Shown here: piece by piece, positions 1 to 64,000 of the stretch
How positions within the stretch are numbered: position 1 is the stretch's first letter
How the letters are laid out: every line of letters begins with the position of its first letter
Assembly: GCF_039555335.1 (NCBI RefSeq)
Contig: NW_027305510.1
Location: 1-64,000, forward strand
From: Amphiura filiformis
Lineage: Eukaryota; Echinodermata; Ophiuroidea; Amphilepidida; Amphiuridae
Length of the DNA stretch: 64,000 bases
Direction: 5' to 3'
Translations under genes and position numbers: made by a program
Notes under the pieces: model-generated
Databases searched by the model: none
Seen by the model: the letters and a program-made list of their open reading frames with translations, nothing else
What the model was told of the DNA's origin: nothing

Positions 1-2
1 TT

Positions 3-3000
3 CAAAAGGATTGTAACAAAGTAAAGTCTATCAAATTGTGGAAGAGCAAAGGAATCATCTATATTGGACGAAAAGATGACTTCACAGTGGATGACAAGCA
101 ACATGTCTACGTATTCTACAGGACTGCCAATGACGATGATAAGGACAATTGTGAAAAGAATCAAGAGTTCTTTTTGCGACTACAGAAAACGTATGCACAG
201 GATAAGGGCAACTATAAATTCATCGTTGTAGATCAAGAAACAAGAGAGGATATTTGGCCAGATGGCAAACAGCAGGCAAGCGTGTATACGTTTTTAGATG
301 GTAAACAGACATCAGTGGACCAACAAACACAAGACATAGCAATCGATGACGATATCATCAACAAGTGTGCACAAGTCGAAGAAGGAATCACAAAGAAGAG
401 GCAAATGCTATATGATAATCACAGTGATATGCATGACTATACAGACTATATCGCTAAAGAATCTCTCCGTAGAATAGATGATATTTGGAAGAAGTTTGAT
501 GTGGAAGAATCTAGTTTCAAAGATGAGCTTCAAAGGTTGATGAAGAAAGTAAGATCGGGCGGTGAAAATGTTTCTTCTCTCGAAGCATTCCTTAGTAAGG
601 AACTGTCTGACACATCTATCGTCTCAAGGTACAACGATATAACTCAGGGATTTCAAAAGGATTTTAACAAAGTAAAATCTATCAAATCATGGAAGAGCAA
701 AGGAATCATCTATCTTGGACGCAAAGATAACCTCACCGTGGATGACAAAAAACGTGTTGTGTTCTACAAGACTACCGATGAAGATGACAAGGATAACCAT
801 GACAAGAATCAAGAGGGTTTTTTACGACTACATAAAATGTATGCACAGGATGATAACAACTATGACTTTATCGTGGTAGACCAAGACATAAGACAGGATC
901 TTTGGCCAGCTGGCAAGGCGAAGGCATGTGTTCATTCGTTTTTAGAGGGTACACCAACATCAAAGGACATAGAAACACAAGGCGTCTTACCAACCGATAA
1001 CGATATCATGACGAAGTGTGCACAGGTCGATGAAGAAATCAGGAAGAAGAGGCAAATGTTATATGATATTCATAGAGATCTGCATGCATGTGCAGATTAT
1101 GTCGCGAAAGAATCTCTTGTTAGAATTGATGATATATTGGAGAAGTTTGTTGCGGAAGAATCTGGTTTCAAAGCTAGGCTTCAAAGGTTGGTGGAGAGAG
1201 TAAGATTGGGGGATGAAGACGTTTTGTTTCTGGAAGCATTCCTTAAAATAGCACTGTCTACTGACACATCTTTCTTCTCAAAGTACAATGATCAAATTCG
1301 GGGGTTTCAAAAGGATTTCAACAAAGCAAAATCTATCATATCGTGGATGAGGAAAGGAATCGTCTATATTGGACGAACAGGGGATCTCATCAAAGATGAC
1401 AAACATAATGTCTATATATTCTACAAGACTGCCGATGAAGATGACAAGGATAATCATGACAAGAATCAACAGTTATTTTTGCGACTACAGAAAACGTATG
1501 CGCAGGATGATAGCAACTATAAATTTATCGTTGTAGACCAAGAAATAATAAAGAATCTTTGGCCAGCTGGCAAAGAGAAGGCAAGCGTTCATACGTTTGT
1601 AGACGGCAGATTAACATCAATGGACCTGTATGCCAAAGAAGGCCAAGACTCAGAAATGTGTCTGATCAAATTTGATAGGCCGGTCTACCAACAATTACGC
1701 CCAAGCAACCGAGCACGTGTCAAGCTAAGATGTCCAAATGCTTTGTCTGGAAATGGTGAATGTACAGGTGATCCAGTTGTCTGGATGTGTTCCAAATGCA
1801 AACAGGTAGTTGAATATGGCATAGAAACGAAGTCCTTTTACTGCAAGTGCGGAGAATCTGATCCCAGAAAATCACTCTTCCGATGCAATGAGACGGATCA
1901 CGGCATGGACTACGTCAAATATCCAGATGATATTCTAGATGAGCAGTTGTCACGGCATAAAGTATTGCAGGCGAAAAACATACTGCTCTTCGGTGAGACA
2001 GGAGTTGGAAAATCTACATGGATCAATAGTTTTCTCAACTACAATTACTTCGCTGATATTGAAGAAGCTGTTAATTCTAGAGATTTCCATATTCTGAAAC
2101 CATCCAGTTTCACATTCACACAACAAGGAAAGACAGATATGATACGGGTTGGAGAAAGTGACGCCTATGAGAACATGGAAGTGTGCAAATCTGTTAGAAA
2201 AGAGCCTCGTGCTTATGTCTTCCATGTAGGAGATCAGAAAGTTCGGTTGATTGATACACCAGGAGTAGGGGACAGTGATGGTATAGCACAAGACAAGAAA
2301 AACGTTGACAACATACTGTCATACCTGAATTTATACGACGAGATCCATGCTGTGTGCATCCTTCTCAAGCCGAATAACTCACGTCTTACAGCAATGTTCC
2401 GATTTTGTATTCAAGAGCTCTTGACCCATCTACATTCCTCAGCCAAAGACAACATTGTCTTCTGCTTCACAAACGCTCGGGCAACATTTTACCAGCCCGG
2501 TGACACCTTGCCTGCCCTAAATAGAGAGCTCGTCAATAGCAATGCCGGAATTAAAGCTACCCCTCAAAATTACTTCTGTTTTGATAACGAGCCTTTCCGC
2601 TTTTTGGCTTGTTTAAAAAATGGGGTAAAATTCAACCAAGGAGACATAAACACATATGCTGAGAGCTGGAACAAGTCTGTTGACGAAACAAAACGCCTCT
2701 TCGAGCACATCAACACCTTGCCGCCGCATAAAGTAAAGAATACTTTGAATATGAATGAGGCTCGAAGAATCATCGTAGCTATGAGCAAACCCTTAGCAGA
2801 AGTAGCCAAGACAATCCAACAGAATATTCAAAGCGGTATCGATGCAAAGAAGCAGATTGACAAGTACGGCAAAGATATGGAGTTCTTAAAACAAGGAGGT
2901 CTTGAAAATCACTTTCAAGCACAAATCAATGAAAGGAAAAGCGACAAAGAAAGAAAAGAGGCTTTGAAAAAAGCGATTGATACAAAAATTAGGGAATTGA

Positions 3001-3431
3001 TGGAAGAACAAAAATGCATCATGAAAGCCAGCGCCAAATTTGGCTCATACCACCAAGCATATGCAATCATACCCTACAATGACGCAGTAGCCGACTACCT
3101 AGACATGTCCATTGAGCAAGAGAGAAACCAGGCAAAAGCAATCAGAAACGACCCACTACTGGTACAAATGATAAGTATGAAGCGTGAGTACGAACAAGAA
3201 AGGGCGATCTTGGATAAGGCAATTGTTGGAAAAACCGGTGAAAACATACGCACTCCAGAGGATGTTAAGAAGCTTCAGGAAGAGCTATTTCGTCTTAAAC
3301 ATATGGGACAAACCTTAAAGGATCTTTTTGACATGAAATCTATTTCACGGTGGGCCCACAACGTTACGTTCAAAGACAGAGCTACCAGGTCCAAGGAAAG
3401 GCATATTCAGTCTTTGTTTAATTTTAATTAA
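3..3431 (+). CDS. Repeat-bearing AIG1/septin-like P-loop GTPase (5' partial)
   Basis: The reading frame is open from base 3, so the protein starts upstream of the window; it ends at TAA 3429-3431. Positions below count from base 36. Three ~218-residue repeats start near residues 1, 218 and 436, each opening with W-x(2)-KGI-x-Y-x-GR and containing DDKDN, FLRL-x-K-x-YAQD and IVVDQ. A Cys-rich segment (about 565-628, CSKCK and CKC) looks like a zinc ribbon. The GTPase follows: G1 GETGVGKST (653), G3 DTPGVGD (740) and G4-like TNAR (812). A charged, probably coiled-coil tail runs from about 915 to the end. G motifs of this type are known from AIG1/GIMAP/septin-related TRAFAC GTPases, which bind GTP and often oligomerise at membranes or in immunity. 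The role here is inferred only. The repeats match no family I recognise. No introns are visible over 3.4 kb. Confidence 0.85.
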   Translation, partial: QKDCNKVKSIKLWKSKGIIYIGRKDDFTVDDKQHVYVFYRTANDDDKDNCEKNQEFFLRLQKTYAQDKGNYKFIVVDQETREDIWPDGKQQASVYTFLDGKQTSVDQQTQDIAIDDDIINKCAQVEEGITKKRQMLYDNHSDMHDYTDYIAKESLRRIDDIWKKFDVEESSFKDELQRLMKKVRSGGENVSSLEAFLSKELSDTSIVSRYNDITQGFQKDFNKVKSIKSWKSKGIIYLGRKDNLTVDDKKRVVFYKTTDEDDKDNHDKNQEGFLRLHKMYAQDDNNYDFIVVDQDIRQDLWPAGKAKACVHSFLEGTPTSKDIETQGVLPTDNDIMTKCAQVDEEIRKKRQMLYDIHRDLHACADYVAKESLVRIDDILEKFVAEESGFKARLQRLVERVRLGDEDVLFLEAFLKIALSTDTSFFSKYNDQIRGFQKDFNKAKSIISWMRKGIVYIGRTGDLIKDDKHNVYIFYKTADEDDKDNHDKNQQLFLRLQKTYAQDDSNYKFIVVDQEIIKNLWPAGKEKASVHTFVDGRLTSMDLYAKEGQDSEMCLIKFDRPVYQQLRPSNRARVKLRCPNALSGNGECTGDPVVWMCSKCKQVVEYGIETKSFYCKCGESDPRKSLFRCNETDHGMDYVKYPDDILDEQLSRHKVLQAKNILLFGETGVGKSTWINSFLNYNYFADIEEAVNSRDFHILKPSSFTFTQQGKTDMIRVGESDAYENMEVCKSVRKEPRAYVFHVGDQKVRLIDTPGVGDSDGIAQDKKNVDNILSYLNLYDEIHAVCILLKPNNSRLTAMFRFCIQELLTHLHSSAKDNIVFCFTNARATFYQPGDTLPALNRELVNSNAGIKATPQNYFCFDNEPFRFLACLKNGVKFNQGDINTYAESWNKSVDETKRLFEHINTLPPHKVKNTLNMNEARRIIVAMSKPLAEVAKTIQQNIQSGIDAKKQIDKYGKDMEFLKQGGLENHFQAQINERKSDKERKEALKKAIDTKIRELMEEQKCIMKASAKFGSYHQAYAIIPYNDAVADYLDMSIEQERNQAKAIRNDPLLVQMISMKREYEQERAILDKAIVGKTGENIRTPEDVKKLQEELFRLKHMGQTLKDLFDMKSISRWAHNVTFKDRATRSKERHIQSLFNFN

Positions 3432-3469
3432 GAGGCACATTGCACCAATATGGTCAACTGACTAAATAG

Positions 3470-6400
3470 GTAGAAATCAACAACCAACCTATTGGCAGGT
3501 ATGAAAATGCAGAAAACAACAACCAACATATTGGCGAACCCATATTACAGATATCAACAAGCAGAAACCAACAACCAACCATTGACGAGTTCATAGGACA
3601 TGTATCAACGTTCAAAAACCACCAAGCTATTGGCGAATTCTTAGGGCAGGTATCAACATGCAGGAACCTGTATCCAACCTATTGGTGAATCCATAGCACA
3701 GATATTAACATACAGAAAGTAAAAACCAACATATTAGCGAACACAAAGGGCACATCCCAAAAATCGGCGAACCCATAGAACAGGTATCAATGCAAAAACC
3801 ACCAACCAACCTATTTGCGAACCCATAGGGCAGGTCTTAACATGCAGAATCAACAACCAACCTACTGGCAAATCCATAGGACAGGTATTAAAATGTAGAA
3901 ACCAACAACCAACCTATTGGTAAACACAATGGGTAGGTCCCAACATGTAGAAACCATTAACCAACATATTGGCAAACCCAGAGGGCAAGTCCCACGATGC
4001 AGATACAACAACAACCAACATATTGGCGAACACAAAGGGTAGGTCCCAACATGCAGAAACCAACAACCATTGGCGAACACAAAGAGCTTGTCCCAACATA
4101 CAAAAACTAACAACCAACATATTGGTGAACCCATAGGACGGGTCCCAACATGTAGAAACCAAAAACCAACCTATTGGTGAACCCAGAGGACAGGTCCCAA
4201 CATGCAGAAACCAACAACCAACCTATTGCCGAACCCATAGGACGGGTCCCAACATGAAGAAACTAACAACCAACCTATTGGTGAACCCATAGGACGGGTC
4301 CCAACATGAAGAAACCAACAACCAACATATTGGCAAACACAAAGGGTAGGTCCCAGCATGCAGTAAACAACAACCAACATATTGGCGAACACAAAGGGTA
4401 GGTCCCAACATGCAGAAACTAACAACCATTGGCGAACACAAAAAGCTTGTCCCAACATGCAAAAACCAACAACCAACATATTGGTGAACCAAGAGGACAG
4501 GTCCCAACATGCAGAAACCAACAACCAACCTATTGCCGAACCCATAGGACGGGTCCCAACATGAAGAAACCAACAACCAACCTATTGGCAAACACAAAGG
4601 GTAGGTCCCAGCATGCAGTAAACAACAACCAACCTATTGGCGAACACAAAGGGCTTGTCCCAACATGCAAAGACCAACAACAAACATATTGGTGAACCCA
4701 TAGCACGGGTCCCAACATGAAGAAACCAACAACCAACCTATTGGCAAACACAAAGGGTAGGTCCCAACAAGTAGAAACCAACAATCAACCTATTGGCGAA
4801 CCCAGAGGGCAGGTCTCCCAACATGCAGAAACCAACAACAAAGCTATTAGTGAACCCATAAGACGGGTCCCAACATGAAGAAACCTACAACCAACCTATT
4901 GGCGAACACAAAGGGTAGGTCCCAATAGAAACCAACAACCAACATATTGGCGAACCCAGAGGGCTGGTCCCAACATGCAGAAACCAACAACCAACCTATT
5001 GACGAACCCAGAGGACAGGTCCCAACATAAAGAAACCAACAACCAACCTATTGGCAAACACAAAGGGTAGGTCCCAACATGCAGAAACCAACAACCAACC
5101 TATTGCCGAACCCATAGGACGGGTCCCAACATGAAGAGACTAACAACCAACCTATCGGTGAACCCATAGGACGGGTCCCAACATGAAGAAACCAACAACC
5201 AACCTATTGGTGAACCCAGAGGACAGGTCCCAACATAAAGAAACCAACAACCAACCTATTGGTGAACCCAGAGGACAGGTCCCAACATAAAGAAACCAAC
5301 AACAAAGCTATTAGTGAACCCATAAGACGGGTCCCAACATGAAGAAACCTACAACCAACCTATTGGCGAACACAAAGGGTAGGTCCCAATAGAAACCAAC
5401 AACCAACATATTGGCGAACCCAGAGGGCTGGTCCCAACATGCAGAAACCAACAACCAACCTATTGACGAACCCAGAGGACAGGTCCCAACATAAAGAAAC
5501 CAACAACCAACCTATTGGCAAACACAAAGGGTAGGTCCCAACATGCAGAAACCAACAACCAACCTATTGCCGAACCCATAGGACGGGTCCCAACATGAAG
5601 AGACTAACAACCAACCTATCGGTGAACCCATAGGACGGGTCCCAACATGAAGAAACCAACAACCAACCTATTGGTGAACCCAGAGGACAGGTCCCAACAT
5701 AAAGAAACCAACAACCAACCTATTGGTGAACCCAGAGGACAGGTCCCAACATAAAGAAACCAACAACCAACCTATTGCCGAACCCATAGGACGGGTCCCA
5801 ACATGAAGAGACTAACAACCAACCTATCGGTGAACCCATAGGACAGGTCCCAACATAAAGAAACCAACAACCAACCTATTGGTGAACCCAGAGGACAGGT
5901 CCCAACATAAAGAAACCAACAACCAACCTATTGGCAAACACAAAGGGTAGGTCCCAACATGCAGAAACCAACAACCAACCTATTGCCGAACCCATAGGAC
6001 GGGTCCCAACATGAAGAGACTAACAACCAACCTATCGGTGAACCCATAGGACAGGTCCCAACATAAAGAAACCAACAACCAACCTATTGGTGAACCCAGA
6101 GGACAGGTCCCAACATAAAGAAACCAACAACCAACCTATTGGCAAACACAAAGGGTAGGTCCCAACATGCAGAAACCAACAACCAACCTATTGCCGAACC
6201 CATAGGACGGGTCCCAACATGAAGAGACTAACAACCAACCTATCGGTGAACCCATAGGACAGGTCCCAACATAAAGAAACCAACAACCAACCTATTGGTG
6301 AACCCAGAGGACAGGTCCCAACATAAAGAAACCAACAACCAACCTATTGGCAAACACAAAGGGTAGGTCCCAACATGCAGAAACCAACAACCAACCTATT

Positions 6401-8140
6401 GCCGAACCCATAGGACGGGTCCCAACATGAAGAGACTAACAACCAACCTATCGGTGAACCCATAGGACGGGTCCCAACATGAAGAAACCAACAACCAACC
6501 TATTGGCAAACACAAAGGGTAGGTTCCAGCATGCAGTAAACAACAACCAACCTATTGGCGAACACAAAGGACTTGTCCCAACATGCAAAAACCAACAACC
6601 AACATATTGGTGAACCCATAGGACGGGTCCCGACATGAAGAAACCAACAACCAATCTATTGGCAAACACAAAGGGTAGGTCCCAACATGTAGAAACCAAC
6701 ACTCAACCTATTGGCGAACCCAGAGGGCAGGTCCCAACATGCAGAAACCAACAACCAAGCTATTAGTGAACCCATAAGACGGGTCCCAACATGAAGAAAC
6801 CTACAACCAACCTATTGGCAAACACAAAGGGTAGGTCCCAACATGTAGAAACCAGCAATCAACCTATTGGCGAACCCAGAGGGCAGGACCCAAACATGCA
6901 GAAACCAACAACCAAGCTATTAATGAACCCATAAGACGGGTCCCAACATGAAGAAACCTACAACCAACCTATTGGCAAAAACAAAGGGTAGGTCCCAACA
7001 TGTAGAAACCAACAACCAACCTATTGGCGAACACAAAGGGCAGGTCCCAACATGCAGAAACCAACAACTAACCTATTGGTGAACACAAAGGGTAGGTCCC
7101 AAAATGTAGAAACCAACAACCAATATATTGGCGAACCCAGAGAGCAGGTCCCAACATGAATAAACCAACAACCAACCTATTGAAGAATACAAAGGGCAGG
7201 TCCCAACATGCAGAAACAAGCAACCAACATATTGGTGAACCAGTATGGGCAGGTCCCAACATGCAGAAATCAGCAACCAACCTATTGGCGAACCCAGAGG
7301 GCAGGTCCCAACATGCAGAAACCAACAACCAAGCTATTAGTGAACCCATAAGACGGGTCCCAACATGAAAAAACCTACAACCAACCTATTGGCAAACACA
7401 AAGGGTAGGTCCCAACATGCAGAAACCAACAATCAACCTATTGGCGAAACCAGAGGGCAGGTTCCAACATGCAGAAACCAACAACCAAGCTATTAGTGAA
7501 CCCATAAGACGGGTCCCAACATGAAGAAACCTACAACCAACCTATTGGCAAAAACAAAAGGTAGGTCCCAACATGTAGAAACCAACAACCAACCTATTGC
7601 CGAAACTAAAGGGCAGGTCCCAACATGAAGAAATCAACAATCAACCTATTGGAGAACCCATAGGGCAGGTCCCAAGTTGCAGCAATCAACTACCAACCTA
7701 TTGGCGAACCCATAGGGCAGATATCAACATGCAGAAACCAACAACCAACCTATTGGCGAACCCAAATGGCACATCCCAACATGTAGAAACCAACAACCAA
7801 CTTATTGGCGTACCCATAGGGCAGGTTCCAACAAGCAGAAACCAACAACCAATCTATTGACGAACCGAAATGGCAGGTCCCAGCATGTAGAACCATCAAA
7901 CAACCTATTGGCAAATCCATAGGGAGGTCCCAACATGAAGAAACCAACAATCAACCTATTGGTGAATCCATAAGGCATATATCAAAATGCGTGAGCCAGC
8001 AACAACCGACCTATAGGCGAACCTATATGTCAGATATCAACGCGCAGGAGCCATTAAGCAATCTTATAGGCAAACAATACATAGGGCAGGTATCAACAGG
8101 CAGGAACCAAGAACCATTTCGACTGGCGAACCCGTCGGGC
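3470..8140. repeat. 52-bp satellite array with 208-bp higher-order repeat
   Basis: About 88 head-to-tail copies of a ~52-bp unit containing CCAACATGCAGAAACC and CCAACCTATTGGCGAACCC. Copies are more divergent at both ends (3470-3900 and 7600-8140). Between 5.57 and 6.45 kb the variant TATTGCCGAACCC recurs at 5773, 5981, 6189 and 6397, exactly 208 bp apart (4 x 52), which shows recent multi-unit amplification. ORFs up to ~124 codons on both strands are by-products of the period and are not genes. Confidence 0.95.
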
Positions 8141-9329
8141 ATATATGAACATGTCGGATCCACCAACCAACCATTATATTAACCTATTGGTATGTAGGAA
8201 ACAGCAACCAATCAAATTGCCTACCCATAGGGCAGGCATCGCCGGCATGCATGAACCTACAACAATTACTTATTATTATTGATACCCCTTTATTTATAAT
8301 TGATACCTTTATTATTGAACCCATAGTGCAGGCATCAATACGTATGAACCAATCCCACCTGGTTGTGTGTTTATGAGCCAATATAGTATGGCAGTCGTAT
8401 CACCTGGCACTAGCCAGTTCATCAGTTAACATCAGACGAGGTATTATGACTATAAGGCAACAGCACACCCTTAACAGACCATGCATTCTCATTTAGTCAG
8501 TGTAGGAACGGCAAGTTATCTTAAGATAGCCAACTATCATCCCTCGCAAGGACATCCAAGAGTGGCATGATCGAAGTATTAAAGTATGCAGAGTGAAGAG
8601 CAGAGTGCGAAGACAAGTGGTGCAATGTAGCCAGATATCATTTAAAAGTTGGATTCCGAAGGTTTATTGTAACATCCTTTCACAAGTGGCTGCGTGAGTT
8701 AGTTTCCATCAGAAGCAGAGTAGAACACTTGTGTAAGAAGGTGGCAGAAGCAGCTGAAAATAGTCATTCTTTGATACACATGTATGGTCACGCTACCTTC
8801 AGCTGAAGAGTTACACCATTGAATAACTATAAACTGATAGTTGACTGAATTGAAGTAGGTGTGTAAACTGAAATAATCGGATTTGAAGGTGTGAGTAAGT
8901 GTGAAGCAGTTGGTGAAGTTGTGAGTAAGTGTGAAGCAGTTGGTGAAGGTTGAGTTGACTGAAGAAGTTGGTGAAGGATGAGTTCACTATAGAAGTTGTG
9001 TGACGGTTGCGTTTACTGAAATATGTTGGTGCTAGAATCCTGTGATCAGTCTTACCTTGAATGGCATCTTCAGGCTCCGTGACTCGTTGGTTGTCCACCT
9101 GTCCACCTGAGACCAACATTTCTTAGCCCACAAAGAGCATGAATTAAAGCATTGTGTGTTATGGGGTGTTATTTCCATGGGTCAAAACTATGTGAAGTAG
9201 TTTCCATTCAACGCATAGGAACCATCAACCATTCCAATCGACAAACCCATAAGACAACTATCAACAAACAATAACTATCTACAAATCGTATTGGCGAACG
9301 TATATAGCTACCGATAGTAACATCCAGTG
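8141..9329. other. Unassigned intergenic stretch
   Basis: No gene is recognisable. The left part fades out of the 52-bp array. Around 8880-8960 a short segment (GTGAAGCAGTTGGTGAAG) is duplicated in tandem. Confidence 0.5.
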
Positions 9330-9910
9330 AAGGAAGTACGAAAGAAGAGGCGTCAGAAAAGTAGAAGAAAACAAAGAGAACAAATTGAGTCCATCCTAGA
9401 AAGTGGCAAAGGCCCAAAACAGGTCTCCAAAATGAACAGTAAGAAAACTAGAATCAGCTAGATGAAAGACAAAAATGGTATTCCTACATCTAGTAGAGAA
9501 GAAATACTCAACATCTGTGCAGAGTTTTACCAAGACCTATAAAGCTCTCATTCTAACCAAAGTAAACCAAACTTCTTGTGTCCAGATCAAACAGACATAC
9601 CAAATGTAACTGTTAAAGAAGTAGAGACAGCAGTAAAACAAATGAAAGACAACAAAGCACCCGGCACTGGTGACATATCCAGTGACGTGTATAAGATAGG
9701 AGGTGCGGAAATCATCACTCAATTATCAAGACTATTCAACAAAATATTGACAGAAAAGAAGATACCAGCAGCCTGGACGGAAGCCAATATTATTCTTCTA
9801 CATAAGAAAGGAGATAAAGAGGATATCAAAAACTACCGACCAATTAGTCTGCTGTCACATCCATATAAAATTTCACGCGAATCATTCAGAATAGAATCAA
9901 GATAATCTTG
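9330..9910 (+). pseudogene. Non-LTR retrotransposon reverse transcriptase fragment
   Basis: Bases 9576-9905 encode the N-terminal part of a LINE reverse transcriptase: KDNKAPGTGDIS, an AAWTEANIILLHKKGDK block and NYRPISLLS. These are the hallmark first RT motifs of non-LTR elements. Upstream, 9330-9575 reads as the linker region but carries in-frame stops (for example near 9461 and 9540). The frame stops at 9905 and runs into purine-rich sequence, so the palm domain with YxDD is absent. This is a dead, truncated insertion. Confidence 0.8.
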
Positions 9911-11289
9911 GATGAAAATCAACCTAGAGAACAGAAAGAAAAGAAGAGAAAATGATATGAAAGGGAAGAAAAAGAAAAGAGAAAGAGAAGAATAGTGAAG
10001 GTCATAGCTACTAATTACGTCAAGAGCATAATGGAAACAAACGCCTACGGTTTCTGATGATGATTCTGATGATGCAGTATTAATGTGAAGCTCGGTGGCT
10101 ACTCTCTACTTACAAAGATGGATATCAGAAGGAGGGATTGCTGTCTACTACAAGTAATCAACACTTTGCATGACAAAGATCTATTATCCTAAAGATCTGG
10201 AACTGATAATGTTAATTTTTCTCAGTGGCTCTAAGCTCTGAGATGCATCTGGTCGCTGCACTTCACAGACCACCAATTGCAAATAGTAATATCATCAGTT
10301 ACATGGACACTAACAACATATCTAAACGTGTGTAGTTAACTGCGCAGCTGGCCGACGCACTTTAAAGATGTCCAAGTCATTTAGGCTGAATTAGATTATG
10401 GTCGGACCAGAATCCAGGCCTGGTTTTGACCGACATGGCTGCCACCACTACAACACCTGCAAGTTTATACATCTGACGACAATAGTGTCCTATATTAAAC
10501 AAATGCGTGCCCACATACATATTAAAACCTTAAGCGGTTCTACTAAGGTTTGTTGCTAAGGCAAGACTAATTACTGGGGAATGGGGGTTATCTTTCTTCT
10601 GTTGACTGGTCTCAAGTCACCTAAACTGACGGACGGTTGCAGCAACGTTACTAATATCATCCGTTATGTAATGGACATTTAGTGCAAGTTTGTTTCTAAA
10701 ACAACTAATGACAAAGTTTGGTTTGATGATCGTAACAAGACAACTGCTACCAGGAAGCATCGCCTCTCCAAGACGCTAACGAAAAACAATTTAGTCGACA
10801 AAATCTAAAAAAGGGCTATAAATCCAACCAGACTCAAGTGTGACACAGAAGATGACCAACCTAGATACATACCGACTGATAACCAACTCTCCATGATATA
10901 TGTTATCACCCACAACTTAATTGACATCGACTGGCAAAACAATCTAACCAAACCAACCAGACCAACAAGACATCATCCTTCATCCTGTTATGGAAATTCA
11001 AGTCAAATCATCTAGCTACTCTAAAGTTTTCTTCCTTCTGATCATTCCTCACTGGAACAGCCTTTCTTATGGGATTCATTGCATGCATCCCTGACTACGA
11101 GATCTCCAAGACCATCATCTGGAACCTCTTCATGTACTTTGCTCTAGATTTTTCCGCACCGCAGCCAATCTTAGGATGAACGGTCACAACCCCTGTTGAG
11201 ATGTAGGTACATGCTCATTAGGGAGTAATTACGAAGTACCAAATCCAGAACATTACATCATTTAAGGCCTGGATTTGAAAGCGACCGAC
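9911..11289. other. Unassigned intergenic stretch
   Basis: Begins with a GAAAG-rich purine tract (9930-10000). I see no intact ORF, RNA gene or clear terminal repeats. Confidence 0.4.
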
Positions 11290-11735
11290 TTGTTGTATAT
11301 ATAACAAGAACAGCGCTCCTAGGCTTGCAATCTGCTCCAAACATTGAATCCGGAATTTGCGTCTGAAAGGATGCTCCTATCCAACTTGTGCATAATGTCT
11401 TTCCTACAACATCAGTTGCTTCCCTGCACCCAGCTCGACCAGTTGATTCACAAGATCCTTGGTGCTTAATAGCGACCTGCTCAAGACACTAAACTCAGAT
11501 TTTGGTGTCTGGACGGAAGCCCCTGTCCAGCATGTGCAAGCAACATTAGGAGAAATATTTTTCACCTACCATTCCTACAACGTCAATTGTTTTACTGCAA
11601 TCAGCTTCACCTTTTGTATCACAAGAACAGTGCTCCTTGGTGACCTGCTTAAAACACCGAACTAGGTTTTATGCGTCAGGAAGGAAGCCCTGTTCATCTT
11701 GTTCACGCAACTTCAGGAGTAACTGAAGTAAACAA
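11290..11735. repeat. Imperfect tandem repeat, ~160-190 bp unit
   Basis: Three degenerate copies share AACAGCGCTCCT / AACAGTGCTCCTTGG, a GACCTGCT..AAACACC..AACT block and a TGTCTGGACGGAAGCCCC-like block. Not coding. Confidence 0.5.
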
Positions 11736-12064
11736 ACCCTTCATAATTTTACAAAGCTAACAAGATGCAAGAAACTGTAATATTGAAGCAGAACTTGATT
11801 GAGATTTCCGTTCAAAACATGGGATTTATTCATTATTGGCAAGACAAAATGCTTAACATTTATAGTAATTCCGTTTTTGTGTTACTGTTAAATATTATAA
11901 TTAGCGTCTGGCGAATTTACGCGTACTGTATGGTCGTGTACTTGAGAAAATACAATTTTCACAATGGACGAATGGGGGAATGAACTTGGACTCTCTCAAG
12001 TAGCAGAGGACCTCGCCCAGTTATTGCCCTACATTGCCAAGGCAATTGATGACGGGAATATATA

Positions 12065-12572
12065 TAAAGTCTGCACAATAAGTAACGCAGCTGGTACAAA
12101 TACGCCAAGAGCTTCAGAACTAGTAATTCTTTTCACAATATTTCAACATAAAAAGAAGGGTGATTTATTTACACGCATTTTGATACCCAATTTGTCCAAT
12201 TTTGTTCGATATTAACAATACAGCAGTGTTTCGAAAGAAGAAATATCCGAATTTAAAAGTTGCAGCTATTTGTATTGATTTGAAGTAAGCGCGAAGATAA
12301 ATGGCGGGCTTTACCATGTTTACGTGTTACAGTGCTGGCATTATAACCATTGATCGCTGTAAACTGAAACTTTTAAATTCTGGTATTTTTTCTGTAAAAG
12401 CACTACTGTGTTGTTAATATTGAACGACATTTGACAAATGAAATAGGGTATCAAAATGCGCGTAAATTATCCATCCGTCTTTCTATGTTCAAATATTTTG
12501 AAAACAATGATTAGTTCTGAATCTATAGGCGTATTTATAACAGCTGTTTTTCTTTTTGTGCAGACTTTAGAT
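12065..12572. mobile_element. Large foldback element with ~200-bp arms
   Basis: Left arm from AAAGTCTGCACA (12066) to about 12300 matches, inverted, the right arm ending TGTGCAGACTTT (about 12570). Shared blocks in order include AATACGCC, TCAGAACTA, ATTTTGATACCC, ATATTAACAA and GAATTTAAAAGTT. The loop is near 12320-12350. No coding capacity. This fits a foldback-type MITE; termini are not defined to the base. Confidence 0.75.
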
Positions 12573-12990
12573 TAGACAATTGCAAGGGTTCAATTTAGAC
12601 ACATGGTTGTTGCCATGAAAGCCACAACTAAGACTGTAGTGCCGAATATCAAGGAAATAAACGATGGATGATTTGAATACTATGAGTCATAGTAAAAAAC
12701 ATTCTTAACAGTTCTCTCAACAAAATAATTTTTTATGTTTCGTCACCGATTCGTTGGACTTCATCAGATTGTGAATATGAAGCGTCACGTGACTTGATGG
12801 GGTTGTAGACTATGATTCATAATATTCAAATGGAGTATAATGATAATTTGATTGTAGAAAAAATAACAAGTTTTGTGATAGAACACTCTTCATCTTCATA
12901 GCGTCCATCGTTTCACATAACGGCGCCTTACGTGACAAAAATGCTTTATTCCTACTCAGATATTAAAGAAAACTTATGCTTAATGTATAC

Positions 12991-13849
12991 TGCGCACAAA
13001 AAGTATCCGAACACTTCAAACAACAGCCATTTTTAAGACACTGAAACTTAATTACACAAATCAAGTAGTCGATAGATGAAGAAATTTGTTCTGCTAATTT
13101 GATATCACATTCAGCATAATACGATTTTATTTCACTAACTTTTGGTAATTTGAATTATAAAAAAAAGTTTTTCAAAAGTGACAAACATTTACATTGACTT
13201 TTCCCTCGGAGCACGCAATTAAACACAGTGGAGTGAGCGTTCATCTGTCAAGCGGGATTGAACCCGTAACAATAGGCAGCGGAAATAGCCTTGAACGTGG
13301 CAATATCAAAATGTGTCACTTTTGAAACTCTACATTTTCTTATTCAAATGCGTTAGTGGAATGAAGTCACATCGTGTGTCAAAGTAGCCATAACAAAATT
13401 CTCCTTCTATCTTTCACTTGACTTTATTTTGTAATTTAGATTTAGTGTCTTTAAGGGGGTACTACACCCCTGCCCAATTTTGTGCCTATTTTTGCATTTT
13501 TCTTAAAAATTATAGCGCATTGGGCACAAGTAACATATGTATGATATAGGGCAGGGACTACAACTACTGCACTGGGAATTTTATTTCAGCACAGACAACA
13601 GTTGTGGAGTTACAGTCAAAAATGAGGAAAACCAGTATTTGATCAATAAATCAATAACTACTTGCTTTGAGTTGCTGAATTTTCAGTACAGTAGTTGTAG
13701 TCCTTGCCCCTATAATATACATATCTTACTTGTCACCAATGTGCTATAATTTTTGAGAAAAATGCAAAAATAGGCAAACATTGGCCAGGGGTAGTACCCC
13801 TAAAAAGAAATTGCTTTTGTTTTAAGTGTTCGGATACTTTTTGTGCGCA
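12991..13849. mobile_element. TIR element, Tc1/mariner-like ends
   Basis: A perfect 26-bp inverted repeat bounds the segment: it begins TGCGCACAAAAAGTATCCG at 12991 and its complement ends at 13849. The CACAAAAAGTATCCGAAC core resembles Tc1/mariner termini. There is no transposase, so it is non-autonomous. A second element (13451-13804) is nested inside. Confidence 0.75.
13451..13804. mobile_element. TTAA-flanked foldback MITE, copy 1
   Basis: Starts TTAAGGGGGTACTACACCCC and ends with the inverse (GGGGTAGTACCCCTAA). The arms are inverted over about 150 bp each (AGTAGTTGTAGTCC, CAAAAATAGGCA blocks). TTAA ends suggest piggyBac-type integration. Other copies lie at 55999-56321 and 60645-61005. 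Confidence 0.8.
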
Positions 13850-14993
13850 AAATTGTTGGGTAAAGTACAAATCTAAGGTGTTTTAGTTATTTTTCAAGAT
13901 TTGTAGCCGTTTGAAAAATTCCAAAATAAGTTTCCTCCAAGCATGTATAATATACATGCAATGTATAATATAGGTCTACATTGTATATGGTGTATGTTTT
14001 GGCATTAACAGACAATTTATTTGCTCTGAACCAATTGCTCACTTCCTCTAGTTCTTTGTTTATAAGATTGACTTGCTTTTCTATGTTTTCATGTGAATAT
14101 AAAATTGTTGTATCATCTGCAAAGAGGATGAAATCAAGTATATTAGATGTATTAGTTATATAGTTATATTAGCTTATGATATTCCTGTAGCATGTATTAT
14201 ATAGTCTGATATTCCTGTAGCATGTATTATATAGTCTGTAAATATGCTTGATAAGATGTACGACGTATCAATTAGCAACAGGGATATATGGTCGTATTAT
14301 TGTATACGACTGATGATTCGTTAGACCAGTAGATTTTTAGGGGGGTGGAAGTAAGTTTTTTTCGTTGACTTAGGCTGCAATTCTTTTAAGTTTCCAATTT
14401 TAAGTATCACTTATACAGAGTTCGGTGGGGCATTTTGTTTTCCATCATCTATGCTGATTATTTTTTTCTTCTCACTGGTGGGCGAAGAATGCTTTAAAAG
14501 AAACCCTTCCACCCCTAACCCTAAAAGTCGAACAGTACACCACCTGTATTATAACACTACGTGTGCCTTTTAAAAGTAATTTTTCATGATTTGTAAGTGT
14601 TTGAAAATTATAAATAAGTTTACTCCAAGCATGTATACTGTAGGTATACTAAGATGTATCACGTAGCAACAATAGTGTATGATCTTATTATGTTTTATTA
14701 TGCAGAATGTTTTGTAAGCATCAGAACGACATGTAGAAAAAGTTAGACATCATTAGTATAGAATATTCCTGAAACATGTATATATTTTTAAATGTTTGCC
14801 AAGATGTTTCAATTGGTATCAAGAGTATATGATTGTTATATGTTTTATTAATGCTGATATTTCGTAATATTACAGTCTGTGATTGTTTTATGTTTTTATT
14901 AAGGCAGATGTTTTGTAAGGATCAGAGCATACATGTAGAAAAAGTTGGATATCTACGGTAGCATATTCCTGAAGCATGTAAACTACGCAAAAA

Positions 14994-16021
14994 AAGTTTC
15001 TTTATGGTTAGGAAATTTGCCCACTGTTAAAATCTAGCAACTACTTTTGTACGTTTCCTAAATAATCGCATGCGGGTGATTGTCCTGCGCATTTTGACAC
15101 CTCAATCACTACCCTACGACACTCCTGAGAAAAGATATGAATGTTTAAGTAACACGAGGTCCAAAATTAAAATTGCAAAGAAGCCTATTCAATGGTTTTA
15201 GAGCTGATTCACTGATCAAAGACGGTTTCATTATTCCCGCCTTTTCAATTTGAATTTAAAGCATGTTCCCTGATGCATGTTGGATAATTCGTTGCTTATT
15301 GTGCAGATGAATGATCAAAAACAAAGGTGTGTGGGTACTAAGACATTTACGTTTTGAGAGATGGGTTTGGAAAAGGGATTGAAAACAGGTCATGATTACA
15401 GCAGTTTGGAAAATACTGTATGTTCAATATTTTCCCAAAACAGAAGGAATTGAGACACTTGAGTGGCCCTCCAGAAGCCCTGATCTTAACTCCTTGGAGA
15501 ACCTTTGGGATCAGCTCAAGAGACGAGTCAAAAAGAAGATAAAGGCAGATACAACTCTGGTGGGATTGCGTCGCATCGTTATTAATGAATGGAACGGGAT
15601 TGAGCAAGGTAACATTCGACGCCTCATTAGACGCCGCGTGGCTGCTGCAGTAAGGGAAGCCAACGGTGGACACACAAAGTACTGCAAGAAAAAGAGATTA
15701 ATCTCAAGTGAAGTTGGAAGCCGCGGCAGTATGATGCCTGAAATGTGCTCAGCAAGTAAACAAAAAATGTTATCTGCATGCTTTTTTTGTGTGTTCTTTT
15801 ATGCTGAAAAGTTGAATAGGCCTGTTTGCAATTTTTATTTTTCGACCTCGTGTTACTTAAACATTCATATCTTTTCTCAGGAGTGTCGTAGGGTAGTGAG
15901 TGAGGTGCCAAAATGCGCAGGACAATCACTCGCATGCGATTATTTAGCAAACATACAAAATTAGTCGCTAGATTTTAATAGTGGGTAAATTTCCTAACCA
16001 TAAAGAAACTTTTTTTGCGTA
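14994..16021 (+). mobile_element. Degenerate Tc1/mariner transposon with ~200-bp TIRs
   Basis: Bounded by TA, with TACGCAAAAAAAGTTTC at the left and its complement at the right. The inverted arms extend about 200 bp (left to ~15190, right from ~15828) and include AACACGAGGTC and GAGTGTCGTAGGGTAGTGA-type blocks. The interior keeps only the C-terminal part of a transposase. Confidence 0.88.
15440..15690 (+). pseudogene. Tc1/mariner transposase C-terminal fragment
   Basis: Encodes EWPSRSPDLNSLENLWDQLK followed by a basic helix region (RRVKKKIK) and ANGGHTKY. This is the conserved end of the Tc1 DDE domain, in which the Glu of LENLW is the third catalytic residue. The DNA-binding half and the first two Asp residues are missing, so it is inactive. 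Confidence 0.85.
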
Positions 16022-16215
16022 GTGTATATTGTTAAATATGTTTGCCAAGATGTTTTAAATGGCGACTAGGGTATATTGTGTTGTTTTTGTTTTTGGTAAT
16101 GCAGGTGTTTTGTTGTAAGCATCCGAGCAGACATGTAGAAATGGTTAGATATCTAAATTTAACACAGCATATTCCTAAATCATATTCCTATGTCATATGG
16201 AAATATTTGAATATA

Positions 16216-16332
16216 GTCGTGTTCACACGGTCGGACATAAATCACTTATTACCGGTAATAAGTCACTATTACCGGCAATAAGTCACTTATTACCGGTAAT
16301 ATGTCACTTTTGTCCGACCGTGTGAACACGAC
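16216..16332. mobile_element. Compact foldback element (hairpin)
   Basis: Near-perfect palindrome: GTCGTGTTCACACGGTCGGA at the left and its complement at the right. The interior is tandem TTACCGGTAATAAGTCAC motifs that are themselves palindromic. Confidence 0.85.
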
Positions 16333-16674
16333 TTATATAGCATGTATATTTTTGAGCATGTTTCAATTGGCGATCAGATTATTATTATAATACTACGTAT
16401 GTTTTTAAAGTATACAATCTTTCATGATTGGTAAGTGTTAAGACATTACAAATAAGTTTACTCCAAGCATGTACATACTGTGTCCTTACTATAAGACTAT
16501 AAGATTAGCATGCAACGAGAGAGTATGATCTTGTCATGTTTTATTTGAAGAATTGTTTATAAGCATCAGAACATACACGTAGAAATAGGTCAATATCTTA
16601 AGTAGTATAGCAATATTTCTCACATATTTTTAATGTATGCCAAGATGTTTCAAATGGCGCCAAATTGCATGATT

Positions 16675-17755
16675 ACAAGCCGACGTCAAACGTCGGCTTG
16701 TTCTGTCTTCTTATAATTCTTCTTCTTCTGGCAACACATGATTATCTGCATCTAGCTCCACAAGGGATTGACAGATTTCAACCAAACTTGACCCAAATGA
16801 CCACTGGGCTAGGCCAAACCTTCCATTTGACTTTGACCTCGCTGTGACCTTTGACCTAGCTATAATGGTCAAAAATGTAAATTTCACAAAAAATGCTACT
16901 CCTTCCACAAATTTTATGCGATGAGGACATGGTTATATCATGTGACTCGACTTTAGTCGGTGTCTATAGGGTGTGCTAAGATAAGGGGTCAAAGGTCATT
17001 AAGGGGTAATTTCCGGTCAAAGTCTGAAAAATATTCAAAAAATCACTGTCTTTACAAATTACATAGCAGAGAGTCGCCATTAGCACACATGCATTGCTAC
17101 TATCCAGGGTCTTTAGGATGCCTACAGTTTTGGGGTCAAAGGTCATTAAGGGGTTACTTCTGGTCAAAAACCAAAATTATCAAAAATGTTCAAATTTTTT
17201 TATCTCAAAATGTAAACAGACCAGAGTAATATAACCATCATACATGAATTAGTGTTACCTGATGTATGCATGGTATTTTTATTTTTGGGGTCAAAGGTCA
17301 TTAAGGGGTCACTTCCTGTTTTTAGCTAAATAACTTTAAGAATTTTTATCTCAATAACTAAACATGTTAGAATTGTTTTATTAAAATTGAAACAATGCAC
17401 TTTGTCGGTTTACATTAGGTTTTTTTTTTTTCATTGAGGTCAAAGGTCATTAAGGGGGTCAAAAGGTCAATCAAAAAATTTTAAAAAAAATCCATGTATA
17501 AGTTCCGATTAAACTGAAATTCACCAGGAATATTTCTTATGACATCCTAAGCACAATGCAAGAGCAGTTGACCATATCCGTGAACCAGGGGTCAAGTTAT
17601 AGGGGTCAAAGGTCAAATTTTAAAATTGGTCCAATTGAGCTCAAATTCAACAGGAACGATTCTTACGACATTCTAAACACGTTAAAAATATTTATGACCC
17701 CAAAGGTCAAAGTTTAGGGGTCAAATATCAAATTGCGGCTTGTACTCAGATTCTG
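16675..17755 (+). repeat. AGGTCA-rich interspersed repeat
   Basis: Begins with a short hairpin (AAGCCGACGT..ACGTCGGCTT). It then repeats modules of about 150 bp, each holding GGGGTCAAAGGTCATTAAGG (near 16985, 17130, 17287, 17435, with weaker ones near 17600 and 17710). The core is a perfect direct repeat of AGGTCA-like half sites with one base between. No ORF of note. Confidence 0.75.
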
Positions 17756-17976
17756 TTGACTCTAGTTGTAATATGTTTTGTTAATGTAGATGGTTCGTAT
17801 AAGCATCAGAACAGACATGTAGAAATATTTGGATATCTAAATTAGATAGTAATAATGATTGTATTGCTTTGTTTATAATGCAGGTGTTTTGTAAACATGT
17901 AGAAAAAGGGATATAAATATAGCATATTCCTGTTTGCCAAGATGTTTCAATTGGCGATATGAGTATATGAATGTAT

Positions 17977-18198
17977 TACCGTAAAACCTCGTCAACAAGC
18001 ATATAGAGTGCTTCTGATGAAAGCTACATTAATCCAGGCGCCATTATGGAGTTTGAGCAAATAAATTACGGCTCCAAGCATGTACACACAAGTATTATTT
18101 TAAGACCAATCTATTGTATTAGAATATTTACGCTTGTTTCGAATTAATTTAGCTTTCATAAAAACACTATATATGCTTGTAGACGAGGTTTTACGGTA
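17977..18198. mobile_element. MITE with TACCGTAAAACCTCGT termini
   Basis: Inverted ends TACCGTAAAACCTCGTC and GACGAGGTTTTACGGTA enclose a further inverted AAGCATATA block. TA at the tips suggests a mariner-type MITE. Confidence 0.85.
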
Positions 18199-18360
18199 TG
18201 TTATAAGGCAGCTGTTTTGTTGTAAGCATCAGAGCAGACATGTATAATAGTTGATATCTTAATTTAGCATAGTTCTGAAGCATCATCATCATCAGTCACG
18301 CTCTACGTCAACTTGGCGTCCTGAATCGTTTATATTTTAAAGTACATGAAGTATGTTTGC

Positions 18361-18900
18361 CAAGATGTTTCAATTGGCGATATGAGTATATGAATCTATT
18401 ATGTGATGTTTTGTTGCAAGAATCAGACATGTAGAAATAGTAAGATATCTAAATTTAGCATAGTTCTAAAGCATCATGATCATCAGTTACGCTCTCTATG
18501 GCGTCCTGAATCGTATATTTTAAAGTATGTTTGCCAAGATGTTTCAATTGGCGATATGAGTATATGAATGTATTATGTGATGTTTTGTTGCAAGAATCAG
18601 ACATATAGAAATAGCAAGATATCTAAATTTAGCATAGTTCTAAAGCATCATGATCATCAGTTACGCTCTCTATGGCGTCCTGAATCGTATATTTTAAAGT
18701 ATGTTTGCCAAGATGTTTCAATTGGCGATATGAGTATATGAATGTATTATGTGATGTTTTGTTGCAAGAATCAGACATATAGAAATAGCAAGATATCTAA
18801 ATGTAGCATAGTTCTAAAGCATCATGATCATCAGTTACGCTCTCTGTGGCGTCCTGAATCGTATATTTTAAAGTATGTTTGCCAAGATGTTTCAATTAGC
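18361..18900. repeat. 174-bp tandem repeat, about 3 copies
   Basis: CAAGATGTTTCAATTGGCGA recurs at 18361, 18535, 18709 and (variant) 18883, exactly 174 bp apart. The intervening copies are almost identical, so the duplication is recent. Confidence 0.9.
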
Positions 18901-19136
18901 GAGTATACAATACTATATGCTTGTATTATGTTTGGTTAAGGCAGATATTTTGTAAGCATCAGTACAAATATGTAGAAATATTTGCATATCTATATTAATA
19001 TAGCATATTCCTGAAGCATGTATATTTTTAAATATGTTTGCAAGATGTTTCAATGGCGATAAGATGGTGAGGCAGATGGTTTGTAAGCATTAGAGCAGAC
19101 ATGTAGAAATAGTTGAATATCTAAGAAGCTTAAAAC

Positions 19137-19412
19137 GCTTCTTAGCAAACACACGTTTTACAGAAAAGGTTTAAATGTTGGGTCATATAAAGGATATAAA
19201 AACGTTTTAATAACATTAATAAAACAGTTTAAAAAACTTGTTGCAAAACATTATACCCCAGAATGTTATTTAACTGCTGACAAAATATTTTTCAAAAATA
19301 TTTGCTCAAAATATTTTATAATAACGTTTTACAAACGTATTCGTGATCTTTATATAACCCGACATGTAAATGTTATTAAAACGTTTTGATTGAACGTTTT
19401 AAGAACATTTTT
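19137..19412. mobile_element. MITE-like repeat, AGCAAACACACGTTTTA type
   Basis: Contains AGCAAACACACGTTTTAC, GTTGGGTCATATAAAG and several ACGTTTT motifs; its second half is a degenerate inversion of the first. A related copy is at 28388-28625 (CCCAGCAAACACAAAATGTG). Confidence 0.6.
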
Positions 19413-20399
19413 GTGCTCGCATATTTTTACATTTTTGCCAAGATGTTTCAAATGACGATAAGTTTAGTGATTTTATTATGTTTTGTTAATCCATGCTAGT
19501 GTTTGTTGTCAGCATCAGAACAGACAGGTACAAATAGTTAGAAATCTAAATTTAGCATAGCATATTCCTAAAGCATCATCATCAGTTATACGCTCTACGT
19601 CAACTTGGCGTCTTGATCACTGAAGAATGTATATTATTAAGTATGTTGGTGACAAAAGTAAGATTGTATTTTTGTTTTGTTAATGTAGGTTTTTCACAGT
19701 AAACATTCAGAAATAATTAAATATTCAAATTAGTGTACTCCTGCATGATGGGAATACAAAGTATGTTTTGATGTATCAGCTATATTCAGAGATGTCACTC
19801 AGTTTTACCCAAAAACTCTGAAAAGACACGCTAATGCAGGCCAAAAGCCCCCAAACGAGCTGAAAATATATCAAAACGCGGGAATTTGACTCACAAAGAA
19901 TCTGAATTCATGCTAAACCCTGGAAAGTGGCATTTCTGTAAATCAACAAGCTTATTAGAGACCTCCGATTTTCAAGATCACCTAATCATTGGTTTCTCAT
20001 TGGTGTTAGAAAGCACAGAACTTGCGTATAGATTCAGAGATGCCACTTGCTTGTTGAAAAAAATCAGGAAGTTGCGAAGCGTGGCCACTCATTCATTGTC
20101 AAAAACTAATCTTGGATTTTTGGCTAAAAAGACAAAAATCAGGAATTCCTGATAAATCAGGAAAAGTGGCGTCTCTGTATATTACAATGGCGGATTATTT
20201 CATATTCTGTGATCTTTTTTACATCGTTTTACACAAAGGATACAATTTTGTTCATAAATAAAATATATGATCTTATTAGACTTCTGATAAGTTAGAATGC
20301 TCCGTGTATTTTATTTAAGCATTCAGTACCAGGGAAAACATGTAGAAATAATGTATGTAGTAATGTTGGAATTTTGTTAAAGGCAAAAGAGAACAAATC

Positions 20400-21410
20400 T
20401 GGTCTCAAAAGGAAGAAAACATCTTTCATGGTACTGGCAAGTATGGGGTATTTATTGCCGGCTTTTTTAGCTGCTCTACTGCTATTTTTTTTTTCATTTT
20501 GTTTCATATCATCGAGAAAATCTGAAAATGTTCGTAAAAAGTAACATGTAAAAAATGAATTGCGCTAAAAAACCAATTTAAAAAGTATGCGCAGTCTTCT
20601 GAGACAAATTTTCTTCTTTTTATAGCCTTGGGTATAATTTGTATTTGGAACCGAGTTGTTTTTACTTGGAATAAAATTCCTTTTGCTTTTTGTGTTAATT
20701 TGGTAAGTGACGAGATATAATTTTCGGTTGTTTTTATGAATGAATAAAACAGATAATTAGTTTCAATATATGAAGAACTTAGTTTCAAAACCCCTTACAT
20801 CCACTTGCCGAATTTTGAGAACTGCGTAATAAATACGGGGAAAAGATGTGTGTTAAAAAGTACAAACAACATGAAGAGGTAGGCCTACTGTAATTAAAAA
20901 AGAAAACAAAATGAGGACAAACAGGTAGGCCTACGAGTATGTGGGTTAGCCTATAGTTAGTCACAGTAAGAAAATGAAAACGGGAATAAAATAGGCTAAA
21001 GAAGGAAAGAATAATAAAATCTAATAAAATTAGATGATTTAAATTAAAAAAAGCTATTAAACTGAGGACAGAACTAAATAAATAACATGAAAACGGGAAA
21101 TCACAAGCTAAGCAGCAAATAAAAAAATGAAGTCAACAGGGAATGTAAGAAAGGACAGATTTAGAAAATAATGGGAACGGGATTGAGTAAATAAAAAACA
21201 GGGTAACGGAAATTTGCAAGCTTAGCAGCAAAATGTTTTTAAAAAATGGAACAAAATTGGCCCATGTAGAAGAAACTAAAAAGAAAGAAAGAAGCTAAAA
21301 TGGAAACTTAGGCTTAACGAGGGTCAGACTCAGATAAATGAAATTTACCTTTTCAATGATTCTACCTGTTCAGTAATTCCTCCCGTTTTAGTGAACGCTC
21401 CCATTTACTC
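20400..21410. other. A-rich stretch without recognisable gene
   Basis: Low-complexity, A/G-rich on the plus strand from ~20850, with TAGGCCTA motifs. It may be the body of the Helitron-like element whose 3' end is at 21450, but I see no Rep/helicase coding. Confidence 0.4.
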
Positions 21411-21421
21411 ACCTAGCGGGG

Positions 21422-21450
21422 ACCCGCGCGTAGCGCGGGTGTCCCGCTAG
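21422..21450 (+). mobile_element. Putative Helitron 3' terminus
   Basis: A GC-rich hairpin (ACCCGCGC / GCGCGGGT, 3-nt loop, 21422-21440) is followed by GTCCCG and then CTAG at 21447-21450, with T as the next base. This matches the Helitron rule: hairpin about 5-10 nt before a terminal CTRR, inserted 5' of T. The 5' TC end is not identified. Confidence 0.55.
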
Positions 21451-21994
21451 TATAAGTAAATAACAAGTACGTTTTCTTAAATACTGAAAAGTAGAATAGT
21501 ATTTTATGTATGTATCTTTTACATCGAAACATGTATACTCGTTTTTCTGCCGAAAGCAGTATGTATTCGAATTGGAACATGAAACACGACTATTGGGCGA
21601 AATAATGGCCGGATTGCCATGACAAATCATTCTGTCAAGTACATTTGGGCTACGTTTTCCATGTTGCCACGAAGTTCTTACAGTACAAAATGCTCAATGA
21701 GTCTGCATTTCGGGCTAATGAATTATGCATTAGAAAAAAAAATGACAGGGACGGTCATAAATTCTTTATACGGGGTTGTAGTAAAATGTTTGCCTTGAAG
21801 AGTGATTATAAAAATGTTTGACTTGATTCTGGACTTTGAAAAGAATATAAAGCTTTGAATGTGTAAAGTTGTTATTGTTTTAAAGAAGTTAATCTGAAAT
21901 AAGGTATCTGTGAAGGATTTTAGGGATATTTAAAGGGCCTGCACCCCCCGTCTTACAAAAATGTCGAATTTTTTGTGAACGGTAGCTAAATAGT

Positions 21995-23550
21995 TCAGCC
22001 TGAGACGAATATTTAGGGGAGATCGGGGCAAAGTGGAACACGGGGTAAAGCGGAATCATCAGTCGGCTGCGGAGCAGGTGACTACAAGCTCCTATCTTTG
22101 GCTGCATCCTTTTTTGTACTTTGTGTACTTAACCCTCTATCTTTTTAACCAAATATCCCACAGAGTCGTGCGATATGTCAAACTTTTCCTCTGGTCATAA
22201 AGAACAAAAAAGTCAGTGGTCACATCTCTGTAGGATCATTGGTTGATGAGATATAGTCACTTTTTTCTACTTTGTGCATTTAACCCTCTATCTTGTTAAC
22301 CAAATACCACAGAGTCGTGCGATATGTCATACTTTTCCTCTGGTCATAAGGAACAAAAAAGTCAGTGGTCGCATATCTGTAGGATCATTGGTTAACGAGA
22401 TATAGTCACTTTTTCTACTTTGTGCATTTAACCCTCTATCTTTTAACCAAATATACCACAGAGTCGTGCGATATGTCAAACTTTTCCTCTGGTCATAAGG
22501 AACAAAAAAGTCAGTGGTCGCATTTCTGTAGGATCATTGGTTTATGAGATATAGTCACTTTTTTCTACTTTGTGCATTTAGCCCTCTATCTTTTTAACCA
22601 AATATACCACAGAGTCGTGCGATATGTCATACTTTTCCTCTGGTCATAAGGAACAAAAAAGTCAGTGGTCGCATATCTGTAGGATCATTGGTTAACGAGA
22701 TATAGTCACTTTTTCTACTTTGTGCATTTAACCCTCTATCTTTTAACCAAATATACCACAGAGTCGTGCGATATGTCAAACTTTTCCTCTGGTCATAAGG
22801 AACAAAAAAGTCAGTGGTCGCATTTCTGTAGGATCATTGGTTTATGAGATATAGTCACTTTTTCTACTTTGTGCATTTAGCCCTCTATCTTTTTAACCAA
22901 ATATACCACAGAGTCGTGCGATATGTCATACTTTTAGACTGGTAATATGGAACAAAAAAGTCAGTGGTCGCATATCTGTAGGATCATTGGTTGATGAGAT
23001 ATAGTCACTTTTTTCTACTTTGTGCATTTAACCCTCTATCTTTTTAACCAAATATACCACAGAGTCGTGCGATATGTCAAACTTTTCCTCTGGTCATAAG
23101 GAACAAAAAAGTCAGTGGTCGCATATCTTTAGGATTATTGGTTAATGAGATATAGTCACTTTTTCTACTTTATGCATTTAACCCTCTATCTTGTTAACCA
23201 AATATCCCACAGAGTTGTGCGATATGTCAAACTTTTCCTCTGGTCATAAGGAACAAAAAAGTCAGTGGTCGCATATCTATAGGATCATTGTTAATGAGAT
23301 ATAGTTACTTTTTTGTACTTTGTGCACTTAACCCTCTATCCTTTTAACCAAATATCGTGCGATATGTCAAACTTTACCTCTGGTACGTGAAGACGGCCCG
23401 ATTGGCGCGAGGTTCATATTGGTGCGTATGCACCAAATATGTATCTTGTAAACCTTAAATTTTGCCTTGCCTTCCTTCGTAATCCTGATTGGGCCACAAA
23501 AAAAATGTGTTCCACTTTGCCCCGGTCTCCCTATACTAGGTATATTCGTC
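21995..23550. mobile_element. TIR element carrying an internal satellite
   Basis: The left end has GAGACGAATATTTAGGGGAG and then CGGGGCAAAGTGGAACAC. The right end is the inverse (GTGTTCCACTTTGCCCCGG, then TATATTCGTCTC near 23540-23550). Between them lies a ~149-bp tandem array. No transposase is seen; superfamily unknown. Confidence 0.75.
22110..23380. repeat. ~149-bp tandem array inside the TIR element
   Basis: About eight to nine copies of a unit with CAGAGTCGTGCGATATGTCA, CTTTTCCTCTGGTCATAAGG and TTAACCCTCTATCTT. Anchor motifs lie at 22161, 22310 and 22459. Copies are roughly 95% alike. Confidence 0.93.
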
Positions 23551-24485
23551 TCGGCTGTCTCCGGTTTTAAAGCATCGCTCGATGGGTTAAGCTTTACTGA
23601 TTTTCTTTATTTTAATACTAGTATATTGTAAAAACCAAGTAGCTGTGGTGTTAGCTCAATATGCTAGGAAAATATTATAACCGATGACTTCATGTTCACT
23701 TTGGCTAAATCAGCTGTATTTTTGCTGATAAGGGTGCATAAATTAGCATTCGACATGTTGGAGAAATTCGCGTCAACTGTTTCACTATTGAAGTAGTAGC
23801 ACTGACAACGTTCTTCTTCTTCTTCTACCGGTGAGTACATTCCTCTCTTCGAGAGTATCGCCGTACACACGACGAAATGATTGCAAATTTACACATTTGT
23901 AATCATTTTGACCACAAAATATGATGTGAAAATACCGGGAAAATACAGGTACCCCCAGGTAGGCCTAAGCAATGAGAACAAGTCCTCAAACATTTGAAAT
24001 TTGTAGCGTTACTATAGGTATGCCAGGCAAACCTTAGTTAACACATTTGCTAGTCAGCCAAATTCGCCTAGAACACAATACATATATTTACATAGAAATA
24101 TAAAAGAACTGGCCGGTCAAGGAAACCTACATAAATATGTTGTCTATACTTCACTTAACCCAAATATATGATTTTTTATGGTGATAAGTCACTCGCACAT
24201 GGAATTTTAGAGGATTTTGATAGCAGTTCCATTAAAAAAGCTGCTATCAACATGAGGTCTAAGATCTAGAAACACCACCGAAATGCTTTTTTGGGGAATT
24301 TTGCTAGATGAATCTTTTTGATGAAAGTCAATCTTTGACAAGATGTAACTTTACTATGGAAAGTGCTATGAAAAAAAGGTTTTCAGTTTTGGCTTTCTTT
24401 ACTCAAGGGCTTTAATTTGATATATAAAATGATGCAGTTTGATGGCAAATTTGAATTCACCTGGCATACCTACTTACTACAACCT
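23551..24485. other. Unassigned intergenic stretch
   Basis: No convincing coding region or structured repeat seen. Confidence 0.4.
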
Positions 24486-24489
24486 GAGG

Positions 24490-25125
24490 CTGAGACTTTT
24501 GAATGAACGCAGGTTTCAACAGCTGCACTCGATCCAACCGCGATCGTATCGCGTATTTCAAACTACAACGCGAACGCACGACCTTGGATATAATGCTAAC
24601 CAATCACGAGTGCATTCCCAGACAAACGAGCACCTAGACCAGTGACTTTGACTCGCGTAGTGAAGCGGACACTGCTTAGCAACGACTTTGACACGGACGC
24701 ATACCTGAGCGCAAGCAAGCAGATATGTTCGCGTCTACGGAACATGTTGTATTTGATGCGAGCGATAATGGCGCTGGAATCACACAAACCAGCGCGCCTT
24801 TCTCTCCAGTCGCGTGTACAGAACATGTTGCATTTGACACGAGTGATAATGGCGCAGAAATCACGCAAAGCCCGTCTTTCTCTCCAGATATGAACGCTTT
24901 TTTTCTCCGCGTCCGACCAACCGACCAAAATCACCTTGGATACGTGGCTTCACCTACTGCCCTGGTTAGGGATGGGCACTCATAGGTCTAGGTGGTATGT
25001 CTATGAGTGCGTTGGCATGGTTGGATTCACTTCCGCGATACTCACACACAATCGCACACGCTGGCGTATATCGCGCAGTGTACATAAAAAATTAAATCAC
25101 GCTATTGAAAGTTCATTCAATTGGA
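24490..25125. mobile_element. Degenerate MITE related to 31797-32038
   Basis: The left part (TTTTGAATGAACGCAGGTTT, CAACGCGAACGCACG) resembles the element at 31797. The right end carries AAAGTTCATTCAATTGG in inverse orientation. The middle includes a tandem ~85-bp duplication (24735-24900, GAACATGTTG..TTTGA). Confidence 0.5.
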
Positions 25126-27560
25126 ATTCCCTCAGCCGAATTCCTACTGAAGACATAAATCATCTACACATGTCAGATGTATATATTGTATTAGCAAATA
25201 TCCACAAAAGCATTCATTATAAATTTATTTTGATGATTTGTCATATTTTATGCCATATATTATATCCTTAAAACTAACCGGTGGATTTGCGAACAATTTG
25301 TTGACATAAATGACGTTATTTTTAGTAATATGCAGACGAATGGCCAAATTACCTGTTGTGATAAATTTATCTGTACAAATTGTCGCACTCTGAGTGACAT
25401 ATGGTACGGTATATTTGCAACCCTGCTGTGGATATGTGAACAATTTGTCGACATAAATGACGCTTCTGGAGAAATTATTAGAAAAAAGGGTTTTTTGCCT
25501 AGGCCTGTCCTAGGCCTATGCTAGGTATGATCATCAAATTTCAAGTAGCCTTTTTAGTACTTTTTTGGTCCTGGTGACAACCCTGCAAGTAGGATATTTC
25601 ACATTGAAATTGTTTTGTTTAGAAAGGTGATTATTTAACTTGGGCAAATGTATTTTTCCCAATTCTGTGACCATCATTGATGGTACCTTACAATGAATAC
25701 CTGTACAAAAAAGCAAGTACCCATTATGCAACATTTTTCAGCACAGCAATCAATTTTACAGAAAAGAGATTTTATTTGAAAAAATCTTACTATCACTTCT
25801 GCTGAAATAAAGGTGTACCAATTGACACTTTTTGACTTTCAACCTTAAGTTTCTGGTGTCCAAATTTCAATTTTTTTGTATTTCCTACACAGTTATTAAG
25901 CTATTTCTGTGGTCACAAGTTGGGAGTTGAAGGAGGCCCTCTATTATATATAAGCATCCGGGGCTCATGATACGTGATTATAGCCCGGGATTATAGCCTA
26001 GTTTCCTTGTGTGTAGCCTCAGTACGAAGGCTACACAGCTGGCTACAGCATCAATGTATTGAAAAATGCAGGGTCCATCGATCATGTCAGTAAATGAATA
26101 GGGCCTAGGCCTATTTTGTTTTGGGACTGATTATTCGGACTACCACCCGGCATGCAGGTATTCCTACATTAAATACAACAGAATTATTACCATTGCAAGA
26201 TGGCTTAAAGCTAGCATTTCAAGTATCTCTTATAAGCTAATAACAAATGGTGCCCGCTGGAATCTCTTGAGGCATTGTCTTTTTTAAAGACATTTCTTGT
26301 TTGGTTTGTTTTTTGTTTGCTTTTTTTTTATTGAAAACTGTATACTCTTTTTAAAAGAGATGACATAATGTACCCTAATTCATGTTTCCATCAATTAACT
26401 CCTGAAAGTGATTTATTTAAATCCAAGTGAAAAATGCGTAATGCATATTACAGATATTTTGCCAAAGTTCACATTGTACTAAACAAGGGATCCATAAGTT
26501 CTAAGTTCCCCCTAAGACTTTAAACAATATAAACAAATTAAGAAATTACAAAATTCTAAAATTTATTGGTAGCTTATTTTGCTTTACACACTTGGTCCAA
26601 TATCATCAATATTTACAATGCCACGCATCTTCGTGTTCATTCATAAAAATGACTCATTACGTGAAAGATGCAGTTCAAAGTTCCACTTTGGTCCATTCAA
26701 CTCTCACGAAGTATGCATTTTGGACCAGTTGTGTGTAACAAAATGTGCTCCCAATAGCTTTTATAATATTTAAATTTGGCAAAACGCTTTTGGATTCATT
26801 CTAAAAGTCTTAAGGGGGGCCCTTAAGGACCCCTTAATCTGTTTCAATTCCAGTAACACCTCCTGCATAATAATTGTCTTGGTTATGATTAGGCAAATGT
26901 TCACTGTTTTATCCTTAAAAGTTAATCCTTAATATTTGTGACCGTACGCCACAAATGAGCCGTAGGCCTAAAGTCGGTAAATTGTATTCTGAGTTACAGT
27001 GTAAAATATGAATGAAGGTCATATTCATAGGTACCTCAAGTTGGTGCTACATGTATCTCAATTGGCTAGTGCCAGTCAAACACCTTTTAAACAAATCAAT
27101 AATCCTATTTTTTGAAGAGGATGATAATCTTCTACCTATGTCTGTAGAATTCTTAAACAGCTCTAGTCTTTGTTTGCTTTGGCTGAATCCTTTTGAAGTG
27201 GTGGGTTACAAAGCATTGTATTTTGTCCAGGTATGTATAACCAACAATTAACAATGAGACGACATTCCTGAATCTTGTTGACTTGGGGATGATTTGAAAT
27301 GGCCGCCAATTATGACTGTTTGGTATTCATTATCAGCAATGTGGAAAAAGAGAAGTAGAACCGAAATAAGGTACCATTTTGTTGAAGGAGCAAAGTTCAA
27401 CAAATCATAACCCCGCTTCTGGATATCATTTGAAGTCAATTGATATACCATTTTAAAGCGTATGATATATATTTTCTAAACATGAAATAAAACAAAATTG
27501 ACCGGGGCCGACTTTACAGCTGGTTTGTGGTGGACGGTCACATTTAAAACTTAATCTGGA
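25126..27560. other. Unassigned intergenic stretch
   Basis: A short block (GAACAATTTGT-GACATAAATGACG) occurs twice, near 25290 and 25440. Otherwise I see no gene or repeat that can be defined. Confidence 0.4.
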
Positions 27561-27564
27561 GACG

Positions 27565-28098
27565 AATTGTGAAGTTCTTGTTGGATCCAGCTTTTTAAAA
27601 GGACACCTAGCATAGATTTCGAGAAAATGTTACCTTTTAACACTAATTTGAGTTGATTTTCTAGCCATTTTCTTTGTGCAAAGATGGCGGGTTTTGATAT
27701 CGCTGGATCCATCAATACCATGTAAATTGTTTTGAATTCATTCATCAAATCGTGGGTTGAGAAAGTCTATGTTGTATTGGATTCAGCTTTATAAAAGGAT
27801 AGTTAACACAGATTTGGAGTATCACCTTTCATTTCAATACTAATTTGAATTGATTTCCTAATCATATCGCTGGATCCATCAATACCATGTAAATTGTTTT
27901 GAATTCATTCATCAAATCGTGGGTTGAGAAAGTCTATGTTGTATTGGATTCAGCTTTATAAAAGGATAGTTAACACAGATTTGGAGTATCACCTTTCATT
28001 TCAATACTAATTTGAATTGATTTCCTAATCATATCGCTGGATCCATCAATACCATGTAAATTGTTTTGAGTTCATTCATCAAATCGTGGGTTGAGAAT
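27565..28098. repeat. 167-bp tandem repeat
   Basis: CGCTGGATCCATCAATACCA occurs at 27701, 27868 and 28035 (spacing 167). A more divergent copy precedes it. The latter copies are near-identical. Confidence 0.9.
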
Positions 28099-28120
28099 TA
28101 TAAGATTATAACTAAACAAG

Positions 28121-28372
28121 TATATCGAGGGGTCGGTGACACAAAACACGTAACTTCATTTTTTTGCGAAAATGACATTTTGATATCAAAATGTTTGGAA
28201 ACATGAGCACTTTCCAATAGCACATAGAAGTACTTCCATTTAGCATCCCATTGACATCCATGGCCAGTGAATCATCAAGTACATAAGTCAATGTGGACCA
28301 TTATCTTTAAACTCATTTTTCTCAGAATGGCCAAAATGGAGTTACGTCTTTGTGTCAATGACCTCTCGATAT
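28121..28372. mobile_element. MITE, TATCGAGGGGTC termini
   Basis: The left end ATATCGAGGGGTCGGTGACA is matched inverted by TGTCAATGACCTCTCGATAT at the right. An inner GTTACG / CGTAAC block extends the arms to about 35 bp. Confidence 0.85.
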
Positions 28373-28387
28373 GCTTTACAAGCCTAC

Positions 28388-28625
28388 CCAGCAAACACAA
28401 AATGTGTCAATGTTGGGTTATTTAAAGAGCATTACGGTTTACAAATAACATTGTTAAACTGCTGCAAAACATTCTAACAATTATGTGATTGTTGACAAAA
28501 TACTTTGTCAACTTTGTGCCAATAAACAATGTTTAAAAAAATATATTCGTAATAACCTGACATTTATGTTTTGACCAAAAACCATAACACATTTATAACA
28601 TGGTTTTTGGGTAGCCATATTTATT
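28388..28625. mobile_element. MITE-like repeat, CCCAGCAAACAC type
   Basis: Related to 19137-19412: CCCAGCAAACACAAAATG, GTTGGGTTATTTAAAG and AACTGCTGCAAAACATTCTA. Confidence 0.55.
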
Positions 28626-28730
28626 ATGTATTATAAAATTCAAGCCTGGAAAAGAAGATTTTAATAAAATAATACCATTATCTCCCAAAACACAAAAATG
28701 TCAGAACCTTGTAATTCTCAACTCACATAA

Positions 28731-28891
28731 TTGGGTATGTTGAAATCCATGGACGACATGACCTTAATCTTCCACACAGCGAAGATGAATTTCAAATTAG
28801 GGTGTCTCCATTTGAATTCTACACCCCCTGTGTGGGAGATTAAGGTCATGTCTTCCATAACAGGTGTACGTTTTCAACTGAAATATCTCAA
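28731..28891. mobile_element. GGAATAGCCC-type foldback MITE, degenerate copy
   Basis: Inverted halves: GAAATCCATGGACGACATGACC at the left and its inverse near AAGGTCATGTCTTCC at the right, with a central TTCAAAT/ATTTGAA axis. Confidence 0.8.
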
Positions 28892-29036
28892 TCTAAGGTT
28901 ACAGTATTTTATTAATATCTGATTATATTTACTGAATCAGTGCTGGATCCAGTTTGATATAATTAAACCTAAATTTGGGAATAATATGCAAGTACACCAG
29001 ATTGACTTTTGTTGCTTCTTTGTGAATATTGTAATT

Positions 29037-29161
29037 TAGGCCTAAACAATTGTTTGATTGGCGTAACATAAAAAAAAATTTTGCAAAAATTTTTTTTTTT
29101 TAAAGTCGGGCCTATTTTTAGGGTCTGTCGGGTTATGCCAATCAAACAATTTTTTAGGCCT
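29037..29161. mobile_element. Short foldback MITE
   Basis: GGCCTAAACAATTGTTTGAT followed by TTGGC at the left is inverted at the right (ATCAAACAATTTTTTAGGCC). The loop is A/T homopolymer. Confidence 0.85.
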
Positions 29162-29200
29162 TATTGTCTCACTTTATTAACAATTTCTCTTTCTCATCAA

Positions 29201-29375
29201 TTGGGCTATTCCAGTAGAAATGCATACACCCCCTATGGAAGACATAACCTTAAACTCCCACACATTGGGAGCCACCTATTCAGGTAACCCCCATTTGAAA
29301 TTCACACTCCCTGTTTGGAAGATTAAGGATATGTCTTCCATAGGGGCGTATGGATTTCAACTGGAATAGCCCATT
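29201..29375. mobile_element. GGAATAGCCC-type foldback MITE, intact copy
   Basis: TTGGGCTATTCCAGTAGAAA at the left and TTTCAACTGGAATAGCCCA at the right, with ACACCCCCTATGGAAGACAT and GATTAAGG blocks inverted inside. This is the most abundant element of the window, with at least nine copies. Confidence 0.9.
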
Positions 29376-30839
29376 GAGCCCAATCTGAATCCATCATGTA
29401 CAGGGGAATATTGTTTTATCCATTGGTGCAGCATCATAGTAGCACAGGGAGATGCCCCAATCAGAGTCAAAAATCAGAACCAGTGACCCTTCCATCTGTC
29501 TCGGTGCACCCTGCCCCCTATCGGATGACTCAAGCTACATCACTGATTCAAGCCACAGGTGGCAATTATGAATATTTAAATTATCCCCGTAACCATTATT
29601 TAGTACTATTGTTGAAATTCCTACATCCCAAGAATGCTTGGTTGCATGTTTGTTCCCTAGTTCTTCCTGCATCTCAATTTTGTAATTCCCACATTTGGCC
29701 CGAGTGGATCACATTGTGTCACATTATGTAATACTCAGTTTATTTCAGTAATGTATTATTCCCCCTATCCCGGGAAATGTGGGGCATGGGTGGGAATTGT
29801 AAGCTGGGATTAACCGATTGATGCGCTCCAGGGGTAGGCGTGCAGCGTTTTGTAATCTCTATCTTCCAACCTGGGGATTGTATGACAAGGGATGTAATTT
29901 TTGAAAACCCATGACCTTTGTGGGGGACTGTACAGGCTGTATCAAAATAATTGTTACCCATCAATTTTGCCTCTTCCAAATGCAACATTGGATAGTCTAG
30001 AAATATCCAGAATGTATAGTTTATGACTTACTATACAATTAATCTACAAATTATTTGGATCTTACATCATCCTTGGCCGACCCTTATTATTTATGAAATC
30101 ATTTAATTGACTATTGTTAATTGTGATAATACATACATGAGTATTAATGCTCAATTTATATTGGGGGGGCTTCCCGGGGTAAAAGCGGGGGCGGCAAAAA
30201 AGAAGGGGCGGCAAGAAGACTAATTAAAGAAAAAAGGGTGGGATTGATTGGGTGGCAAGAAGAATTTTCAATGAAAAAGTTCGAAATATTATGGAAAACT
30301 AATGAAATTTTACCTTTTTGATTGTCAACAGGGTAACAGCTCGATGCGGTGGGGGCTATGAGGGGGGTGTAACACCTGTAAAAATGTACTGTAAAAAATT
30401 GGTGAAAAATTTTTGACTCCTACCCCCCCCCCCTACTTCTGGCGGCTAAATTTACCTTTTCTTTAGCCCTCGGGGTAGGAACGGCCACGGTACGCCACTG
30501 GTCTTCAGACTTGCTGGTCAACAAAGATCAGGTAAGTAATTCGTCATTTGACAGATAGATGACCAGGTAGTCCCTTGAGAGTGACTCACCCTATGCATTA
30601 AACAAGATGGCAGTCTTCTGTGTGGCAACTATTCATTCAGACTTGTTGCTGGTCACCAATGGTTATTTAACAGATAGATGACCAGATAGTTCCTTGAATG
30701 CAACAGAAGCAAAACGTATTTCAGACTCTTTCAATGACAGACCTGATGAATGAGCTTGTGTTCAAATTGCTTTGTTAGCCCCTATACCAATGGAAACACT
30801 AAACACCAAAAACCGCTCTCATCAGACCAATATGGTTAG
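29376..30839. other. Stretch 3' of HAUS5, no gene seen
   Basis: Holds G-rich sequence (30160-30240, with GGGGCGGCAA repeats) and a partial copy of the MITE described at 31450 (near 30055-30130). No supported coding region. Confidence 0.4.
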
Positions 30840-30940
30840 ATTGGTTACAGCCCCTGTCCACTGGTCAAGCTTTCATAGAGCCAATTGACCAGTGACCACA
30901 CATTTATTCAGTTGTGTCAATCAAGCCAGTGTTTCATAGA
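30840..30940 (-). pseudogene. Partial copy of the HAUS5 last exon
   Basis: GGTTACAGCCCCTGTCCACT and TTTATTCAGTTGTGTCAATC repeat, with small changes, the 3' half of the terminal exon at 30957-31074. The copy is broken by internal insertions and has no splice acceptor. Confidence 0.7.
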
Positions 30941-30956
30941 GCATAAAGCTAGCCAC

Positions 30957-31074
30957 TCATTTATTCAGTTGTCTCAATCTGGTTACAGCCACTGTCCACT
31001 GGTCAAGCCATTGTTGAAGACTTTTGTTGTCCAATCTCACCCATGGTGTTAACTGCTGGGCTGGCTGCTCCCAC
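30957..31074 (-). CDS. HAUS5: HAUS5 terminal exon
   Basis: Acceptor TATTTACTTTGACAG, then G completing the TG from the previous exon (Trp). Encodes WEQPAQQLTPWVRLDN to WTVAVTRLRQLNK and stop TGA at 30959-30957. The double Trp followed by EQP is the best-conserved C-terminal mark of HAUS5. Confidence 0.9.
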
Positions 31075-34000
31075 CTGTCAAAGTAAATAGAATTCATATG
31101 TAGTGACTTAGAGAGCAAGACAGCCCTAGCCCTGTACACTTCAAAATGGAAAGTCTCAAGTTTTGAGTATCAAGAACTATCTCAACAACCAGTGAACAAA
31201 TGCAGGACTTGTCTGTACTCATTTTAATGCATTTTTTGTACTGATTCCAAATATGGTCATGGATATGTACAATTCTGAAACTTTTGAATTTTTACAGAAA
31301 ATTGGAACTTGTCGACTACAGTTGACACCTGTGTGGAGAGGGTTAAATGTCTCACCCTTTTCTGTTCATTAAAGAGTCCTAGTTATCCTGAGTTCATTAA
31401 TGAAATTGGTTGGAGGAGTCACACCTCTTGGGCAATAGAAACAAATTAGTGATCTTTCGATCGACCATCGATGCTTGGTCGATCCTTATTATTTATGAAA
31501 TCAATCAATTGACTATTGTTATTTGTGATAACAAATAACAAGCATTGAAACAGCATCGATGGTCGATTCAAAGATCAAACAAATTTGGTTCTGGTGCCTT
31601 GGTGACAGTGTATTGATGCTTCTGACTCTTCCTGGCAAGCCCATTTTCTTTGTTACTTTTTTTTTCCATGTATTGTGTAATTTCACATTGCGTTTTGTGT
31701 AAAATAAGATAAAATAAATGTTTTGCAATAATCTTCATACGGCCAAAAACACACACAAAAATCCTGTTTCATAGGCCCAACCGACTAAAGTAATATAATT
31801 TGAATGAACACAGCTGTCAACAGCTGTACGCGATCTGACCGTGAACGTATGCCGCATATTTCGAAGTACAACGCGAATGTATGCCCGTGGATACAATAAT
31901 GAAAATACTAACCCATCATGAATGAGTTGACATGGTAGGATTTACTTCCGCGTTACGCACATTCCGGCGTTCATCAAACAGTGTATGCGGAGAAATCGTC
32001 ACACTGTTGACAGCTGTGTTCATTCAAATGAATGCATTTGAGATTGCTTTCATCTGAAAATGCGAGCGAAGTGAACGGGAAAAAAATGTCAATTTAGTAC
32101 ATATTTTTTGTGATTAAGGTTTTTAAGGGTCACTTGCAAACAAACTACTAAGTGCCTGACAGGCAACCCAACTGGAAAGGTGTGTTCACCCAAAAAATCA
32201 AGCCCTTATCTACTATACCTCAGTAAAGTTTTATTTTTAGTTTGTAAAGATAACTTACCATGCTGTTAGTTCATCTTTGACTCTTATGCAGTCTTGCAAT
32301 CCTTGTGTGGCTTCAGCTTGTCTACTTTGAAGCAAGGGAAAGAGTCTACTAAGTTGTTTCTTGTCATGTGCAGCAACTTCGGCTACAAGTGCTGTGAACA
32401 AACAAACAAACACTGAGCAAATAACCGATAATACAGAACAAAGTGCAATGTGAGCAATAAACAATCCAATCTCCCCAAAGGTGTACTTTGATCGTCTGGA
32501 ATTTTTGTTATTTTTCCTTTCAGTTACAACATGACATTTTTTAACCCAAAGAAGATATCTTGCACTTCCCACAATGCATTTCTTCTATTTCAAATTTCTG
32601 TACTGATTTACTATCTATGCAACATGGGTCGATAGTGACAAAAAGTATATTAACCTCATTGAACAGAGCATATCCAGATCTTGTAAAATCTGATTATATC
32701 TTGACTATCGACCGATATTTAGCCAGTCTATTCTCAACATGAAAACTAAGGGAACCTGTACAGTAATAGGAGTGACATTTGCTGCAATGAGGTGATGCAT
32801 CATGTTGCAAAGGATTCTGGGAAGGGGAAGATATTTTCTCTGGTTCTAACCAGGCTGAACCAATACTTTACTTGCTACATGTACAAGTGAAAAGTGGGTA
32901 ATAGTGAATCCCACGGACGAGGACACAAAATACATCAAGGATCAATAAATGATACAAGAGGATACCTTGAATATACGAACAACTGGAAAGAAAAAGTACA
33001 CGAACTTGACATGAGGAAACAAGTAAATTACGGACATAGAGGGGGGACAAGTTGATGTAACTTGCTCTTGTTGTTTTCAGTATATACAAGGCATTTAATT
33101 CTTCAAGATGAACACTTTCAAAGAATTGAGGTTTTTGATCAAATGTTTTGTACACCTTTTTAGAAGTTAACTGGTTGGCACCAATGAGTTATTCCTTTTT
33201 AAATCCGTGCACTCCCTATGGAAGGCATAACCTTTATCTCCAACACAGGGGGTATAGATTTCAAATGGAGTCACCCAGTTAGGTAACCCCATTTAAGGCT
33301 CACACTCCCGGTGTAGATGATTAAGGTCATGCTTTTCATAGGAGGTATATGGATTTCAACTGGAATAGCCCAATGATTATATAATCTGAATAAAATCTTA
33401 CAGTTGTTAACTTATAGTGAACTAAGTTGTGCAAATCCAATGTTTATGGGTCTCAAGTACATTGTACCATGGAGCAAAGCAAAAATATTGATGAACACAT
33501 ATAAACAAATTACTTTAATTTCTCAGGTGACAGACAGACAGACAGACATGTTACCTGCTATATGTTGTATAGTAGTACTATCTTCTGTATGTATACCAGT
33601 CATTTCTTCATATAATACTTGCTGTGCATTCAGCTGTAACTCAATCCTACTTATTTGGCATTTCATGTCCATCACATGTGATAACAGGTTTTCTGGTGCC
33701 TGAAATTATCCAATAATTGATAAATAAAATAATTAAATTCCTCAAGAGTGATCTAAACATGTACCAAAATGTAATTACCCCTCTTTATTACGAGATAATA
33801 ACAGAGACTGGGGGTCGCACGTTCCTCAAACTTGACGGGTGGGTGCGTCTTGACCCGGGACAGAACAAGTTTGTATTGGTTAGTGGGTCAAGGTCACCAG
33901 AGGTCATCTAGGTGTCAAATTAGTAAAAACTGTCATATGGGCATGCAACTTGGTGGGTAGGTGCATCTTGACCTAAGACGGAACAAATTTGTATTGGTTA

Positions 34001-37000
34001 GTGGGTCAAGGTCACCCAGGGGTCATCTGAGGTCAAATTAGTAAAACTGTTTTCCCGCCTATTTTCTCGGAGACTAGGGGTCGCACGTTCCTCAAACTTG
34101 GTGGGTGGGTGCATCTGGATCTCAGACAGAACAAGTTTGTTTCGGTAAGTGGGCCAAGATCACCCGAGGTCATCCAGGGGTCATCTGAGGTCAAATTAGT
34201 AAAACTGTCGTATGGGCATGAAACTTGGTGGGTACAGTCAACTTTTAGAGTCAAATTTTGGACGGTCATTATGGGGTTATCCGGGGTCACCCAGGGGTCA
34301 TCTGAGGTCAAAATAGTAAAAAATGTCGTATGGCCATGAAACTTGGTGGGTACAGTCAACTTTTAGAGTCAAATTTTTGGACGGTCATTATGGGGTCATC
34401 CGGGGTCACCCAGGGGTCATCTGAGGTCAAAACAGTAAAAAATGTCGTATGGCCATGAATCTTGGTGGGTACAGTCAACTTTTAGAGTCAAATTTTTTGA
34501 CGGTAATTTTGGGGTCATCCAAGGTCAAATTACTCAAAACTGTCGTATGGGCATGACACGTGGTGGGCACAGTCACCATCAGCCAGGTAATCGCGACAGC
34601 CGAGAACCGCCAAATACGGGTAACCGCCTAGTATGCATTTAAAACCGAAATAGCAAAAAGAAACCAGTTTTGCAAATTTTGATGAGTCATTTGTCTTAAT
34701 ACCCAAAATCATTTGGAGTGGGCTGACTTTGCAATTTTGTCCTCCTTGGAAATTTTGACCAGTAAGCCACTGCCTGGCTGGCAATTCTTTACAAGCTTTA
34801 TTAATCAAACAAAATAAGAGAGATACAATATATTTTCAAAAATCTAGATTTGAGGTAACCCATCATTCGCCCAAAGTTGATTTACATCGAGCCATTCATC
34901 ACTAGCCATAACCTATAAGATAACTCACTGAGAATTCCACAAAATACATGGACTTCCTTAAAGTCTAACTTGGACACAATGTGTGTCAAGAAGTGCACAA
35001 AAATAATAAGGCAATAGAAACAAATTAGTTTGATCTTTCGATCAACTATTGATGCTTGGTCGATACTTATTATTTATGAAATCAAAAATTAACTGACTGT
35101 TGTTAATTGTGATAACATATAAATTTTTGCCTGTATTGATATTGACCAATTAGGTGATAGTTCATTCATATCAAGCGTCGAAGCAGCATCAATGGTCGAT
35201 CCAAGCAAATTTGGTTTTGGTGCCTCACTTGCTCAGAATAAGGTGTTTAACATCACAACCCAGCTAATGTCACTGCAACGTTGGTTGCTCCAAGGTACGT
35301 TGGAATAATCTGGTTGACTAGATTGAATTTATTCTCTCATAATATTTATACCTCATTGATCAAACTGGAAAGATTTTTCTGTAACCTTAAATGAGTGGGT
35401 TGTAATGCAGTAATACAGAATACAAAAATTTGTAAAAAGGATTTGGCATTTTACTTCATTATACACATACCTTATAGAGCGGGAAATTGAGATGATTCAA
35501 AATATCACAGAAAGCACCACCTCCACTGAATGCTGATTTGTCAGTACATCGGTTGATTGACAGCTGGAATATTGGCACATACTGGCCACTGTGTATGAAT
35601 CATAAAGGAAACATTTGGTAAATCAAAAGTATTGACGAAGGCAGCACATCAAAATAACATAAGAATTTTATCAAAATATCTCTACTAGTTGGGTTGTGCG
35701 TTTTACATCTGATACTTGTGATGTGATTTTAAACCGTTTTGAAGACTGAAATTGATTATGAAATACCCCAGATAGACATGAGAAACCAGTCATCTCAGAA
35801 AAAGAAAGTTGCTGTATTTAAATTTTCCAAATGTAAGGTTTGTAGGGCTGCAACAGAACACATTTAAGCGGATAAAAAAACACACACACATTTAATGGGC
35901 TATTCCAGTTGAAACCATACACCCGTAAGAAATACATGACCTTAACCTTCCACACAGGGAGTGCGAATTATCTGAATGAGTGACAAAATCTACACCCAGT
36001 ATGGGAGATTAAGGTCAGGTCTTCAACAGGGGTTGTATATGGCTTCAACTGGAATAACCCTATGTGATGGCTCAATGAATATTATACCATTTTTCACCGA
36101 TGTGACAGTGCACATTTCATTGGGCGCAGTTTCAAATATCTGGAGTTCGCTCCAAGCGCTGACGTACTCGCGCACACGCTTAAAGATGCCGCATAAACAG
36201 CCCTCGAATTAAGGATCTGTAGGGGCACGGCAACTTTTTTAGGGCAAGTTGATAATTGCCTTGGATTTTCACTGAAGGCAAGGCAGCACAGCAGTTTGTA
36301 ATATTTCAAGAGGGCATCATGGCAACTGTTGAAAATTTGAGGAGGGCACCAGAGCAATTTCTCAAAAGTGAAGAAAACACACAAACAGTCTGATAGATGA
36401 TTTTAATGAAGGGGCAGGGCTGGGGCACTGACAGCAACTTCATCAGCACGGCAAGTGACTGCCGTAGGTAAAGGACATACAGTAAGCCAAAAAATTAAGG
36501 TACCAGTTACATGTAAGTTTACCCCCTGTATATCCTAAACAAAGACAAATATGTCATAATTGGTACCAGCAGCCAATAGCTGCATCTTTTAGCTCTAATT
36601 TAAGACCTCATTCGTTGAAATAGTTCAAGAAACAAAGACACGACGATCCAAAATCCCAAGGAAGGTGCCAATTTTTGCAGTTTCCTCCATTGCATGCGCT
36701 ATTGATTTGTACACAAACCGTTCGCGAACAAGGGAACTAGCGCTGTGCTTCCATTGATTAGCACGTTAAAACTAGTGTCATGCTTTCCAAAAATGCAACT
36801 TTTGATTTCGTCTCTTCGGTAGGTTTTAGATCACCGTTTCTTTAATTCTCAACCAATTTCAACAAATAAGGTCTTGAATCACAGTTAAAGAGTTCAGGTA
36901 TTAGTTTCTGTTTTAATTTTGACACATTTGTCTTTATTTATGATATACAGGGGTGAACACAACTGGTACCTTAATTTTTTGGCTCATTGTATTTTGAGGG

Positions 37001-40000
37001 CATTACCGCAGTGGGGATGGGCACCCGCGGCATTATGCTGTGGGTGCAGTGGGTTAATTCGAGGGATGCGCATAGATGCACACACTAAACTGCTGCCTCA
37101 ACACATTGACTGCACTGCCACATCAGGGTGAAAAGTGGAATACCAACTATTGTTGTATAGATTCAATTTATTGAGCGCTCAGCACAACACAGCCCCATCT
37201 CCACTTTGGCAAGAAAAAGAGAATACCAAACTTTTTAGAAAATTATGGGCTTTCCAGGGACAACAAAGATTGTGTCCATTTCTAGTCCCAATGGGCTATT
37301 CAATTTAAAGTTCACATTCCCCCTTGTGGAAGATTTCGGAAACTTCTTCCACAGGGGGAGCATGTTTTTCAAATGTAATTGGTCAGGGCTTATTTTGAAA
37401 CTCATTCGCCACCAGTATTTAATATGGCTTTACCTAGTCTTCCACAACTGGAGTGAATATTTCAAATGGAAGTTACCTAATTGTCTATACTATTCAAAAC
37501 TCATACTCCCACTGTGAAAGACTTTAGCTAAATCTTTAAATGGAATAGCCAAGACACATACTAGTGAAACATTACTGTATATACAGAGGCCTATGAGGGC
37601 ATAAGTCTTTAAATGCAATTTTTTTCCAAATCCCCCAAATGGAGACAAGGCAGTGTTGCATGGAACCCGTGATGTGATTCCATACAACCAATAAATGAGA
37701 TACAAAAAAAAACTTTTTTCCCTGTCAACTTAATTGAGTGAGTCTAATCAACTGCACTGGCAACCCAGCAAACTTCTCTACTGGAGTCCATGATTGGTTA
37801 ATTACATGATATAATCATCTCAGTAACCAATCAAAATAGAGCTTTTACCTGTCTAATCGTGTGAGTCTCATCAACTGCACTGGCAACCCAGCAACCTTTT
37901 CTACTGGAGCTTCTGATTGGATAATTACATCATAAACGTGATATAATCATCTCAGTAACCAATCAGCAGAGGCAACCCAGCAAACTTCTCTACTGGAGCT
38001 TCTGATTGGATAATTACATCATAAACATGATATAATCATCTCAGTAACCAATCAAAATAGAGTTTACCTGTCTAATTGTGTGAGTCTCATCAACTGCAGC
38101 GGCAACCCAGCAAACTTCTCTACTTCATTTATGACACCATTTCGTAGTTGTGTTGTCATGGCAACAGTCCCTGCTTCATGACCACATAAAGTTGTTTGCA
38201 TGTACCGTAGCAACTGAAATGAATCAAATCATAAATGGTTTGTACTAGAATCAGAGATCCTTTCAAAATTGGTTTCTGATATGAGTTCAAATCACTCCTT
38301 ACTCCTGAACGATACTTATTGATTACAAACTAACTTTGGAAATTAGGGCTATGGCAAAATTAAGATGTTCAGATCCCCCTCTCAGAATTGAAACTGGCAG
38401 ATGGAATAACACATTATAAATGCAGATGAGAGGTTTTGTGAATTGTGCAATGGTGGAAGTGTTATAGGTGAATTCCAATTTGTTTTCCACCTTCTTTAAG
38501 GTTTTAAGAGATAAGTACAATCCTGTTTTTATAGAGTCAATGCAACATTTGGTAAGTTTATCTCTTTGATGAAAAATGAGAATATTAATGTTATTCATAC
38601 ACTCTCAGTTTATTAATATTGCTCTCATACAAACTCAGACATAATATGCACTCTGAAACATAATGCTTCATTATTTATAGAAATTGTGGATTTTTTAATA
38701 CACATGTAATCTAATCTGTTACAGCAGTGAAAACATTTAATTAATGGGATTGGCTGTACCTCACCCATTATTTTTACTGCCTCAGATACATTATTTGAAT
38801 GTAAAGGATGTAATAGAGGCCGTCAGCGTGACGTCATATGCCGCCATCTTGTGGGTACAAGCTGCGATGGTCGTTCGAACTCATGCGCGAACAGCAAAAT
38901 CACTGCGTGTCGATGCGCGATAACAGCTGCGTGGCAAGCTGCGCCCTGCGAGTAGTGTCCGACGCGCGTAGTGTACCCACAAGATGGCGAAAGGCTGACG
39001 GCCTCTATTCTTATATCCATTTACATCTCACTCACTCTGGATATACAGGACGAGTCAAAATGAAGTACACTTTTTGTGGTCATTCAATTTGAGAAAGTGC
39101 TTGTCATTCAATTTGAGAAAGTGCTGTGACACAGCACGAAACGTCATTGAGAGTTATGTCAACATCACCTATTTTACTGGATTTGTTTTAGAACAATTCA
39201 AATAACTTTTTGTGGTGCTTTTGTTGTATTTGAATGTGTTGCAAACAGACCCAAAGATCAGCAGCTCAAGATGAAACCCCCTTCACAACAGTTTTAGTCG
39301 GACCATCCAGAAGACAAGAAGGTATCCAAACAAATACCACAATTCTTTTTTAAAATTTAGCCATTCAGAATCTACTCTTTTCAATGGTATTTTCATTTAC
39401 TGCATATTACTTAATAGATTTGGTACAAAAGCACCACAAATATGAGTTCTTTTTTAAACAACCTGCAGTAGATCACAATTTTCGTCCTGACCTATCACTG
39501 CTACTAACCTGTTTTTGCTGCTCATCCAGTTTTCTTTTTGCTTCAGAGTTTTGTCTCACCAACACTCGAATGATGTTCTGCTTTTGATCCTACAACACAA
39601 AAATAGATTGATTTAGGGATTCAATCATGTTTCACCGTTGTTCATCACCGATTAACAACAATGCGTCCGCGTCGTCTGCGTGGTTTACTTTGCGAGGGCA
39701 GCATTAGCTGCCCGAGCGAAGTAAATCCAACGCGATCAGCTCAAGAATTAATCACATTTTGAAATGTGTAGAATTTTCAGAAATAATCACAGAACAGCCA
39801 TTTTTATTTATATCACTCATACATAAATTCTAGACAGTTCATTGGTTGATTACCATTTATCATTTTTACCATCACCCACTCCGTGTGATAGTCTTTACCA
39901 TCACAGTGCTCTGCCGTAGTGCGCCTGCGCCAAGCCGTGCGCCGACTCTTGGACTCGCCGATTTATTTATGGGGTGGACCCCAAAATGTGAAGTATATCA

Positions 40001-43000
40001 CGGCAAAACATTGTGTTATGTTGATGAAAAAATGTATTTCCTACCTTAAATAGTATTTTAGTAATAGAATTTATGCATGGGTGATATAAAACAAATATTA
40101 ACTGTCTTAAATGTCTCGGTGAAATGTCTTCATGAAAAATTCATGTCTCGGTGAAAGACGGATTGTTCCATTCCACTCGCCGTTCCGGCTCATGGAATGG
40201 AACAATCCATCTTTCACCTCGTGATTATATTTCGACCATCACACTTATAGACAGTTAATATTTGTATAATCAAGATCGGCAATTGATTTTTGGATGACTT
40301 GTATACCATTATGCTACTCTATGGACTTCTCTCACAGTTGAAACTTTCAAAAAGGGTTTTAAAACATATTTTAGTGTTGTTATTTTTTGTATATGATGTA
40401 AAGCGCAATGTTCATTTTTATATATTTTAATATATAAAAAGGCGCCATTGTTATGTTATGTTAAAGCCACGGTTTATCCGTGATACGGAAAAACTCACAG
40501 AATTCAAGGTTTGCTCAAGAAAAATTTGAAAATGCCACAAAATAGTGAAAAACTGTAAAATGTCTAGCTTTTTTGTTGTTTTGCAAAATAAAACAAAGAC
40601 CAGTGATTATTTAGCAGCAATAAACCATTACACAATCCATACTAGCATTCATTCTAGGCTTACGATTCAAGATTCTGGCCATACTACAGTAAAAGGTAAG
40701 ACAAAATACAATCTTAAAACATGTTTGTTTTAACTTTTCAGTACTTTATAGTGGAAAACAGAAAATCACAGAAATGTTCCAATTTACACAGATTTTTAAT
40801 TTTGTAACACAGAGAAATCATGGCTTTATGTTATGTTATTATACATGTACATACCGCAAGCTTCTTGAAGTCTTGTATTTTCTGGTATTTATTGTACAAG
40901 ATTTCCTTTTCTTTTGTAGCTTTTGATGCAGTTGTTTCATATTCCAGTTTGAATTCATGAAGGCATTTCACCATTGCTGTGTTGGCTGCTAACTCAAGCT
41001 CATTGCTAAACAACTTCCTATTAGGGAAAGAAGAGAAAAGCAAAGAAGTTAAACTGGGAGACTGTGTACAGCTGTGTTGGCTGCTAACTCAAGCTCATTG
41101 CTAAACAACTTCCTATTAGGGGAAAGAATAGTAAAGCAAAGAAGTTAAAAACTGGGAGACTGTGTACAGCTGCAATAGCTGCTAAGGGACGCATCATTCG
41201 ATATTATCAGGGGGCTAGGGAGATAGGGTCAAGCAAAATGTTTTTTTTTCCCGGCCGAAATGGCAAAGTTGTAATTTTTCAATTGAATACCTGAAACTCC
41301 ACTTTTTTACAAAAATGAGTTAGACCCAACTACATGGAGTTGGGCCTTTCTTCCACAAATATTGGCTTAAAGTGGAGTTTTGTTTATCCATGAAATCTGC
41401 TTTTCACTACAATAATTAACAAATTTATATAGCTATTTATAACCTTGCGTAACTAGAACTTGCAGTATATTAGTGGAAGAAGAACCCAATTCCAGTTTAA
41501 GACCTGTACCGTTGCCATGGAAACATCACATATCATTTCACTCGTATGTTCATGTATTAAAGGAGGATTTTGTGATCCTAGCATCCTCTTTTTATGACAT
41601 TTTTCAGTAGATATTCACGAAAAAAGCTTATTCCCAAAATTTCAGTTGATTCCTATTTTGCGTTTGCGAATTATGCATGATTATGTGTATTACACTGCTC
41701 CATAGGCCACTGTTGTAATTTCGCTCTGGTATCCCAGAACAAAATTCAAATTTGACGATATTTTTACTAAACATATTAATCTGCAAGAAATTTTTGGTAC
41801 ATAAACATTATGTAGCCAGAGGTTTCCAGTGGTATAAAAATCTCAACTTTTTTTGAGAAAAGTGGGGAGATGAGGTTGTGGATCACAAAATGCCCTTTTA
41901 ACTCTAACCCTATCCATGTTTTTTTTGCTATCGGAAGGGAAAGAAGAAACGAAAAAGGAGAGAAGGTGAAGAAAGAAGTCACTTGGTACCCCCGGGATTC
42001 GAACCCAGGACCTTTGCATGCCACACACACGATCACCGACATGTGCGTATGGGTGGAAGCAGTAACAGACAATGTGACATTTACCTTGTTAACACCAATG
42101 CACCAGGAATCTTAGCATAGATTATAGCCAGCCTATTGTTAACATCACCTGCTAGTTGTTCAAGTCTTTTATTATAATGGTATTCCTCAAGGTTCAATCC
42201 AGGGACCTCTAACGTATAATGCTTAGTAGTGGGTGGAATTAACAGATCATGTGACATTTACCTTGCTAACTCCAATGCACCAGGATTCTTGGCATATATC
42301 ATAGCCAGTCTATTGTTAACATCACCCGCTAGTTGTTCAAGTCTTTTATCCAGTCGACATGCTTGGTTCAGATGCCTCTCTGTCTCGGTAAAATTTTGGA
42401 TATGTGCAAGCTGCTTCTCCTGAAAATTGAAAAGTTGATAGAGTCATTCTTAGATTAGAATTCTTGACATAATTACTGAAAACAGTACACAGGCTCCCTT
42501 CATTTCACTAAAACATGACTATCTAAGGCATATGAACTGCTTATAGCTGAATGGAGTCATTGTATGCAAGATATGTGCATGCCAAAATGGCCAAAATAAA
42601 TGCCATCTTTGGCCTTCATTTTACCCTTATTTTGTCTGGAAAAATGACTTTTCATTTTCCCTGAGTTCTGATAATCGCTTAGAAAAACTAGGTTTCGAGG
42701 CGCTATGTAGCTTGATAAGCGAATGAGGTGCCGATGTGATGATGACATGATTCAATTAGTCAATCAGAACCCCACTTCGGTTTTTACACCATAAACAGTG
42801 TAAATCATCAAGACTGCTGAAGAACCTTGCCAAAATCTCTAATTTAACAGATTACGCAGTGTGACAATGCATAAAGCAGGCCTTTTCAACTGGCGGCGCG
42901 CACGCCACTTGTGTCCTCCCCAACTGAAGTGAGTGGCAGTTAGCATGTGCTATCTATTGGTAACAAACACCTAAATCAAGCTGTAATTTTTTGAATCTCA

Positions 43001-46000
43001 CCAAAATAATAAAATTAGTAATTCCTCTTTCATTCCAATTTCTCATCTCATTAATATGCACCCAAAAAAAGCACCCAGGGCACTAATAATAGGTTGAATC
43101 ATGTCAAAGTAAAAATATACAAAAAACAATGGGTGTCCTACCCAACAAATCATACAACATAGGTTTCAAATAGTTGGGCAATTCCATACACCCCCTGTGG
43201 AAGACATGGCCTTAATCTCTCACACGGTGGGGTAGATTTTAAATGGAGTCACTCATTCAGGTAACCCCACTTGAAATTCACACTCCCTGTGTAGAAGATT
43301 AAGGTCATGTCTTTCATAGGGGGTGTATGGATTTCAACTGGAATACCCCATTACCGTAATCAATTGGTGGACACTTTTCATCAGGTTGGGTGATGATGTT
43401 GACGTATCAAATAGTTGGCCTCCATCGCCATACTTGAATCTATAAACAATTCAGAAAAAAACACACATGACTAATAATGTATTATGGTGTTCCCCAGGGG
43501 TTTGTCCTGGGACCCCTCGTAATCAGTTAGAGGACACTAATCATCAAGTTGGGTGCTGATGTTGATGTGTCAAATAGTTGCCCTCCATCGCCAATTTCGC
43601 CATACTTGAATCTATAAACAATTCAGAAAAAACAGGGGTCTGTCCTGGGACCACTCGTAATCAGTTAGAGGACACTTTTCATCACGTTGGGTGTTGATGT
43701 TGATGTGTCAAAAAGTTACCCTCCACACACATGACTAATAATGTATTACGATATTCCCTAGGGGTCTGTCCTGGGACCCCTCATAATCAGTTGGTGGACA
43801 TTTTTCATCAGGTTGGGTGATGATGTTGCTGTATCAAATAGTTGACCTCCATCGCCATACTTGAATCTATGAACAATTCAGAAAAAACACATGTATGACT
43901 AATAATGCATTATGGTGTTCCCCAGGGTTCTGTCCTGGGACCCCTCATAATCAGTTGGTGTACATATTTCATCAGGTTGGCTGCCGGATCATTAATTTGA
44001 TGTATCAAATAGCTGTTTCAACAGGTGTGCCAACAGATTGAAAAGGTTGTTGACCTTTTGTGACTCGGAACTTCTTCAGTCCTGAAGAAGTCGGAATCGC
44101 ACCTGTCAAAAGGTGCACAACCTTTTCAATGGGCTATTCCAGCTGAAATCCTCACAGGGGGTGTGAATTTCAAATGGAGCCACCCGTTCAGGGTTGTCTG
44201 CTTCAACATGTGTTATTCCAGTTAAAATTCATACACCCCCCCTATGGAAGATATTACCTTAATCTTCCACACAGGAGTGTGAATAAGGTTACCTGAATGG
44301 GCGACTCCATTTGAAATTTACACTCCCTAAGTGGGAGATTAAAGTCATGTCCTTCATATGGGGTGTATGGATTTCAACTGGCATTGCCCAATCTGATGGT
44401 GCACAGGGTTGAACTATTACGAAGTCAAGTGTGAGTGTAAACTCTTAATCTTCTGAAAACTGTCATACCTCAGCATTTCTGCATCTTTCTTCAGATCAAT
44501 ATTTGCTGTTTTCTGCTGCACCATATAATGAGCGCCCTCTGTAGTTTGCGCTACCGAATGCAGTAGTTGTTCTGCCGTGTTTGACGTCATAATCTTCTCC
44601 AATTTATCAGCTATTGTATTACGTCTTTGTTGCCTGCACAAGAAAACAAAATTGGGCATCAAAGATGCACAGAAACAAGTAGATATCTTACACTTCCCAC
44701 AATGCATTTCTTCCATTTCAATTTTTGTATTGATTTACTATCTAGTGTAACATAGGTGGTGACAAAAAATACCTCAATGCAGAGCACATCCAGATTTTGG
44801 AAAATATGCTATTTTTTGACTATCGAGCCATGTTTAGCAAGTCTGTTCTCAACATGAAAACAAAGGGAACCTGTTCAAAGTAATAGGAGCACAGTGTCAT
44901 CGCCCCGATATCTTCATGGCAGAAAACTCCATGATGGTAGAACAAATCCACTAGATCTTCAACAGCCATGCATGGCCATTTTGTTCTGACCTGTGCAATA
45001 GTTTTGAAACTATGGGCCAAGGGACCTCCGACTACTGACTATTGACAATTGATCTCTGTAGAGTTCAGATCCTGGAAAGTCATCTGCTTAAGGGTACATA
45101 ACACAAAGTAGCTTTCCATAGACTTTATGTGCAAAAAATATATTTGATATCACCTTAATCAGAACAAAATTCTGCATAACAATGACACATTTTAGGTCTA
45201 CTTTTTGAGAAAATTAGCATTATATAAAAAGGCCAGATTTTAGCGTAGGGGAGCCTACCGCTAGTAGGGGAGCCTACCGCGTGTTATGTTCCGTAAACCA
45301 AGTGTTTATGAATGAGGGCAGCTGTCATTTTTTTATTCTGCACATATAAAATCTGAAATTTAGTGTAAGTTTTTGATTTCAAAACGCACAGTTGAAGTTT
45401 AATACGCTCACTTAAGCTTATCATGTTCTCTGAACACATATATCGAAATGCAAGCCTTACAATTGGGTTCTTTTAAAACAAAAAATGACGGGAGATATTC
45501 TTCATTTTCTACCCTCCCCCTGAAATTCACTTTGCCTCCCTAATGCCCCTCCCCCCCATCCCCGAAAAAAATTTCCTGGCGCCGCCACTGCATAGAAGCC
45601 CAGGATATTATACCCAAAGATCACTGACTCAGACACAGACCCTAACAGTTTGTCCATATGGAACTAGCAACTTCTCGATTCCACATACCCCAGGGATTCA
45701 CCTGTGCAACTGAAAGATTCTTTATGCCAAAGATCTCAGCGTTTTAACTGTGGAAGTGATCTAGGAGGTTTTAGATTCCAAAGACACCAGGGTTTTCATC
45801 TATGTTACTGGCAGGTTGTTTACTCCCCTTTCCCGTCAGACACAACCCTGAGTTACCATGGTTACTACTCACATTGTTTTCTCATCTGTTTTGTCTTCTC
45901 CCAGCACCATTTCTTGCAGTAAGCCCTAAATGTCTTTTGGGTGTATTTGGGAGACATTTGGGTGTATTTGGGAGACATTTGGCTGTAATTGGGAGACATT

Positions 46001-49000
46001 TGGGTGTATTTGGGAGACATTTGGGTGTATTTGGGACATTTTGGTGTATTTGGGAGACATTTGGCTGTAATTGGGAGACATTTGGGTGTATTTGGGAGAC
46101 ATTTGGGTGTAATTGGGGGACATTGGGGTGTATTTGGGAGACAGTTAGGTGTATTTGGGGTGTATTACCATGGTTATTACTCACATTGTTTTTTCATCTG
46201 TTTTGTCTTCTCCCAGTACCATGTCTTGCAGTAAGCCCTCAATGTCTTCACAGGTTTCACGTGTAAGTTTCTGCAAAGTGATTGATGAAACATTTGTTAT
46301 CGCAAGTAAATGAAACTCAGTGCATGTATAAACATTTTCCTTGAGGCCACAAAAAAAACCCTTGTTCCAACGAACGCGACTGACCCAGATTTTAAGAAAT
46401 TTGTTGTCCCAACACATAATAGTGGCATACGTGCTGGACAAATGCAAAATGTTTCTGAGAAAAACGCATTTGAAGTGAACCGATTCCATTTGAAATTGAA
46501 GTTAAAGGTTCAAACTATGCATCTTTTAAATAGTTAAAAAGGAATAACTTTAAAATGATATAGCTAATGGAAGATTTGGCGATTTCGGCACATTTTTGAA
46601 GCTTAGATCACACATAAAAATATGCCACTATGTGAAACAGAGCATATCGGGCTTTCAGTTCATTTTGTACCTTACGCCATATGTGTACATCCATATCAAA
46701 ACGATGCACTTGTCGGCTGCTACATGTGTGATGTGTCTCATTTCACATAATAGCTAGGAATAAATAACATGTAGCAGCCGACAAGTGCATCATTTTGTTA
46801 TGGATGTACACATATCGTCCGTCATAATGTGAAACAGAAGACTCTGGGTTTTTGGCAGTTTCTGAAGCATACACAACATGACAGATGATGCTGATTCGGT
46901 GCCTAAATGTCATCAAATCTAAAATCACCTTATGGCTCTATGTGTTGCAAACCAAAAATTGGGGGGAAATTTTCCCATGCAAATGAATGCAGACCCAAAT
47001 TTCCAGGATTTTTTTTCAAAATATATGAAAAATATTTACAGGTTTTTGTGATTTTAAAGGTCATTTGAAAAAAAATGCCTGAGCGACAGACCCAACTTGA
47101 ATGGTCAAATACAATCCGCCCGTAGAACAGGGTTTTTTCTTATGTGAACAACTTGATGTAATAAATATCATTATAATATGGGAACAACTTGTTTGTAACA
47201 GCTGCTTTTCATTTTAACCGTGTCCCAAATATAAAGCAGTTAATATTCGTTTTAGATAATACAGGGCACCAAATAAACACATCAAAAGAAATAAGTCCCC
47301 CCTCTCAAAATTACGTCATAACATCGTAGGATAAAACTTTGTACCAATAAAACAAACTGAGAAATAATTATATGACTGTTTGCTAAGTGTTGTGTGAAAA
47401 TGAAAGATGTCAATGACAGGGCTACGAAATCACCGGGAAAAAAAATCCCAGAAAAAAATTCAGAGTCGCAGAAAAAAATCAAGACGGGAAAAATAATCTT
47501 TAATATCATTTTTCTGAAGCTCTGAAAATATTCTGTGAACACGATCACTGTGAAATATTTTCTCGAACTTTCTGCGGCGATAACTGATAAATAAAACTAA
47601 ACGCCAGTGACAGGAATGAATATAGCATAAGTAGGATTCGTTCCCCAGAAAAGCAGGTTTTTCATTGATTTGCCAAGGGAAATAATTTCTTTTGTTGCAT
47701 ATTGTTTTGGAAAAACTTCAACTGTTCACATCTTTGGAACTAAATTAATGTTCAATAACTAGGATTTTGGGTCCTAAAAGGGGGATAAAAAAAATTCAGT
47801 CCTTAATAGAGGGGATCAAAAAAATTCGAGGGTAAAATTCGGAGTAAAATGTACAAGAAGGCATGTACATTCCAAAATTTTGCACGCTCATGCAAGCATC
47901 GAATGTTAAGTATTCAATTTTGTAATCTCAAGCTACAAATCAACAAAATGTGCGCACTTTACAATTTGGGTGTAACACTATGACTCCAATGAATAATAAC
48001 TCCAAACAGTCATTTTTAGCTAATGACATAGGGGTAGATTCGGGGTGGGAGGGGGTATAAATCCCCCCAATATATTGTTAGGGGATGGTCCATACAATCA
48101 TCCCCACAAAATTGACGCCTGTATATGGGTTTCTAACCAAAATTAACCCCATATTTGGTCATTTTAAAATAAAAGTGCCAATTTTTAGCGCTTGCAAAGC
48201 AAATTAATTCTAAGACTCATGCTGGGGCTTTGCCCTGGACCCCACCTGTTTAATAATTGTGTTCATACTCAAGGCTCCGGCTCCACGCTCAGAGAAAATA
48301 TTTCAAACAACAGTTCACGTTCCCAGAAAGGAAATTATTTTTCGCTGCCCTGGTCAATGACTTCATGGCTGAATGAGCCCAAATTAAAGACAAAAACTGC
48401 CCGTTCCAAAAGTCACAAAGTAGGCCTATGCTTGTTAACTGCAAGGTGTATTGGGACAAGGAATGAGACTGACCATCTTACCGCTCACTGTGCTGTGCTC
48501 TGCATCAAGATGGGGATTTGCATGGCTGAATGATCAAAAATGTTCACTTGGTGAGGATTTTAAATTGCACTCAACCACAGTCCACATGGGTTTTGCATTA
48601 GTGACAAGCCATGAATCAACTTTTGTGACAAGCATCTAGGCCTACTTTGTGACTTTTGTAAAGGGCAGTTTTTGTCTTCAACTGAAGTCATGGACATCTT
48701 TCATTTTCACACAACATTTAGTAAACAGTCATATAATTATTTCAAAGTTAGTTTTATTGGTACAAAATGAAACCTTACAATGCTACATGACCAAATATTG
48801 GGAGGGGGACTTATTTTTGTTGATGTGTTTATATAGATTCTATAATAACGGCCTTCACCCTGGACCACATGTTTGCGTTTGGTTGCTTTCTTGAAAGCCC
48901 ATCAATCCCCATTGGGAAAAACTATCCAGAGATGATATTATATCTAATAGGCCATTCCATGCCAGCTGAAATCCATACACCCCCTATTAAAGACATGACC

Positions 49001-49107
49001 TTAATCTCATGTGAAGGGGGTGTATATTTCAAATAGAGTTACCCATTCAGATAACTCAATTTGAAATTCACACTCCCTGTGTGGAAGATTATTAAATGTC
49101 ATGTCTT

Positions 49108-49145
<38 letters not shown>

Positions 49146-52100
49146 CTTTATTTCAACACGGAAAGCCCAATTCAACAAAAGTTGTTCTTCCTTGGGGCCG
49201 TGCATAAACAAACATACATGTACAAAATAACAAATAATTACAAAAGCTTATTATCTAGACTTAAACATATTACAAACTCAAAAGTATTAATTGTCAAGTC
49301 AAAATGATACTTATGGTTACATACATACCATGCTTACAGGCATGGCTTTATGATTTTTTAAGATTATTTTTGAAAGTATACAATGTTGGAGAGTTTTGGA
49401 TATTATTTTCTAGTTCATTCCAGCTTACAGCACCTCTATATGACAGACTGCGCTTTTGTACTCTGTTCTTGGCAGTGGAATAGTTACATTGCTTTGGCTT
49501 TGACGAAAATTATAGGTATTGTTTACGTGACTGAAAATATGACTCAAATAAGGAGGTGCAAGATGATTTAAGATTTTGTAGGTTAAAATTAAACAATTTG
49601 AGTTTTGTCTGTCAATTAATGGTTTCCAATTAAGTTCAGCACGGACATCTATGCTAGGTGTGTCCCATTGTGCACCACAGATAGTTCTTGCAGCCCTGTT
49701 TTGAATAACTTGAAGTTTCTTTGAAACAGTAACACCACAATTTCCCCATACAACATTACAATAATCTAAGTGCGGCAGAACAATAGCATTATACACAGTA
49801 CATAAAATATCCTTAGGGAGACTATTTGCCCTGCATTGTTTGAGCATGAACATACCTTTTAGACTTTTTTACGTACATTATTGATTTGCTCATTCCAAGT
49901 TAATGTGTCATCAATAATTACACCCAGATGTTTACATTTATTAACTTTCTTTATAGTTACACCATTTATGTTGATAGATAATTCATTAACACTGTTCTTA
50001 ATTGTATTGAGTCTTTGTCTAGATCCTATTAGCATAAATTCAGTTTTATCAGTATTCAGACTAAGTTTATTACTTTGTAACCAATTATTTATCATTTTAA
50101 ATCATTATTAATACATTCCGTGATATCTTTTGACGAGTTAGAGGCATAGTACAACACAGTATCATCTGCATACATATTAACTTTACAATGAGAAACATAA
50201 TTTGGTAAATCATTTATATAAATGAGAAAAGCGAGTGGTCCGTCAATTGAGCCCTGGGGCATTCCACAAACAGTTTCTTTAAAGTCTGAGAGAGTCCCAT
50301 TTACAGATGTACATTGGGTGCGACCAGAAAGATAACTAGTAAACCACTTAATACAATATTCACCTACTTTATACATTTTAAGCTTACTCAAGAAGATATT
50401 ATGGTCTCACGGTGTCAAATGCTTTCTTCAGATCCAGCAGACATAATCCAATTAAATTACCTTTATCAATTTCATTATACCAGTCCTCCGTGATGTTTAT
50501 AAGAGAAGAAGAAGAGGACACAGATGGCCGGCAACCAGATTGGTTTATATTAATTAAACAATTTACATTTAAGTACTTGTACAGTTGATCAAACACGGCC
50601 CTTTCAATAATTTTAGAGATAACAACTAGAATTGAGATAGGTCTATAATTGCTAGGATCATTGGGATCACCAGCTTTAAATACAGGAATCACCTTTGCAC
50701 GTTTCCAGCATGTAGGAAAAGTACATGATGCAAAAGAATTATTTATTAAATAAGTTACAATTGGTGTGATTACTGGTGATGCTATTTTCAGTAGTCGAGA
50801 TGGAATGTTATCTAAACCAGTAGCTTTATCATTTGCTAACTTATTGAGTTGATTGAATACATAGTCATTTGATACATTTACAAATTCAAAATGTGACTGA
50901 TCAGTTTGCTGCTTTTCATTGACTTCATAATTACAAAAGTAATTTTTAGCAATCTTACTTGCAAGTTTAGGGCCTATATTGGCAAAAAAATTGTTCAATT
51001 CATTTGCTTTATCCTTAGGTTCAGTTAGTGCCAGGCCATTTTCAGAGTTAATAACAGAGATTTTTGTATTTTTACCTTTAGATGGAACAATATGCCGTAG
51101 ATGTTCCCAGCTTTTTTTGATATTATTCTTGTGAGCATCAAAACCTTGTTTAAGAAACTCTTTCTTTTTATCTTTTATAAGTTTGTTAGTTTCGTTTCTA
51201 ATTTTACGGAAATTTTCCCAGCATTTGTTATCATTACTTGATTTAATAGCAATTTGTTTAAGTTTGTCACGTTTACGCATCATATTTAGCACATCATCGG
51301 TGATCCATGGAGAACACTTTTTACTTAATTCTATGCTTTTTGAAAGGTGCATGCCTGTCAATTACTTCAAGAAATAATTTTTCAAATAGTTCAGCTGAAG
51401 TGTTAACATTACCAGTATTAAATACACTATCCCAGTTTGTTTGACACAAATCATTTAAGAAGTCAGTTTCATTGAATTTCTTGTAAGAACGAGATGTTCT
51501 GAAGTTATGTTTATCTGCACGCATTTTATCATCATCATTTTCATTTGTTGGTTCATTACATATCCTGTGTTTTTTACCCCATATTGCATATGATATTGAA
51601 TGGTCACTTAAACCAACATGAATTACTCCAGAATCACATATCTTAGAAGGATTTGTACAATATATAACATCAATGAGTGTTTCACTATTCTTGGTTATCC
51701 TGGTTGGTTCCTTAATTAGCTGTACAAGGTTCATATTACTACAAATTTCTTTGAGTCTATTTGTATAACAATGAGGAGTGCTTGTTAATAGATCACAATT
51801 TAGATCACCCATAAGTATATAATCTTTACCTTCTGACTCAACTACTTGAAGAAGATGATTAAGATGATTGAATAGATCAATAGCTGACCCAGGCACTCTA
51901 TACCATAATATAACTATAATGGGCTTCCTTTTAAGAGGCATTAGTTCAATAGTAAGCAGTTCAAGTTGATTTGAAACTAAATCATCTCTTACTTTGTGAA
52001 TACAGTTTTGTTTACATAAAAGCTACACCACCACGCCTATTATTAACATAATTTCCATTTAGTACTCTATCATGTCTATACAAAAAATAATTATCAATAT

Positions 52101-55100
52101 CTATAATGTTATCTGATATATGTTCATTTAAGAAAGTTTCACCAAGTCCCATAACATCAATGGGATTATCATTAAGTATATGCTTTAGCTCATCAATATT
52201 ACCAGTAAGACTGCAAATGTTTAGGTTTGCTAAAACAATATTTTTTTCATGTGTATTAAGAACTTTGTAGGGATTAAAATTATTCAAGTGATTAATATCA
52301 TTACTATTGTTGTCTTTACTGATTTGGTTTGAATTGTCACTTGATATATTCAAACTATTGCTGCTTTCAATGCCCATACAAGCTTCACTAATATCATTTA
52401 AAACATAATCAGTATAACTGTCATTGCTATTTTCAGCACTATTTTCAATAACAGAAGTACTATCTGAAAAATCCTTATTTACAATATTTACATTATCATC
52501 CATAATATCTTCATTACATGTGTCATTAATAGTATCATTTACACTGTTTGCATCTAAGGCATCAATTTCATGTGTATTTATAGGTACATTGTGGGAACGT
52601 AAACAATTATTGTAATTATTTACTTTGGTACTAAGGTTAGAAACATGCACATGATCACTTATAAAATTTATACTATTATTACAATCATTTTTGTCTTCAT
52701 TATCACTCATTAAGTTGATCACATTATTGGTGTTTACATTACGATTTGTACTATACTTCACGGTACAAATGCCATTGTTTACTTTCTTATCTAGAGTCTT
52801 TCTTGAAAGTTCTAAGGCCTTGGTTGATGAGCAGTCATATGAAAATCCACAGAGTCAATTACACGTCTCAAATTCATCACCAATTTGCCTAAACCGCGAT
52901 TGTTCAAATGTACATAGTCATAGTATAAGTCTTCACAGGCGTATGGCCCCTGATTCTGTCACAAAAGTTGGAATGTGATCAGCGAAAGTGACTCTTGTAC
53001 TGTTCCTACAGTTATGCTCAAACATTCTATTAAGTTGGCGAATCACATCATTTGTGGTATTTTTCCACTCCACAGGGATGAGTCTTGGGAGGCGCTGGAT
53101 ACAATGATGTGAGCAGAAGGAAACTTCTTAAGTGTTGCATCTATGAGAGTTCGGGCTTTGCGTTCACATAGGGGGTGTATGGATTTCAACTGGAATAGCC
53201 CAATGCATTGGTACATGAAAACTTATAATTACAATTCCACATGTTAAAACTGATACAATAAATGGTTGGTTTCAAGTAGCCACTATTTGCATCTTTAGTC
53301 AGGAGTGCAGAGAAAGTGACAGGGAACCAGTGAAGGAGAATCCATTTTGCAACTCACCGTGCAAGCTGTTTCTAAACCAGTCTCTTCATCATCATCTAAA
53401 CTCCCCTTACCATGCTTACTGAAGTATATAGTCTGGTGTGTGGATGAGCTGTGTGTGGAAGAGATTAATGACATAATTACTGCAATATACATACATCACA
53501 AGGACCTCTCCCCCACTTTGGGGTTGCCAAACATGCAATTGGGCGACTTTTGGAGATTTTCCCCGACCTTTGTCTGTTGATATTGGCCCAATCTTAATGC
53601 AAGACTGTCCCTTGTTGTATTCTTCATATCTGACTATATCAACTTTGCACTCTGGAATATGCACTTCACTTTTCATCTTGCCCCTCCCGGTCCCAGTCAG
53701 TACACATATAACATAAGGACATACTACACACTTATATGAGGCTGCCTCCCGGTCCCAGTCAGTACACATATAACATAAGGACATACTACACACTTATATA
53801 TGAGGCTGCCTCCCGGTCCCAGTCAGTACACATATAACATAAGGACATACTACACACTTATATGAGGCTGCCTCCCGGTCCCAGTCAGTACACATATAAC
53901 ATAAGGACATACTACACACTTATATATGAGGCTGCCTCCCGGTCCCAGTCAGTACACATATAACATAAGGACATACTACACACTTATATATGAGGCTGCC
54001 TCCCGGTCCCAGTCAGTACACATATAACATAAGGACATACTACACACTTATATAAGGCTGCCTCCCGGTCCCAGTCAGTACACATATAACATAAGGACAT
54101 ACTACACACTTATATATGAGGCTGCCTCCCGGTCCCAGTCAGTACACATATAACATAAGGACATACTACACACTTATATATGAGGCTGCCTCCCGGTCCC
54201 AGTCAGTACACATATAACATAAGGACATACTACACACTTATATATGAGGCTGCCTCCCGGTCCCAGTCAGTACACATATAACATAAGGACATACTACACA
54301 CTTATATATGAGGCTGCCTCCCGGTCCCAGTCAGTACACATATAACATAAGGACATACTACACACTTATATATGAGGCTGCCTCCCGGTCCCAGTCAGTA
54401 CACATATAACATAAGGACATACTACACACTTATATATGAGGCTGCCTCCCGTCCCAGTCAGTACACATATAACATAAGGACATACTACACACTTATATAT
54501 GAGGCTGCCTCCCGGTCCCAGTCAGTACACATATAACATAAGGACATACTACACACTTATATATGAGGCTGCCTCCCGGTCCCAGTCAGTACACATATAA
54601 CATAAGGACATACTACACACTTATATATGAGGCTGCCTCCCGGTCCCAGTCAGTACACATATAACATAAGGACATACTACACACTTATATATGAGGCTGC
54701 CTCCCGGTCCCAGTCAGTACACATATAACATAAGGACATACTACACACTTATATATGAGGCTGCCTCCCGGTCCCAGTCAGTACACATATAACATAAGGA
54801 CATACTACACACTTATATGAGGCTGCCTCCCGGTCCCAGTCAGTACACATATAACATAAGGACATACTACACACTTATATGAGGCTGTTGATATTGGTTT
54901 AAGGGCAGAGTAATGGGAGAGAACACGGACCTTTTCAAACATTATTATTTTTGAATTGTATGTCCAAAAGTATATAAAACTATACATTTTTGGAAAGGAA
55001 ATGAGTCAAGGAATCCCATGGTGACGTCAGATTTGTTCAAAAATCTCGAGTTTTTGAAAAAATCACAAAAATGCACTTTTTTACCCCAATTTTTTTGTGA

Positions 55101-58100
55101 CAACTTCCGTTCGGAGTAAAAAAAAAAAGTTAGTTTTTCATGGAGAAGAGACATGAACTTAGGGAAGGTTTTTATATTTTTTTGAAATTCGTCTTATTTT
55201 TCGAAATATTGCAAAAAACATGTGAAAAAAGCAATTTTGTCACTCTATTAAGTTAAAAATTGCACATAATGGTGTATATTTTTGTTCAAAACAAATATTT
55301 TGAAAAAATGAGAAAACCTTCCCTAGACTTTGATGTGCTCTAAACGATAGTGCAAAAGGTTTACCTTTTGCTTGCATATTTTCCGAGTTATCTTGTCACA
55401 AAAATCGTATAATATTGTTAAAAATGAACTCTGAGAAATCGACGTTTTAGTAAAAAAATGTCAAAATTATGAACAAAACGTCCTTATATTTTAAAACGGC
55501 AAGACTTTCACGCTTGTAAAAGCTGTATGTGGTGCATGGTCTAAATATGCATCTTTTTGCACCAATGAATCTATAATGTCTGTTTTTAGTGCGCCTAAAT
55601 CCAAAATAATTAAAAAATCTAAGTGGCTTTTTCACTGCAAATTTTTGTTTTGTTTACATCACATTTGCTGGCGTTAACAACATACCGAATGCGCCTTGAC
55701 TGCGTTGGACATACGCGCATAGGTGCGCCGCGTCACGCGACGCGAATAGCGCGCGTAATCACAATATTTCGCATTCGCGCATTGCCGACTCATTATTTCC
55801 CGCCAATTTACTAAGCTATCTTGAGCCATGTGACTTTTTAGAGTTGAAAAGAGTGAAATAAATCAAGCAAAAATACAAGTAAATATTAGGAAGTTGTATT
55901 TTTATCAGTTTCAAGTGAAAGAATACATCTTAGTGTTGATAAATATCAAGAAATCTCAAATTCGGGTGTGGACGAATGTGTCTCCCCTTACTCTGGCCTT
56001 AAGGTGGTACTACACCCCCTAATAAATTTTGTGACTAATTTTTACAAAAGTTATGTATAGGGGCATGGGATCCAATTACTTCACTGAAATTTCAGTTATT
56101 CAAGGCAAGTGGTTCATTATGTATGTTAAGAAATGAGGTACATTCTACATGTAGCGGTACCTCTTTTCTATAACATACTGATTGTCTTCAGTCACTGAAA
56201 TTACAATGTAGTAACTGGATTCCTTGCCCATATACATAACTTTTGTTTGTTATTACTTTTTGAGAAAAATGCAAAATTACTCCCAAATTTATCAAGGGGT
56301 GTAATACATGTACCACCTTAATCTATCTGCCTGCCACTACCTATCCCAATCAGCACACTATCCGCCCAATCCAAGTCAGAACACATAACATGAGGGCATA
56401 CATGTACTTACATATGAGGCTGTTGATATTGGCTTAATCTATCTGCAACTCTCTTGCTGTATTCTTCATATCTGGCTATATCAACTTTGCACTCTGCTGT
56501 ATGCGCTTCTAAGAGGGCGCTTTTCCTCTGCAAATCCACAAGTTTTGAGCAATTTTCTTGGTATTCAGCTTCTATGAAATTAGGAAGATACAAAATACAA
56601 TCCAATGTCATAGGGACCGATGAACATCTGAATCCAAATGTATTAGGAATACACCCAACAGATGAACATACGAAACAGATTCAGATTTTCAGCAAATAGA
56701 TGCAATTAGGATACATAACATAATTAAAACATTTTGCTAGGCAAATCCATTAAAAAAAGTAACTCACTACTTTAGCTTTCGCTGTGTGGGATGACGGCTT
56801 GATCACATTACTTGATTGTATGTATGTGATCGAAAGAAAAAAGGAGGCCGAAGCAATCAACCGTGATTGCCACATCTTCCCAGACCATACCTTTATCACC
56901 AATGTCTGTCTGCATTCTTACCACCTCTTCCCAGACCTCACCTTTATCACCAATGTCTGTCTGCATTCTTTCCACCTCTTCCCAGACCATACCTTCATCA
57001 ACAATGTCTGTCTGCATTCTTGCCACCTCTTCCCAGACCATACCTTTATCACCAATGTCTGCATTCTTACCACCTCTTCCCAGACCATACCTTTATCACC
57101 AATGTCTGTCTGCATTGTTACCACCTCTTCCCAGACCATACCTTCATCAACAATGTCTGTCTGCATTCTTGCCACCTCTTCCCAGACCTTACCTTTATCA
57201 CCAATGTCTGCATTCTTACCACCTCTTCCCAAACCATACCTTTATCACCAATGTCTGTCTGCATTGTTACCACCTCTTCCCAGACCATACCTTTATCACC
57301 AATGTCTGCCTGCATTGTTACCACCTCTTCCCAGACCATACCTTTATCACCAATGTCTGCCTGCATTCTTACCACCTCTTCCCAGACCTTACCTTTATCA
57401 CCAATGTCTGTCTGCATTCTTACCACCTCTTCCCAGACCTTACCTTTATCACCAATGTCTGTCTGCATTCTTACCACCTCTTCCCAGACCTTACCTTTAT
57501 CACCAATGTCTGTCTGCATTCTTTCCACCTCTCTGCTAAGATGCTGCATATCAGTCTTTGCTGTAGCAAGCTGTGCTATCAACGCTCTCTTCTTCTCCAG
57601 TTTCTCTGCGCGTTGTTGTGAATACTTGCGATCCCCTTTGTACTTCACCCGATATGCGGCACGTGCATTATTCCTGGAATTTCTTGTTAAGAAAGCTAAA
57701 AGCTCTTTTTTGATTGCTTACGATTTATGCATTACCACAATTATCAGAAAAAATACCACATGGGATACTTGTGCTTGCAGTTGCTTTGTGCATTGAGCTT
57801 TTTTGATATGGATCCGTTTAAGGGTTAATCTTCCATCCACATAAATTTCAAATGGAGTTACCCATTCAGGTAACCCAACTTGAAATTCACACTCCCTGTG
57901 TGGAAGATTAAGGTCATAATCCATAGGGGATGCATGGATTTCAACTGGAATAGTCCATTTTACAGAAAGTCACTGACCACTCATGGTCACACTCCTTATG
58001 GAAACCATATTTATTACATAAAACAGGCACAGAATCCTAATCGGCCAACATGAAAAAAACCATCACAGCCAGGATAAATAATTTTGGATACAGGAGTAGA

Positions 58101-60217
58101 TTAGACTTCGTCGGCAGAGTGCTACACTATCGTAAGTGCAGTTTGGACAGTTTTACAGGAGGAGCATTTTTGTGTTTAGCATAGCCGTTTGTTTCCAAGT
58201 AGCCATAAAATGACATGGGAATGTAAAGCAATTTGATTTTAATAATATAAACTATATAAATGGTGTTAAAGTTAATAAATCGATGAATTATTTACTGATT
58301 TAGATGTCGTAAGTGCCACATACGATAGTGTTACACTCAAATTGAAATGAGTGTAGAGTGCAACACTATCGTATGTGCCACATACGATAGTGTTACACCC
58401 AAATAGAAATAAGTGTGAGTGCAACACTATCGTATGTGCCACATACGATAGTGTTGCACTCAAATAGAAATGAGTGTAGAGTGCAACACTATCGTATGTG
58501 CCACATACGATAGTGTTGCACTCAAATAGAAATGGTGTAGAGTGCAACACTATCGTATGTGCCACATACGATAGTGTTGCACTCATTGCTAAATTGTGAT
58601 ATGCGTAATATCGGCTCAAATATCCAATATTTTGTCATTTTATGTTTCTTAACAAGTGTTAATTAATTTTGGCATATAATATTTACAATAGCAAGACACC
58701 TTTTGCCGTAATGTTATCTCTCAAGATTTATTACTGAATCTAAAACTAAAAACACCGGATTTATCATGGGAGCTATGAATGTAGCCAGCATGATGACAAC
58801 GCATACAGCCATGGACGTATAATAGAGCACGAAGTGCGATGGACTTGCAACTCCGTTCGTCGATGTGAGGTCAGCGATCGTCACGCTTGCAACATGTGGG
58901 CGTAGATGGCAGCAGCATTTTTCTTTAATTAGCATAAGTCTCCACAGCACTACGCATATTTTTTTACGTAGCTTTTAGTACTATCATGGTGGCAGCAGCA
59001 TTTTTCTTTACTTTTCCAATATGGCGCCGCCCTTGAATCAATTTGGTGCCTGTTGGAGACGCCATCGGACGCCATTTAAGCGCAGAGTAATACACAGGGA
59101 AAGCCGACGCTGTCGCCACCTTTTTGTATTGCGCTTGTATACGAGTTGCAACGGCCTGATACAGCCGTAAGCGTCACAGCCAGTGATGTGTCAGAGACGG
59201 TTTTGCACTTACGATGGTGTAGCATTCTGTGATTTTGTTGTTTAGGCCCTATAAAGTAGCATATGTGGCACATACGATGGTCTTGCAGCAAATGAAAAAC
59301 AAAATTAGCGGGCAAGACTATCGTAAGTGGCACATACGATAGTCTTGCATTCATTAATTAAAATTGCATTGCACTTACGATATTTTATTTTATTAATTAA
59401 AAAATAATTAAGCAATTTTGAAACTTAAAACCTGGTTTAAAATGTGCGTTTTTATATGGCCTTCCATAATTCGTCAAAATCTCATTTTGGCCAAAAATGT
59501 CACTTACGATAGTGTAGCACTCTGGCGACGACTTGACATTGTGAACACGCTGTGCTGAGTGTACATGGGTTGTCACATAGTCCCAGATGTCTAGCAACTT
59601 ATATAGGCACAGAACCTTAATCAGCCTACATATAAAATAACCATCACAGCCAGGATAAATAAGGATACAGGAGTAGATTAGACTTGACATTGTGTACACG
59701 CTGTGCTGAGTGTACATGGGTTGTCACATAGTCCCAGATGTCTAGCAACTTATACAAGCACAGAACCTTAATCAGCCTACACATAAAATAACCATCACAG
59801 CCAGGATAAATAAGGATACAGGAGTAGATTAGACTTGACATTGTGCACACGCTGTGCTGAGTGTACATGGGTTGTCACATAGTCCCAGATGTCTAGCAAC
59901 TTATATAAGCACAGAACCTTAATCAGCCTACATATAAAATAACCATCACAGCCAGAATAAATAAGGATACAGGAGTAGATTAGACTTGACATTGTGTACA
60001 CGCTGTGCTGAGTGTACATGGGTTGTCACATAGTCCCAGATGTCTAGCAACTTATATAAGCACAGAACCTTAATCAGCCTACACATAAAATAACCATCAC
60101 AGCCAGAATAAATAAGGATACAGGAGTAGATTAGACTTGACATTGTGTACACGTTGTGCTGAGTGTACATGGGTTGTCACATAGTCCCAGATGTCTAGCA
60201 ACTTCCCACGGCAAACC
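30957..60217 (-). CDS. HAUS5: HAUS augmin-like complex subunit 5 (spliced, 15 exons resolved, 5' end incomplete)
   Basis: Fifteen minus-strand exons, each with an AG acceptor and GT donor, join in phase: 60217-60137, 57673-57495, 56571-56412, 53448-53358, 46270-46185, 44633-44469, 43439-43355, 42419-42262, 41005-40855, 39589-39509, 38213-38068, 35588-35471, 33699-33555, 32391-32259, 31074-30957. They encode about 631 residues; human HAUS5 has 633. Landmarks shared with HAUS5 are CRGKLLDIWDYVTTHVHS at the start, a long coiled coil, GDGGQLFDTSTSS..MKSVHQLI, and the C-terminal AWWEQPAQ (human DWWEQPGQ). Known role: with seven other subunits, augmin recruits gamma-tubulin ring complexes to spindle microtubules for branching nucleation; HAUS5 pairs with HAUS3. 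The N-terminal ~17-35 residues probably come from an exon in or beyond the array at 62275-64000. Identity is inferred from remembered homologues. Confidence 0.87.
31450..31578. mobile_element. MITE, GATCTTTCGATCGACC termini
   Basis: GTGATCTTTCGATCGACCAT at the left is inverted at the right as ATGGTCGATTCAAAGATCA. The loop has TTATTATTTATGAAATCA. Copies lie at 35022-35220 and, in part, at 30055-30130. Confidence 0.8.
31797..32038. mobile_element. MITE, ATTTGAATGAACACAGC termini
   Basis: Left ATTTGAATGAACACAGCTGT, right its inverse (ACAGCTGTGTTCATTCAAAT). CG-rich interior with no ORF. It lies in the last HAUS5 intron. Confidence 0.9.
32259..32391 (-). CDS. HAUS5: HAUS5 internal exon (EVAAHDKKQLSRLFPLLQ)
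   Basis: Acceptor GTTCACAG, donor GCATG|GTAAGT. 133 bp, phase 1 to 2. Coiled-coil helix ending KDELTA, which joins to WWEQP in the next exon. Confidence 0.9.
32550..32838. mobile_element. MITE with GATATCTTGCACTTCCCAC end
   Basis: The left AAGATATCTTGCACTTCCCA is matched, inverted and imperfectly, by TTCTGGGAAGGGGAAGATAT at the right. About 200 bp is repeated at 44690-44885 (ACAATGCATTTCTTC, CTCAACATGAAAAC). Confidence 0.7.
33185..33373. mobile_element. GGAATAGCCC-type foldback MITE
   Basis: Right end GATTTCAACTGGAATAGCCC; inverted GGAAGGCATAACC and GGTCATGCTTTTC blocks. In a HAUS5 intron. Confidence 0.85.
33555..33699 (-). CDS. HAUS5: HAUS5 internal exon (APENLLSHVMDMKCQISR)
   Basis: Acceptor ATAATTTCAG, donor TAGCAG|GTAACA. 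145 bp, phase 0 to 1. Continues the coiled coil (IELQLNAQQVLYEEMTG). Confidence 0.9.
33790..34560 (+). repeat. AGGTCA-rich tandem repeat
   Basis: Six or so units of ~100-180 bp sharing AAACTTGGTGGGT, CACCCAGGGGTCATCTGAGG and TCAAATTAGTAAAACTGTC. AGGTCA half sites recur on the plus strand. Lies in a HAUS5 intron. Confidence 0.85.
35022..35220. mobile_element. MITE related to 31450-31578
   Basis: Shares TTTGATCTTTCGATCAACTA, TTATTATTTATGAAATCA, TTGTGATAACA and the inverted ATCAATGGTCGATCCAAGC end. Confidence 0.75.
35471..35588 (-). CDS. HAUS5: HAUS5 internal exon (GQYVPIFQLSINRCTDK)
   Basis: Acceptor ATACACAG, donor TATAAG|GTATGT. 118 bp, phase 2 to 0. The segment VPIFQLS..AFCDILNHLNFPLYK corresponds to the SSFIALSHKLGLP region of human HAUS5 (from memory). 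Confidence 0.9.
35896..36061. mobile_element. GGAATAGCCC-type foldback MITE
   Basis: Left TGGGCTATTCCAGTTGAAAC, right GGCTTCAACTGGAATAACCC. In a HAUS5 intron. Confidence 0.85.
36486..36983. mobile_element. TIR element, ~65-bp arms
   Basis: GCCAAAAAATTAAGGTACCA at the left is inverted at the right (TGGTACCTTAATTTTTTGGC). The arms continue through CCCCTGTATATC and AAAGACAAAT. About 498 bp, non-coding, in a HAUS5 intron. Confidence 0.88.
37290..37552. mobile_element. Divergent foldback MITE (GGGCTATTCAATTT type)
   Basis: AATGGGCTATTCAATTTAAA at the left and TTAAATGGAATAGCC at the right. Internal CCCCCTTGTGGAAGA and TCTTCCACAGGGGGAG form an inverted pair. Confidence 0.65.
37735..38005 (-). repeat. 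Tandem partial copies of the 3' end of a HAUS5 exon
   Basis: GGCAACCCAGCAAACTTCTC, from the exon at 38068-38213, recurs near 37760, 37883 (variant) and 37970. It is followed by CTACTGGAGCTTCTGATTGG and TCATCTCAGTAACCAATCA. The copies keep the TTACCTGTCTAAT donor side near 37848 and the GTGAGTCTCATCAACTGC block. Confidence 0.85.
38068..38213 (-). CDS. HAUS5: HAUS5 internal exon (LLRYMQTTLCGHEAGTVAM)
   Basis: Acceptor CATTTCAG, donor TAGACAG|GTAAAC. 146 bp, phase 0 to 2. Encodes LRNGVINEVEKFAGLPLQ. Confidence 0.88.
38816..39006. mobile_element. CG-rich MITE, AGAGGCCGTCAGC termini
   Basis: The left AGAGGCCGTCAGC and CGCCATCTTGTGGGTACA are inverted at the right (TGTACCCACAAGATGGCG, GCTGACGGCCTCT). 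CG-rich interior, unlike the AT-rich intron around it. Confidence 0.9.
39509..39589 (-). CDS. HAUS5: HAUS5 internal exon (DQKQNIIRVLVRQNSEAK)
   Basis: Acceptor GTGTTGTAG, donor AAACAG|GTTAGT. 81 bp, phase 0 to 0, 27 codons of basic coiled coil. Confidence 0.85.
39809..40090. mobile_element. MITE with ATATCACTCATACATAAATT end
   Basis: Left ATATCACTCATACATAAATT, right inverse AATTTATGCATGGGTGATAT. CG-rich core. Confidence 0.6.
40151..40219. repeat. Perfect-stem hairpin
   Basis: GGTGAAAGACGGATTGTTCC and CATTCCA pair with the inverse half ending ATCTTTCACC around a ~20-nt loop. Confidence 0.8.
40855..41005 (-). CDS. HAUS5: HAUS5 internal exon (NELELAANTAMVKCLHEF)
   Basis: Acceptor GTTGTTTAG, donor CTTGCG|GTATGT. 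151 bp, phase 2 to 0. Long charged helix (ETTASKATKEKEILYNKYQK). Confidence 0.88.
41062..41125 (-). pseudogene. Copy of the 5' end of the preceding HAUS5 exon
   Basis: AGCTGTGTTGGCTGCTAACT and CAAGCTCATTG plus the acceptor side CTAAACAACTTCCTATTAGG repeat 40977-41020, about 95 bp upstream in the gene. The copy includes the acceptor but only ~30 bp of exon. Confidence 0.85.
41860..42060 (-). repeat. Possible tRNA-derived SINE fragment
   Basis: On the minus strand CCTGGGTTCGAATCCCGGG (near 41992-42010) is a good Pol III B box / T-arm. A T/C-rich tail follows. No complete cloverleaf or clear A box is visible, so it is not called a tRNA. Confidence 0.35.
42083..42195 (-). pseudogene. Partial copy of HAUS5 exon 42262-42419
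   Basis: About 105 bp at ~88% identity: AACTAGCAGGTGATGTTAAC, CCTGGTGCATTGG and the donor AACAAG|GTAAAT are kept and the frame stays open (QLAGDVNNRLAIIYAK). The upstream ~50 bp and the acceptor are missing. Confidence 0.88.
42262..42419 (-). CDS. HAUS5: HAUS5 internal exon (EKQLAHIQNFTETERHLN)
   Basis: Acceptor CAATTTTCAG, donor AGCAAG|GTAAAT. 158 bp, phase 0 to 2. Encodes LDKRLEQLAGDVNNRLAMIY. Confidence 0.9.
43174..43352. mobile_element. GGAATAGCCC-type MITE abutting a HAUS5 splice donor
   Basis: Left TTGGGCAATTCCATACACCC, right GGATTTCAACTGGAATACCCC. It ends about three bases from the donor of exon 43355-43439, so most of the donor's intron side is MITE sequence. Confidence 0.88.
43355..43439 (-). 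CDS. HAUS5: HAUS5 internal exon (FKYGDGGQLFDTSTSSPN)
   Basis: Acceptor TTGTTTATAG, donor ATTACG|GTAATG. 85 bp, phase 2 to 0. Encodes LMKSVHQLIT. It aligns with the GDGLGDTEIS..MVHLIQEGW part of human HAUS5 (from memory) and is the only way to join its neighbours in phase. Confidence 0.85.
43500..44010 (-). repeat. Tandem decayed copies of HAUS5 exon 43355-43439
   Basis: Copies near 43520-43611, 43651-43725, 43781-43869 and 43945-44010, each with intron sequence (CAATTCAGAAAAAACA, GTCCTGGGACCCCTC). Copy one has an in-frame stop and an insertion. In all of them ATTACG/ATTATG is followed by AGGGGT, so the donor GT is absent. Confidence 0.88.
44129..44392. mobile_element. GGAATAGCCC-type MITE, one fragment plus one copy
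   Basis: A truncated copy (44129-44195, GGGCTATTCCAGCTGAAATC) is followed by a fuller copy ending GATTTCAACTGGCATTGCCC. Confidence 0.8.
44469..44633 (-). CDS. HAUS5: HAUS5 internal exon (QQRRNTIADKLEKIMTSN)
   Basis: Acceptor CTTGTGCAG, donor GCTGAG|GTATGA. 165 bp, phase 2 to 2. Encodes TAEQLLHSVAQTTEGAHYMV. Confidence 0.9.
44690..44885. repeat. Copy of the 32550-32838 MITE
   Basis: Shares CACTTCCCACAATGCATTTC, TGATTTACTATCTA and AAGGGAACCTGT in order. Confidence 0.75.
45853..45935 (-). pseudogene. Decayed copy of HAUS5 exon 46185-46270
   Basis: TTACTACTCACATTG, TCATCTGTTTTGTCTTCTCC and CTTGCAGTAAGCCCT repeat the 3' half of the exon with its donor side. The copy dissolves into the adjacent 21-bp minisatellite. 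Confidence 0.85.
45935..46165. repeat. 21-bp minisatellite
   Basis: About eleven copies of TGGGTGTATTTGGGAGACAT plus T. Because 21 is a multiple of 3, long open frames appear on both strands; I do not regard them as genes. It lies between a HAUS5 exon and its copy. Confidence 0.93.
46185..46270 (-). CDS. HAUS5: HAUS5 internal exon (KLTRETCEDIEGLLQDMV)
   Basis: Acceptor CACTTTGCAG, donor ACAAT|GTGAGT. 86 bp, phase 0 to 2; AT is completed by the G of the next exon (Met). Confidence 0.88.
46679..46816. mobile_element. Foldback element
   Basis: ATATGTGTACATCCATATCA and CACTTGTCGGCTGCTACATG are inverted at the right (CATGTAGCAGCCGACAAGTG, ATGGATGTACACATAT). An outer TATGTGAAACAG occurs as a direct pair. 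Confidence 0.88.
47271..48840. mobile_element. TIR transposon remnant, ~150-bp arms
   Basis: The left arm (AAATAAACACATC, AAATAAGTCCCCC, GTACCAATAAAAC, ATAATTATATGACTGTTT, GTTGTGTGAAAATGAAAGAT) is inverted at 48683-48840. The interior (~1.3 kb) has no recognisable transposase. Lies in a HAUS5 intron; superfamily unassigned. Confidence 0.82.
48949..49112. mobile_element. GGAATAGCCC-type MITE, left part, split by LINE
   Basis: Runs from the GGCCATTCC end through ACACTCCCTGTGTGGAAGAT to CATGTCTTCCATA, where the LINE 3' tail begins. The missing right end is at 53165-53203. Confidence 0.85.
49425..51361 (-). pseudogene. LINE reverse transcriptase and C-terminal region (frameshifted)
   Basis: Four frames in series. 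51361-50399 has WKRAKVIPVFKAGDPNDPSN then YRPISIL and LLDLKKAFDTV. 50391-50092 has GMPQGSIDGPLAFLIYINDL and the catalytic MYADDT. 50095-49859 has KCKHLGVIIDDTLTWNEQI. 49853-49425 has LPHLDYCNVVWGN and IQNRAARTI. These are standard CR1/jockey RT and post-RT blocks; at least three frameshifts separate them. Confidence 0.9.
51321..52761 (-). pseudogene. LINE AP-type endonuclease (frameshifted)
   Basis: 52761-52012 starts with an Asn-rich spacer and then LANLNICSLTGNIDELKHIL, VMGLGETFLN and RRGGVAF. 51941-51321 continues with GDLNCDL and VGLSDHS. These are the nucleic-acid-binding and catalytic blocks of the LINE endonuclease. About two frameshifts lie between 51942 and 52015. Confidence 0.85.
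52780..53150 (-). pseudogene. LINE ORF1 remnant with SGNH-esterase-like end
   Basis: Minus-strand frames read RTLIDATLKKFPSAHIIVSS and, after disruptions, DYVHLNNRGLGKLVMNLRRV. The D-x(2)-HLN-x-G motif is the last catalytic block of SGNH hydrolases, known in ORF1 of some CR1-like LINEs. Stops interrupt the frame. Confidence 0.6.
53165..53203. mobile_element. GGAATAGCCC-type MITE, right part, split by LINE
   Basis: CATAGGGGGTGTATGGATTT then CAACTGGAATAGCCCA: exactly the end missing from the copy at 48949-49112. Confidence 0.85.
53358..53448 (-). CDS. HAUS5: HAUS5 internal exon (SSTHQTIYFSKHGKGSLD)
   Basis: Acceptor CTTCCACACACAG (chosen over a nearer AG at 53433 because only this one keeps the phase), donor GCACG|GTGAGT. 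91 bp, phase 2 to 0. Ends EETGLETACT, matching the VRTACT stretch of human HAUS5 (from memory). Confidence 0.82.
53571..53680 (-). pseudogene. Degenerate copy of HAUS5 exon 56412-56571
   Basis: Encodes ECKVDIVRYEEYNK, like ECKVDIARYEEYSK of the real exon, and keeps GCCAATATCAACAG. The 5' third and the acceptor are lost, and no donor is evident next to the copy. Confidence 0.85.
53685..54890. repeat. ~64-bp tandem array derived from a HAUS5 exon-intron junction
   Basis: About 19 copies of a unit with CCTCCCGGTCCCAGTCAGTA, CACATATAACATAAGGACAT and ACACACTTATATATGAGGCT. The last block is the exon 3' end and donor side of 56412 (ACTTACATATGAGGCTG on the plus strand). Copies are nearly identical, with 2-bp indels in the TATATA part. 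Confidence 0.92.
54900..55998. other. HAUS5 intron, no feature seen
   Basis: AT-rich with poly-A/T runs. A CG-rich patch (55685-55765) stands out but has no ORF or symmetry that I can define. Confidence 0.4.
55999..56321. mobile_element. TTAA-flanked foldback MITE, copy 2
   Basis: TTAAGGTGGTACTACACCCC at the left, GGGGTGTAATACATGTACCACCTTAA-type end at the right, with inverted arms. In the HAUS5 intron just 3' of exon 56412-56571. Confidence 0.88.
56412..56571 (-). CDS. HAUS5: HAUS5 internal exon (EYQENCSKLVDLQRKSAL)
   Basis: Acceptor AATTTCATAG, donor CTCATAT|GTAAGT. 160 bp, phase 1 to 2. Coiled coil with AECKVDIARYEEYSKRVADR. Confidence 0.88.
56860..57494 (-). repeat. HAUS5: 51-bp tandem array of HAUS5 exon 3' end with donor
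   Basis: About twelve copies directly 3' of exon 57495-57673. On the minus strand each unit reads GTAAGGTCTGGGAAGAGGTG, GTAAGAATGCAGACAGACAT, TGGTGATAAAG. It therefore contains the exon end IGDK and a strong donor (AAAG|GTAAGG in most). At 51 bp the unit is in frame (17 residues, WEEVVRMQTDIGDKGKV); 4-bp deletions near 57060 and 57205 break the frame. Confidence 0.93.
57495..57673 (-). CDS. HAUS5: HAUS5 internal exon (KYKGDRKYSQQRAEKLEK)
   Basis: Acceptor AAATTCCAG, donor GATAAAG|GTAAGG. 179 bp, phase 2 to 1. Encodes LATAKTDMQHLSREVERM. I chose the first of many repeated donors because the coiled coil then matches human HAUS5 without a gap over about 77 residues (memory-based alignment). Use of a later donor would add multiples of 17 residues. 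Confidence 0.82.
57826..57957. mobile_element. GGAATAGCCC-type foldback MITE, truncated
   Basis: AATTTCAAATGGAGTTACCC, then GAAATTCACACTCCCTGTGT and GGATTTCAACTGGAATAGTCC. Confidence 0.8.
58270..58590. repeat. Palindromic tandem satellite (CTATCGTA)
   Basis: About five units of ~60 bp. Each contains the palindrome AACACTATCGTATGTG + CCACATACGATAGTGTT, joined by ACTCAAATAGAAATGAGTGT, itself a short inverted pair. Related CTATCGTAAGTG cores recur singly at 58125, 59210-59360 and 59500. Confidence 0.92.
59530..60136 (-). repeat. HAUS5: 151-bp tandem array containing copies of a HAUS5 exon
   Basis: Four copies downstream of the exon at 60137-60217, with a 151-bp period. Each encodes KLLDIWDYVTTHVHSAQRVH on the minus strand and ends in the same GTC-AA|GTCTAA or GTCGTC donor. 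They lack the acceptor and the first ~17 bp of the exon, replaced by CTTATATAAGTTG sequence. Confidence 0.92.
60137..60217 (-). CDS. HAUS5: HAUS5 exon (CRGKLLDIWDYVTTHVHS)
   Basis: Acceptor CTTTTAATTTCAG, donor GTCAA|GTCTAA (non-optimal). 81 bp, phase 2 to 2. The C-x-G-x(3)-DIW-x-Y-x(3)-HVHS signature matches the N-terminal region of human HAUS5 (CLGQGADIWAYILQHVHS). Confidence 0.82.
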
Positions 60218-60644
60218 CTGAAATTAAAAGAACAAGAATAGAAATTAATAACAGTGAGGATAATTCGTAAGTATGTAAGAATGAGTAAAAAGTGGGCTAT
60301 TCCATTTGAAATTCGTACACCCCCTATGGAAGATACATACGTATATAGAAGGTAACTTTTACGACAGTCTGTGATGCAGAAAATTATTTTGTTTGGAATT
60401 TATCTTTTCTACTTTTGTAAATGGTTTATCTGGAATAATTGCAACTGTTGAACTTATTTGAAATTCCAAAACCTTCCTGGGGTGGGGGGGTTCAAATGGA
60501 AGAGCTACAATAAAATGGGCCATTCCATTTGAAATCTGCCATACCACTGGAACAATTAAGGAAAGTCCTCCACAGAGGGAGTATGTGTTTCAAATGGAAT
60601 TGGCTAGGGTTAACTTTTTTGAGACCTGCCACTCCCACTTTTAT

Positions 60645-61005
60645 TTAAGGGGGTACTACAACCCTGTGGTAAATTTGTGACTATTTTTGTACTTTTCTCA
60701 AAAACTAATAACACACTGGTAATAGAAGTTATGTATATTATTGGGGCAAAGAATCCAATTACTACTGAAATTTCTGTGACTCAAGACAAGCGGTTCAGTT
60801 TATATGATAGGAAATGAGGTACATCCTAGCAGTACCTCATTTCTTATCATAAATAACGAACCGCTTGTCTTGGGTCATTGAAATTCCACTGTAGTAATTG
60901 GATTCCTTGCCCCTATAATATACATAACTTTTCTTACCAGTGTGGTATTTTGAGAAAAGTGCAAAAATAGTCACAAATTTATCGAAGGGTGTAGTACCCC
61001 CTTAA
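60645..61005. mobile_element. TTAA-flanked foldback MITE, copy 3
   Basis: TTAAGGGGGTACTACAACCC and the inverse GGGTGTAGTACCCCCTTAA. The arms share GACTATTTTTG and AGCGGTTC/GAACCGCT pairs; the AGGTACATCC..GTACCTCATT axis lies near 60830. Confidence 0.92.
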
Positions 61006-61313
61006 TATGTTAAACATTTATTTTGTTTCTATATTATTAATCAGGGTCTCATGGGAGACCCAGTATTGTAATTACTGAACTGAGTAACCCTCCTTGGAGG
61101 AGTCTGGATTTCAAATGTACATGTAATAGCCCAATGTACTCACAAGGCCAAATGGGTGTCGCTGTCTATCAGTGTATCACTAGTTCACTACAAGATGAAA
61201 ATATTGGGGTTTTCTATGAATGTGTACGTTTTCAATATTTTGTATGTGTTGGACTTATCACTTTGCATTTGAAGGGGTACAGAAAGGGCGTGATCGGTTA
61301 AATATGTGTGAAT

Positions 61314-62242
61314 CAGGGTTCCCGTTAAGGTTTTAAAAATGTGCGTCCGTAATGACGCAAGTTTGCTGACGAGGTTGCAAAAACTTGCGTCCAGACAGAT
61401 TTTTGTGCGTCCATCTGAAATTCACGATTATGGCGATACACGCGTACCCCGGGTCTACACCTCATCAAATGTTGATTGTTAAAAATAAAAGTGCATTTTC
61501 GCCGTGATATTCCATCTCCATTCGCTATGATAATTTTTCTCATTTCTGTGTCAGTTTTGGTCTGAAACGTGGTCAAAAACAGGTGCCAAAAACATGAGCA
61601 AAGTCCGTCAATCTTGAGCAATTTTCGTTTGTACTTTCACTTCCGCATTTCTTTTTTTAAATTAACGTGTTGTTGATGCTACAAAAACTAAAACACGCTC
61701 TGCCAAAAATAAAAAAAAAAAGGGTTATCATTTGGATTTTGTCTTTAAAATTGCTTTTATTCATCGTAACAATAATTACTAATAACGGAAACCTAGATTA
61801 TTTATGAGAAAATAAACTTTTAAAAATTGAATATTGTCAGGTTGTGATAAGTAATTAAATAAACATTAACCGCACGTTAGCGGCATGTGGTGCTTGCTTG
61901 TAAACAAATCAATCGGGACTTCCCCAGGCCATCAAACACTCCAGCGATCGTTCGGAAATCATGCAAAAAGTGCACGATTTCCTGACGTTGCATTTACAAA
62001 TATTGCAGAATTTACTTCAATTCTCAGCAGGTTGGTCAAAATTTTGGGGCTTTTATTATCTTAAAAATATAAAGAATAAAATTTCTTATTTTTATCATCA
62101 ATTAATGATAAAATTTGAAGTTTTGTCTCGCGTCCACATGCATGTGACATGGACGCAAAATACTTGATTAGCCATGTGAACTTGCGTCCAAATTTGTAAA
62201 ATACGCGTCTGGACGCAATGACGCACACTAACGGGAAGCCTG
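61314..62242. mobile_element. hAT-like non-autonomous element with 8-bp TSD
   Basis: Ends CAGGGTTCCCGTTA and TAACGGGAAGCCTG, flanked by GTGTGAAT (61306-61313) and GTGTAAAT (62243-62250): an 8-bp target duplication with one mismatch. Sub-terminal GTGCGTC and TTGCGTCC motifs are inverted. CAGGG ends plus 8-bp TSD are typical of hAT. No transposase ORF. Confidence 0.88.
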
Positions 62243-62274
62243 GTGTAAATTGTGTGTTAAAGTAAACCTTGCAC

Positions 62275-64000
62275 ATGGACAAATCATCAGTGGTTGCCAT
62301 ATCAGAATTAACATGTTTCCCACATGGTTACCTAGGGTTAGGATTAAGTTTTAAGGTTTGTCACAAGGCCAATTCATCAGTGGTTGGCATATCAGAATTA
62401 ATGTCTCCCATGCATGGTTCACTTGGGTTAGGCTTAAGTTAACTATGGTTTGTACTCACATGGCCAATTCATCAGTGGTTGGCATATATCAGAATTAATG
62501 TCTCCCATGCATGGTTAACTAGGGTTAGGGTTAAGTTAACTAATTTGTACTCACATGGCCAATTCATCAGTGGTTGGCATATCAGAATTAATGTCTCCCA
62601 TGCATGGTTAACTAGGGTTAGGGTTAAGTTAACTAATTTGTACTCACATGGCCAATTCATCAGTGGTTGGCATATATCAGAATTAATGTCACCCATGCAT
62701 GGTTAACTAAGGTTAGGGTTAAGTTAAGGTTTGTACTCACATGGCCAATTCGTCAGTGGTTGGCATATCAGAATTAATGTCTCCCATGCATGGTTAACTA
62801 GGGTTAGGATTAAGTTAACTATTATGGTTTGTACTCACATGGCCAATTCGTCAGTGGTTGGCATATATCAGAATTAATGTCTCCCATGCATGGTTAACTA
62901 GGGTTAGGGTTAAGTTAACTAATTTGTACTCACATGGCCAATTCGTCAGTGGTTGGCATATCAGAATTAATGTCTCCCATGCATGGTTAACTAGGGTTAG
63001 GATTAAGTTAACTATGGTTTGTACTCACATGGCCAATGCATCAGTGGTTGGCATATCAGAAGTAATGTCTCCCATGCATGGTTAACTAGGGTTAGGGTTA
63101 AGTTAACTATGGTTTGTACTCACATGGCCAATTCATCAGTGGTTGGTATATCAGAATTAATGTCTCCCATGCATGGTTAACTAGGGTTAGGGTTAAGTTA
63201 ACTAATTTGTACTCACATGGCCAATTCATCAGTGGTTGGCATATATCAGAATTAATGTCTCCCATGCATGGTTAACTAGGGTTAGGGTTAAGTTAACTAA
63301 TTTGTACTCACATGGCCAATTCATCAGTGGTTGGCATATCAGAATTAATGTCTCCCATGCATGGTTAACTAGGGTTAGGATTAAGTTAACTAATTTGTAC
63401 TCACATGGCCAATTCATCAGTGGTTGGCATATATCAGAATTAATGTCTCCCATGCATGGTTAACTAAGGTTAGGGTTAAGTTAAGGTTTGTACTCACATG
63501 GCCAATTCGTCAGTGGTTGGCATATCAGAATTAATGTCTCCCATGCATGGTTAACTAGGGTTAGGATTAAGTTAACTATTATGGTTTGTACTCACATGGC
63601 CAATTCGTCAGTGGTTGGCATATATCAGAATTAATGTCTCCCATGCATGGTTAACTAGGGTTAGGGTTAAGTTAACTAATTTGTACTCACATGGCCAATT
63701 CGTCAGTGGTTGGCATATCAGAATTAATGTCTCCCATGCATGGTTAACTAGGGTTAGGATTAAGTTAACTATGGTTTGTACTCACATGGCCAATGCATCA
63801 GTGGTTGGCATATCAGAAGTAATGTCTCCCATGCATGGTTAACTAGGGTTAGGGTTAAGTTAACTATGGTTTGTACTCACATGGCCAATTCATCAGTGGT
63901 TGGTATATCAGAATTAATGTCTCCCAGGCATGGTTAACTAGAGTTAAGGGTAAGTTAACTATGGTTTGTACTCATAAGGCCAATTCATCAGTGGTTGGTA
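62275..64000 (-). repeat. HAUS5: ~95-bp tandem array carrying a putative HAUS5 5' exon end; runs off the window
   Basis: About 18 units of 93-97 bp. On the minus strand each reads ATGGGAGACATTAATTCTGA, then TATGCCAACCACTGATGAAT and TGGCCAT|GTGAGTAC, a strong donor. Spliced to 60217 it reads MPTTDELAM-VCRGKLLDIW in phase, fitting the position just before the CLG of human HAUS5. The unit also contains TTAGGGTTAGGGTTAA on the plus strand. A 757-bp block of eight units is itself duplicated (for example 62479 and 63236, 62858 and 63615). Confidence 0.88.

What the first reader, a model, noticed from the sequence alone, without database searches (positions are those of the whole stretch)
30840..64000. 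HAUS5 exons carry local partial duplications, several expanded into tandem arrays
At least nine HAUS5 coding segments have nearby partial copies: 30840, 37735-38005, 41062, 42083, 43500-44010, 45853, 53571-54890, 56860-57494 and 59530-60136, plus probably 62275-64000. The copied unit usually includes an exon edge and its splice site, and most copies lie 3' of the real exon. One gene with so many separate exon-edge duplications is not something I know of. It may reflect a local mechanism (replication slippage or transcription-associated repair at exon-intron junctions), or simply this genome's very high tandem duplication rate.
Basis: seen in the sequence. Interest (0 to 1): 0.8.

Follow-up and report, generated by a model that had tools for sequence, protein, structure and literature searches.

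The report
Exon-edge tandem duplications in brittle-star HAUS5
In a brittle-star gene for a cell-division protein, ten of about sixteen exons have nearby partial DNA copies, most of them carrying an exon edge with its splice site, and some grown into long arrays, yet the gene itself looks intact; single cases of this are known in people, but so many in one gene is unusual and still unexplained.

Summary
The window holds a HAUS5 gene on the minus strand of a brittle star: 15 exons, an open frame of 641 codons, 7 of 641 residues different from Amphiura filiformis HAUS5. Copies run across the splice junction into intron, so they are DNA copies, not mRNA copies. No copy keeps both of its exon's own splice sites, and none is in the annotated protein. 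Four families grew into arrays.
Enriched at exons? Per base, no: 25% of exon, 22% of other gene-region and 29% of flanking bases lie in local duplications. Per family, yes: 8 of 12 gene-region families overlap an exon against 3.7 under rotation (p 0.007); a founder-unit null gives 8 of 11 against 1.1 (p about 1e-6). This is one gene, tested post hoc. Human CBS carries two such features, so the kind is known; the multiplicity is new to me. A local exon-edge mechanism is neither shown nor excluded.

The parts
30957..60217 (-). HAUS5 gene, exons E2 to E16 (E1 lies beyond 64000)
   Evidence: Pfam PF14817 E 4.1e-29; P0001 A. filiformis HAUS5; 15 exons with AG/GT borders, 641-codon open frame (first codon completed with two letters inferred for exon 1), 7 of 641 differences
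62272..64000 (-). 95-bp array of exon 1's 3' edge (about 53 nt) plus donor GTGAGT plus intron start; runs off the window
   Evidence: terminal copy 62272-62327 the most diverged (84%); sidedness inferred, as exon 1 is not in the window
59530..60204 (-). 151-bp array: last 83 of 96 nt of E2 plus donor GTATCC plus intron; first unit is the real exon
58027..58108 (-). old terminal remnant of the E2 array, beyond an insertion (exon part 0 of 17, intron part 13 of 62 different)
58108..59531 (.). insertion with 31-bp terminal inverted repeats inside the last E2 copy (likely a non-autonomous DNA transposon)
   Evidence: (pair I11)
56867..57532 (-). 51-bp array: last 38 nt of E3 plus donor plus intron start; 13 of 13 rows incl. 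the exon keep a GT donor
53574..54902 (-). E4 copies: 64-bp array of the E4 3' edge (donor GT altered in 15 of 15 array rows) and a separate copy at 53574-53667
45853..46248 (-). E6 3' edge (64 nt plus 20 nt intron) at 46165-46248 and its copy at 45853-45936 (94%), with a 21-bp minisatellite between
43355..44015 (-). E8 with upstream acceptor in several copies, some partial; only the last (43355-43439) is followed by a GT donor
42050..42349 (-). E9 last 88 nt plus 32 nt intron, and a copy at 42050-42172 (89%) keeping donor GTAAAT
40976..41185 (-). E10 first 42 nt plus upstream intron and acceptor, copy at 41071-41185 (92%), unit bounded by direct repeat TTAGCAGC
37716..38124 (-). E12 3' edge (57 nt) plus intron, with further copies downstream
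30842..31008 (-). 29-bp piece of E16 repeated after the stop codon (weak)
   Evidence: E 1.3e-5
33804..34575 (.). intron-only 118-bp tandem family (counter-example)

Best explanation
These are ordinary, probably neutral DNA-level tandem duplications, at least nine separate ones, of stretches of about 50 to 210 bp that mostly straddle a HAUS5 splice junction. Step 1 (inferred): break repair with fill-in, or slippage between short direct repeats, duplicated a junction-spanning stretch. Step 2 (pattern shown, process inferred): some of these later grew into minisatellite arrays by slippage or unequal exchange. Step 3 (sequence shown, effect inferred): no copy keeps both of its exon's own splice sites, so the spliceosome can skip it and the protein is unchanged, which lets the copies stay. 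The excess at exons in this gene is probably real; its cause is open. My guess is that repair and unequal exchange are anchored in exons because in a very heterozygous animal they are the stretches that align best between haplotypes.
For: Intact gene, no copy in the annotated protein. Copies cross the junction; identity in exon part and intron part: E9 86/98 and 36/42, E6 65/71 and 22/26, E2 86/91 and 77/78, E3 39/40 and 39/39, E12 57/66 and 99/105, E10 46/46 and 69/79, E4 edge 27/30 and 46/57 (alignment ends included). Most array units are 86-100% like the probe unit, while older pieces are terminal or next to the exon: E1 terminal copy 84%, E2 remnant 13 of 62 intron positions different, E4 array against its exon 11 of 42. 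Direct repeats at unit ends: E10 TTAGCAGC, E3 AGAGGTGG against AGATGTGG. Detection bias does not explain the excess: with the original mutated as much as the copy, 5 of 7 pairs were still found in 40 of 40 trials at E<=1e-4 (E4-far 18, E16 20). A. filiformis heterozygosity 3.22% (passage). Small tandem duplications form by fill-in at breaks in human and mouse cells (abstract and introduction of PMC8355091).
Against: One gene, tested after being pointed out. Per-base density is about equal in exons and introns. E9 and E6 copies are spaced by 57 nt and by an array, which simple fill-in does not give. In the E1 array the exon part differs less than the intron part (32 of 864 against 55 of 656 positions over 16 full rows, counted by hand), which could mean constraint. 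Gene-region families are richer in GC than intron background (0.416 exon-linked, 0.436 intron-only, against 0.361), though intergenic families are not (0.382 against 0.372). E2 copies have an AG just before the copied exon part, and splice-site strength was not scored, so cryptic use is not excluded. The exon-anchoring guess has no direct test here.
Confidence: 0.6

Rival explanations
1. No exon bias at all: this genome makes tandem duplications everywhere, and HAUS5 happens to have had many that overlap exons, noticed because exons are recognisable. (Not exclusive of the best explanation's other steps.)
For: Per-base coverage 0.253 exon, 0.218 rest of gene region, 0.290 flank; 11 clusters in the flank and 12 in the gene region; exon-count tests at stricter thresholds reach p 0.05; single gene, post hoc.
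Against: 8 of 12 families overlap exons against 3.7 expected, p 0.007; 11 intergenic families overlap rotated pseudo-exons at most 7 times in 2000 rotations. Founder null p about 1e-6, still 0.0018 if only 12 kb of target is allowed. The unit-level test (6 of 12 against 1.15, p 0.002) is tilted, as I took the array end at which donor-side exons lie.
Confidence: 0.27
2. A mechanism specific to exon-intron junctions, such as transcription- or splicing-linked breaks, duplicates junctions, mainly donors.
For: Family-level excess; 7 of 9 sided families on the donor side.
Against: Donor bias not significant (0.09); two acceptor-side families; intron-only and intergenic tandem families exist too.
Confidence: 0.13
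3. The copies do something: decoy donors tune splicing, or the in-frame 51-bp E3 units add 17-residue repeats to some isoforms.
For: E3 units keep a GT donor in 13 of 13 rows and the first units read open in frame. The E1 array's exon part is less diverged than its intron part. A junction VNTR in human CBS is reported with reduced activity (title in a reference list).
Against: Two E3 rows are 47 bp and break the frame; in E3 and E2 the exon part is not more conserved than the intron part (28/456 and 10/156 differences in E3, 6/320 and 4/186 in E2 without the remnant, counted by hand); E4 array donors are altered in 15 of 15 rows; the annotated protein has no repeats.
Confidence: 0.06
4. Assembly artefact from merged haplotypes or long-read errors.
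For: The A. filiformis reference is a nanopore assembly of a 3.22% heterozygous animal; the assembly behind this window is unknown; some array units are identical.
Against: Copies differ by up to 30%, have many different unit lengths, and one array is interrupted by an insertion with inverted repeats; copy number may still be off.
Confidence: 0.04

Closest known systems
Human CBS 31-bp VNTR c.1444_1467+7(16_21)
   Same: Tandem array whose unit, by its name, holds 24 exon and 7 intron nt, as E3 here holds 38 and 13; seen in passages of PMC2630376
   Different: One exon of CBS; here seven donor-side families in one gene
Human CBS 844_845ins68
   Same: [quoted passage not shown] splicing favours the distal site and removes the upstream segment (passage of PMC2630376; the paper calls it a donor site), as would have to happen at E10
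   Different: A human polymorphism; here diverged copies, population state unknown
Break-induced small tandem duplication (Pol alpha-primase fill-in, PMC8355091, abstract and introduction)
   Same: Short, direct duplications
   Different: E6 and E9 copies are spaced; arrays need a second process; no repair evidence here
Intron gain by tandem genomic duplication (AGGT model, PMC3443670, passages)
   Same: Tandem duplication and splice signals
   Different: There an exonic stretch is duplicated and a new intron arises; here the stretch spans an existing junction and the gene model needs no new intron

Membership tests
HAUS5 (PF14817) | Match above the Pfam gathering score | tested here: met
   102.3 bits against cutoff 25.6; 634 of 641 residues identical to A. 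filiformis HAUS5 after exon fixing
Junction-spanning tandem duplication or VNTR (CBS type) | Unit contains exon edge, splice site and adjacent intron, in direct repeat | tested here: met
   E1, E2, E3, E6, E9, E12 (donor), E10 (acceptor); E8 units carry acceptor and exon; E4 units have the donor altered; E16 holds no junction, so it is not met for E16
Junction-spanning tandem duplication or VNTR (CBS type) | Copy number varies in the population | not testable with these tools
   one sequence only; no whole genome held
Intron gain by AGGT duplication | New intron between the two copies, exon restored | tested here: not met
   exon order and 641-codon frame need no such intron; intron positions of relatives were not compared
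Whole-exon tandem duplication | Extra copy with both of the exon's own splice sites | tested here: not met
   read; cryptic sites were not scored
mRNA-derived (retro) copies | Copy stops at the splice junction or joins two exons | tested here: not met
   E1, E2, E3, E4, E6, E9, E10, E12 copies continue into intron sequence

The most novel reading that the evidence does not exclude
In brittle-star genomes tandem duplications start preferentially at exons, because exons are the stretches that pair best between highly diverged haplotypes, so exon edges act as seeds of minisatellites across the genome.
Probability: 0.2. Interest if true: 0.75.

Novelty: new member of a known kind. Interest (0 to 1): 0.45.

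Why it matters
If the exon excess holds across genes, it would link heterozygosity, recombination and minisatellite birth, and would give a large natural set of duplicated splice sites with which to ask how a spliceosome tells the right site from close copies. If it does not hold, this is a dense but ordinary case in a duplication-rich genome, and a warning for exon annotation there.

Tried and rejected
Second gene beside HAUS5: 8301-30862 scanned in six frames, stops as X, against Pfam; one weak DDE_3 transposase match below cutoff (25.2 against 28.6 bits), nothing else at E<=0.05. So no replicate gene was found; 1-8300 was not scanned. RNA families at gathering score and tRNA genes: none. 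Detection bias: does not explain the excess (7 pairs tested, arrays of E1, E2, E3 not tested as their units match each other). GC: no GC preference in intergenic families, but gene-region families are GC-richer than intron background, so composition is not fully excluded. Origin of the 57-nt spacer between E9 copies from intron 7: score 34, equal to the best of 40 shuffles, so not claimed. mRNA-templated copies, whole-exon duplication and AGGT intron gain: rejected as in the membership test.

Rows dropped before counts. One search left out clusters 16026-16659, 28749-29368 (dispersed element) and 58907-59013, which one search lists, and the 24-bp repeat at 39079; one search's founder test left out 58907-59013 and counted the 21-bp array beside E6 within the E6 family. 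Family states and unit lengths were set by hand.

Papers. No paper on many exon-edge duplications in one gene was among the rows listed; only the listed rows were seen (for example 15 of 223), so this does not show absence from print. Seen as passages: PMC11310086, PMC2630376, PMC3443670; outline, abstract and introduction: PMC8355091. The Gao and Lynch and the Hellsten papers are not held and are known to me from a reference list and recall.

Full report
What is there. The gene lies on the minus strand. Translated pieces match Pfam HAUS5 (PF14817, E 4.1e-29). A protein search gives HAUS5 of the brittle star Amphiura filiformis as the best of 8 hits; the other named ones are sea stars and sea urchins, two are unnamed. 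With that protein (P0001) as guide, tblastn and splice borders give 15 exons inside the window, E2 at 60217-60122 down to E16 at 31074-30957, with AG acceptors at 15 of 15 and GT donors at 14 of 14 (E16 ends in the stop). Joined, with two letters added for the end of exon 1, they read 641 codons without a stop and differ from P0001 at 7 of 641 residues. So the window is from A. filiformis or a close relative, and the gene looks intact. Exon 1 lies beyond 64000. The numbering is mine; exon 1 may be more than one exon.

The copies. A local self-comparison finds copies within 4 kb for 9 of 15 in-window exons (E2, E3, E4, E6, E8, E9, E10, E12, E16) and none for E5, E7, E11, E13, E14, E15. Exon 1's 3' edge is the unit of the 62272-64000 array, which makes ten of about sixteen exons. 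Donor-side: E1, E2, E3, E4, E6, E9, E12. Acceptor-side: E8 (copies carry the exon, two of them with the acceptor, and run on with AG where the real exon has the donor GT) and E10. E16 is a 29-bp match inside the coding part. For E8 the real exon is the last copy: it alone matches P0001 over the whole exon and has a donor.

Age and origin. Copies run across the splice junction. Identity in exon and intron part: E9 86/98 and 36/42; E6 65/71 and 22/26; E2 86/91 and 77/78; E3 39/40 and 39/39; E10 46/46 and 69/79; E12 57/66 and 99/105; E4 edge 27/30 and 46/57 (alignment ends included). The exon part is higher in E6, E10 and E4, lower in E2 and E12, about equal in E9 and E3. So these are copies of DNA, without a consistent sign of constraint on the exon part. 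One result goes the other way: among 16 full E1 array rows the exon part differs at 32 of 864 and the intron part at 55 of 656 positions (hand count, gaps included); in E3 the figures are 28/456 and 10/156. Array units are mostly 86-100% like the probe unit, while the terminal E1 copy (84%), the E2 remnant beyond the insertion (intron part 13 of 62 different) and the E4 array against its exon (11 of 42 intron positions) are older. This fits an old founder duplication with later growth. E10 and E3 have short direct repeats at the unit ends; E9 and E6 copies are spaced; so the events look separate and of mixed kind.

Why the protein may be unharmed. No copy keeps both of its exon's own splice sites: donor-side copies start inside the exon, past its acceptor; E8 and E10 copies lack the donor; in the E4 array the donor GT is altered in 15 of 15 rows. 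P0001 holds none of the copies. Splice-site strength was not scored, and E2 copies have an AG just before the copied part, so cryptic use is possible. E3 is the array with a clean 51-bp, in-frame unit: use of a downstream donor would add 17 residues per unit; two rows of 47 bp break that frame. Whether any copy is spliced in was not tested.

Is it more than chance. The copies themselves are. Their placement at exons is the harder question. Per base there is little excess: at E<=1e-4 and distance <=600, 0.253 of exon bases, 0.218 of the rest of the gene region and 0.290 of 1-30839 lie in local duplications; over six settings exon values were 0.238-0.304, the rest 0.217-0.260, the flank 0.275-0.387. 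Exons with at least 20 covered bases: 7-9 of 15 against 3.7-4.9, p 0.0075-0.053 over six settings and two nulls. By family, 8 of 12 overlap an exon against 3.7 in rotations (p 0.007); the 11 intergenic families overlap rotated pseudo-exons 3.9 times on average, at most 7. One end unit per family gives 6 of 12 against 1.15 (p 0.002), but I took the end where donor-side exons lie, which favours the observed count. A null that drops one founder unit per family at random gives 8 of 11 against 1.1 expected, p 1.3e-6 (E1 and E16 left out), 1.7e-4 with units three times as long, and 0.0018 if only 12 kb of target is open; with E1 and E16 it is 10 of 13 against 1.3. The excess is therefore likely real in this gene, but it is a single gene, tested after it had been pointed out, with families defined by hand.

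Controls. Mutating the exon-side original as much as its copy left 5 of 7 tested pairs found in 40 of 40 trials at E<=1e-4, with E4-far at 18 and E16 at 20. GC: intergenic families 0.382 against 0.372 background, but gene-region families 0.416 (exon-linked) and 0.436 (two intron-only) against 0.361 intron background. No second gene was found for replication in 8301-30862, and no genome is held.

Known counterparts. [quoted passage not shown] So one gene with two junction duplications is in print. Small tandem duplications arise at breaks by fill-in (PMC8355091, abstract and introduction). A. filiformis is 3.22% heterozygous (PMC11310086, passage). The link between this heterozygosity and exon-anchored exchange is my inference.

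Verdict. Observation confirmed; excess at exons probable but post hoc; mechanism open. New member of a known kind with unusual multiplicity. Interest 0.45.

Noticed in passing
58108-59531: Insertion with 31-bp terminal inverted repeats (97%) and inner palindromic repeats, sitting inside the last E2 exon copy; looks like a non-autonomous DNA transposon.
   Followed up: partly
62272-64000: The E1 array has a higher-order repeat: the units starting at 63743 and 62986 are identical, 757 bp (8 units) apart.
   Followed up: no
49425-52854: Minus-strand ORFs that look like a non-LTR retrotransposon (LINE) in intron 5; judged by eye from the ORF translations.
   Followed up: no
28749-28892, 29195-29375, 33184-33374, 35893-36070, 43180-43352, 44208-44398, 48959-49112, 57842-57959: Dispersed, partly palindromic element of about 120-190 bp, matching in both orientations.
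   Followed up: no
3766-7977: 52-bp minisatellite of about 81 copies outside the gene.
   Followed up: no
about 15440-15547: Weak DDE_3 transposase match below Pfam's cutoff.
   Followed up: no
E4, E9 and E12 exons: At residues 179 (N) and 368 (I) P0001 agrees with the intronic copy rather than with this window's exon; at 185 (H) and, for one of two copies, 508 (Q) the window's exon agrees with the copy. Could be old polymorphism or gene conversion.
   Followed up: no
42173-42229: The 57-nt spacer between the two E9 copies resembles intron 7 sequence near 43.9 kb, with a score equal to the best of 40 shuffles.
   Followed up: partly
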